Below, one piece after another: positions 1 through 64,000 of a stretch of 64,000 nucleotides of DNA (within the stretch, counting starts at the first letter, position 1; the number at the start of each line of letters is the position of its first letter). The notes beneath the pieces are model-generated. The model saw nothing but the letters and a program-made list of their open reading frames with translations. It ran no database searches and was not told where the DNA came from. Position numbers and translations under genes: made by a program. Source of the DNA: Rugalucina vietnamica (lineage: Eukaryota; Mollusca; Bivalvia; Lucinida; Lucinidae); NCBI GenBank assembly GCA_964017185.1, contig OZ024874.1, positions 34,572,721 to 34,636,720 on the forward strand, in the 5' to 3' direction.

Positions 1-187
1 ATGTCCTATATTATGGCGCAGAATTCCAGATATTTTACAGGAAATTGTATATGGCACTACAGGAAATTAGTAGGTATTACATACTTAGGTAGCGTAGTTA
101 GTCTTGGCCAGTATAGGTAGATAGGTAGTTTTAGTGGTATTGTTATGTAATACTTGATACTAACAAGCGTTCACGCATGTAACGGTT

Positions 188-286
188 CTTTGCATTTGCC
201 ATTTACGATACTTTTGAACAAGTTCGTTTTTCTGTGTTATATATTTGGAATATTCATAATTATATTATTTCATATATTATTACAGG
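188..286 (+). repeat. Dispersed direct repeat, copy 1 (intron-tail-like)
   Basis: This ~99-bp AT-rich segment recurs almost unchanged at 512-606. It starts at 'ctttgcatttgcc' and ends in 'attattacagg'. The end, a T/A-rich stretch followed by ACAG|G, looks like a spliceosomal 3' splice site. Copy 1 differs from copy 2 by a few small indels and substitutions, for example 'gttatatatttgg' against 'gctatatttgg'. I see the repetition directly; that these are duplicated intron ends is inference. Confidence 0.7.
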
Positions 287-511
287 TATGTTGTTTTAAG
301 CCATCTTTTACAACTGATAAGCTGCAGCATCTTTAGTGTCATTTCATCATTAAGAAGTGTAATATTTGATTATGATAACAAGATTTGATGTTATGTTGTA
401 AATAAGCCGCGTCATGGTAAATTGCCAATGTCTGTACAATTTAAGGTTAGCTGCAAGGTAGACTAAATCCATTCCAGATATGTCACTTTATGACATTTTA
501 TGTACTTTGTG
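287..511. other. AT-rich non-coding spacer between the two direct repeats
   Basis: Nothing recognisable. The short open frame running through 154-336 is AT-rich, hydrophobic by composition and crosses the direct repeat, so I do not treat it as a gene. Confidence 0.5.
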
Positions 512-606
512 CTTTGCATTTGCCATTTACGATACTTTTGAACAAGTTCGTTTTTCTGTGCTATATTTGGAATATTCATAATTATATTATTTCATATAAT
601 TACAGG
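512..606 (+). repeat. Dispersed direct repeat, copy 2 (intron-tail-like)
   Basis: Second copy of the 188-286 repeat, about 95 bp, again ending in a splice-acceptor-like 'ataattacag|g'. Unlike copy 1, it is followed at once by a clearly less AT-rich, open stretch (606-743), which would be the expected order for intron then exon. Confidence 0.7.
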
Positions 607-743
607 CGTTCGTCTTTATACGAATCCACGGGAAGAGTAGAACAAATATCACTATCTACCAAACCAGCCCGTTGACAATGGTGGCCAGTGTGAATAAAGA
701 CGACGCTCGTTGGTGTCCAAGAATGCCAGACGAATTCCAGTAA
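606..743 (+). other. Exon-like open segment after a splice-acceptor-like site
   Basis: Read in frame from the G that follows 'ttacag', this segment is open for 45 codons up to TAA at 741-743. Inside it an ATG at 678 has a strong Kozak context (A at -3, G at +4) and would give a 21-residue peptide beginning MVASVNKDDARW and ending PDEFQ. A 'cca|gtaaac' near 738 could instead be a weak splice donor, making this an internal or first coding exon. Composition is higher in GC than the preceding 600 bp. I do not recognise the peptide, no second exon can be linked, and the reverse strand is also open over much of the region (600-806, 652-933), so coding status is unproven. Confidence 0.2.
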
Positions 744-821
744 ACGCCGGGAGACGCCTTCGTTCATGACACAGCCATGTTGTATAGCTGTGAGCTTCGT
801 ACGCATGCATTCCTGTTGGTG

Positions 822-916
822 TGACGTCAGTGACTAGTGACCTGGGACGATGCGCGCGCCAATCAAAATGGAGATCTCCATCGATAGTAAACAATAGTAA
901 TTCCATTGAACACGTG
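822..916. promoter_or_regulatory. Cluster of promoter-type motifs (CRE, CCAAT, E-box)
   Basis: A perfect palindromic cAMP-response element TGACGTCA lies at 822-829, a CCAAT box follows a CG-rich run (gcgcgcgccaatc, about 853-865), and a CACGTG E-box is at 911-916. Together they sit in the most CpG-rich 100 bp of the flank. Such clustering is typical of metazoan promoters, but single motifs occur by chance and no transcript is visible from sequence alone. Direction cannot be decided. Confidence 0.25.
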
Positions 917-1260
917 GATAATAATGGGCCCAATTTGACAGTTTGTGTTTTCGCGATTCATGATTCCAAAGGATGACAGCCTAAACAGAAACAGACTTCC
1001 ATCGTGTGTGGAGTGATGTGTTCCTGGACATACTTCGTGACCATGGATTGTGTTTGCTTCGTTGGAACTCTTTTGTGTTGACATTGTCATGTACATTATT
1101 TATGTGCATGTCTTGTGTTGTGTGTATGAACTGGAATGGCTATTGATGTACAGTTTGGTGAGTGTATTTTAGTTGTCTACCTTGCAGCATATTTTTCGCT
1201 TTAGTAGATTTTTCATTTTATAAACACTGTTATTTTCCGTCCAATTAGAAACTGTGACTC
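917..1260. other. Unassigned flank
   Basis: I see no gene, repeat or RNA in this stretch. Open frames here are short and unlike any family I know. Confidence 0.4.
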
Positions 1261-1397
1261 TGATCAGCATGCTCCGTCGTTTGCCACAATACGAATATAG
1301 TAGTATAGACTTGATCCATCATGAACCTGTACTGTAGACCTGATCAGTGTGCTCTGTCACCCGTCACTATATAATGAAGCTAGTATAGTCTTGCTCC
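1261..1397 (+). repeat. Old tandem duplication, period 80 bp, two copies
   Basis: The segment starting 'tgatcagcatgctccgtc' at 1261 is repeated in diverged form at 1341 as 'tgatcagtgtgctctgtc'. Both run on to related ends, 'tagtatagacttgatcc' and 'tagtatagtcttgctcc'. Roughly three quarters of bases match by eye, so this is an old duplication unrelated to the satellite. Confidence 0.55.
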
Positions 1398-2209
1398 GTT
1401 CGTCGATCGGGCTCATGAACATTGGACAGTATTTTATCTGCAAACAAAATGTAGAACTGGATCATAATGTTCAGTCTGAGTTGAAGAAGCTATAGGCCTA
1501 GTCAGTATGTTGATAAAATGTAGCTAACCATTACACTTTCAGTGTAGAAACAGATCATTGAGCGGTAAGCGGAATTAAGCTGTACACGGTCTATTTGATA
1601 AATTGTTACATACAAAATGTAAATGTTTTGATTGTCAGTGGTGTATTCTGTGTATGGGTAGATTTTTCATAAGCTCATTGTTTTCATGAAAATTTTGATA
1701 AAAGTCAAAAGATCATGCTTTACTAACCTCTGCGCTGCGTAGAGTAGATGTATTTCTGAGGTAGCAGGAGTGTAGTGTAGAACTGTAGGAAGACATAGTA
1801 ACGTTATTCACAAAACGACCTTTGTATTCCCCGGGGTGGTTCTTCTCTCTTGCGCCTCCCATAGCCAATAGCCCAATCCCCTCGAATTCCCACCAGCTCT
1901 ATTCATGGTCTACACATTCATATTTTCCGTCCGATTTTTTTTCCCGCCGCTTCAAATAGTCTTTGCGTAAACCCAGATAAGTTTTTCAGTGTTTCCGTGG
2001 TGAAAATCGTATTCTTTCGGTCGAAAATTTTGATTTTTCTAATGAAAAATGCCGATTTACCACGTTGATCATCTGCTCCGAAAGCATGAAAATGTTGACT
2101 TCACCGTTTTGCGCTCGATTTTCACGGGTTTATAGTGCGTAACGGACCCTGCGTGCGGACATTCAAATTTTGCCAATATTTATTCAATATACGACTGGAT
2201 ATAGTATCT
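1398..2209. other. Unassigned flank
   Basis: No supported gene. The part from about 1920 to 2160 is rich in T runs and TTTTC/GAAAA words, and the last 60 bp lead directly into the tRNA-like sequence. Nothing else is recognisable. Confidence 0.4.
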
Positions 2210-2301
2210 GTCCCGTTGGCCGAGTAGTTAAGGCGCCGGATTTCTGTTCAGGTGATAACCAAGAAGATTTGGTCGATATCCTCTTCGAATCCCGTCGAAC
2301 T
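2210..2301 (+). pseudogene. tRNA-like relic, Ser/Leu (long variable arm) type
   Basis: The stretch keeps the two internal pol III promoter boxes: an A box TGGCCGAGTAG at 2217-2227 within a good D arm (gcc...ggc), and a B-box core TTCGAATCC at 2284-2292. Between them are an anticodon-like stem (ccgga/tcagg, one mismatch) and an extended variable arm whose stem accaa/ttggt pairs perfectly around a 6-nt loop. A long variable arm is the hallmark of tRNA-Ser and tRNA-Leu. The acceptor stem (gtcccgt against the 3' end) and the T stem (tcctc/cccgt) do not pair, and the loop read literally gives UCU, which does not fit Ser or Leu. I therefore call it a degenerate tRNA or tRNA-derived SINE head rather than a working tRNA gene. 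Confidence 0.45.
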
Positions 2302-2304
2302 CAA

Positions 2305-2331
2305 TTTTTTTTTTCAAACATTTTTTTTTTT
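2305..2331 (+). terminator. Oligo-T pol III terminator-like runs
   Basis: A run of ten T at 2305-2314 lies just downstream of the tRNA-like sequence, and a second run of eleven T covers 2321-2331. Four or more T is the usual pol III stop. Its position fits the tRNA-like unit, though the whole downstream 60 bp is T-rich. Confidence 0.4.
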
Positions 2332-2710
2332 CTTTTTGCTTGACACTTCTTACTTTTTTTATTTTTGGTGTCTGCATTTAAGGACCATGATACAAGCAGG
2401 TACATTTTGTGTTGGTTAATGCTACTGTACAGCCTTGGACTATTGTGAGAAAATTGTTTTGAAAGGGTCGTAAGTTTCAAGGGTTGTAAAATAAATAAGT
2501 TACATGCACATTAGCACGTTGCATGTTGACTTATTATTTGTGAATACGAAGGCTGCTTTGTTACGATCATACTTGCGATAACGAGGAATTTGCCGTTTAT
2601 TTTGTTCGTCCCGTTTCGTATAGTTTTCCGATTTTTGCGTCGAAAGGTTGCGTTTTGTTACCGTATGCTTGTGCGAATGTGCAAAAGCGCATAGCTACAC
2701 CCCATAGTGG
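2332..2710. other. Unassigned flank before the hairpin cluster
   Basis: No gene or known repeat is visible. The sequence becomes richer in CG and in TTCG/CGAA words from about 2560 on, a change of character that continues to the satellite junction. Confidence 0.4.
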
Positions 2711-2731
2711 TACCAATTACAGTAATTGGTA
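2711..2731. repeat. Perfect 10-bp inverted repeat, 1-nt centre
   Basis: Arms taccaattac (2711-2720) and gtaattggta (2722-2731) are exact reverse complements around a single A. It is the first of four hairpin-capable sites in 280 bp before the satellite. Confidence 0.8.
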
Positions 2732-2827
2732 AATAATGTAGCTATTTTCCGACATTTGCGTACTTTATTTTTCGGAACATACCGCTGTTTTGAGCCGAAA
2801 AACACTTTTGTTTTGCGTACGCTTTAA

Positions 2828-2842
2828 GTTGTTCGTAACAAC
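2828..2842. repeat. Short inverted repeat gttgtt/aacaac
   Basis: Six-base perfect arms flank a CGT centre. It is weak alone and notable only as a member of the hairpin cluster next to the satellite. Confidence 0.5.
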
Positions 2843-2885
2843 TCACCGTTTTAAACGACTGCGAACGAAAACGTACATTTATCGT

Positions 2886-2905
2886 ACAGTGAAAAAAATC
2901 ACTGT
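2886..2905. repeat. Inverted repeat acagtga/tcactgt with A-rich loop
   Basis: Seven-base perfect arms at 2886-2892 and 2899-2905 flank six A. It could form a small hairpin. Confidence 0.65.
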
Positions 2906-2922
2906 TTGCGAAGTACAGCGTA

Positions 2923-2991
2923 AAATATTTTGCGCGAGTTTTGCAAGTGCTTAGCGTTGCTAAGCACTTGCAAAACTCGCGCAAAATATTT
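2923..2991. repeat. Perfect 32-bp-arm palindrome at the satellite junction
   Basis: The left arm (2923-2954) and right arm (2960-2991) match at all 32 positions around the loop CGTTG (2955-2959). The inner part, 'cttagcgttgctaag', contains the TAGCGTTGC word that is very common in the satellite. The first satellite-phase base is 2992, directly after the right arm. A perfect 32-bp palindrome implies recent origin or active maintenance. It may be the product of fold-back DNA synthesis at the array edge, or of a hairpin-ended event that started or stopped the array. Confidence 0.9.
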
Positions 2992-3491
2992 AATGACAAC
3001 ACGTAAACACTAAGCTTTGCATTTGCAACCGTTAAAACCGTGTCAACACGTTAAAACTAAGCGTTGTAGTTAAAACCGTTAATGGCAACACGTAAACACT
3101 AAGCTTTGCATTTGCAACCGTTAAAACAGTTGCAAACGTTAGTGTCAACATGTCAGCACTAACCGTTACAGTTGCAACCTTTAATGGCAACACGTTAACA
3201 TTAAGCGTTAGTGGCAACTCGTTAAAGCTAAGCGTTGCAGTTGCAAACGTTAGTGTCAACATGTAAGCACTAACCGTTACAGTTGCAACCTTTAATGGCA
3301 ACACGTTAACATTAAGCGTTAGTGGCAACGCGTTAAAGCTAAGCGTTGCAGTTGCAAACGTTAGTGTCAACATGTAAGCACTAACCGTTGCAGTTGCAAC
3401 CTTTAAAGGCAACACGTTAACATTAAGCATTGCAGTTGCAAGCGTTAGTGGCAACACGTTAAAACTAAGCGTTGCAGTTACAACCGTTAGT

Positions 3492-3533
3492 GTCAACATT
3501 ACAGTAAGTGTAGCATTTGTTTACGTTAATTTC
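3492..3533 (+). repeat. Anchor monomer (diverged unit, once per block), type copy
   Basis: A diverged monomer with core 'acagtaagtgtagcattt' followed by 'gtttacgttaatttc' occurs once per block. Other copies begin near 4392, 5370, 6088, 6980, 10060, 11651, 12629, 14255, 15155, 16133, 16851, 17743, 20822, 22413, 23396, 25017, 25917, 26895, 27613, 28505, 31584, 33175, 34133, 34848, 35634, 36526, 37433, 38600, 39649, 40540, 41518, 42236, 43030, 44008, 44726, 46605, 47310, 48987, 49422, 50013, 51654, 52638, 53521, 54226, 55199, 56006, 57412, 58349, 60939, 61995 and 62959. There are about 60 in total with less regular ones. Three forms exist: cattacag, cattataacag and cattataacataacag; some have gctta for gttta. 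Confidence 0.85.
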
Positions 3534-6500
3534 AACACGTTAACACGTTGCAACCGTTTATGTCAACATGTTAACACTTAGCATTGCAGTTGCAACCGTT
3601 AGTGTCAACATGTTTACACTAAGCGTTGCAGTTGCAACCGTTAATGACAACACGTTAACACTAAGCATTGCGGTTACAATGCGTTAAAACTAAGCGTTGT
3701 AGTTAAAACCGTTAATGACAACACGTAAACACTAAGCTTTGCATTTGCAACCATTAAAACCATGTCAACACGTTAAAACTAAGCGTTGTAGTTATAACTG
3801 TTAATTGCAACACGTTAGCACTAAGCAATGGATTTGCAACCGTTAATACCGTGGCAACATGTTAAAACTAAGCGTTGCAGTTAAAACCGTTAATGACAAC
3901 ACGTAAACACTAAGCTTTGCATTTGCAACCGTTAAAACCGTGTCAACACGTTAAAACTAAGCGTTGTAGTTAAAACCGTTAATGGCAACACGTAAACACT
4001 AAGCTTTGCATTTGCAACCGTTGAAACAGTTGCAAACGTTAGTGTCAACATGTCAGCACTAACCGTTACAGTTGCAACCTTTAATGGCAACACGTTAACA
4101 TTAGGCGTTAGTGGCAACTCGTTAAAGCTAAGCGTTGCAGTTGCAAACGTTAGTGTCAACATGTAAGCACTAACCGTTACAGTTGCAACCTTTAATGGCA
4201 ACACGTTAACATTAAGCGTTAGTGGCAACACGTTAAAGCTAAGCGTTGCAGTTGCAAACGTTAGTGTCAACATGTAAGCACTAACCGTTGCAGTTGCAAC
4301 CTTTAAAGGCAACACGTTAACATTAAGCATTGCAGTTGCAAGCGTTAGTGGCAACACGTAAAAACTAAGCGTTGCAGTTACAACCGTTAGTGTCAACATT
4401 ACAGTAAGTGTAGCATTTGTTTACGTTAATTTCAACACGTTAACACGTTGCAACCGTTTATGTCAACATGTTAACACTTAGCATTGCAGTTGCAACCGTT
4501 AGTGTCAACATGTTTACACTAAGCGTTGCAGTTGCAACCGTTAATGACAACACGTTAACACTAAGCATTGCGGTTACAATGCGTTAAAACTAAGCGTTGT
4601 AGTTAAAACCGTTAATGACAACACGTAAACACTAAGCTTTGCATTTGCAACCATTAAAACCATGTCAACACGTTAAAACTAAGCGTTGTAGTTATAACCG
4701 TTAATTGCAACACGTTAGCAGTAACTTAGCACTAAGCATTGGATTTGCAACCGTTAATACCGCGGCAACACGTTAAAACTAAGCGTTGCAGTTGCAACCG
4801 TTAATGACAACACGTAAACACTAAGCTTTACATTTGCAACCATTAAAACCATGTCAACACGTTAAAACTAAGCGTTGTAGTTATAACTGTTAATTGCAAC
4901 ACGTTAGCACTAAGCATTGCATTTGCAGCCGTTAATACCGTGGCAACATGTTAAAACTAAGCGTTGCAGTTAAAACCGTTAATGACAACACGTAAACACT
5001 AAGCTTTGCATTTGCAACCGTTAAAACCGTGTCAACACGTTGAAACTAAGCGTTGTAGTTAAAACCGTTAATGGCAACACGTAAACACTAAGCTTTGCAT
5101 TTGCAACCGTTAAAACAGTTGCAAACGTTAGTGTCAACATGTAAGCACTAACCGTTACAGTTGCAACCTTTAATGGCAACACGTTAACATTAAGCGTTAG
5201 TGGCAACACGTTAAAGCTAAGCGTTGCAGTTGCAAACGTTAGTGTCAACATGTAAGCACTAACCGTTGCAGTTGCAACCTTTAAAGGCAACACGTTAACA
5301 TTAAGCATTGCAGTTGCAAGCGTTAGTGGCAACACGTTAAAACTAAGCGTTGCAGTTACAACCGTTAGTGTCAACATTATAACATAACAGTAAGTGTAGC
5401 ATTTGCTTACGTTAATTTCAACACGTTAACACGTTGCAACCGTTTATGTCAACACTTAGCATTGCAGTTGCAACCGTTAGTGTCAACATGTTTACACTAA
5501 GCGTTGCAGTTGCAACCGTTAATGACAACACGTAAACACTAAGCTTTGCATTTGCAACCATTAAAACCATGTCAACACGTTAAAACTAAGCGTTGTAGTT
5601 ATAACCGTTAATTGCAACACGTTAGCACTAAGCATTGGATTTGCAACCGTTAATACCTCGGCAACATGTTAAAACTAAGCGTTGCAGTTAAAACCGTTAA
5701 TGACAACACGTAAACACTAAGCTTTACATTTGCAACCATTAAAACCGTGTCAACACGTTAAAACTAAGCGTTGTAGTTAAATCCGTTAATGGCAACACGT
5801 AAACACTAAGCTTTGCATTTGCAACCGTTAAAACAGTTGCAAACGTTACTGTCAACATGTAAGCACTAACCGTTACAGTTGCAACCTTTAATGGCAAGAC
5901 GTTAACATTAAGCGTTAGTGGCAACACGTTCAAGCTAAGCGTTGCAGTTGCAAACGTTAGTGTCAACATGTAAGCATTAACCGTTGCAGTTGCAACCTTT
6001 AAAGGCAACACGTTAACATTAAGCATTGCAGCTGCAAGCGTTAGTGGCAACACGTTAAAACTAAGCGTTGCAGTTACAACCGTTAGTGTCAACATTACAG
6101 TTAGTGTAGCATTTGTTTACGTTAATTTCAACACGTTGCAACCGTTTATGTCAACATGTTAACACTTAGCATTGCAGTTGCAACCGTTAGTGTCAACATG
6201 TTTACACTAAGCGTTGCAGTTGCAAGCGTTAATGACAACACGTTAACACTAAGCATTGCGGTTACAATGCGTTAAAACTAAGCGTTGTAGTTAAAACCGT
6301 TAATGACAACACGTAAACACTAAGCTTTGCATTTGCAACCATTAAAACCATGTCAACACGTTAAAACTAAGCGTTGTAGTTATAACTGTTAATTGCAACA
6401 CGTTAGCACTAAGCAATGGATTTGCAACCGTTAATACCGTGGCAACATGTTAAAACTAAGCGTTGCAGTTAAAACCGTTAATGACAACACGTAAACACTA

Positions 6501-7781
6501 AGCTTTGCATTTGCAACCGTTAAAACCGTGTCAACACGTTAAAACTAAGCGTTGTAGTTAAAACCGTTAATGGCAACACGTAAACACTAAGCTTTGCATT
6601 TGCAACCGTTAAAACAGTTGCAAACGTTAGTGTCAACATGTCAGCACTAACCGTTACAGTTGCAACCTTTAATGGCAACACGTTAACATTAAGCGTTAGT
6701 GGCAACTCGTTAAAGCTAAGCGTTGCAGTTGCAAACGTTAGTGTCAACATGTAAGCACTAACCGTTACAGTTGCAACCTTTAATGGCAACACGTTAACAT
6801 TAAGCGTTAGTGGCAACGCGTTAAAGCTAAGCGTTGCAGTTGCAAACGTTAGTGTCAACATGTAAGCACTAACCGTTGCAGTTGCAACCTTTAAAGGCAA
6901 CACGTTAACATTAAGCATTGCAGTTGCAAGCGTTAGTGGCAACACGTTAAAACTAAGCGTTGCAGTTACAACCGTTAGTGTCAACATTACAGTAAGTGTA
7001 GCATTTGTTTACGTTAATTTCAACACGTTAACACGTTGCAACCGTTTATGTCAACATGTTAACACTTAGCATTGCAGTTGCAACCGTTAGTGTCAACATG
7101 TTTACACTAAGCGTTGCAGTTGCAACCGTTAATGACAACACGTTAACACTAAGCATTGCGGTCACAATGCGTTCAAACTAAGCGTTGTAGTTAAAACCGT
7201 TAATGACAACACGTTAACACTAAGCTTTGCATTTGCAACCATTAAAACCATGTCAACACGTTAAAACTAAGCGTTGTAGTTATAACTGTTAATTGCAACA
7301 CGTTAGCACTAAGCAATGGATTTGCAACCGTTAATACCGTGGCAACATGTTAAAACTAAGCGTTGCAGTTAAAACCGTTAATGACAACACGTAAACACTA
7401 AGCTTTGCATTTGCAACCGTTAAAACCGTGTCAACACGTTAAAACTAAGCGTTGTAGTTAAAACCGTTAATGGCAACACGTAAACACTAAGCTTTGCATT
7501 TGCAACCGTTAAAACAGTTGCAAACGTTAGTGTCAACATGTAATCACTAACCGTTACAGTTGCAACCTTTAATGGCAACACGTTAACATTAAGCGTTAGT
7601 GGCAACACGTTAAAGCTAAGCGTTGCAGTTGCAAACGTTAGTGTCAACATGTAAGCACTAACCGTTGCAGTTGCAACCTTTAAAGGCAACACGTTAACAT
7701 TAAGCATTGCAGTTGCAAGCGTTAGTGGCAACACGTTAAAACTAAGCGTTGCAGTTACAACCGTTAGTGTCATAGAGGATA

Positions 7782-7930
7782 TTTGCTTTTTTTCGGTGAA
7801 TACCAAATATATTTCACCGAGTGAGTTGAAAACATCAAAATTTTCACGAGTGCGCAGCACGAGTGAAAATTTTTATGTTTTCAACACTCGAGGTGAAATA
7901 TATTTGGTATTCACCGAAAAAAAAAGCAAA
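7782..7930. repeat. Fold-back palindrome, ~72-bp arms (copy 1)
   Basis: Left arm 7782-7853 and right arm 7857-7930 are near-perfect reverse complements. They run from tttgctttttttcggtgaat at the left end to gtattcaccgaaaaa...gcaaa at the right. The arms carry a few mismatches near the centre (cacgag against cactcg after complementing), and the loop is only 3 nt. It resembles palindromic fold-back/MITE-type repeats common in invertebrate genomes. The short peptides readable from it, such as EIYLVFTEKK, are by-products. Confidence 0.85.
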
Positions 7931-8203
7931 TTTTCTTTTTATTTTATACAATACACGGGCATTTTCCTATTTACAAGGCAGGCGGTAAAAATGCAAAAAC
8001 CAAAAATTTTTGAAAACACAAATAATTTTGGTACCACATTGTTCCTTACGTTCTAACTAAGAAAATGAATACCCACACTTTATGTTTTCGTTCATAAATA
8101 ACGGAGTTATAGGCATTTGAATTTCTGAAGTGAGACACATTTAATGACGTCAAGTAAATGGAAACGTCAGAAGTAATCCAAAATCTACAGTGACGATATA
8201 GGC
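7931..8203. other. AT-rich spacer within the insert (copy 1)
   Basis: No gene or known element is seen; it contains one TGACGTCA word at 8145-8152. The same sequence follows the palindrome in the other two insert copies. Confidence 0.5.
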
Positions 8204-8271
8204 TGATATCAGTCACTAGTGACTTTTGATATCAGTGAGATTTGATATCAGTGAAATTTCATATCAATGAA
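8204..8271 (+). repeat. gatatcagtga short tandem array (copy 1)
   Basis: Four imperfect repeats of 'ttgatatcagtga' lie in 68 bp, the first joined to the palindrome agtcactagtgact. Each repeat contains the GATATC palindrome, except that the last reads catatcaatga. Confidence 0.75.
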
Positions 8272-8342
8272 AATACCAATTTTATCAAGTTTTGATATAC
8301 ATAGGTCTTCCACACTAAATACAGTGAAAGAAATGTTTTTGT

Positions 8343-8414
8343 ATGTTTTTCAGCGTACTTCAAGCATTTATGTTTTTCAGCGTACTTCAAGCATTTTTCA
8401 GCGTACTTCAAGCA
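8343..8414 (+). repeat. 27-bp tandem array, 2.7 copies (copy 1)
   Basis: Two exact 27-bp copies at 8343-8369 and 8370-8396 are followed by an 18-bp partial copy (8397-8414). Each contains 'tttttcagcgtacttcaagc'. The repeated 'MFFSVLQAF' frame over this array is an artefact of 27 being a multiple of three. Confidence 0.9.
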
Positions 8415-9010
8415 AGATGGCCCCGACATAAAGCTTTCATTTTAGTTGGTTGGGGCCGGAGCTTCTTGTCTGTTGCTTGGCCCACCGGGGTCCAACTGGT
8501 GTTTTTCTTTTGCTCCGAAGTTAGTAGGTTATTCGGCGCCCAGGGATCTCCATCGTCGGGCAGCTTACTCAGTCTGTGAGTCCTGGTTTTTGATTCATCA
8601 GGATGTTTATCATGATTTATTTGTTTGTTCTTGATGATTCATTTACTAGTTAGAGATTCACCACGAGGACCGAATAACTAACTAAATGTTATGAACCACT
8701 GCAGAAGCTGAGGGTGAGGTTATGGCCATGTAAAACCGGTTTAAGCCCGCCAGTAACTTTGTGTTACTGATCGTTCCAAGTCGATACTTCTGTGGTGGTT
8801 CTTTTCGTTTTATGTCTTGGTGTTTGAAAAATTTTTTGTGCTGTTGGCGCCTTATGTATGTTTTCATATTTTTAGTTAAGTTAAGGTAACTGAGTGGCCA
8901 CCTATTGGGAAAATAGCTGCTCATTCGGCTTACGATATGTTTCATGGTATAAGTACCTGATTGTTGGTTTGGTTTTTTCCCGCCTCGGTTTTTGGAGTGG
9001 GAATCTTTTT
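8415..9010 (+). mobile_element. SINE-like segment (copy 1), tentative
   Basis: This more GC-balanced ~600 bp has blocks such as 'ggcccaccggggtccaactg' and 'gtaaaaccggtttaagccc', with a T-rich 3' part. From memory these resemble interspersed repeats seen in mollusc sequences, but I cannot confirm a family. No convincing pol III A/B boxes or tail repeat are visible. Open frames at 8343-8579, 8446-8634 and 8682-8945 match nothing I know. Confidence 0.35.
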
Positions 9011-12000
9011 CTGATTGCGCCTTTGCTTACGTTAATTTCAACACGTTAACACGTTGCAACCGTTTATGTCAACATGTTAACACTTAGCATTGCAGTTGCA
9101 ACCGTTAGTGTCAACATGTTTACACTAAGCGTTGCAGTTGCAACCGTTATTAATGACAACACGTTAACACTAAGCATTTCGGTTAGAATGCGTTAAAACT
9201 AAGCGTTGTCGTTAAAACCGTTAATGACAACACGTAAACACTAAGCTTTGCATTTGCAACCATTAAAACCATGTCAACACCTTAAAACTAAGCGTTGTAG
9301 TTATAACCGTTTATTGCAACACGTTAGCACTAATCATTGGATTTGCAACCGTTAATACCGTGGCAACACGTTAAAACTAAGCGTTGCAGTTAAAACCGTT
9401 AATGACAACACGTAAACACTAAGCTTTGCATTTGCAACCAATAAAACCATGTCAACATGTTAAAACTAAGCGTTGTAGTTATAACTGTTAATTGCAACAC
9501 GTTAGCACTAAGCAATGGATTTGCAACCGTTAAAACTTAGCGTTGCAGTTAAAACCGTTAATGACAACACGTAAACACTAAGCTTTGCATTTGCAACCGT
9601 TAAAACCGTGTCAACACGTTAAAACTAAGCGTTGTAGTTAAAACCGTTAATGGCAACACGTAAACACTAAGCTTTGCATTTGCAACCGTTAAAACAGTTG
9701 CAAACGTTAGTGTCAACATGTAAGCACTAACCGTTACAGTTGCAACCTTTAATGGCGACACGTTAACATTAAGCGTTAGTGGCAACACGTTAAAGCTAAG
9801 CGTTGCAGTTGCAAACGTTAGTGTCAACATGTAAGCACTAACCGTTACAGTTGCAACCTTTAATGGCAACACGTTAACATTAAGCGTTAGTGGCAACACG
9901 TTAAAGCTAAGCGTTGCAGTTACAAACGTTAGTGTCAACATGTAAGCACTAACCGTTGCAGTTGCAACCTTTAAAGACAACACGTTAACATTAAGCATTG
10001 CAGTTGCAAGCGTTAGTGGCAACACGTTAAAACTAAGCGTTGCAGTTACAACCGTTAGTGTCAACATTATAACATAACAGTAAGTGTAGCATTTGCTTAC
10101 GTTAATTTCAACACGTTAACACGTTGCAACCGTTTATGTCAACACTTAGCATTGCAGTTGCAACCGTTAGTGTCAACATGTTTACACTAAGCGTTGCAGT
10201 TGCAACCGTTAATGACAACACGTAAACACTAAGCTTTGCATTTGCAACCATTAAAACCATGTCAACACGTTAAAACTAAGTGTTGTAGTTATAACCGTTA
10301 ATTGCAACACGTTAGCACTAAGCATTGGATTTGCAACCGTTAATACCTCGGCAACATGTTAAAACTAAGCGTTGCAGTTAAAACCGTTAATGACAACACG
10401 TAAACACTAAGCTTTACATTTGCAACCATTAAAACCGTGTCAACACGTTAAAACTAAGCGTTGTAGTTAAAACCGTTAATGGCAACACGTAAACACTAAG
10501 CTTTGCATTTGCAACCGTTAAAACAGTTGCAAACGTTACTGTCAACATGTAAGCACTAACCGTTACAGTTGCAACCTTTAATGGCAACACGTTAACATTA
10601 AGCGTTAGTGGCAACACGTTAAAGCTAAGCGTTGCAGTTGCAAACGTTAGTGTCAACATGTAAGCATTAACCGTTGCAGTTGCAACCTTTAAAGGCAACA
10701 CGTTAACATTAAGCATTGCAGTTGCAACACGTTAAAACTAAGCGTTGCAGTTACAACCGTTAGTGTTACAGTAAGTGTAGCATTTGTTTACGTTAATTTC
10801 AACACGTTGCAACCGTTTATGTCAACATGTTAACACTTAGCATTGCAGTTGCAACCGTTAGTGTCAACATGTTTACACTAAGCGTTGCAGTTGCAACCGT
10901 TAATGACAACACGTTAACACTAAGCATTGCGGTTACAATGCGTTAAAACTAAGCGTTGTAGTTAAAACCGTTAATGACAACACGTAAACACTAAGCTTTG
11001 CATTTGCAACCGTTAAAACCATGTCAACACGTTAAAACTAAGCGTTGTAGTTATAACTGTTAATTGCAACACGTTAGCACTAAGCAATGGATTTGCAACC
11101 GTTAATACCGTGGCAACATGTTGAAACTAAGCGTTGCAGTTAAAACCGTTAATGACAACACGTAAACACTAAGCTTTGCATTTGCAACCGTTAAAACCGT
11201 GTCAACACGTTAAAACTAAGCGTTGTAGTTAAAACCGTTAATGGCAACACGTAAACACTAAGCTTTGCATTTGCAACCGTTAAAACAGTTGCAAACGTTA
11301 GTGTCAACATGTCAGCACTAACCGTTACAGTTGCAACCTTTAATGGCAACACGTTAACATTAAGCGTTAGTGGCAACTCGTTAAAGCTAAGCGTTGCAGT
11401 TGCAAACGTTAGTGTCAACATGTAAGCACTAACCGTTACAGTTGCAACCTTTAATGGCAACACGTTAACATTAAGCGTTAGTGGCAACACGTTAAAGCTA
11501 AGCGTTGCAGTTGCAAACGTTAGTGTCAACATGTAAGCACTAACCGTTGCAGTTGCAACCTTTAAAGGCAACACGTTAACATTAAGCATTGCAGTTGCAA
11601 GCGTTAGTGGCAACACGTTAAAACTAAGCGTTGCAGTTACAACCGTTAGTGTCAACATTACAGTAAGTGTAGCATTTGTTTACGTTAATTTCAACACGTT
11701 AACACGTTGCAACCGTTTATGTCAACATGTTAACACTTAGCATTGCAGTTGCAACCGTTAGTGTCAACATGTTTACACTAAGCGTTGCAGTTGCAACCGT
11801 TAATGACAACACGTTAACACTAAGCATTGCGGTTACAATGCGTTAAAACTAAGCGTTGTAGTTAAAACCGTTAATGACAACACGTAAACACTAAGCTTTG
11901 CATTTGCAACCATTAAAACCATGTCAACACGTTAAAACTAAGCGTTGTAGTTATAACCGTTAATTGCAACACGTTAGCAGTAACTTAGCACTAAGCATTG

Positions 12001-15000
12001 GATTTGCAACCGTTAATACCGCGGCAACACGTTAAAACTAAGCGTTGCAGTTGCAACCGTTAATGACAACACGTAAATACTAAGCTTTACATTTGCAACC
12101 ATTTAAACCATGTCAACACATTAAAACTAAGCGTTGTAGTTATAACCGTTAATTGCAACACGTTAGCACTAAGCATTGCATTTGCAACCGTTAATACCGT
12201 GGCAACATGTTAAAACTAAGCGTTGCAGTTAAAACCGTTAATGACAACACGTAAACACTAAGCTTTGCATTTGCAACCGTTAAAACCGTGTCAACACGTT
12301 GAAACTAAGCGTTGTAGTTAAAACCGTTAATGGCAACACGTAAACACTAAGCTTTGCATTTGCAACCGTTAAAACAGTTGCAAAAGTTAGTTTCAACATG
12401 TAAGCACTAACCGTTACAGTTGCAACCTTTAATGGCAACACGTTAACATTAAGCGTTAGTGGCAACACGTTAAAGCTAAGCGTTGCAGTTGCAAACGTTA
12501 GTGTCAACATGTAAGCACTAACCGTTGCAGTTGCAACCTTTAAAGGCAACACGTTAACATTAAGCATTGCAGTTGCAAGCGTTAGTGGCAAAACGTTAAA
12601 ACTAAGCGTTGCAGTTACAACCGTTAGTGTCAACATTATAACATAACAGTAAGTGTAGCATTTGCTTACGTTAATTTCAACACGTTAACACGTTGCAACC
12701 GTTTATCTCAACACTTAGCATTGCAGTTGCAACCGTTAGTGTCAACATCTTTACACTAAGCGTTGCAGTTGCAACCGTTAATGACAACACGTAAACACTA
12801 AGCTTTGCATTTGCAACCATTAAAACCATGTCAACACGTTAAAACTAAGCGTTGTAGTTATAACCGTTAATTGCAACACGTTAGCACTAAGCATTGGATT
12901 TGCAACCGTTAATACCTCGGCAACATGTTAAAACTAAGCGTTGCAGTTAAAACCGTTAATGACAACACGTAAACACTAAGCTTTACATTTGCAACCATTA
13001 AAACCGTGTCAACACGTTAAAACTAAACGTTGTAGTTAAAACCGTTAATGGCAACACGTAAACACTAAGCTTTGCATTTGCAACCGTTAAAACAGTTGCA
13101 AACGTTACTGTCAACATGTAAGCACTAACCGTTACAGTTGCAACCTTTAATGGCAAGACGTTAACATTAAGCGTTAGTGGCAACACGTTAAAGCTAAGCG
13201 TTGCAGTTGCAAACGTTAGTGTCAACATGTAAGCATTAACCGTTGCAGTTGCAAACCGTTGCAGTTGCAACCTTTAAAGGCAACACGTTAACATTAAGCA
13301 TTGCAGTTGCAAGCGTTAGTGGCAACACGTTAAAACTAAGCGTTGCAGTTACAACCGTTAGTGTCAACATTACAGTAAGTGTAGCATTTGTTTACGTTAA
13401 TTTCAACACGTTGCAACCGTTTATGTCAACATGTTAACACTTAGTATTGCAGTTGCAACCGTTAGTGTCAACATGTTTACACTAAGCGTTGCAGTTGCAA
13501 CCGTTAATGACAACACGTTAACACTAAGCATTGCGGTTACAATGCGTTAAAACTAAGCGTTGTAGTTAAAACCGTTAATGACAACACGTAAACACTAAGC
13601 TTTGCATTTGCAACCATTAAAACCATGTCAACACGTTAAAACTAAGCGTTGTAGTTATAACTGTTAATTGCAACACGTTAGCACTAAGCAATGGATTTGC
13701 AACCGTTAATACCGTGGCAACATGTTAAAACTAAGCGTTGCAGTTAAAACCGTTAATGACAACACGTAAACACTAAGCTTTGCATTTGCAACCGTTAAAA
13801 CCGTGTCAACACGTTAAAACTAAGCGTTGTAGTTAAAACCGTTAATGGCAACACGTAAACACTAAGCTTTGCATTTGCAACCGTTAAAACAGTTGCAAAC
13901 GTTAGTGTCAACATGTCAGCACTAACCGTTACAGTTGCAACCTTTAATGGCAACACGTTAACATTAAGCGTTAGTGGCAACTCGTTAAAGCTAAGCGTTG
14001 CAGTTGCAAACGTTAGTGTCAACATGTAAGCACTAACCGTTACAGTTGCAACCTTTAATGGCAACACGTTAACATTAAGCGTTAGTGGCAACGCGTTAAA
14101 GCTAAGCGTTGCAGTTGCAAACGTTAGTGTCAACATGTAAGCACTAACCGTTGCAGTTGCAACCTTTAAAGGCAACACGTTAACATTAAGCATTGCAGTT
14201 GCAAGCGTTAGTGGCAACACGTTAAAACTAAGCGTTGCAGTTACAACCGTTAGTGTCAACATTACAGTAAGTGTAGCATTTGTTTACGTTAATTTCAACA
14301 CGTTAACACGTTGCAACCGTTTATGTCAACATGTTAACACTTAGCATTGCAGTTGCAACCGTTAGTGTCAACATGTTTACACTAAGCGTTGCAGTTGCAA
14401 CCGTTAATGACAACACGTTAACACTAAGCATTGCGGTTACAATGCGTTAAAACTAAGCGTTGTAGTTAAAACCGTTAATGACAACACGTAAACACTAAGC
14501 TTTGCATTTGCAACCATTAAAACCATGTCAACACGTTAAAACTAAGCGTTGTAGTTATAACTGTTAATTGCAACACGTTAGCACTAAGCAATGGATTTGC
14601 AACCGTTAATACCGTGGCAACATGTTAAAACTAAGCGTTGCAGTTAAAACCGTTAATGACAACACGTAAACACTAAGCTTTGCATTTGCAACCGTTAAAA
14701 CCGTGTCAACACGTTAAAACTAAGCGTTGTAGTTAAAACCGTTAATGGCAACACGTAAACACTAAGCTTTGCATTTGCAACCGTTGAAACAGTTGCAAAC
14801 GTTAGTTTCAACATGTCAGCACTAACCGTTACAGTTGCAACCTTTAATGGCAACACGTTAACATTAGGCGTTAGTGGCAACTCGTTAAAGCTAAGCGTTG
14901 CAGTTGCAAACGTTAGTGTCAACATGTAAGCACTAACCGTTACAGTTGCAACCTTTAATGGCAACACGTTAACATTAAGCGTTAGTGGCAACACGTTAAA

Positions 15001-18000
15001 GCTAAGCGTTGCAGTTGCAAACGTTAGTGTCAACATGTAAGCACTAACCGTTGCAGTTGCAACCTTTAAAGGCAACACGTTAACATTAAGCATTGCAGTT
15101 GCAAGCGTTAGTGGCAACACGTTAAAACTAAGCGTTGCAGTTACAACCGTTAGTGTCAACATTACAGTAAGTGTAGCATTTGTTTACGTTAATTTCAACA
15201 CGTTAACACGTTGCAACCGTTTATGTCAACATGTTAACACTTAGCATTGCAGTTGCAACCGTTAGTGTCAACATGTTTACACTAAACGTTGCAGTTGCAA
15301 CCGTTAATGACAACACGTTAACACTAAGCATTGCGGTTACAATGCGTTAAAACTAAGCGTTGTAGTTAAAACCGTTAATGACAACACGTAAACACTAAGC
15401 TTTGCATTTGCAACCATTAAAACCATGTCAACACGTTAAAACTAAGCGTTGTAGTTATAACCGTTAATTGCAACACGTTAGCAGTAACTTAGCACTAAGC
15501 ATTGGATTTGCAACCGTTAATACCGCGGCAACACGTTAAAACTAAGCGTTGCAGTTGCAACCGTTAATGACAACACGTAAACACTAAGCTTTACATTTGC
15601 AACCATTAAAACCATGTCAACACGTTAAAACTAAGCGTTGTAGTTATAACTGTTAATTGCAACACGTTAGCACTAAGCATTGCATTTGCAGCCGTTAATA
15701 CCGTGGCAACATGTTAAAACTAAGCGTTGCAGTTAAAACCGTTAATGACAACACGTAAACACTAAGCTTTGCATTTGCAACCGTTAAAACCGTGTCAACA
15801 CGTTGAAACTAAGCGTTGTAGTTAAAACCGTTAATGGCAACACGTAAACACTAAGCTTTGCATTTGCAACCGTTAAAACAGTTGCAAACGTTAGTGTTAA
15901 CATGTAAGCACTAACCGTTACAGTTGCAACCTTTAATGGCAACACGTTAACATTAAGCGTTAGTGGCAACACGTTAAAGCTAAGCGTTGCAGTTGCAAAC
16001 GTTAGTGTCAACATGTAAGCACTAACCGTTGCAGTTGCAACCTTTAAAGGCAACACGTTAACATTAAGCATTGCAGTTGCAAGCGTTAGTGGCAACACGT
16101 TAAAACTAAGCGTTGCAGTTACAACCGTTAGTGTCAACATTATAACATAACAGTAAGTGTAGCATTTGCTTACGTTAATTTCAACACGTTAACACGTTGC
16201 AACCGTTTATGTCAACACTTAGCATTGCAGTTGCAACCGTTAGTGTCAACATGTTTACACTAAGCGTTGCAGTTGCAACCGTTAATGACAACACGTAAAC
16301 ACTAAGCTTTGCATTTGCAACCATTAAAACCATGTCAACACGTTAAAACTAAGCGTTGTAGTTATAACCGTTAATTGCAACACGTTAGCACTAAGCATTG
16401 GATTTGCAACCGTTAATACCTCGGCAACATGTTAAAACTAAGCGTTGCAGTTAAAACCGTTAATGACAACACGTAAACACTAAGCTTTACATTTGCAACC
16501 ATTAAAACCGTGTCAACACGTTAAAACTAAGCGTTGTAGTTAAATCCGTTAATGGCAACACGTAAACACTAAGCTTTGCATTTGCAACCGTTAAAACAGT
16601 TGCAAACGTTACTGTCAACATGTAAGCACTAACCGTTACAGTTGCAACCTTTAATGGCAAGACGTTAACATTAAGCGTTAGTGGCAACACGTTAAAGCTA
16701 AGCGTTGCAGTTGCAAACGTTAGTGTCAACATGTAAGCATTAACCGTTGCAGTTGCAACCTTTAAAGGCAACACGTTAACATTAAGCATTGCAGCTGCAA
16801 GCGTTAGTGGCAACACGTTAAAACTAAGCGTTGCAGTTACAACCGTTAGTGTCAACATTACAGTTAGTGTAGCATTTGTTTACGTTAATTTCAACACGTT
16901 GCAACCGTTTATGTCAACATGTTAACACTTAGCATTGCAGTTGCAACCGTTAGTGTCAACATGTTTACACTAAGCGTTGCAGTTGCAAGCGTTAATGACA
17001 ACACGTTAACACTAAGCATTGCGGTTACAATGCGTTAAAACTAAGCGTTGTAGTTAAAACCGTTAATGACAACACGTAAACACTAAGCTTTGCATTTGCA
17101 ACCATTAAAACCATGTCAACACGTTAAAACTAAGCGTTGTAGTTATAACTGTTAATTGCAACACGTTAGCACTAAGCAATGGATTTGCAACCGTTAATAC
17201 CGTGGCAACATGTTAAAACTAAGCGTTGCAGTTAAAACCGTTAATGACAACACGTAAACACTAAGCTTTGCATTTGCAACCGTTAAAACCGTGTCAACAC
17301 GTTAAAACTAAGCGTTGTAGTTAAAACCGTTAATGGCAACACGTAAACACTAAGCTTTGCATTTGCAACCGTTAAAACAGTTGCAAACGTTAGTGTCAAC
17401 ATGTCAGCACTAACCGTTACAGTTGCAACCTTTAATGGCAACACGTTAACATTAAGCGTTAGTGGCAACTCGTTAAAGCTAAGCGTTGCAGTTGCAAACG
17501 TTAGTGTCAACATGTAAGCACTAACCGTTACAGTTGCAACCTTTAATGGCAACACGTTAACATTAAGCGTTAGTGGCAACGCGTTAAAGCTAAGCGTTGC
17601 AGTTGCAAACGTTAGTGTCAACATGTAAGCACTAACCGTTGCAGTTGCAACCTTTAAAGGCAACACGTTAACATTAAGCATTGCAGTTGCAAGCGTTAGT
17701 GGCAACACGTTCAAACTAAGCGTTGCAGTTACAACCGTTAGTGTCAACATTACAGTAAGTGTAGCATTTGTTTACGTTAATTTCAACACGTTAACACGTT
17801 GCAACCGTTTATGTCAACATGTTAACACTTAGCATTGCAGTTGCAACCGTTAGTGTCAACATGTTTACACTAAGCGTTGCAGTTGCAACCGTTAATGACA
17901 ACACGTTAACACTAAGCATTGCGGTTACAATGCGTTCAAACTAAGCGTTGTAGTTAAAACCGTTAATGACAACACGTTAACACTAAGCTTTGCATTTGCA

Positions 18001-18544
18001 ACCATTAAAACCATGTCAACACGTTAAAACTAAGCGTTGTAGTTATAACTGTTAATTGCAACACGTTAGCACTAAGCAATGGATTTGCAACCGTTAATAC
18101 CGTGGCAACATGTTAAAACTAAGCGTTGCAGTTAAAACCGTTAATGACAACACGTAAACACTAAGCTTTGCATTTGCAACCGTTAAAACCGTGTCAACAC
18201 GTTAAAACTAAGCGTTGTAGTTAAAACCGTTAATGGCAACACGTAAACACTAAGCTTTGCATTTGCAACCGTTAAAACAGTTGCAAACGTTAGTGTCAAC
18301 ATGTAATCACTAACCGTTACAGTTGCAACCTTTAATGGCAACACGTTAACATTAAGCGTTAGTGGCAACACGTTAAAGCTAAGCGTTGCAGTTGCAAACG
18401 TTAGTGTCAACATGTAAGCACTAACCGTTGCAGTTGCAACCTTTAAAGGCAACACGTTAACATTAAGCATTGCAGTTGCAAGCGTTAGTGGCAACACGTT
18501 AAAACTAAGCGTTGCAGTTACAACCGTTAGTGTCATAGAGGATA

Positions 18545-18692
18545 TTTGCTTTTTTTCGGTGAATACCAAATATATTTCACCGAGTGAGTTGAAAACATCA
18601 AAATTTTCACGAGTGCGCAGCACGAGTGAAAATTTTTATGTTTTCAACACTCGAGGTGAAATATATTTGGTATTCACCGAAAAAAAAGCAAA
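18545..18692. repeat. Fold-back palindrome (copy 2)
   Basis: Same palindrome as 7782-7930, one base shorter in the A run of its right arm. Confidence 0.85.
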
Positions 18693-18965
18693 TTTTCTTT
18701 TTATTTTATACAATACACGGGCATTTTCCTATTTACAAGGCAGGCGGTAAAAATGCAAAAACCAAAAATTTTTGAAAACACAAATAATTTTGGTACCACA
18801 TTGTTCCTTACGTTCTAACTAAGAAAATGAATACCCACACTTTATGTTTTCGTTCATAAATAACGGAGTTATAGGCATTTGAATTTCTGAAGTGAGACAC
18901 ATTTAATGACGTCAAGTAAATGGAAACGTCAGAAGTAATCCAAAATCTACAGTGACGATATAGGC

Positions 18966-19033
18966 TGATATCAGTCACTAGTGACTTTTGATATCAGTGA
19001 GATTTGATATCAGTGAAATTTCATATCAATGAA
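18966..19033 (+). repeat. gatatcagtga short tandem array (copy 2)
   Basis: Identical by eye to 8204-8271. Confidence 0.75.
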
Positions 19034-19104
19034 AATACCAATTTTATCAAGTTTTGATATACATAGGTCTTCCACACTAAATACAGTGAAAGAAATGTTT
19101 TTGT

Positions 19105-19176
19105 ATGTTTTTCAGCGTACTTCAAGCATTTATGTTTTTCAGCGTACTTCAAGCATTTTTCAGCGTACTTCAAGCA
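19105..19176 (+). repeat. 27-bp tandem array (copy 2)
   Basis: Identical by eye to 8343-8414, with 2.7 repeats. Confidence 0.9.
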
Positions 19177-19772
19177 AGATGGCCCCGACATAAAGCTTTC
19201 ATTTTAGTTGGTTGGGGCCGGAGCTTCTTGTCTGTTGCTTGGCCCACCGGGGTCCAACTGGTGTTTTTCTTTTGCTCCGAAGTTAGTAGGTTATTCGGCG
19301 CCCAGGGATCTCCATCGTCGGGCAGCTTACTCAGTCTGTGAGTCCTGGTTTTTGATTCATCAGGATGTTTATCATGATTTATTTGTTTGTTCTTGATGAT
19401 TCATTTACTAGTTAGAGATTCACCACGAGGACCGAATAACTAACTAAATGTTATGAACCACTGCAGAAGCTGAGGGTGAGGTTATGGCCATGTAAAACCG
19501 GTTTAAGCCCGCCAGTAACTTTGTGTTACTGATCGTTCCAAGTCGATACTTCTGTGGTGGTTCTTTTCGTTTTATGTCTTGGTGTTTGAAAATTTTTTTG
19601 TGCTGTTGGCGCCTTATGTATGTTTTCATATTTTTAGTTAAGTTAAGGTAACTGAGTGGCCACCTATTGGGAAAATAGCTGCTCATTCGGCTTACGATAT
19701 GTTTCATGGTATAAGTACCTGATTGTTGGTTTGGTTTTTTCCCGCCTCGGTTTTTGGAGTGGGAATCTTTTT
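19177..19772 (+). mobile_element. SINE-like segment (copy 2), tentative
   Basis: Same as 8415-9010 apart from the one change in the A/T run. Confidence 0.35.
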
Positions 19773-22700
19773 CTGATTGCGCCTTTGCTTACGTTAATTT
19801 CAACACGTTAACACGTTGCAACCGTTTATGTCAACATGTTAACACTTAGCATTGCAGTTGCAACCGTTAGTGTCAACATGTTTACACTAAGCGTTGCAGT
19901 TGCAACCGTTATTAATGACAACACGTTAACACTAAGCATTTCGGTTAGAATGCGTTAAAACTAAGCGTTGTCGTTAAAACCGTTAATGACAACACGTAAA
20001 CACTAAGCTTTGCATTTGCAACCATTAAAACCATGTCAACACCTTAAAACTAAGCGTTGTAGTTATAACCGTTTATTGCAACACGTTAGCACTAATCATT
20101 GGATTTGCAACCGTTAATACCGTGGCAACACGTTAAAACTAAGCGTTGCAGTTAAAACCGTTAATGACAACACGTAAACACTAAGCTTTGCATTTGCAAC
20201 CAATAAAACCATGTCAACACGTTAAAACTAAGCGTTGTAGTTATAACTGTTAATTGCAACACGTTAGCACTAAGCAATGGATTTGCAACCGTTAAAACTT
20301 AGCGTTGCAGTTAAAACCGTTAATGACAACACGTAAACACTAAGCTTTGCATTTGCAACCGTTAAAACCGTGTCAACACGTTAAAACTAAGCGTTGTAGT
20401 TAAAACCGTTAATGGCAACACGTAAACACTAAGCTTTGCATTTGCAACCGTTAAAACAGTTGCAAACGTTAGTGTCAACATGTAAGCACTAACCGTTACA
20501 GTTGCAACCTTTAATGGCGACACGTTAGCATTAAGCGTTAGTGGCAACACGTTAAAGCTAAGCGTTGCAGTTGCAAACGTTAGTGTCAACATGTAAGCAC
20601 TAACCGTTACAGTTGCAACCTTTAATGGCAACACGTTAACATTAAGCGTTAGTGGCAACACGTTAAAGCTAAGCGTTGCAGTTACAAACGTTAGTGTCAA
20701 CATGTAAGCACTAACCGTTGCAGTTGCAACCTTTAAAGACAACACGTTAACATTAAACATTGCAGTTGCAAGCGTTAGTGGCAACACGTTAAAACTAAGC
20801 GTTGCAGTTACAACCGTTAGTGTCAACATTATAACATAACAGTAAGTGTAGCATTTGCTTACGTTAATTTCAACACGTTAACACGTTGCAACCGTTTATG
20901 TCAACACTTAGCATTGCAGTTGCAACCGTTAGTGTCAACATGTTTACACTAAGCGTTGCAGTTGCAACCGTTAATGACAACACGTAAACACTAAGCTTTG
21001 CATTTGCAACCATTAAAACCATGTCAACACGTTAAAACTAAGTGTTGTAGTTATAACCGTTAATTGCAACACGTTAGCACTAAGCATTGGATTTGCAACC
21101 GTTAATACCTCGGCAACATGTTAAAACTAAGCGTTGCAGTTAAAACCGTTAATGACAACACGTAAACACTAAGCTTTACATTTGCAACCATTAAAACCGT
21201 GTCAACACGTTAAAACTAAGCGTTGTAGTTAAAACCGTTAATGGCAACACGTAAACACTAAGCTTTGCATTTGCAACCGTTAAAACAGTTGCAAACGTTA
21301 CTGTCAACATGTAAGCACTAACCGTTACAGTTGCAACCTTTAATGGCAACACGTTAACATTAAGCGTTAGTGGCAACACGTTAAAGCTAAGCGTTGCAGT
21401 TGCAAACGTTAGTGTCAACATGTAAGCATTAACCGTTGCAGTTGCAACCTTTAAAGGCAACACGTTAACATTAAGCATTGCAGTTGCAACACGTTAAAAC
21501 TAAGCGTTGCAGTTACAACCGTTAGTGTTACAGTAAGTGTAGCATTTGTTTACGTTAATTTCAACACGTTGCAACCGTTTATGTCAACATGTTAACACTT
21601 AGCATTGCAGTTGCAACCGTTAGTGTCAACATGTTTACACTAAGCGTTGCAGTTGCAACCGTTAATGACAACACGTTAACACTAAGCATTGCGGTTACAA
21701 TGCGTTAAAACTAAGCGTTGTAGTTAAAACCGTTAATGACAACACGTAAACACTAAGCTTTGCATTTGCAACCGTTAAAACCATGTCAACACGTTAAAAC
21801 TAAGCGTTGTAGTTATAACTGTTAATTGCAACACGTTAGCACTAAGCAATGGATTTGCAACCGTTAATACCGTGGCAACATGTTAAAACTAAGCGTTGCA
21901 GTTAAAACCGTTAATGACAACACGTAAACACTAAGCTTTGCATTTGCAACCGTTAAAACCGTGTCAACACGTTAAAACTAAGCGTTGTAGTTAAAACCGT
22001 TAATGGCAACACGTAAACACTAAGCTTTGCATTTGCAACCGTTAAAACAGTTGCAAACGTTAGTGTCAACATGTCAGCACTAACCGTTACAGTTGCAACC
22101 TTTAATGGCAACACGTTAACATTAAGCGTTAGTGGCAACTCGTTAAAGCTAAGCGTTGCAGTTGCAAACGTTAGTGTCAACATGTAAGCACTAACCGTTA
22201 CAGTTGCAACCTTTAATGGCAACACGTTAACATTAAGCGTTAGTGGCAACACGTTAAAGCTAAGCGTTGCAGTTGCAAACGTTAGTGTCAACATGTAAGC
22301 ACTAACCGTTGCAGTTGCAACCTTTAAAGGCAACACGTTAACATTAAGCATTGCAGTTGCAAGCGTTAGTGGCAACACGTTAAAACTAAGCGTTGCAGTT
22401 ACAACCGTTAGTGTCAACATTACAGTAAGTGTAGCATTTGTTTACGTTAATTTCAACACGTTAACACGTTGCAACCGTTTATGTCAACATGTTAACACTT
22501 AGCATTGCAGTTGCAACCGTTAGTGTCAACATGTTTACACTAAGCGTTGCAGTTGCAACCGTTAATGACAACACGTTAACACTAAGCATTGCGGTTACAA
22601 TGCGTTAAAACTAAGCGTTGTAGTTAAAACCGTTAATGACAACACGTAAACACTAAGCTTTGCATTTGCAACCATTAAAACCATGTCAACACGTTAAAAC

Positions 22701-25700
22701 TAAGCGTTGTAGTTATAACCGTTAATTGCAACACGTTAGCAGTAACTTAGCACTAAGCATTGGATTTGCAACCGTTAATACCGCGGCAACACGTTAAAAC
22801 TAAGCGTTGCAGTTGCAACCGTTAATGACAACACGTAAACACTAAGCTTTACATTTGCAACCATTTAAACCATGTCAACACATTAAAACTAAGCGTTGTA
22901 GTTATAACCGTTAATTGCAACACGTTAGCACTAAGCATTGCATTTGCAACCGTTAATACCGTGGCAACATGTTAAAACTAAGCGTTGCAGTTAAAACCGT
23001 TAATGACAACACGTAAACACTAAGCTTTGCATTTGCAACCGTTAAAACCGTGTCAACACGTTTAGTTGAAACTAAGCGTTGTAGTTAAAACCGTTAATGG
23101 CAACACGTAAACACTAAGCTTTGCATTTGCAACCGTTAAAACAGTTGCAAAAGTTAGTTTCAACATGTAAGCACTAACCGTTACAGTTGCAACCTTTAAT
23201 GGCAACACGTTAACATTAAGCGTTAGTGGCAACACGTTAAAGCTAAGCGTTGCAGTTGCAAACGTTAGTGTCAACATGTAAGCACTAACCGTTGCAGTTG
23301 CAACCTTTAAAGGCAACACGTTAACATTAAGCATTGCAGTTGCAAGCGTTAGTGGCAAAACGTTAAAACTAAGCGTTGCAGTTACAACCGTTAGTGTCAA
23401 CATTATAACAGTAAGTGTAGCATTTGCTTACGTTAATTTCAACACGTTAACACGTTGCAACCGTTTATGTCAACACTTAGCATTGCAGTTGCAACCGTTA
23501 GTGTCAACATCTTTACACTAAGCGTTGCAGTTGCAACCGTTAATGACAACACGTAAACACTAAGCTTTGCATTTGCAACCATTAAAACCATGTCAACACG
23601 TTAAAACTAAGCGTTGTAGTTATAACCGTTAATTGCAACACGTTAGCACTAAGCATTGGATTTGCAACCGTTAATACCTCGGCAACATGTTAAAACTAAG
23701 CGTTGCAGTTAAAACCGTTAATGACAACACGTAAACACTAAGCTTTACATTTGCAACCATTAAAACCGTGTCAACACGTTAAAACTAAACGTTGTAGTTA
23801 AAACCGTTAATGGCAACACGTAAACACTAAGCTTTGCATTTGCAACCGTTAAAACAGTTGCAAACGTTACTGTCAACATGTAAGCACTAACCGTTACAGT
23901 TGCAACCTTTAATGGCAAGACGTTAACATTAAGCGTTAGTGGCAACACGTTAAAGCTAAGCGTTGCAGTTGCAAACGTTAGTGTCAACATGTAAGCATTA
24001 ACCGTTGCAGTTGCAAACCGTTGCAGTTGCAACCTTTAAAGGCAACACGTTAACATTAAGCATTGCAGTTGCAAGCGTTAGTGGCAACACGTTAAAACTA
24101 AGCGTTGCAGTTACAACCGTTAGTGTCAACATTACAGTAAGTGTAGCATTTGTTTACGTTAATTTCAACACGTTGCAACCGTTTATGTCAACATGTTAAC
24201 ACTTAGTATTGCAGTTGCAACCGTTAGTGTCAACATGTTTACACTAAGCGTTGCAGTTGCAACCGTTAATGACAACACGTTAACACTAAGCATTGCGGTT
24301 ACAATGCGTTAAAACTAAGCGTTGTAGTTAAAACCGTTAATGACAACACGTAAACACTAAGCTTTGCATTTGCAACCATTAAAACCATGTCAACACGTTA
24401 AAACTAAGCGTTGTAGTTATAACTGTTAATTGCAACACGTTAGCACTAAGCAATGGATTTGCAACCGTTAATACCGTGGCAACATGTTAAAACTAAGCGT
24501 TGCAGTTAAAACCGTTAATGACAACACGTAAACACTAAGCTTTGCATTTGCAACCGTTAAAACCGTGTCAACACGTTAAAACTAAGCGTTGTAGTTAAAA
24601 CCGTTAATGGCAACACGTAAACACTAAGCTTTGCATTTGCAACCGTTAAAACAGTTGCAAACGTTAGTGTCAACATGTCAGCACTAACCGTTACAGTTGC
24701 AACCTTTAATGGCAACACGTTAACATTAAGCGTTAGTGGCAACTCGTTAAAGCTAAGCGTTGCAGTTGCAAACGTTAGTGTCAACATGTAAGCACTAACC
24801 GTTACAGTTGCAACCTTTAATGGCAACACGTTAACATTAAGCGTTAGTGGCAACGCGTTAAAGCTAAGCGTTGCAGTTGCAAACGTTAGTGTCAACATGT
24901 AAGCACTAACCGTTGCAGTTGCAACCTTTAAAGGCAACACGTTAACATTAAGCATTGCAGTTGCAAGCGTTAGTGGCAACACGTTAAAACTAAGCGTTGC
25001 AGTTACAACCGTTAGTGTCAACATTACAGTAAGTGTAGCATTTGTTTACGTTAATTTCAACACGTTAACACGTTGCAACCGTTTATGTCAACATGTTAAC
25101 ACTTAGCATTGCAGTTGCAACCGTTAGTGTCAACATGTTTACACTAAGCGTTGCAGTTGCAACCGTTAATGACAACACGTTAACACTAAGCATTGCGGTT
25201 ACAATGCGTTAAAACTAAGCGTTGTAGTTAAAACCGTTAATGACAACACGTAAACACTAAGCTTTGCATTTGCAACCATTAAAACCATGTCAACACGTTA
25301 AAACTAAGCGTTGTAGTTATAACTGTTAATTGCAACACGTTAGCACTAAGCAATGGATTTGCAACCGTTAATACCGTGGCAACATGTTAAAACTAAGCGT
25401 TGCAGTTAAAACCGTTAATGACAACACGTAAACACTAAGCTTTGCATTTGCAACCGTTAAAACCGTGTCAACACGTTAAAACTAAGCGTTGTAGTTAAAA
25501 CCGTTAATGGCAACACGTAAACACTAAGCTTTGCATTTGCAACCGTTGAAACAGTTGCAAACGTTAGTTTCAACATGTCAGCACTAACCGTTACAGTTGC
25601 AACCTTTAATGGCAACACGTTAACATTAGGCGTTAGTGGCAACTCGTTAAAGCTAAGCGTTGCAGTTGCAAACGTTAGTGTCAACATGTAAGCACTAACC

Positions 25701-28700
25701 GTTACAGTTGCAACCTTTAATGGCAACACGTTAACATTAAGCGTTAGTGGCAACACGTTAAAGCTAAGCGTTGCAGTTGCAAACGTTAGTGTCAACATGT
25801 AAGCACTAACCGTTGCAGTTGCAACCTTTAAAGGCAACACGTTAACATTAAGCATTGCAGTTGCAAGCGTTAGTGGCAACACGTTAAAACTAAGCGTTGC
25901 AGTTACAACCGTTAGTGTCAACATTACAGTAAGTGTAGCATTTGTTTACGTTAATTTCAACACGTTAACACGTTGCAACCGTTTATGTCAACATGTTAAC
26001 ACTTAGCATTGCAGTTGCAACCGTTAGTGTCAACATGTTTACACTAAACGTTGCAGTTGCAACCGTTAATGACAACACGTTAACACTAAGCATTGCGGTT
26101 ACAATGCGTTAAAACTAAGCGTTGTAGTTAAAACCGTTAATGACAACACGTAAACACTAAGCTTTGCATTTGCAACCATTAAAACCATGTCAACACGTTA
26201 AAACTAAGCGTTGTAGTTATAACCGTTAATTGCAACACGTTAGCAGTAACTTAGCACTAAGCATTGGATTTGCAACCGTTAATACCGCGGCAACACGTTA
26301 AAACTAAGCGTTGCAGTTGCAACCGTTAATGACAACACGTAAACACTAAGCTTTACATTTGCAACCATTAAAACCATGTCAACACGTTAAAACTAAGCGT
26401 TGTAGTTATAACTGTTAATTGCAACACGTTAGCACTAAGCATTGCATTTGCAGCCGTTAATACCGTGGCAACATGTTAAAACTAAGCGTTGCAGTTAAAA
26501 CCGTTAATGACAACACGTAAACACTAAGCTTTGCATTTGCAACCGTTAAAACCGTGTCAACACGTTGAAACTAAGCGTTGTAGTTAAAACCGTTAATGGC
26601 AACACGTAAACACTAAGCTTTGCATTTGCAACCGTTAAAACAGTTGCAAACGTTAGTGTCAACATGTAAGCACTAACCGTTACAGTTGCAACCTTTAATG
26701 GCAACACGTTAACATTAAGCGTTAGTGGCAACACGTTAAAGCTAAGCGTTGCAGTTGCAAACGTTAGTGTCAACATGTAAGCACTAACCGTTGCAGTTGC
26801 AACCTTTAAAGGCAACACGTTAACATTAAGCATTGCAGTTGCAAGCGTTAGTGGCAACACGTTAAAACTAAGCGTTGCAGTTACAACCGTTAGTGTCAAC
26901 ATTATAACATAACAGTAAGTGTAGCATTTGCTTACGTTAATTTCAACACGTTAACACGTTGCAACCGTTTATGTCAACACTTAGCATTGCAGTTGCAACC
27001 GTTAGTGTCAACATGTTTACACTAAGCGTTGCAGTTGCAACCGTTAATGACAACACGTAAACACTAAGCTTTGCATTTGCAACCATTAAAACCATGTCAA
27101 CACGTTAAAACTAAGCGTTGTAGTTATAACCGTTAATTGCAACACGTTAGCACTAAGCATTGGATTTGCAACCGTTAATACCTCGGCAACATGTTAAAAC
27201 TAAGCGTTGCAGTTAAAACCGTTAATGACAACACGTAAACACTAAGCTTTACATTTGCAACCATTAAAACCGTGTCAACACGTTAAAACTAAGCGTTGTA
27301 GTTAAATCCGTTAATGGCAACACGTAAACACTAAGCTTTGCATTTGCAACCGTTAAAACAGTTGCAAACGTTACTGTCAACATGTAAGCACTAACCGTTA
27401 CAGTTGCAACCTTTAATGGCAAGACGTTAACATTAAGCGTTAGTGGCAACACGTTAAAGCTAAGCGTTGCAGTTGCAAACGTTAGTGTCAACATGTAAGC
27501 ATTAACCGTTGCAGTTGCAACCTTTAAAGGCAACACGTTAACATTAAGCATTGCAGCTGCAAGCGTTAGTGGCAACACGTTAAAACTAAGCGTTGCAGTT
27601 ACAACCGTTAGTGTCAACATTACAGTTAGTGTAGCATTTGTTTACGTTAATTTCAACACGTTGCAACCGTTTATGTCAACATGTTAACACTTAGCATTGC
27701 AGTTGCAACCGTTAGTGTCAACATGTTTACACTAAGCGTTGCAGTTGCAAGCGTTAATGACAACACGTTAACACTAAGCATTGCGGTTACAATGCGTTAA
27801 AACTAAGCGTTGTAGTTAAAACCGTTAATGACAACACGTAAACACTAAGCTTTGCATTTGCAACCATTAAAACCATGTCAACACGTTAAAACTAAGCGTT
27901 GTAGTTATAACTGTTAATTGCAACACGTTAGCACTAAGCAATGGATTTGCAACCGTTAATACCGTGGCAACATGTTAAAACTAAGCGTTGCAGTTAAAAC
28001 CGTTAATGACAACACGTAAACACTAAGCTTTGCATTTGCAACCGTTAAAACCGTGTCAACACGTTAAAACTAAGCGTTGTAGTTAAAACCGTTAATGGCA
28101 ACACGTAAACACTAAGCTTTGCATTTGCAACCGTTAAAACAGTTGCAAACGTTAGTGTCAACATGTCAGCACTAACCGTTACAGTTGCAACCTTTAATGG
28201 CAACACGTTAACATTAAGCGTTAGTGGCAACTCGTTAAAGCTAAGCGTTGCAGTTGCAAACGTTAGTGTCAACATGTAAGCACTAACCGTTACAGTTGCA
28301 ACCTTTAATGGCAACACGTTAACATTAAGCGTTAGTGGCAACGCGTTAAAGCTAAGCGTTGCAGTTGCAAACGTTAGTGTCAACATGTAAGCACTAACCG
28401 TTGCAGTTGCAACCTTTAAAGGCAACACGTTAACATTAAGCATTGCAGTTGCAAGCGTTAGTGGCAACACGTTCAAACTAAGCGTTGCAGTTACAACCGT
28501 TAGTGTCAACATTACAGTAAGTGTAGCATTTGTTTACGTTAATTTCAACACGTTAACACGTTGCAACCGTTTATGTCAACATGTTAACACTTAGCATTGC
28601 AGTTGCAACCGTTAGTGTCAACATGTTTACACTAAGCGTTGCAGTTGCAACCGTTAATGACAACACGTTAACACTAAGCATTGCGGTTACAATGCGTTCA

Positions 28701-29306
28701 AACTAAGCGTTGTAGTTAAAACCGTTAATGACAACACGTTAACACTAAGCTTTGCATTTGCAACCATTAAAACCATGTCAACACGTTAAAACTAAGCGTT
28801 GTAGTTATAACTGTTAATTGCAACACGTTAGCACTAAGCAATGGATTTGCAACCGTTAATACCGTGGCAACATGTTAAAACTAAGCGTTGCAGTTAAAAC
28901 CGTTAATGACAACACGTAAACACTAAGCTTTGCATTTGCAACCGTTAAAACCGTGTCAACACGTTAAAACTAAGCGTTGTAGTTAAAACCGTTAATGGCA
29001 ACACGTAAACACTAAGCTTTGCATTTGCAACCGTTAAAACAGTTGCAAACGTTAGTGTCAACATGTAATCACTAACCGTTACAGTTGCAACCTTTAATGG
29101 CAACACGTTAACATTAAGCGTTAGTGGCAACACGTTAAAGCTAAGCGTTGCAGTTGCAAACGTTAGTGTCAACATGTAAGCACTAACCGTTGCAGTTGCA
29201 ACCTTTAAAGGCAACACGTTAACATTAAGCATTGCAGTTGCAAGCGTTAGTGGCAACACGTTAAAACTAAGCGTTGCAGTTACAACCGTTAGTGTCATAG
29301 AGGATA

Positions 29307-29454
29307 TTTGCTTTTTTTCGGTGAATACCAAATATATTTCACCGAGTGAGTTGAAAACATCAAAATTTTCACGAGTGCGCAGCACGAGTGAAAATTTTTA
29401 TGTTTTCAACACTCGAGGTGAAATATATTTGGTATTCACCGAAAAAAAAGCAAA
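29307..29454. repeat. Fold-back palindrome (copy 3)
   Basis: Same as at 18,545-18,692. Confidence 0.85.
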
Positions 29455-29727
29455 TTTTCTTTTTATTTTATACAATACACGGGCATTTTCCTATTTACAA
29501 GGCAGGCGGTAAAAATGCAAAAACCAAAAATTTTTGAAAACACAAATAATTTTGGTACCACATTGTTCCTTACGTTCTAACTAAGAAAATGAATACCCAC
29601 ACTTTATGTTTTCGTTCATAAATAACGGAGTTATAGGCATTTGAATTTCTGAAGTGAGACACATTTAATGACGTCAAGTAAATGGAAACGTCAGAAGTAA
29701 TCCAAAATCTACAGTGACGATATAGGC

Positions 29728-29795
29728 TGATATCAGTCACTAGTGACTTTTGATATCAGTGAGATTTGATATCAGTGAAATTTCATATCAATGAA
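29728..29795 (+). repeat. gatatcagtga short tandem array (copy 3)
   Basis: Identical by eye to 8204-8271. Confidence 0.75.
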
Positions 29796-29866
29796 AATAC
29801 CAATTTTATCAAGTTTTGATATACATAGGTCTTCCACACTAAATACAGTGAAAGAAATGTTTTTGT

Positions 29867-29938
29867 ATGTTTTTCAGCGTACTTCAAGCATTTATGTTTT
29901 TCAGCGTACTTCAAGCATTTTTCAGCGTACTTCAAGCA
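29867..29938 (+). repeat. 27-bp tandem array (copy 3)
   Basis: Identical by eye to 8343-8414. Confidence 0.9.
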
Positions 29939-30534
29939 AGATGGCCCCGACATAAAGCTTTCATTTTAGTTGGTTGGGGCCGGAGCTTCTTGTCTGTTGC
30001 TTGGCCCACCGGGGTCCAACTGGTGTTTTTCTTTTGCTCCGAAGTTAGTAGGTTATTCGGCGCCCAGGGATCTCCATCGTCGGGCAGCTTACTCAGTCTG
30101 TGAGTCCTGGTTTTTGATTCATCAGGATGTTTATCATGATTTATTTGTTTGTTCTTGATGATTCATTTACTAGTTAGAGATTCACCACGAGGACCGAATA
30201 ACTAACTAAATGTTATGAACCACTGCAGAAGCTGAGGGTGAGGTTATGGCCATGTAAAACCGGTTTAAGCCCGCCAGTAACTTTGTGTTACTGATCGTTC
30301 CAAGTCGATACTTCTGTGGTGGTTCTTTTCGTTTTATGTCTTGGTGTTTGAAAATTTTTTTGTGCTGTTGGCGCCTTATGTATGTTTTCATATTTTTAGT
30401 TAAGTTAAGGTAACTGAGTGGCCACCTATTGGGAAAATAGCTGCTCATTCGGCTTACGATATGTTTCATGGTATAAGTACCTGATTGTTGGTTTGGTTTT
30501 TTCCCGCCTCGGTTTTTGGAGTGGGAATCTTTTT
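29939..30534 (+). mobile_element. SINE-like segment (copy 3), tentative
   Basis: Same as copy 2. Confidence 0.35.
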
Positions 30535-33500
30535 CTGATTGCGCCTTTGCTTACGTTAATTTCAACACGTTAACACGTTGCAACCGTTTATGTCAACATG
30601 TTAACACTTAGCATTGCAGTTGCAACCGTTAGTGTCAACATGTTTACACTAAGCGTTGCAGTTGCAACCGTTATTAATGACAACACGTTAACACTAAGCA
30701 TTTCGGTTAGAATGCGTTAAAACTAAGCGTTGTCGTTAAAACCGTTAATGACAACACGTAAACACTAAGCTTTGCATTTGCAACCATTAAAACCATGTCA
30801 ACACCTTAAAACTAAGCGTTGTAGTTATAACCGTTTATTGCAACACGTTAGCACTAATCATTGGATTTGCAACCGTTAATACCGTGGCAACACGTTAAAA
30901 CTAAGCGTTGCAGTTAAAACCGTTAATGACAACACGTAAACACTAAGCTTTGCATTTGCAACCAATAAAACCATGTCAACACGTTAAAACTAAGCGTTGT
31001 AGTTATAACTGTTAATTGCAACACGTTAGCACTAAGCAATGGATTTGCAACCGTTAAAACTTAGCGTTGCAGTTAAAACCGTTAATGACAACACGTAAAC
31101 ACTAAGCTTTGCATTTGCAACCGTTAAAACCGTGTCAACACGTTAAAACTAAGCGTTGTAGTTAAAACCGTTAATGGCAACACGTAAACACTAAGCTTTG
31201 CATTTGCAACCGTTAAAACAGTTGCAAACGTTAGTGTCAACATGTAAGCACTAACCGTTACAGTTGCAACCTTTAATGGCGACACGTTAACATTAAGCGT
31301 TAGTGGCAACACGTTAAAGCTAAGCGTTGCAGTTGCAAACGTTAGTGTCAACATGTAAGCACTAACCGTTACAGTTGCAACCTTTAATGGCAACACGTTA
31401 ACATTAAGCGTTAGTGGCAACACGTTAAAGCTAAGCGTTGCAGTTACAAACGTTAGTGTCAACATGTAAGCACTAACCGTTGCAGTTGCAACCTTTAAAG
31501 ACAACACGTTAACATTAAACATTGCAGTTGCAAGCGTTAGTGGCAACACGTTAAAACTAAGCGTTGCAGTTACAACCGTTAGTGTCAACATTATAACATA
31601 ACAGTAAGTGTAGCATTTGCTTACGTTAATTTCAACACGTTAACACGTTGCAACCGTTTATGTCAACACTTAGCATTGCAGTTGCAACCGTTAGTGTCAA
31701 CATGTTTACACTAAGCGTTGCAGTTGCAACCGTTAATGACAACACGTAAACACTAAGCTTTGCATTTGCAACCATTAAAACCATGTCAACACGTTAAAAC
31801 TAAGTGTTGTAGTTATAACCGTTAATTGCAACACGTTAGCACTAAGCATTGGATTTGCAACCGTTAATACCTCGGCAACATGTTAAAACTAAGCGTTGCA
31901 GTTAAAACCGTTAATGACAACACGTAAACACTAAGCTTTACATTTGCAACCATTAAAACCGTGTCAACACGTTAAAACTAAGCGTTGTAGTTAAAACCGT
32001 TAATGGCAACACGTAAACACTAAGCTTTGCATTTGCAACCGTTAAAACAGTTGCAAACGTTACTGTCAACATGTAAGCACTAACCGTTACAGTTGCAACC
32101 TTTAATGGCAACACGTTAACATTAAGCGTTAGTGGCAACACGTTAAAGCTAAGCGTTGCAGTTGCAAACGTTAGTGTCAACATGTAAGCATTAACCGTTG
32201 CAGTTGCAACCTTTAAAGGCAACACGTTAACATTAAGCATTGCAGTTGCAACACGTTAAAACTAAGCGTTGCAGTTACAACCGTTAGTGTTACAGTAAGT
32301 GTAGCATTTGTTTACGTTAATTTCAACACGTTGCAACCGTTTATGTCAACATGTTAACACTTAGCATTGCAGTTGCAACCGTTAGTGTCAACATGTTTAC
32401 ACTAAGCGTTGCAGTTGCAACCGTTAATGACAACACGTTAACACTAAGCATTGCGGTTACAATGCGTTAAAACTAAGCGTTGTAGTTAAAACCGTTAATG
32501 ACAACACGTAAACACTAAGCTTTGCATTTGCAACCGTTAAAACCATGTCAACACGTTAAAACTAAGCGTTGTAGTTATAACTGTTAATTGCAACACGTTA
32601 GCACTAAGCAATGGATTTGCAACCGTTAATACCGTGGCAACATGTTAAAACTAAGCGTTGCAGTTAAAACCGTTAATGACAACACGTAAACACTAAGCTT
32701 TGCATTTGCAACCGTTAAAACCGTGTCAACACGTTAAAACTAAGCGTTGTAGTTAAAACCGTTAATGGCAACACGTAAACACTAAGCTTTGCATTTGCAA
32801 CCGTTAAAACAGTTGCAAACGTTAGTGTCAACATGTCAGCACTAACCGTTACAGTTGCAACCTTTAATGGCAACACGTTAACATTAAGCGTTAGTGGCAA
32901 CTCGTTAAAGCTAAGCGTTGCAGTTGCAAACGTTAGTGTCAACATGTAAGCACTAACCGTTACAGTTGCAACCTTTAATGGCAACACGTTAACATTAAGC
33001 GTTAGTGGCAACACGTTAAAGCTAAGCGTTGCAGTTGCAAACGTTAGTGTCAACATGTAAGCACTAACCGTTGCAGTTGCAACCTTTAAAGGCAACACGT
33101 TAACATTAAGCATTGCAGTTGCAAGCGTTAGTGGCAACACGTTAAAACTAAGCGTTGCAGTTACAACCGTTAGTGTCAACATTACAGTAAGTGTAGCATT
33201 TGTTTACGTTAATTTCAACACGTTAACACGTTGCAACCGTTTATGTCAACATGTTAACACTTAGCATTGCAGTTGCAACCGTTAGTGTCAACATGTTTAC
33301 ACTAAGCGTTGCAGTTGCAACCGTTAATGACAACACGTTAACACTAAGCATTGCGGTTACAATGCGTTAAAACTAAGCGTTGTAGTTAAAACCGTTAATG
33401 ACAACACGTAAACACTAAGCTTTGCATTTGCAACCATTAAAACCATGTCAACACGTTAAAACTAAGCGTTGTAGTTATAACCGTTAATTGCAACACGTTA

Positions 33501-35430
33501 GCAGTAACTTAGCACTAAGCATTGGATTTGCAACCGTTAATACCGCGGCAACACGTTAAAACTAAGCGTTGCAGTTGCAACCGTTAATGACAACACGTAA
33601 ACACTAAGCTTTACATTTGCAACCATTAAAACCATGTCAACACGTTAAAACTAAGCGTTGTAGTTATAACCGTTAATTGCAACACGTTAGCACTAAGCAT
33701 TGCATTTGCAACCGTTAATACCGTGGCAACATGTTAAAACTAAGCGTTGCAGTTAAAACCGTTAATGACAACACGTAAACACTAAGCTTTGCATTTGCAA
33801 CCGTTAAACTAAGCGTTGTAGTTAAAACCGTTAATGGCAACACGTAAACACTAAGCTTTGCATTTGCAACCGTTAAAACAGTTGCAAACGTTAGTGTCAA
33901 CATGTAAGCACTAACCGTTACAGTTGCAACCTTTAATGGCAACACGTTAACATTAAGCGTTAGTGGCAACACGTTAAAGGTAAGCGTTGCAGATGCAAAC
34001 GTTAGTGTCAACATGTAAGCACTAACCGTTGCAGTTGCAACCTTTAAAGGCAACACGTTAACATTAAGCATTGCAGTTGCAAGCGTTAGTGGCAACGCGT
34101 TAAAACTAAGCGTTGCAGTTACAACCGATAGTGTCAACATTATAACATAACAGTAAGTGTAGTTGCTTACGTTAATTTCAACACGTTAACACGTTGCAAC
34201 CGTTTATGTCAACACTTAGCATTGCAGTTGCAACCGTTAGTGTCAACATGTTTACACTAAGCGTTGCAGTTGCAACCGTTAATGACAGCACGTAAACACT
34301 AAGCTTCGCATTTGCAACCATTAAAACCATGTCAACACGTTAAAACTATGCGTTGTAGTTATAACCGTTAATTGCAACACGTTAGCACTAAGCATTGGAT
34401 TTGCAACCGTTAATACCTCGGCAACATGTTAAAACTAAGCGTTGCAGTTAAAACCGTTAATGACAACACGTAAACACTAAGCTTTACATTTGCAACCATT
34501 AAAACCGTGTCAACACGTTAAAACTAAGCGTTGTAGTTAAAACCGTTAATGGCAACACGTAAACACTAAGCTTTGCATTTGCAACCGTTAAAACAGTTGC
34601 AAACGTTACTGTCAACATGTAAGCACTAACCGTTACAGTTGCAACCTTTAATGGCAAGACGTTAACATTAAGCGTTAGTGGCAACACGTTAAAGCTAAGC
34701 GTTGCAGTTGCAAACGTTAGTGTCAACATGTAAGCATTAACCGTTGCAGTTGCAACCTTTAAAGGCAACACGTTAACATTAAGCATTGCAGTTGCAAGCG
34801 TTAGTGGCAACACGTTAAAACTAAGCGTTGCAGTTACAACCGTTAGTGTCAACATTACAGTAAGTGTAGCATTTGTTTACGTTAATTTCAACACGTTGCA
34901 ACCGTTTATGTCAACATGTTAACACTTAGCATTGCAGTTGCAACCGTTAGTGTCAACATGTTTACACTAAGCGTTGCAGTTGCAACCGTTAATGACAACA
35001 CGTTAACACTAAGCATTGCGGTTACAATGCGTTAAAACTAAGCGTTGTAGTTAAAACCGTTAATGACAACAAGTAAACACTAAGCTTTGCATTTGCAACC
35101 ATTAAAACCATGTCAACACGTTAAAACTAAGCGTTGTAGTTATAACTGTTAATTGCAACACGTTAGCACTAAGCAATGGATTTGCAACCGTTAATACCGT
35201 GGCAACATGTTAAAACTAAGCGTTGCAGTTAAAACCGTTAATGACAACACGTAAACACTAAGCTTTGCATTTGCAACCGTTAAAACCGTGTCAAAACGTT
35301 AAAACTAAGCGTTGTAGTTAAAACCGTTAATGGCAACACGTAAACACTAAGCTTTGCATTTTCAACCGTTAAAACAGTTGCAAACGTTACTGTCAACATG
35401 TAAGCACTAACCGTTACAGTTGCAACCTTT

Positions 35431-35449
35431 AACGTGTTTGCAACACGTT
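35431..35449. other. Template-switch-like micro-palindrome
   Basis: Where other copies read 'cctttaatggcaacacgtt', this one reads 'cctttaacgtgtttgcaacacgtt'. The new aacgtgtt (35,431-35,438) is the exact reverse complement of aacacgtt (35,442-35,449), with TGC between. Confidence 0.7.
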
Positions 35450-38250
35450 AACATTAAGCGTTAGTGGCAACACGTTAAAGCTAAGCGTTGCAGTTGCAAA
35501 CATTAGTGTCAACATGTAAGCATTAACCGTTGCAGTTGCAACCTTTAAAGGCAACACGTTAACATTAAGCATTGCAGTTGCAAGCGTTAGTGGCAACACG
35601 TTAAAACTAAGCGTTGCAGTTACAACCGTTAGTGTCAACATTACAGTAAGTGTAGCATTTGTTTACGTTAATTTCAACACGTTGCAACCATTTATGTCAA
35701 CATGTTAACACTTAGCATTGCAGTTGCAACCGTTAGTGTCAACATGTTTACACTAAGCGTTGCAGTTGCAACCGTTAATGACAACACGTTAACACTAAGC
35801 ATTGCGGTTACAATGCGTTAAAACTAAGCGTTGTAGTTAAAACCGTTAATGACAACACGTAAACACTAAGCTTTGCATTTGCAACCATTAAAACCATGTC
35901 AACACGTTAAAACTAAGCGTTGTAGTTATAACTGTTAATTGCAACATGTTAGCACTAAGCAATGGATTTGCAACCGTTAATCCCGTGGCAACATGTTAAA
36001 ACTAAGCGTTGCAGTTAAAACCGTTAATGACAACACGTAAACACTAAGCTTTGCATTTGCAACCGTTAAAACCGTGTCAACACGTTAAAACTAAGCGTTG
36101 TAGTTAAAACCGTTAATGGCAACACGTAAACACTAAGCTTTGCATTTGCAACCGTTAAAACAGTTGCAAACGTTAGTGTCAACATGTCAGCACTAACCGT
36201 TACAGTTGCAACCTTTAATGGCAACACGTTAACATTAAGCGTTAGTGGCAACTCGTTAAAGCTAAGCGTTGCAGTTGCAAACGTTAGTGTCAACATGTAA
36301 GCACTAACCGTTACAGTTGCAACCTTTAATGGCAACACGTGAACATTAAGCGTTAGTGGCAACACGTTAAAGCTAAGCGTTGCAGTTGCAAACGTTAGTG
36401 TCAACATGTAAGCACTAACCGTTGCAGTTGCAACCTTTAAAGGCAACACGTTAACATTAAGCATTGCAGTTGCAAGCGTTAGTGGCAACACGTTAAAACT
36501 AAGCGTTGCAGTTACAACCGTTAGTGTCAACATTACAGTAAGTGTAGCATTTGTTTACGTTAATTTCAACACGTTAACACGTTGCAACCGTTTATGTCAA
36601 CATGTTAACACTTAGCATTGCAGTTGCAACCGTTAGTGTCAACATGTTTACACTAAGCGTTGCAGTTGCAACCGTTAATGACAACACGTTAACACTAAGC
36701 TTTGCATTTGCAACCATTAAAACCATGTCAACACGTTAAAACTAAGCGTTGTAGTTATAACCGTTAATTGCAACACGTTAGCAGTAACTTAGCACTAAGC
36801 ATTGGTTTTGCAACCGTTAATACCGCGGCAACACGTTAAAACTAAGCGTTGCAGTTGCAACCGTTAATGACAACACGTAAACACTAAGCTTTACATTTGC
36901 AACCATTAAAACCATGTCAACACGTTAAAACTAAGCGTTGTAGTTATAACCGTTAATTGCAACACGTTAGCACTAAGCATTGCATTTGCATCCGTTAATA
37001 CCGTGGCAACATGTTAAAACTAAGCGTTGCTGTTAAAACCGTTAATGACAACACGTAAACACTAAGCTTTGCATTTGCAACCGTTAAAACCGTGTCAACA
37101 CGTTGAAACTAAGCGTTGTAGTTAAAACCGTTAATGGCAACACGTAAACACTAAGCTTTGCATTTGCAACCGTTAAAACAGTTGCAAACTTTAGTGTCAA
37201 CATGTAAGCACTAACCGTTACAGTTGCAACCTTTAATGGCAACACGTTAACATTAAGCGTTAGTGGCAACACGTTAAAGCTAAGCGTTGCAGTTGCAAAC
37301 GTTAGTGTCAACATGTAAGCACTAACCGTTGCAGTTGCAACCTTTAAAGGCAACACGTTAACATTAAGCATTGCAGTTGCAAGCGTTAGTGGCAACACGT
37401 TAAAACTAAGCGTTGCAGTTACAACCGTTAGTGTCAACATTATAACATAACAGTAAGTGTAGCATTTGCTTACGTTAATTTCAACACGTTAACACCTTGC
37501 AACCGTTTATGTCAACACTTAGCATTGCAGTTGCAACCGTTAGTGTCAACATGTTTACACTAAGCGTTGCAGTTGCAACCGTTAATGACAACACGTAAAC
37601 ACTAAGCTTTGCATTTGCAACCATTAAAACCATGTCAACACGTTAAAACTAAGCGTTGTAGTTATAACCGTTAATTGCAACACGTTAGCACTAAGCATTG
37701 GATTTGCAACCGTTAATACCTCGGCAACATGTTAAAACTAAGCGTTAGTGTCAACATGTAAGCATTAACCGTTGCAGTTGCAACCTTTAAAGGCAACACG
37801 TTAACATTAAGCATTGCAGTTGCAAGCGTTAGTGGCAACACGTTAAAACTAAGCGTTGCAGTTACAACCGTTAGTGTCAACATTACAGTAAGTGTAGCAT
37901 TTGTTTACGTTAATTTCAACACGTTGTAACCGTTTATGTCAACATGTTAACACTTAGCATTGCAGTTGCAACCGTTAGTGTCAACATGTTTACACTAAGC
38001 GTTGCAGTTGCAACCGTTAATGACAACACGTTAACACTAAGCATTGCGGTTACAATGCGTTAAAACTAAGCGTTGTAGTTAAAACCGTTAATGACAACAC
38101 GTAAACACTAAGCTTCGCATTTGCAACCATTAAAACCATGTCAACACGTTAAAACTAAGCGTTGTAGTTATAACTGTTAATTGCAACACGTTAGCACAGT
38201 TAAAACCGTTAATGACAACACGTAAACACTAAGCTTTACATTTGCAACCA

Positions 38251-39656
38251 TTAAAACCGTGTCAACACGTTAAAACTAAGCGTTGTAGTTAAAACTGTTA
38301 ATGGCAACACGTAAACACTAAGCTTTGCATTTGCAACCGTTAAAACAGTTGCAAACGTTACTGTCAACATGTAAGCACTAACCGTTACAGTTGCAACCTT
38401 TAATGGCAAGACGTTAACATTTAGCGTTAGTGGCAACACGTTAAAGCTAAGCGTTGCAGTTGCAAACGTTAGTGTCAACATGTAAGCATTAACCGTTGCA
38501 GTTGCAACCTTTAAAGGCAACACGTTAACATTAAGCATTGCAGTTGCAAGCGTTAGTGGCAACACGTTAAAACTAAGCGTTGCAGTTACAACCGTTAGTG
38601 TCAACATTACAGTAAGTGTAGCATTTGTTTACGTTAATTTCAACACGTTAACACGTTGCAACCGTTTATGTCAACATGTTAACACTTAGCATTGCAGTTG
38701 CAACCGTTAGTGTCAACATGTTTACACTAAGCGTTGCAGTTGCAACCGTTAATGACAACACGTTAACACTAAGCATTGCGGTTATAATACGTTAAAACTA
38801 AGCGTTGTAGTTAAAACCGTTAATGACAACACGTAAACACTAAGCTTTGCATTTGCAACCATTAAAACCATGTCAACACGTTAAAACTAAGCGTTGTAGT
38901 TATAACCGTTAATTGCAACACGTTAGCAGTAACTTAGCACTAAGCATTGGATTTGCAACCGTTAATACCGCGGCAACACGTTAAAACTAAGCGTTGCAGT
39001 TGCAACCTTTAATGACAACACGTAAACACTAAGCTTTACATTTGCAACCATTAAAACCATGTCAACACGTTAAAACTAAGCGTTGTAGTTATAACCGTTA
39101 ATTGCAACACGTTAGCACTAAGCATTGCATTTGCAACCGTTAATACCGTGGCAACATGTTAAAACTAAGCGTTGCAGTTAAAACCGTTAATGACAACACG
39201 TAAACACTAAGCATTGCGGTTACAATACGTTAAAACTAAGCGTTGTAGTTAAAACCGTTAATGACAACACGTAAACACTAAGCTTTACATTTGCAACCAT
39301 TAAAACCGTGTCAACACGTTAAAACTAAGCGTTGTAGTTAAAACTGTTAATGGCAACACGTAAACACTAAGCTTTGCATTTGCAACCGTTAAAACAGTTG
39401 CAAACGTTACTGTCAACATGTAAGCACTAACCGTTACAGTTGCAACCTTTAATGGCAAGACGTTAACATTTAGCGTTAGTGGCAACACGTTAAAGCTAAG
39501 CGTTGCAGTTGCAAACGTTAGTGTCAACATGTAAGCATTAACCGTTGCAGTTGCAACCTTTAAAGGCAACACGTTAACATTAAGCATTGCAGTTGCAAGC
39601 GTTAGTGGCAACACGTTAAAACTAAGCGTTGCAGTTACAACCGTTAGTGTCAACAT
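38251..39656 (-). repeat. Local block duplication, offset 1,049 bp
   Basis: The blocks at 38,251-38,607 and 39,300-39,656 share otherwise rare variants, including 'gttaaaactgttaatgg' and 'aacatttagcgttag', at a constant offset of 1,049 bp. This marks a recent duplication or gene-conversion tract. Confidence 0.75.
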
Positions 39657-42600
39657 TACAGTAAGTGTAGCATTTGTTTACGTTAATTTCAACACGTTGT
39701 AACCGTTTATGTCAACATGTTAACACTTAGCATTGCAGTTGCAACCGTTAGTGTCAACATGTTTACACTAAGCGTTGCAGTTGCAACCGTTAATGACAAC
39801 ACGTTAACACTAAGCATTGCGGTTACAATGCGTTAAAACTAAGCGTTGTAGTTAAAACCGTTAATGACAACACGTAAACACTAAGCTTTGCATTTGCAAC
39901 CATTAAAACCATGTCAACACGTTAAAACTAAGCGTTGTAGTTATAACTGTTAATTGCAACACGTAAGCACTAAGCAACGGATTTGCAACCGTTAATACCG
40001 TGGCAACATGTTAAAACTAAGCGTTGCAGTTAAAACCGTTAATGACAACACGTAAACACTAAGTTTGCATTTGCAACCGTTAAAACCGTGTCAACACGTT
40101 AAAACTAAGCGTTGTAGTTAAAACCGTTAATGGCAACACGTAAACACTAAGCTTTGCATTTGCAACCGTTAAAACAGTTGCAAACGTTAGTGTCAACATG
40201 TCAGCACTAACCGTTACAGTTGCAACCTTTAATGGCAACACGTTAACATTAAGCGTTAGTGGCAACTCGTTAAAGCTAAGCGTTGCAGTTGCAAACGTTA
40301 GTGTCAACATGTAAGCACTAACCGTTACAGTTGCAACCTTTAATGGCAACACGTGAACATTAAGCGTTAGTGGCAACGCGTTAAAGCTAAGCGTTGCAGT
40401 TGCAAACGTTAGTGTCAACATGTAAGCACTAACCGTTGCAGTTGCAACCTTTAAAGGCAACACGTTAACATTAAGCATTGCAGTTGCAAGCGTTAGTGGC
40501 AACACGTTAAAACTAAGCGTTGCAGTTACAACCGTTAGTGTCAACATTACAGTAAGTGTAGCATTTGTTTACGTTAATTTCAACACGTTAACACGTTGCA
40601 ACCGTTTATGTCAACATGTTAACACTTAGCATTGCAGTTGCAACCGTTAGTGTCAACATGTTTACACTAAGCGTTGCAGTTGCAACCGTTAATGACAACA
40701 CGTTAACACTAAGCATTGCGGTTACAATACGTTAAAACTAAGCCTTGTAGTTAAAACCGTTAATGACAACACGTAAACACTAAGCTTTGCATTTGCAACC
40801 ATTAAAACCATGTCAACACGTTAAAACTAAGCGTTGTAGTTATAACCGTTAATTGCAACACGTTAGCAGTAACTTAGCACTAAGCATTGGATTTGCAACC
40901 GTTAATACCGCGGCAACACGTTAAAACTAAGCGTTGCAGTTGCAACCTTTAATGACAACACGTAAACACTAAGCTTTACATTTGCAACCATTAAAACCAT
41001 GTCAACACGTTAAAACTAAGCGTTGTAGTTATAACCGTTAATTGCAACACGTTAGCACTAAGCATTGCATTTGCAACCGTTAATACCGTGGCAACATGTT
41101 AAAACTAAGCGTTGCAGTTAAAACCGTTAATGACAACACGTAAACACTAAGCTTTGCATTTGCAACCGTTAAAACCGTGTCAACACGTTGAAACTAAGCG
41201 TTGTAGTTAAAACCGTTAATGGCAACACGTAAACACTAAGCTTTGCATTTGCAACCGTTAAAACGGTTGCAAACGTTAGTGTCAACATGTAAGCACTAAC
41301 CGTTACAGTTGCAACCTTTAATGGCAACACGTTAACATTAAGCGTTAGTGGCAACACGTTAAAGCTAAGCGTTGCAGTTGCAAACGTTAGTGTCAACATG
41401 TAAGCACTAACCGTTGCAGTTGCAACCTTTAAAGGCAACACGTTAACATTAAGCATTGCAGTTTCAAGCGTTAGTGGCAAAACGTTAAAACTAAGCGTTG
41501 CAGTTACAACCGTTAGTGTCAACATTATAACATAACAGTAAGTGTAGCATTTGCTTACGTTAATTTCAACACGTTAACACGTTGCAACCGTTTATGTCAA
41601 CACTTAGCATTGCAGTTGCAACCGTTAGTGTCAACATGTTTACACTAAGCGTTGCAGTTGCAACCGTTAATGACAACACGTAAACACTAAGCTTTGCATT
41701 TGCAACCATTAAACCCATGTCAACACGTTAAAACTAAGCGTTGTAGTTATAACCGTTAATTGCAACACGTTAGCACTAAGCATTGGATTTGCAACCGTTA
41801 ATACCTCGGCAACATGTTAAAACTAAGCGTTGCAGTTAAAACCGTTAATGACAACACGTAAACACTAAGCTTTACATTTGCAAACATTAAAACCGTGTCA
41901 ACACGTTAAAACTAAGCGTTGTAGTTAAAACCGTTAATGGCAACACGTAAACACTAAGCTTTGCATTTGCAACCGTTAAAACAGTTGCAAACGTTACTGT
42001 CAACATGTAAGCACTAACCGTTACAGTTGCATCCTTTAATGGCAAGACGTTAACATTAAGCGTTAGTGGCAACACGTTAAAGCTAAGCGTTGCAGTTGCA
42101 AACGTTAGTGTCAACATGTAAGCATTAACCGTTGCAGTTGCAACCTTTAAAGGCAACACGTTAACATTAAGCATTGCAGTTGCAAGCGTTAGTGGCAACA
42201 CGTTAAAACTAAGCGTTGCAGTTACAACCGTTAGTGTCAACATTACAGTAAGTGTAGCATTTGTTTACGTTAATTTCAACACGTTGCAACCGTTTATGTC
42301 AACATGTTAACACTTAGCATTGCAGTTGCAACCGTTAGTGTCAACATGTTTACACTAAGCGTTGCAGTTGCAACCGTTAATGACAACACGTTAACACTAA
42401 GCATTGCGGTTACAATGCGTTAAAACTAAGCGTTGTAGTTAAAACCGTTAATGACAACACGTAAACACTAAGCTTTGCATTTGCAACCATTAAAACCATG
42501 TCAACACGTTAAAACTAAGCGTTGTAGTTATAACTGTTAATTGCAACACGTTAGCACTAAGCAATGGATTTGCAACCGTTAAAACCGTGTCAACACGTTA

Positions 42601-45600
42601 AAACTAAGCGTTGTAGTTAAAACCGTTAATGGCAACACGTAAACACTAAGCTTTGCATTTGCAACCGTTAAAACAGTTGCAAACGTTAGTGTCAACATGT
42701 CAGTTACAGTTGCAACCTTTAATGGCAACACGTTAACATTAAGCGTTAGTGGCAACTCGTTAAAGCTAAGCGTTGCAATTGCAAACGTTAGTGTCAACAT
42801 GTAAGCACTAACCGTTACAGTTGCAACCTTTAATGGCAACACGTTAACATTAAGCGTTAGTGGCAACACGTTAAAGCTAAGCGTTGCAGTTGCAAACGTT
42901 AGTGTCAACATGTAAGCACTAACCGTTGCAGTTGCAACCTTTAAAGGCAACAAGTTAACATTAAGCATTGCAGTTGCAAGCGTTAGTGGCAACACGTTAA
43001 AACTAAGCGTTGCAGTTACAACCGTTAGTGTCAACATTACAGTAAGTGTAGCATTTGTTTACGTTAATTTCAACACGTTAACACGTTGCAACCGTTTATG
43101 TCAACATGTTAACACTTAGCATTGCAGTTGCAACCGTTAGTGTCAACATGTTTACACTAAGCGTTGCAGTTGCAACCGTTAATGACAACACGTTAACACT
43201 AAGCATTGCGGTTACAATGCGTTAAAACTAAGCGTTGTAGTTAAAACCGTTAATGACAACACGTAAACACTAAGCTTTGCATTTGCAACCATTAAAACCA
43301 TGTCAACACGTTAAAACTAAGCGTTGTAGTTATAACCGTTAATTGCAACACGTTAGCAGTAACTTAGCACTAAGCATTGGATTTGCAACCGTTAATACCG
43401 CGGCAACACGTTAAAACTAAGCGTTGCAGTTGCAACCGTTAATGACAACACGTAAACACTAAGCTTTACATTTGCAACCATTAAAACCATGTCAACACGT
43501 TAAAACTAAGCGTTGTAGTTATAACCGTTAATTGCAACACGTTAGCACTAAGCATTACATTTGCAACCGTTAATACCGTGGCAACATGTTAAAACTAAGC
43601 GTTGCAGTTAAAACCGTTAATGACAACACGTAAACACTAAGCTTTGCATTTGCAACCGTTAAAACCGTGTCAACACGTTGAAACTAAGCGTTGTAGTTAA
43701 AACCGTTAATGGCAACACGTAAACACTAAGCTTTGCATTTGCAACCGTTAAAACAGTTGCAAACGTTAGTGTCAACATGTAAGCACTAACCGTTACAGTT
43801 GCAACCTTTAATGGCAACACGTTAACATTAAGCGTTAGTGGCAACACGTTAAATCTAAGCGTTGCAGTTGCAAACGTTAGTGTCAACATGTAAGCACTAA
43901 CCGTTGCAGTTGCAACCTTTAAAGGCAACACGTTAACATTAAGCATTGCAGTTGCAAGCGTTAGTGGCAACACGTTAAAACTAAGCGTTGCAATTACAAC
44001 CGTTAGTGTCAACATTATAACATAACAGTAAGTGTAGCATTTGCTTACGTTAATTTCAACACGTTAACACGTTGCAACCGTTTATGTCAACACTTAGCAT
44101 TGCAGTTGCAACCGTTAGTGTCAACATGTTTACACTAAGCGTTGCAGTTGCAACCGTTAATGACAACACGTAAACACTAAGCTTTGCATTTGCAACCATT
44201 AAAACCATGTCAACACGTTAAAACTAAGCGTTGTAGTTATAACCGTTAATTGCAACACGTTAGCACTAAGCATTGGATTTGCAACCGTTAATACCTCGGC
44301 AACATGTTAAAACTAAGCGTTGCAGTTAAAACCGTTAATGACAACACGTAAACACTAAGCTTTACATTTGCAACCATTAAAACCGTGTCAACACGTTAAA
44401 ACTAAGCGTTGTAGTTAAAACCGTTAATGGCAACACGTAAACACTAAGCTTTGCATTTGCAACCGTTAAAAAAGTTGCAAACGTTAATGTCAACATGTAA
44501 GCACTAACCGTTACAGTTGCAACCTTTAATGGCAAGACGTTAACATTAAGCGTTAGTGGCAACACGTTAAAGCTAAGCGTTGCAGTTGCAAACGTTAGTG
44601 TCAACATGTAAGCATTAACCGTTGCAGTTGTAACCTTTAAAGGCAACACGTTAACATTAAGCATTGCAGTTGCAAGCGTTAGTGGCAACACGTTAAAACT
44701 AAGCGTTGCAGTTACAACCGTTAGTGTCAACATTACAGTAAGTGTAGCATTTGTTTACGTTAATTTCAACACGTTAACACGTTGCAACCGTTTATGTCAA
44801 CATGTTAACACTTAGCATTGCAGTTGCAACCGTTAGTGTCAACATGTTTACACTAAGCGTTGCAGTTGCAACCGTTAATGACAACACGTTAACACTAAGC
44901 ATTGCGGTTACAATGCGTTAAAAATAAGCGTTGTAGTTAAAACCGTTAATGACAACACGTAAACACTAAGCTTTGCATTTGCAACCATTAAAACCATGTC
45001 AACACGTTAAAACTAAGCGTTGTAGTTATAACTGTTAATTGCAACACGTTAGCACTATGCAATAGATTTGCAACCGTTAATACCGTGGCAACATGTTAAA
45101 ACTAAGCGTTGCAGTTAAAGCCGTTAATGACAACACGTAAACACTAAGCTTTGCATTTGCAACCGTTAAAACCGTGTCAACACGTTAAAACTAAGCGTTG
45201 TAGTTAAAACCGTTAATGGCAACACGTAAACACTAAGCTTTGCATTTGCAACCGTTAAAACAGTTGCAAACGTTAGTGTCAACATGTCAGCACTAACCGT
45301 TACAGTTGCAACCTTTAATGGCAACACGTTAACATTAAGCGTTAGTGGCAACTCGTTAAAGCTAAGCGTTGCAATTGCAAACGTTAGTGTCAACATGTAA
45401 GCACTAACCGTTACAGTTGCAACCTTTAATGGCAACACGTTAACATTAAGCGTTAGTGGCAACACGTTAAAGCTAAGCGTTGCAGTTGCAAACGTTAGTG
45501 TCAACATGTAAGCACTAACCGTTGCAGTTGCAACCTTTAAAGGCAACACGTTAACAGTAAGCATTGCAGTTGCAAGCGTTTAGTGGCAACACGTTAAAAC

Positions 45601-48600
45601 TAAGCGTTGCAGTTACAACCGTTAGTTTCAACATTACAGTAAGTGTAGCATTTGTTTACGTTAATTTCAACACGTTATCACGTTGCAACCGTTTATGTCA
45701 ACATGTTAACACTTAGCATTGCAGTTGCAACCGTTAGTGTCAACATGTTTACACTAAGCGTTGCAGTTGCAACCGTTAATGACAACACGTTAACACTAAG
45801 CATTGCGGTTACAATGCGTTAAAACTAAGCGTTGTAGTTAAAACCGTTAATTACAACACGTAAACACTAAGCTTTGCATTTGCAACCATTAAAACCATGT
45901 CAACACGTTAAAACTAAGCGTTGTAGTTATAACCGTTAATTGCAACACGTTAGCAGTAACTTAGCACTAAGCATTGGATTTGCAACCGTTTATACCGCGG
46001 CAACACGTTAAAACTAAGCGTTGCAGTTGCAACCGTTAATGACAACACGTAAACACTAAGCTTTACATTTGCAACCATTAAAACCATGTCAACACGTTAA
46101 AACTAAGCGTTGTAGTTATAACCGTTAATTGCAACACGTTAGCACTAAGCATTGCATTTGCAACCGTTAATACCGTGGCAACATGTTAAAACTAAGCGTT
46201 GCAGTTAAAACCGTTAATGACAACACGTAAACACTAAGCTTTGCATTTGCAACGGTTAAAACCGTGTCAACACGTTGAAACTAAGCGTTGTAGTTAAAAC
46301 CGTTAATGGCAACACGTAAACACTAAGCTTTGCATTTGCAACCGTTAAAACAGTTGCAAACGTTAGTGTCAACATGTAAGCACTAACCGTTACATTTGCA
46401 ACCTTTAATGGCAACACGTTAACATTAAGCGTTAGTGGCAACACGTTAAAGCTAAGCGTTGCAGTTGCAAACGTTAGTGTCAACATGAAAGCACTAACCG
46501 TTGCAGTTGCAACCTTTAAAGGCAACACGTTAACATTAAGCATTGCAGTTGCAAGCGTTAGTGGCAACACGTTAAAACTAAGCGTTGCAGTTACAACCGT
46601 TAGTGTCAACATTATAACAGTAAGTGTAGCATTTGCTTACGTTAATTTCAATACGTTAACACGTTGCAACCGTTTATGTCAACATGTTAACACTTAGCAT
46701 TGCAGTTGCAACCGTTAGTGTCAACTTGTTTACACTAAGCGTTGCAGTTGCAACCGTTATTAATGACAACACGTAAACACTAAGCTTTGCATTTGCAACC
46801 ATTAAAACCATGTCAACACGTTAAAACTAAGCGCTGTAGTTATAACTGTTAATTGCAACACGTTAGCACTAAGCAATGGATTTGCAACCGTTAAAACTAA
46901 GCGTTGCAGTTAAAACCGTTAATGACAACACGTAAACACTAACCTTTGCATTTGCAACCGTTAAAACCGTGTCAACACGTTAAAACTAAGCGTTGTAATT
47001 AAAAAAGGTAATGGCAACACGTAAACACTAAGCTTTGCATTTGCAACCGTTAAAACAGTTGCAAACGTTAGTGTCAACATGTAAGCACTACCCGTTACAG
47101 TTGCTACCTTTAATGGCAACACGTTAACATTAAGCGTTAGTGGCAACACGTTAAAGCTAAGCGTTGCAGTTGCAAAAGTTAGTGTAAACATGTAAGCACT
47201 AACCGTTGCAGTTGCAACCTTTAAAGGCAACACGTTAACATTAAGCATTGCAGTTGCAAGCGTTAGTGGCAACACGTTAAAACTAAGCCTTGCAGTTACA
47301 ACCGTTAGTGTCAACATTATAACAGTAAGTGTAGCATTTGCTTACGTTAATTTCAACACGTTAACACGTTGCAACCGTTTATGTCAACACTTAGCATTGC
47401 AGTTGCAACCGTTAGTGTCAACATGTTTACACTAAGCGTTGCAGTTGCAACCGTTAATGACAACACGTAAACACTAAGCTTTGCATTTGCAACCACTAAA
47501 ACCATGTCAACACGTTAAAACTAAGCGTTGTAGTTATAACCGTTAATTGCAACACGTTAGCACTAAGCATTGGATTTGCAACCGTTAATACCGTGGCAAC
47601 ATGTTAAAACTAAGCGTTGCAGTTAAAACCGTTAATGACAACACGTAAACACTAAGCTTTGCATTTGCAACCGTTAAAACCGTGTCAACACGTTGAAACT
47701 AAGCGTTGTAGTTAAAACCGATAATGGCAACACGTAAACACTAAGCTTTGCATTTGCAACCGTTAAAACAGTTGCAAACGTTAGTGTCAACATGTAAGCA
47801 CTAACCGTTACAGTTGCAACCTTTAATGGCAACACGTTAACATTAAGCGTTAGTGGCAACACGTTAAAGCTAAGCGTTGCAGTTGCAAACGTTAGTGTCA
47901 ACATGTAAGCACTAACCGTTGCAGTTGCAACCTTTTAAGGCAACACGTTAACATTAAGCATTGCAGTTGCAAGCGTTAGTGGCAACACGTTAAAACTAAG
48001 CGTTGCAGTTACAACCGTTAGTGTCAACATTACAGTAACTGTAGCATTTGTTTACGTTAATTTCAACACGTTAACACGTTGCAACCGTTTATGTCAACAT
48101 GTTAACACTTAGCATTGCAGTTGCAACCGTTAGTGTCAACATGTTTACACTAAGCGTTGCAATTGCAACCGTTAATGACAACACGTTAACACTAAGCATT
48201 GCGGTTACAATGCGTTAAAACTAAGCGTTGTAGTTAAAACCGTTAATGACAAGCTTTGCATTTGCAACCATTAAAACCATGTCAACACGTTAAAACTAAG
48301 CGTTGTAGTTATAACCGTTAATTGCAACACGTTAGCAGTAACTTAGCACTAAGCATTGGATTTGCAATCGTTAATACCGCGGCAACACGTTAAAACTAAG
48401 CGTTGCAGTTGCAACCGTTAATGACAACACGTAAACACTAAGCTTTACATTTGCAACCATTAAAACCATGTCAACACGTTAAAACTAAGCGTTGTAGTTA
48501 TAACCGTTAATTGCAACACGTTAGCACTAAGCATTGCATTTGCAACCGTTAATACCGTGGCAACATGTTAAAACTAAGCGTTGCAGTTAAAACCGTTAAT

Positions 48601-50548
48601 GACAACACGTAAACACTAAGCTTTGCATTTGCAACGGTTAAAACCGTGTCAACACGTTGAAACTAAGCGTTGTAGTTAAAACCGTTAATGGCAACACGTA
48701 AACACTAAGCTTTGCATTTGCAACCGTTAAAACAGTTGCAAACGTTAGTGTCAACATGTAAGCACTAACCGTTACATTTGCAACCTTTAATGGCAACACG
48801 TTAACATTAAGCGTTAGTGGCAACACGTTAAAGCTAAGCGTGGCAGTTGCAAACGTTAGTGTCAACATGTAAGCACTAACCGTTGCAGTTGCAACCTTTA
48901 AAGGCAACACGTTAACATTAAGCATTGCAGTTGCAAGCGTTAGTGGCAACACGTTAAAACTAAGCGTTGCAGTTACAACCGTTAGTGTCAACATTATAAC
49001 AGTAAGTGTAGCATTTGCTTACGTTAATTTCAACACGTTAACACGTTGCAACCGTTTATGTCAACACTTAGCATTGCAGTTGCAACCGTTAGTGTCAACA
49101 TCTTTACACTAAGCGTTGCAGTTGCAACCGTTAATGACAACACGTAAACACTAAGCTTTGCATTTGCAACCATTAAAACCATGTCAACACGTTAAAACTA
49201 AGCGTTGTAGTTATAACCGTTATAATGGCAAGACGTTAACATTAAGCGTTAGTGGCAACACGTTAAAGCTAAGCGTTTCAGTTGCAAACGTTAGTGTCAA
49301 CATGTAAGCATTAACCGTTGCAGTTGCATCCTTTAAAGGCAACACGTTAACATTAAGCATTGCAGTTGCAAGCGTTAGTGGCAACACGTTAAAACTAAGC
49401 GTTGCAGTTACTACCGTTAGTGTCAACATTACAGTAAGTGTAGCATTTGTTTACGTTAATTTCAACACGTTGCAACCGTTTATGTCAACATGTTAACACT
49501 TAGCATTGCAGTTGCAACCGTTAGTGTCAACATGTTTACACTAAGCGTTGCAGTTGCAACCGTTAATGACAACACGTTAACAATAAGCATTGCGGTTACA
49601 ATGCGTTAAAACTAAGCGTTGTAGTTAAAACCGTTAATGACAACACGTAAACACTAAGCTTTGCATTTGCAACCGTTAAAACCGTGTCAACACGTTAAAA
49701 CTAAGCGTTGTAGTTAAAACCGTTAATGGCAACACGTAAACACTAAGCTTTGTTAAAACAGTTGCAAACGTTAGTGTCAACATGTCAGCACTAACCGTTA
49801 CAGTTGCAACCTTTAATGGCAACACGTTAACATTAAGCGTTAGTGGCAACTCGTTAAAGCTAAGCGTTGCAGTTGCAAACGTTAGTGTCAACATGTAAGC
49901 ACTAACCGTTGCAGTTGCAACCTTTAAAGGCAACACGTTAACATTAAGCATTGCAGTTGCAAGCGTTAGTGGCAACACGTTAAAACTAAGCGTTGCAGTT
50001 ACAACCGTTAGTTTCAACATTATAACATAACAGTAAGTGTAGCATTTGCTTACGTTAATTTCAACACGTTAACACGTTGCAACCGTTTATGTCAACACTT
50101 AGCATTGCAGTTGCAACCGTTAGTGTCAACATGTTTACACTAAGCGTTGCAGTTGCAACCGTTAATGACAACACGTAAACACTAAGCTTTGCATTTGCAA
50201 CCATTAAAACCATGTCAACACGTTAAAACTAAGCGTTGTAGTTATAACCGTTCATTGCAACACGTTAGCACTAAGCATTGGATTTGCAACCGTTAATACC
50301 TCGGCAACATGTTAAAACTAAGCGTTGCAGTTAAAACCGTTAATGACAACACGTAAACACTAAGCTTTACATTTGCAACCATTAAAACCGTGTCAACACG
50401 TTAAAACTAAGCGTTGTAGTTAAAACCGTTAATGGCAACACGTAAACACTAAGCTTTGCATTTGCAACCGTTAAAACAGTTGCAAACGTTACTGTCAACA
50501 TGTAAGCACTAACCGTTACAGTTGCAACCTTTAATGGCAAGACGTTAA

Positions 50549-50600
50549 TATTAAGCGTTAGTGTCACTAACATTAATGCAAGCTTTAAAACACGTTACAG
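50549..50600. other. Scrambled monomer with quasi-palindrome
   Basis: A normal 'gcgttagtggcaacacg' is replaced by a run containing ttagtg (50,558-50,563), T, cactaa (50,565-50,570), which are exact complements, followed by about 20 foreign-looking bases before satellite resumes at 'cacgttacagc'. It fits a fold-back template switch. Confidence 0.6.
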
Positions 50601-52121
50601 CTAAGCGTTGCAGTTGCAAACGTTAGTGTCAACATGTAAGCATTAACCGTTGCAGTTGCAACCTTTAAAGGCAACACGTTAACATTAAGCATTGCAGTTG
50701 CAAGCGTTAGTGGCAACACGTTAAAACTAAGCGTTGCAGTTACAACCGTTAGTGTCAACATTACAGTAAGTGTAGCATTTGTTTACGTTAATTTCAACAC
50801 GTTAACACGTTGCAACCGTTTATGGCAACATGTTAACACTTAGCATTGCAGTTGCAACCGTTAGTGTCAACATGTTTACACTAAGCGTTGCAGTTGCAAT
50901 TGTTAATGACAACAGGTTAACACTAAGCATTGCGGTTACAATGCGTTAAAACTAAGCGTTGTAGTTAAAACCGTTAATGACAACACGTAAACACTAAGCT
51001 TTGCATTTGCAACCATTAAAACCATGTCAACACGTTAAAACTAAGTGTTGTAGTTATAACTGTTAATTGCAACACGATAGCACTAAGCAATGGATTTGCA
51101 ACCGTTAATACCGTGGCAACATGTTAAAACTAAGCGTTGCAGTTAAAACCGTTAATGACAACACGTAAACACTAAGCTTTGCATTTGCAACCGTTAAAAC
51201 CGTGTCAACACGTTAAAACTAAGCGTTGTAGTTAAAACCGTTAATGGCAACACGTAAACACTAAGCTTTGCATTTGCAACCGTTAAAACAGTTGCAAACG
51301 TTAGTGTCAACATGTCAGCACTAACCGTTACAGTTGCAACCTTTAATGGCAACACGTTAACATTAAGCGTTAGTGGCAACTCGTTAAAGCTAAGCGTTGC
51401 AATTGCAAACGTTAGTGTCAACATGTAAGCACTAACCGTTACAGTTGCAACCTTTAATGGCAACACGTTAACATTAAGCGTTAGTGGCAACACGTTAAAG
51501 CTAAGCGTTGCAGTTGCAAACGTTAGTGTCAACATGTAAGCACTAACCGTTGCAGTTGCAACCTTTAAAGGCAACACGTTAACATTAAGCATTGCAGTTG
51601 CAAGCGTTAGTGGCAACACGTTAAAACTAAGCGTTGCAGTTACAACCGTTAGTGTCAACATTACAGTAAGTGTAGCATTTGTTTACGTTAATTTCAACAC
51701 GTTAACACGTTGCAACCGTTTATGTCAACATGTTAACACTTAGCATTGCAGTTGCAACCGTTAGTGTCAACATGTTTACACTAAGCGTTGCAGTTGCAAC
51801 CGTTAATGACAACACGTTAACACTAAGCATTGCGGTTACAATGCGTTAAAACTAAGCGTTGTAGTTAAAACCGTTAATGACAACACGTAAACACTAAGCT
51901 TTGCATTTGCAACCATTAAAACCATGTCAACACGTTAAAACTAAGCGTTGTAGTTATAACCGTTAATTGCAACACGTTAGCAGTAACTTAGCACTAAGCA
52001 TTGGATTTGCAACCGTTAATACCGCGGCAACACGTTAAAACTAAGCGTTGCAGTTGCAACCGTTAATGACAACACGTAAACACTAAGCTTTACATTTGCA
52101 ACCATTAAAACCATGTCAACA

Positions 52122-53893
52122 CGTTAAAACTAAGCGTTGTAGTTATAACCGTTAATTGCAACACGTTAGCACTAAGCATTGCATTTGCAACCGTTAATAC
52201 CGTGGCAACATGTTAAAACTAAGCGTTGCAGTTAAAACCGTTAATGACAACACGTAAACACTAAGCTTTGCATTTGCAACGGTTAAAACCGTGTCAACAC
52301 GTTGAAACTAAGCGTTGTAGTTAAAACCGTTAAAACGTGTTGCCACACGTAAACACTAAGCTTTGCATTTGCAACCGTTAAAACAGTTGCAAACGTTAGT
52401 GTCAACATGTCAGCACTAACCGTTACAGTTGCAACCTTTAATGGCAACACGTTAACATTAAGTGTTAGTGGCAACACGTTAAAGCTAAGCGTTGCAGTTG
52501 CAAACGTTAGTGTCAACATGTAAGCACTAACCGTTGCAGTTGCAACCTTTAAAGGCAACACGTTAACATTAAGCATTGCAGTTGCAAGCGTTAGTGGCAA
52601 CACGTTAAAACTAAGCGTTGCAGTTACAACCGTTAGTGTCAACATTATAACAGTAAGTGTAGCATTTGCTTACGTTAATTTCAACACGATAACACGTTGC
52701 AACCGTTTATGTCAACATGTTAACACTTAGCATTGCAGTTGCAACCGTTAGTGTCAACTTGTTTACACTAAGCGTTGCAGTTGCAACCGTTATTAATGAC
52801 AACACGTAAACACTAAGCTTTGCATTTGCAACCATTAAAACCATGTCAACACGTTAAAACTAAGCGCTGTAGTTATAACTGTTAATTGCAACACGTTAGC
52901 ACTAAGCAATGGATTTGCAACCGTTAAAACTAAGCGTTGCAGTTAAAACCGTTAATGACAACACGTAAACACTAACCTTTGCATTTGCAACCGTTAAAAC
53001 CGTGTCAACACGTTAAAACTAAGCGTTGTAGTTATAACCGTTAATTGCAACACGTTAGCACTAAGCATTGCATTTGCAACCGTTAATACCGTGGCAACAT
53101 GTTAAAACTAAGCGTTGCAGTTATAACCGTTAATGACAACACGTAAACACTAAGCTTTGCATTTGCAACGGTTAAAACCGTGTCAACACGTTGAAACTAA
53201 GCGTTGTAGTTAAAACCGTTAATGGCAACACGTAAACACTAAGCTTTGCATTTGCAACCGTTAAAACAGTTGCAAACGTTAGTGTCAACATGTCAGCACT
53301 AACCGTTACAGTTGCAACCTTTAATGGCAACACGTTAACATTAAGTGTTAGTGGCAACACGTTAAAGCTAAGCGTTGCAGTTGCAAACGTTAGTGTCAAC
53401 ATGTAAGCACTAACCGTTGCAGTTGCAACCTTTAAAGGCAACACGTTAACATTAAGCATTGCAGTTGCAAGCGTTAGTGGCAACACGTTAAAACTAAGCG
53501 TTGCAGTTACAACCGTTAGTGTCAACATTATAACAGTAAGTGTAGCATTTGCTTACGTTAATTTCAACACGATAACACGTTGCAACCGTTTATGTCAACA
53601 TGTTAACACTTAGCATTGCAGTTGCAACCGTTAGTGTCAACTTGTTTACACTAAGCGTTGCAGTTGCAACCGTTATTAATGACAACACGTAAACACTAAG
53701 CTTTGCATTTGCAACCATTAAAACCATGTCAACACGTTAAAACTAAGCGCTGTAGTTATAACTGTTAATTGCAACACGTTAGCACTAAGCAATGGATTTG
53801 CAACCGTTAAAACTAAGCGTTGCAGTTAAAACCGTTAATGACAACACGTAAACACTAACCTTTGCATTTGCAACCGTTAAAACCGTGTCAACA
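52122..53893 (-). repeat. Recent tandem duplication, ~883/889-bp unit, two copies
   Basis: Two adjacent copies share rare variants: 'attaagtgttag' (52,461 and 53,344), 'cacgataacacg', 'gtcaacttgttt', 'gcgctgtag' and 'cactaaccttt' (52,971 and 53,854). The offset is 883 bp through most of the unit and 889 at the left because copy 1 carries a 6-bp net gain near 52,337. Edges are approximate to within tens of bases. Confidence 0.85.
52334..52345. other. 12-bp micro-inversion in a satellite unit
   Basis: aacgtgttgcca here is the exact reverse complement of tggcaacacgtt, the sequence normally found at this place. It is the cause of the 6-bp length difference from its sister copy at about 53,220. 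Confidence 0.75.
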
Positions 53894-56800
53894 CGTTAAA
53901 ACTAAGCGTTGTAATTAAAACCGTTAATGGCAACACGTAAACACTAAGCTTTGCATTTGCAACCGTTAAAACAGTTGCAAACGTTAGTGTCAACATGTAA
54001 GCACTAACCGTTACAGTTGCAACCTTTAATGGCAACACGTTAACATTAAGCGTTAGTGGCAACACGTTAAAGCTAAGCGTTGCAGTTGCAAAAGTTAGTG
54101 TAAACATGTAAGCACTAACCGTTGCAGTTGCAACCTTTAAAGGCAACACGTTAACATTAAGCATTGCAGTTGCAAGCGTTAGTGGCAACACGTTAAAACT
54201 AAGCGTTGCAGTTACAACCGTTAGTGTCAACATTATAACAGTAAGTGTAGCATTTGCTTACGTTAATTTCAACACGTTAACACGTTGCAACCGTTTATGT
54301 CAACACTTAGCATTGCAGTTGCAACCGTTAGTGTCAACATGTTTATACTAAGCGTTGCAGTTGCAACCGTTAATGACAACACGTTAACACTAAGCATTGC
54401 GGTTACAATGCGTTAAAAATAAGCGTTGTAGTTAAAACCGTTAATGACAACACGTAAACACTAAGCTTTGCATTTGCAACCATTAAAACCATGTCAACAC
54501 GTTAAAACTAAGCGTTGTAGTTATAACCGTTAATTGCAACACGTTAGCAGTAACTTAGCACTAAGCATTGGATTTGCAACCGTTAATACCGCGGCAACAC
54601 GTTAAAACTAAGCGTTGCAGTTGCAACCGTTAATGACAACACGTAAACACTAAGCTTTACATTTGCAACCATTAAAACCATGTCAACACGTTAAAACTAA
54701 GCGTTGTAGTTATAACCGTTAATTGCAACACGTTAGCACTAAGCATTGCATTTGCAACCGTTAATACCGTGGCAACATGTTAAAACTAAGCGTTGCAGTT
54801 AAAACCGTTAATGACAACACGTAAACACTAAGCTTTGCATTTGCAACGGTTAAAACCGTGTCAACACGTTGAAACTAAGCGTTGTAGTTAAAACCGTTAA
54901 TGGCAACACGTAAACACTAAGCTTTGCATTTGCAACTGTTAAAACAGTTGCAAACGTTAGTGTCAACATGTAAGCACTAACCGTTACATTTGCAACCTTT
55001 AATGGCAACACGTTAACATTAAGCGTTAGTGGCAACACGTTAAAGCTAAGCGTTGCAGTTGCAAACGTTAGTGTCAACATGTAAGCACTAACCGTTGCAG
55101 TTGCAACCTTTAAAGGCAACACGTTAACATTAAGCATTGCAGTTGCAAGCGTTAGTGGCAACACGTTAAAACTAAGCGTTGCAGTTACAACCGTTAGTGT
55201 CAACATTATAACAGTAAGTGTAGCATTTGCTTACGTTAATTTCAACACGTTAACACGTTGCAACCGTTTATGTCAACATGTTAACACTTAGCATTGCAGT
55301 TGCAACCGTTAGTGTCAACATGTTTACACTAAGCGTTGCAGTTGCAACTGTTATTAATGACAACACGTTAACACTAAGCATTTCGGTTACAATGCGTTAA
55401 AACTAAGCGTTGTAGTTAAAACCGTTTGTGACAACACGTAAACACTAAGCTTTGCATTTGCAACCATTAAAACCATGTCAACACGTTAAAACTAAGCGTT
55501 GTAGTTATAACCGTTTATTGCAACACGTTAGCACTAAGCATTGGATTTGCAACCGTTAATACCGTGGCAACATGTTGCAATTGCAGTTAAAACTAAGCGT
55601 TGCAGTTAAAACCGTTAATGACAACACGTAAACACTAAGCTTTGCATTTGCAACCGTTAAAACCGTGTCAACACGTTAAAACTAAGCGTTGTAGTTAAAA
55701 CCGTTAATGGCAACACGTAAACACTAAGCTTTGCATTTGCAACCGTTAAAACAGTTGCAAACGTTAGTGTCAACATGTCAGCACTAACCGTTACAGTTGC
55801 AACCTTTAATGGCAACACGTTAACATTAAGCGTTAGTGGCAACACGTTAAAGCTAAGCGTTGCAGTTGCAAACGTTAGTGTCAACATGTAAGCACTAACC
55901 GTTGCAGTTGCAACCTTTAAAGGCAACACGTTAACATTAAGCATCGCAGTTGCAAGCGTTAGTGGCAACACGTTAAAACTAAGTGTTGCAGTTACAACCG
56001 TTAGTGTCAACATTACAGTAAGTGTAGCATTTGTTTACGTTAATTTTAACACGTTAACACGTTGCAACCGTTTATGTCAACATGTTAACACTTAGCATTG
56101 CAGTTGCAACCGTTAGTGTCAACATGTTTACACTAAGCGTTGCAGTTGCAACCGTTAATGACAACACGTTAACACTAAGCATTGCGGTTACAATGCGTTA
56201 AAACTAAGCGTTGTAGTTAAAACCGTTAATGACAACACGTAAACACTAAGCTTTGCATTTGCAACCATTAAAACCATGTCAACACGTTAAAACTAAGCGT
56301 TGTAGTTATAACCGTTAATTGCAACACGTTAGCAGTAACTTAGCACTAAGCATTGGATTTGCAACCGTTAATACCGCGGCAACACGTTAAAACTAAGCGT
56401 TGCAGTTGCAACCGTTAATGACAACACGTAAACACTAAGCTTTACATTTGCAACCATTAAAACCATGTCAACACGTTAAAACTAAGCGTTGTAGTTATAA
56501 CCGTTAATTGCAACACGTTAGCACTAAGCATTACATTTGCAACCGTTAATACCGTGGCAACATGTTAAAACTAAGCGTTGCAGTTAAAACCGTTAATGAC
56601 AACACGTTTGCATTTGCAACCGTTAAAACCGTGTCAACAAGTTGAAACTAAGCGTTGTAGTTAAAACCGTTAATGGCAACACGTAAACACTAAGCTTTGC
56701 ATTTGCAACCGTTAAAACAGTTGCAAACGTTAGTGTCAACATGTAAGCACTAACCGTTAGAGTTGCAACCTTTAATGGCAACACGTTAACATTAAGCGTT

Positions 56801-59800
56801 AGTGGCAACACGTTAAAGCTAAGCGTTGCAGTTGCAAACGTTAGTGTCAACATGTAAGCACTAACCGTTGCAGTTGCAACCTTTAATGGCAACACGTTAA
56901 CATCAAGCGTTAGTGGCAACACGTTAATGCTAAGCGTTGCAGTTGCAAACGTTAAAACCGTGTCAACACGTTAAAACTAAGCGTTGTAGTTAAAACCGTT
57001 AATGGCAACACGTAAACACTAAGCTTTGCATTTGCAACCGTTAAAACAGTTGCAAACGTTAGTGTCAACATGTCAGCACTAACCGTTACAGTTGCAACCT
57101 TTAATGGCAACACGTTAACATTAAGCGTTAGTGGCAACTCGTTAAAGCTAAGCGTTGCAATTGCAAACGTTAGTGTCAACATGTAAGCACTAACCGTTAC
57201 AGTTGCAACCTTTAATGGCAACACGTTAACATCAAGCGTTAGTGGCAACACGTTAAAGCTAAGCGTTGCAGTTGCAAACGTTAGTGTCAACATGTAAGCA
57301 CTAACCGTTGCAGTTGCAACCTTTAAAGGCAACACGTTAACATTAAGCATTGCAGTTGCAAGCGTTAGTGGCAACACGTTAAAACTAAGCGTTGCAGTTA
57401 CAACCGTTAGTGTCAACATTACAGTAAGTGTAGCATTTGTTTACGTTAATTTCAACACGTTAACACGTTGCAACCGTTTATGTCAACATGTTAACACTTA
57501 GCATTGCAGTTGCAACTGTTAGTGTCAACATGTTTACACTAAGCGTTGCAGTTGCAACCGTTAATGACAACACGTTAACACTAAGCATTGCGGTTACAAT
57601 GCGTTAAAACTAAGCGTTGTAGTTAAAACCGTTAATGACAACACGTAAACACTAAGCTTTGCATTTGCAACCATTAAAACCATGTCAACACGTTAAAACT
57701 AAGCGTTGTAGTTATAACCGTTAATTGCAACACGTTAGCAGTAACTTAGCACTAAGCATTGGATTTGCAACCGTTAATACCGCGGCAACACGTTAAAACT
57801 AAGCGTTGCAGTTGCAACCGTTAATGACAACACGTAAACACTAAGCTTTACATTTGCAACCATTAAAACCATGTCAACACGTTAAAACAAAGCGTTGTAG
57901 TTATAACCGTTAATTGCAACCGTTAATACCGTGGCAACATGTTAAAACTAAGCGTTGCAGTTAAAACCGTTAATGACAACACGTTTGCATTTGCAACCGT
58001 TAAAACCGTGTCAACAAGTTGAAACTAAGCGTTGTAGTTACAACCGTTAATGGCAACACGTAAACACTAAGCTTTGCATTTGCAACCGTTAAAACAGTTG
58101 CAAACGTTAGTGTCAACATGTAAGCACTAACCGTTAGAGTTGCAACCTTTAATGGCAACACGTTAACATTAAGCGTTAGTGGCAACACGTTAAAGCTAAG
58201 CGTTGCAGTTGCAAACGTTAGTGTCAACATGTAAGCACTAACCGTTGCAGTTGCAACCTTTAAAGGCAACACGTTAACATTAAGCATTGCAGTTGCAAGC
58301 GTTAGTGGCAAAACGTTAAAACTAAGCGTTGCAGTTACAACCGTTAGTGTCAACATTATAACATAACAGTAAGTGTAGCATTTGCTTACGTTAATTTCAA
58401 CACGTTAACACGTTGCAACCGTTTATGTCAACACTTAGCATTGCAGTTGCAACCGTTAGTGTCAACATGTTTACACTAAGCGTTGCAGTTGCAACCGTTA
58501 ATGACAACACGTAAACACTAAGCTTTGCATTTGCAACCATTAAAACCATGTCAACACGTTAAAACTAAGCGTTGTAGTTATAACCGTTAATTGCAACACG
58601 TTAGCACTAAGCATTGGATTTGCAACCGTTCATACCTCGGCAACATGTTAAAACTAAGCGTTGCAGTTAAAACCGTTAATGACAACACGTAAACACTAAG
58701 CTTTACATTTGCAACCATTGAAACCGTGTCAACACGTTAAAACTAAGCGTTGTAGTTAAAACCGTTAATGGCAACACGTAAGCTTTGCATTTGCAACCGT
58801 TAAAACAGTTGCAAACGTTACTGTCAACATGTAAGCACTAACCGTTACAGTTGCAACCTTTAATGGCAAGACGTTAACATTAAGCGTTAGTGGCAACACG
58901 TTAAAGCTAAGCGTTGCAGTTGCAAACGTTAGTGTCAACATGTAAGCATTAACCGTTGCAGTTGCAACCTTTAAAGGCAACACGTTAACATTAAGCATTG
59001 CAGTTGCAAGCGTTAGTGGCAACACGTTAAAACTAAGCGTTGCAGTTTCAACCGTTAGTGTCAACATTACAGTAAGTGTAGCATTTGTTTACGTTAATTT
59101 CAACACGTTAACACGTTGCAACCGTTTATGTCAACATGTTAACACTTAGCATTGCAGTTGCAACCGTTAGTGTCAACATGTTTACACTAAGCGTTGCAGT
59201 TGCAACCGTTAATGACAACACGTTAACACTAAGCATTGCGGTTACAATGCGTTAAAAATAAGCGTTGTAGTTAAAACCGTTAATGACAACACGTAAACAC
59301 TAAGCTTTGCATTTGCAACCATTAAAACCATGTCAACACGTTAAAACGAAGCGTTGTAGTTATAACTGTTAATTGCAACACGTTAGCACTAAGCAATAGA
59401 TTTGCAACCGTTAATACCGTGGCAACATGTTAAAACTAAGCGTTGCAGTTAAAACCGTTAATGACAACACGTAAACACTAAGCTTTGCATTTGCAACCGT
59501 TAAAACCGTGTCAACACGTTAAAACTAAGCGTTGTAGTTAAAACCGTTAATGGCAACACGTAAACACTAAGCTTTGCATTTGCAACCGTTAAAACAGTTG
59601 CAAACGTTAGTGTCAACATGTCAGCACTAACCGTTACAGTTGCAACCTTTAATGGCAACACGTTAACATTAAGCGTTAGTGGCAACTCGTTAAAGCTAAG
59701 CGTTGCAATTGCAAACGTTAGTGTCAACATGTAAGCACTAACCGTTACAGTTGCAACCTTTATTGGCAACACGTTAACATTAAGCGTTAGTGGCAACACG

Positions 59801-62144
59801 TTAAAGCTAAGTGTTGCAGTTGCAAACGTAAGTGTCATTATGTAAGCACCTAACCGTTGCAGTTGCAACCTTTAAAGGCAACACATTAACATTAAGCATT
59901 GCAGTTGCCAGCGTTAGTGGCAACACGTTAAAACTAAGCGTTGCAGTTACGGTTGTTAGTGTCAACATTACAGTAAGTGTAGCATTTGTTTACGTTAATT
60001 TCAACACGTTAACACGTTGCAACCGTTTATGTCAACATGTTAACACTTAGCATTGCAGTTGCAACCGTTAGTGTCAACATGTTTACACTAAGCGTTGCAG
60101 TTGCAACCGTTAATGACAACACGTTAACACTAAGCATTGCGGTTACAATGCGTTAAAACTAAGCGTTGTAGTTAAAACCGTTAATGACAACACGTAAACA
60201 CTAAGCTTTGCATTTGCAACCATTAAAACCATGTCAACACGTTAAAACTAAGCGTTGTAGTTATAACCGTTAATTGCAACACGTTAGCAGTAACTTAGCG
60301 CTCAGCATTGGATTTGCAACCGTTAATACCGCGGCAACACGTTAAAACTAAGCGTTGCAGTTGCAACCGTTAATGACAACACGTAAACACTAAGCTTTAC
60401 ATTTGCAACCATTAAAACCATGTCAACACGTTAAAACTAAGCGTTGTAGTTATAACCGTTAATTGCAACACGTTAGCACTAAGCATTGCATTCGCAACCG
60501 TTAATACCGTGGCAACATGTTAAAACTAAGCGTTGCAGTTAAAACCGTTAATGGCAACACGTAAACACTAAGCTTTGCATTTGCAACCGTTAAAACCGTG
60601 TCAACACGTTGAAACTAAGCGTTGTAGTTAAAACCGTTAATGGCAACACGTAAACACTAAGCTTTGCATTTTCAACCGTTAAAACAGTTGCAAACGTTAC
60701 TGTCAACATGTAAGCACTAACCGTTACAGTTGCAACCTTTAATGGCAACACGTTAACATTAAGCGTTAGTGGCAACACGTTAAAGCTAAGCGTTGCAGTT
60801 GCAAACGTTAGTGTCAACATGTAAGCACTAACCGTTGCAGTTGCAACCTTTAAAGGCAACACGTTAACATTAAGCATTGCAGTTGCAAGCGTTAGTGGCA
60901 ACACGTTAAAACTAAGCGTTGCAGTTACAACCGTTAGTGTCAACATTATAACAGTAAGTGTAGCATTTGCTTACGTTAATTTCAACACGTTAACACGTTG
61001 CAACCGTTTATGACAACATGTTAACACTTAGCATTGCAGTTGCAACCGTTAGTGTCAACATGTTTACACTAAGCGTTGCAGTTGCAACCGTTATTAATGA
61101 CAACACGTTAACACTAAGCATTTCGGTTACAATGCGTTAAAACTAAGCGTTGTAGTTAAAACCGTTAATGACAACACGTAAACACTAAGATTTGCATTTG
61201 CAACACGTTAAAACTAAGCGTTGTAGTTATAACCGTTTATTTAGCACTAATCATTGGATTTGCAACCGTTAATACCGTGGCAACACGTTAAAACTAAGCG
61301 TTGCAGTTAAAACCGTTAATGACAACACGTAAACACTAAGCTTTGCATTTGCAACCATTAAAACCATGTCAACACGTTAAAACTAAGCGTTGTAGTTATA
61401 ACTGTTAATTGCAACACGTTAGCACTAAGCATTGGATTTGCAACCGTTAATACCGTGGCAACATGTTAAAACTAAGTGTTGCAGTTAAAACCGTTAATGA
61501 CAACACGTAAACACTAAGCTTTGCATTTGCAACCGTTAAAACCGTGCCAACACGTTAAAACTAAGCGTTGTAGTTAAAACCGTTAATGGCAACACGTAAA
61601 CACTAAGCTTTGCATTTGCAACCGTTAAAACAGTTGCAAACGTTAGTGTCAACATGTCAGCACTAACCGTTACAGTTGCAACCTTTAATGGCAACACGTT
61701 AACATTAAGCGTTAGTGGCAACTCGTTAAAGCTAAGCGTTGCAATTGCAAACGTTAGTGTCAAACGTAAGCACTAACCGTTACAGTTGCAACCTTTAATG
61801 GCAACACGTTAACATTAAGCGTTAGTGGCAACACGTTAAAGCTAAGCGTTGCAGTTGCAAACGTTAGTGTCAACATGTAAGCACTAACCGTTGCAGTTGC
61901 AACCTTTAAAGGCAACACGTTAACATTAAGCATTGCAGTTGCAAGCGTTAGTGGCAACACGTTAAAACTAAGCGTTGCAGTTACAACCGTTAGTGTCAAC
62001 ATTACAGTAAGTGTAGCATTTGTTTACGTTAATTTCAACACGTTAACACGTTGCAACCGTTTATGTCAACATGTTAACACTTAGCATTGCAGTTGCAACC
62101 GTTAGTGTCAACATGTTTACACTAAGCGTTGCAGTTGCAACCGT

Positions 62145-64000
62145 TAATGACAGCACGTTAACACTAAGCATTGCGGTTACGTAAACACTAAGCTTTGCAT
62201 TTGCAACCATTAAAACCATGTCAACACGTTAAAACTAAGCGTTGTAGTTATAACTGTTAATTGCAACACGTTAGCACTAAGCAATAGATTTGCAACCGTT
62301 AATACCGTGGCAACATGTTAAAACTAAGCGTTGCAGTTAAAACCGTTAATGACAACACGTAAACACTAAGCTTTGCATTTGCAACCGTTAAAACCGTGTC
62401 AACACGTTAAAACTAAGCGTTGTAGTTAAAACCGTTAATGGCAACACGTAAACACTAAGCTTTGCATTTGCAACCGTTAAAACAGTTGCAAACGTTAGTG
62501 TCAACATGTCAGCACTAACCGTTACAGTTGCAACCTTTAATGGCAACACGTTAACATTAAGCGTTAGTGGCAACTCGTTAAAGCTAAGCGTTGCAATTGC
62601 AAACGTTAGTGTCAACATGTAAGCACTAACCGTTACAGTTGCAACCTTTAATGGCAACACGTTAACATTAAGCGTTAGTGGCAACTCGTTAAAGCTAAGC
62701 GTTGCAATTGCAAACGTTAGTGTCAACATGTAAGCACTAACCGTTACAGTTGCAACCTTTAATGGCAACACGTTAACATTAAGCGTTAGTGGCAACACGT
62801 TAAAGCTAAGCGTTGCAGTTGCAAACGTTAGTGTCAACATGTAAGCACTAACCGTTGCAGTTGCAACCTTTAAAGGCAACACGTTAACATTAAGCATTGC
62901 AGTTGCAAGCGTTAGTGGCAACACGTTAAAACTAAGCGTTGCAGCTACAACCGTTAGTGTCAACATTACAGTAAGTGTAGCATTTGTTTACGTTAATTTC
63001 AACACGTTAACACGTTGCAACCGTTTATGTCAACATGTTAACACTTAGCATTGCAGTTGCAACCGTTAGTGTCAACATGTTTACACTAAGCGTTGCAGTT
63101 GCAACCGTTAATGACAACACGTTAACACTAAGCATTGCGGTTACAATGCGTTAAAACTAAGCGTTGTAGTTAAAACCGTTAATGACAACACGTAAACACT
63201 AAGCTTTGCATTTGCAACCATTAAAACCATGTCAACACGTTAAAACTAAGCGTTGTAGTTATAACCGTTAATTGCAACACGTTAGCAGTAACTTAGCACT
63301 AAGCATTGGATTTGCAACCGTTAATACCGCGGCAACACGTTAAAACTAAGCGTTGCAGTTGCAACCGTTAATGACAACACGTAAACACTAAGCTTTACAT
63401 TTGCAACCATTAAAACCATGTCAACACGTTAAAACTAAGCGTTGTAGTTATAACCGTTAATTGCAACACGTTAGCACTAAGCATTACATTTGCAACCGTT
63501 AATACCGTGGCAACATGTTAAAACTAAGCGTTGCAGTTAAAACCGTTAATGACAACACGTTTGCATTTGCAACCGTTAAAACCGTGTCAACACGTTGACA
63601 CTAAGCGTTGTAGTTAAAACCGTTAATGGCAACACGTAAACACTAAGCTTTGCATTTGCAACCGTTAAAACAGTTGCAACCGTTAGTGTCAACATGTTTA
63701 CACTAAGCGTTGCAGTTGCAACCGTTAATGACAGCACGTTAACACTAAGCATTGCGGTTACGTAAACACTAAGCTTTGCATTTGCAACCATTAAAACCAT
63801 GTCAACACGTTAAAACTAAGCGTTGTAGTTATAACTGTTAATTGCAACACGTTAGCACTAAGCAATAGATTTGCAACCGTTAATACCGTGGCAACATGTT
63901 AAAACTAAGCGTTGCAGTTAAAACCGTTAATGACAACACGTAAACACTAAGCTTTGCATTTGCAACCGTTAAAACCGTGTCAACACGTTAAAACTAAGCG
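62145..64000 (-). repeat. Block duplication, offset 1,581 bp, at window end
   Basis: The rare junction 'gcggttacgtaaacac' and the variants 'gacagcacg' and 'gcaatagatttgc' occur at 62,145-62,300 and again at 63,730-63,880, with a 1,581-bp offset (62,181 against 63,762). The second copy runs off the window. Confidence 0.7.
62494..62826 (-). repeat. 111-bp module in three tandem copies
   Basis: Units start at 62,494, 62,605 and 62,716 (next boundary 62,827), each exactly 111 bp from gttagtgtcaacatgt to the following one. Most blocks have one or two such modules, which is why their longest open frames are 118 or 155 codons. Here three modules give 192 codons, in steps of 37. The module is about three monomers with short deletions. 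Confidence 0.9.

Follow-up and report, generated by a model that had tools for sequence, protein, structure and literature searches.

The closest described systems come from primates and from Tribolium. The alpha-satellite 59mer of orangutan chromosome 13 comprises eight copies, including variants, that differ by about 0.1% from one another and are built from monomers about 22% apart (PMC11276891); at 171 bp per monomer, our own arithmetic gives it a length of about 10 kb. Large human tandem repeats include 12-kb repeats on chromosome 8, which carry a gene, megasatellites with interspersed elements, whose expansion is presumed by the authors to proceed via unequal crossing over, and one array of about 6-kb Acro units in which unit orientation is inverted (PMC2588610). 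The macro-dyad satellites of Tribolium form strand-switching arrays, mostly of two opposed subarrays, in a putative (peri)centromeric position, with symmetries that reach 75 kb and conserved inversion sites (PMC13081366). A further set of primate arrays has its most nearly identical copies in central position (PMC11062924).

The locus described here resembles the orangutan 59mer in its long multi-monomer unit and near-identical copies (PMC11276891), a likeness of description, but differs from it in its 42-bp monomer, its intermediate block levels and its non-satellite insert. It shares large tandem units with the human large tandem repeats and megasatellites (PMC2588610); the human 12-kb repeats carry a gene, however, and here a short satellite makes up the large unit itself and also the larger array around it. 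The 10.76-kb unit is a nested higher-order repeat.

Structure and limits of the repeat

In the window (the whole 64-kb stretch of DNA analysed), a unit of 10,762/10,763 bp is repeated in tandem, head to tail and without interruption, from position 2990 to an end between 33,603 and 33,627, which amounts in the assembly to 2.85 copies where a higher-order repeat has at least two.

2990..13752, plus strand: copy 1, 10,763 bp (autocorrelation, self-BLAST, copy comparison)
13753..24514, plus strand: copy 2, 10,762 bp (self-BLAST, copy comparison)
24515..33627, plus strand: copy 3, partial, about 9.1 kb, ending between 33603 and 33627 (self-BLAST, paralogue comparison)
33603..33644, no strand: right junction, where the unit gives way to a different paralogous block (paralogue comparison)
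33628..64000, plus strand: the same satellite, continuing beyond the 10.76-kb repeat (block spacings, paralogue comparison)
3542..7705, plus strand: older internal duplicate, with a match of about 99.1-99.3% to 10801-14980 (lags of 7259 and 7275; self-BLAST)

The strongest autocorrelation (bases 1-34,000; lags 1-29,999) was indeed found at lag 10,762, with 73% identity, followed by lags 21,525 and 21,524. Ungapped self-BLAST aligned 12643-23046 with 23405-33808 (99.952%), 2990-7924 with 13753-18687 (lag 10,763, 99.858%) and 7918-12300 with 18680-23062 (lag 10,762, 99.863%), the lag shifting by one base because homopolymer length differs at 7917. Both methods thus bear out, in the assembly, the period and the 2.85 copies proposed in a sequence-only reading, whose limits of 2992 and 33,620 were correct to a few bases. 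The copy number is not an integer, a point missing from that reading, and plain tandem triplication does not give such a value.

The periodicity stops between 33,603 and 33,627, since copy 3 departs from copies 1 and 2 at 33,628 and 33,644. At these positions its base is that of 132/133 and 132/135 paralogous sites, respectively, and the base of copies 1 and 2 is present at none. The best match of 33600-35300 within the window is 26342-28065 (97.8%). Beyond the repeat, the satellite contains the same block kinds in a different order and is on average more distant from its nearest paralogue.

The unit is hierarchical: monomers of the 42-bp class form blocks mostly of 0.7-1.1 kb, and the 10.76-kb unit consists of 11 such blocks together with one insert. 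It is built from several differing monomers, as indicated by pieces of 42, 47, 27 and 34 bp, among others (about 237 aligned pieces per unit, insert apart), and by the match of about 62-91% that TRF gives for periods 42/89/111 among 150 listed rows of 422. Block spacings are 900, 1089, 718, 781, 900, 2180, 829, 762, 1089, 718 and 797, and this 11-member series, already noticed from the letters, recurs through the repeat apart from two indel-caused deviations: copy 2 has 1094/713 instead of 1089/718 because of two 5-bp indels, and copies 2 and 3 have 2179 instead of 2180 because of a homopolymer length difference. From block lengths and clusters, we read about three block kinds, recurring as trios and quartets of 2.5-3.5 kb.

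Block identity, taken on substitutions only and with inserts cut out, reached 0.9991 for blocks 11 apart and 0.9988 for blocks 22 apart; the remaining lags up to 21 gave 0.972-0.990. Blocks 1-30 gave 0.973-0.989 at lags 1-10, and the blocks right of the repeat 0.970-0.982 at lags 1-22. Whole units are therefore much more alike than their inner parts, in line with the 2-13 substitutions per 9,114 bp reported below, and the identity at lag 11 puts chance out of the question as the source of the repeat.

Each unit also contains one non-satellite insert at a constant place (1,257-1,258 bp in 3/3 copies), as in kb-sized megasatellite units; its recurrence with the unit, at about 1.25 kb, had been correctly noted.

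7773..9030, no strand: non-satellite insert of copy 1, 1,258 bp (sequence comparison)
18536..19792, no strand: insert of copy 2, 99.84% to that of copy 1 (sequence comparison)
29298..30554, no strand: insert of copy 3, 99.84% to that of copy 1 (sequence comparison)
2923..2991, no strand: perfect inverted repeat of 33 bp around a 3-nt spacer, where flank and array meet (sequence inspection)

On inspection by eye, the insert of copy 1 takes the place of some 20-28 bp of satellite sequence, without a visible target-site duplication. The hairpin at the left edge was considered as a general feature of array edges and rejected, being found at 1/3 edges only: none was seen at the right edge of the same array (on contig C6), at the polarity switch of that array and at the left edge of the array on contig C1. 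The left and right non-satellite flanks of the C6 array do not match each other, and the left flank has no match in 10 kb at the C1 array edge. No tRNA was found in the 64-kb window (ARAGORN) and no Rfam family in 1-13800 of the window or in six further pieces; viral contigs and prokaryote genome contigs contained no exact match to satellite 24- and 25-mers, the flank 1-2989 had no match among phage records, and two satellite 12-mers sought in literature text gave unrelated matches only.

Relationships among the copies

Over the 9,114 bp common to all three copies, leaving aside the run length at 7917, there are 2 substitutions between copies 2 and 3, 13 between copies 1 and 2, and 11 between copies 1 and 3. 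Eleven sites set copy 1 apart from copies 2 and 3, and 10 of them were polarised on paralogous blocks, the remaining one (8831), inside the insert, having no paralogue. Four of the polarised changes are derived in copies 2 and 3 and six in copy 1, counts that are not independent since the outgroup sites include copies of the 10.76-kb unit. The bulk of these variants are thus changes of copy 1, not of copies 2 and 3. Variants that mark copy 1 stand at 4360, 5931, 7163, 9458, 11123 and 12078. Private substitutions number two in copy 2 (15898 and 20528) and none in copy 3. Two 5-bp indels also set the tail of copy 1 apart from that of copy 2; at 23060-23064, copy 2 has 5 bp inserted relative to copy 1.

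The earlier claim that copies 2 and 3 carry derived variants missing from copy 1 is confirmed by the four shared changes, and with the private ones these also uphold the relative order drawn from it, namely copy 1 versus copies 2 and 3, followed by a split between the latter two. Conversion between neighbours could nevertheless mimic a recent split in the similarity of copies 2 and 3.

Recent copying elsewhere in the genome

The window covers the left edge of a satellite array of ~375 kb, near the middle of the 72-Mb contig C6 (genome assembly 1.09 Gb). The part of this array that was read also contains a 9.58-kb tandem pair (9,583-bp lag over 13.35 kb, 99.34%), further duplicates at lags of 3,401 bp and 9,137 bp, one at a lag of 16,637 bp with a single mismatch along 4,513 bp, and many duplications at lags of 2.6-82 kb. 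Young duplicates are interleaved in its minus-strand part, at lags between about 2 and 80 kb. Near-identical copies also occur on a second contig (lag 20,159 bp; 1 mismatch in 10,000 bp) and on a third (lag 20,785 bp; 4 mismatches in 5,000 bp). The 10.8-kb repeat is therefore one among several recent large-scale copyings in the genome and not a one-off, and the view that exchange acts far above the monomer scale is supported without being peculiar to this locus. Within 264 kb of C6, the best same-strand paralogue of 1-kb segments lies at a median of 12.3 kb (171 segments, 10.76-kb repeat left out) or 10.8 kb (all 201 segments).

Unlike in the primate arrays of PMC11062924, young amplification is found here at the array edge. 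There is no simple reversed gradient, however, because other very young duplicates occur inside the read part of the array.

Origin of the repeat

The best explanation, which we consider somewhat probable, is a nested higher-order repeat made by two rounds of out-of-register homologous exchange, with either a later change of one end or a process other than simple crossing-over. Sister chromatids (or homologues) would pair paralogous blocks about 10.76 kb apart, and a first out-of-register exchange would double the unit. The third copy would stem from a subsequent exchange with a shift of exactly one unit. Exact triplication would give 32.3 kb, versus about 30.6 kb of periodic sequence, and roughly 1.66 kb would have been lost afterwards, either on the left, where the flank/array junction with its perfect hairpin may be a young breakpoint, or on the right, where the end may have been rewritten by another exchange. 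The right junction is flanked on both sides by alignable paralogous satellite, as homologous exchange predicts. By contrast, the non-integer copy number implies that one end was altered later or that copying was not simple crossing-over, and thus burdens the exchange model with a further event, and the interleaved young duplicates in the minus-strand arm look like more than repeated crossing-over.

These last features would be accommodated by replication-based copying, a possible but rather unlikely origin, in which a paralogous block served as the restart point for break-induced replication or long-tract conversion, which laid down further copies and stopped at an arbitrary phase. A non-integer copy number and an arbitrary-phase end would follow naturally, the young duplicates that interleave at many lags in the minus-strand arm are in keeping with it, and the left-edge hairpin could stall or break a fork; the shared derived changes, however, require two events apart in time, which a single multi-copy burst does not fit.

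An assembly artefact, whereby the assembler inserted (or dropped) a copy or set alleles in tandem, is improbable. Copies 2 and 3, with 2 substitutions over 9.1 kb, differ so little that they could not be put in order with reads below unit length, and a 200-base N gap (C6:34570719-34570918), across which a 4.3-kb megasatellite may adjoin the array, lies 4.8 kb to the left of the array. The array stretch 34575710-34816720 is nevertheless free of N, copy 2 has its private substitutions, the two 5-bp indels separate the tails of copies 1 and 2, copy 1 is set off from copies 2 and 3 by 13 and 11 sites, and similar repeats of other lengths occur on two other contigs.

Rolling-circle amplification yields tandems with a non-integer copy number. 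A 10.76-kb extrachromosomal circle, amplified in this way and reinserted into the array as a concatemer, is still harder to credit, as its copies should share one age, yet 11 substitutions set copy 1 apart from copies 2 and 3 and only 2 separate the latter; the stepwise tree of copies speaks against one burst.

That the repeat encodes a repetitive minus-strand protein was rejected as highly implausible despite regular open frames of 118 and 155 aa on that strand, since every block contains frame stops and third positions are not clearly favoured (across the three codon positions, variable sites number 5/7/0 for nine selected 155-aa frames and 10/13/17 for 20 selected 118-aa frames).

Satellite turnover and array polarity

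Tentatively, the 42-bp satellite arrays might be centromeres or pericentromeres that switch strand and whose renewal proceeds mostly through the copying of 7-21-kb segments (hundreds of monomers at once), edge included. If true, satellite turnover would have a working unit far above the monomer, and the youngest copies would not necessarily be central, unlike in primates. Exchange units of 7-21 kb are shown here for a satellite with a very short monomer, along with young amplification at an array edge. The array keeps readable duplication steps (ordered private variants, block types, inserts and junctions). A single assembly allows exchanges to be sized, ordered and dated relative to each other, and the outcome can be checked against reads and relatives.

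The satellite arrays lie at about 0.48 of the 72.05-Mb C6, near 0.59 of C1 and at 0.58-0.59 of C2. Like the Tribolium macro-dyads (PMC13081366), the C6 array changes strand and is divided into two opposed subarrays: it runs on the plus strand up to 34692770 and then on the minus strand, except for a 625-bp inverted piece, with one main switch read at about 34692.8 kb. Its arms, of about 117 kb (plus) and about 258 kb (minus, partly unread, with two minus-strand matches inside the unread stretch 34816721-34936720), differ from the Tribolium symmetries of at most 75 kb. A fixed convergent polarity, plus then minus, on every chromosome was suggested by C2 and C6 and dropped on the C1 data, where the first 100 places listed, of 3,437 exact anchors, read 6 minus and then 94 plus.

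Limits and Internal Structure of the 10.76-kb Unit

The window begins with 2,989 non-satellite bases, followed by 61 kb of 42-bp-class satellite which runs past its right end. The lag of 10,762 was second only to that of 42 in the whole window (lags 1–39,999), and was the top lag in bases 1–34,000 (identity 73%; lags 1–29,999). By its defining features, this repeat is a higher-order repeat. Ungapped self-comparison placed its copies as follows, with the non-satellite insert found in copy 1.

2990–13752: copy 1 of the unit
7773–9030: non-satellite insert in copy 1
13753–24514: copy 2 of the unit
24515 to ~33,615: copy 3 of the unit, partial

The non-satellite flank gives way to the periodic sequence at 2990, and the periodicity is lost between 33,603 and 33,627. 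At positions 33,628 and 33,644, the bases of copies 1 and 2 were found at 0/133 and 0/135 paralogous sites, and that of copy 3 at 132/133 and 132/135; an indel of ~20 bp lies near 33,805, past the end of copy 3. In the assembly, self-comparison and paralogous sites thus confirmed the limits of 2992–33,620 and the 2.85 copies proposed by the sequence-only reading.

A 37-bp sequence used as block marker (the anchor) had 66 matches in the window (at most 7 mismatches). Its spacings along the unit were 900, 1089, 718, 781, 900, 2180 (which includes the insert), 829, 762, 1089, 718 and 797, in line with the 11-member series noticed earlier, and each unit holds ~237 aligned monomer pieces, insert not counted. 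Grouped by substitution identity, 65 blocks fell into 22 (1%) or 7 (2%) clusters; clusters and lengths together suggest about three main block kinds, succeeding one another in sets of three or four. An older 4.2-kb duplication (3542–7705 = 10801–14980, ~99.1–99.3%) spans the boundary between copies 1 and 2.

The 1.25-kb insert (1,257–1,258 bp) was indeed present at one and the same place in all three copies, and is thus probably older than the first duplication. By eye, it displaces ~20–28 bp of satellite found in other blocks, and no target-site duplication was seen around it. In all genome pieces read, the full-length insert was confined to the three unit copies; 174 bases near its right end match another non-satellite island of the array (94.8%, inverted), which indicates that it is at least partly a dispersed repeat. 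Near its left end lies a hairpin with 67-bp arms (7787–7923, 90% complementary, 3-nt loop) and an extra 18-bp pair outside. The stretch 7776–7936 at this end, an imperfect hairpin of ~161 bp, resembles a foldback or MITE-type element.

Order and Possible Origin of the Copies

Differences were taken from an alignment of all three copies and from one that carries copies 1 and 2 through to their ends. Over the 9,114 bp common to the three copies, copies 2 and 3 were alike against copy 1 at 11 substitutions, while private substitutions numbered two in copy 2 (15898, 20528) and none in copy 3. Pairwise substitution distances were 0.14% (1–2), 0.12% (1–3) and 0.02% (2–3), and one homopolymer length differed, at 7917. 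Three differences separate copies 1 and 2 past the end of copy 3: a 5-bp insertion (23060–23064), one substitution (12707/23469) and a 5-bp slippage (12638–12642). At this last place, ATAAC is single or double depending on the array block, a slippage marker for block descent.

Sites were polarised on 121-bp contexts, with every window place showing at most 14 mismatches as outgroup and the three homologous places excluded; these counts take in copies of the unit itself and are non-independent. The polarised set, which excludes 8831 within the insert, comprised four sites derived in copies 2 and 3 (4044, 4523, 6949, 9995) and six derived in copy 1 (4360, 5931, 7163, 9458, 11123, 12078). The outgroup had 57 G vs 2 T at 4044, and was divided at 11123 (106 A vs 13 G). 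The four sites bear out the earlier claim of derived variants common to copies 2 and 3 and absent from copy 1. Arithmetically, separate copies could not credibly have acquired the four changes in parallel; copies 2 and 3 therefore either have a common ancestry after the split from copy 1 or have been homogenised. Copy order and number rest on the assembly.

From a mechanistic point of view, homology-directed exchange is a likely origin of the repeat, in keeping with a right junction inside paralogous satellite; the tree of copies calls for two rounds of exchange. Exact triplication expects 3 x 10,762 = 32,286 periodic bases and ~30,620 are present, which suggests that the left part of copy 1 was trimmed later or that the end of copy 3 was rewritten. 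In the former case, ~1.66 kb of copy 1 may have been cut off by the event that brought the flank alongside. Replication-based copying could also have produced the repeat, and accounts for its odd phase at least as well as homology-directed exchange.

The flank/array junction (2923–2991) carries a perfect 33-bp inverted repeat with a 3-nt spacer. Markov surrogates of the flank (n = 100) had stems of 10 at most, and this was the sole perfect palindrome with a stem of at least 14 in 264 kb of the contig (C6, OZ024874.1; spacers up to 8). In the 20 kb read at the other end of the array, however, a non-satellite island near the right edge (C6:34943346–34944854) has six perfect hairpins with stems of at least 14, one with a 26-bp stem without spacer. 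None was seen at the right edge itself, at the strand switch of the array or at the edge of the array on C1, another contig. As a single case, the junction palindrome hints at a recently formed breakpoint at the left edge.

Other Large Duplications in the Satellite Arrays

The genome comprises 1.09 Gb in 47 contigs. We read C6:34552721–34816720 (264 kb) and C6:34936721–34956720 (20 kb). The array runs from C6:34575710 to near 34950560 (~375 kb), 0.48 of the way along the contig, and switches strand at 34692770–34692865, from + (117 kb) to − (~258 kb, read in part). It also contains an inverted 625-bp piece (34676711–34677336) and non-satellite islands. Among the matches listed, strand order was − then + on C1 and + then − on C2, a further contig with such an array.

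The 264 kb held 255 matches of at least 2.5 kb. Among the 70 longest, some of which fall in a neighbouring 4.3-kb repeat, the array showed a lag of 9,583 bp over 13.35 kb (99.34%) and lags of 3.4 kb, 9,137 bp, 29 kb and 43 kb. C6:34790983–34795495 and 34807620–34812132 (4,513 bp, lag 16,637) differ by one mismatch, a further case of very recent copying, within the minus-strand portion of the array. In these 264 kb, 231/241 one-kb windows had a paralogue aligned across 900 bp or more, the best match being same-strand in 201, with distance quartiles of 9.1, 10.8 and 29.4 kb (6.9, 12.3 and 35.8 kb in the 171 windows outside the 10.76-kb repeat). Median best paralogue identity varied along the array.

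Median best paralogue identity by zone (kb from the C6 array start)
0–30.6 (10.76-kb repeat): 0.999
30.6–61: 0.992
61–87: 0.999
93–126: 0.994
132–145: 0.987
145–241: 0.999

Three zones reach 0.999 and thus count as young, the 10.76-kb repeat among them. On C1, the 94 + anchors among the 100 listed showed lag 20,159 13 times and lag 6,773 11 times, and no lag above 6 kb occurred more than 5 times in shuffled spacings (n = 300). In the pieces read, C1 had 1 mismatch/10,000 bp at lag 20,159, confirming the anchor lag, and C2 had 4 mismatches/5,000 bp at lag 20,785. The 10.76-kb unit is one among many large duplications.

The satellite was not found in the literature by text match of two 12-mers. 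The unit size has precedents in orangutan, where a 59mer HOR has eight copies ~0.1% apart (PMC11276891), and in human tandem repeats with a 12-kb unit (PMC2588610). Primate arrays, according to a passage of PMC11062924, have their most identical repeats in the centre, whereas the young amplification lies here at the edge, although young zones also occur in the interior. Strand switching is shared with the satellite arrays of Tribolium madens, as an extract of PMC13081366 describes them.

Beyond the left edge, ARAGORN and Rfam gave nothing at window ~2213–2305, a stretch which by eye resembles a SINE of tRNA origin (leucine/serine type) with T runs after it. Left of a 200-N gap (C6:34570719–34570918) lies a different megasatellite (C6:34552721–34570718; 4.3-kb unit, ~99.7% between units). 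In the unit read, a 154-bp repeat occurs 17 times and the telomere-like hexamer ACCCTA ~31 times; this is either an inner telomere-like block adjoining a mid-contig satellite array or the product of a wrong join at the gap.
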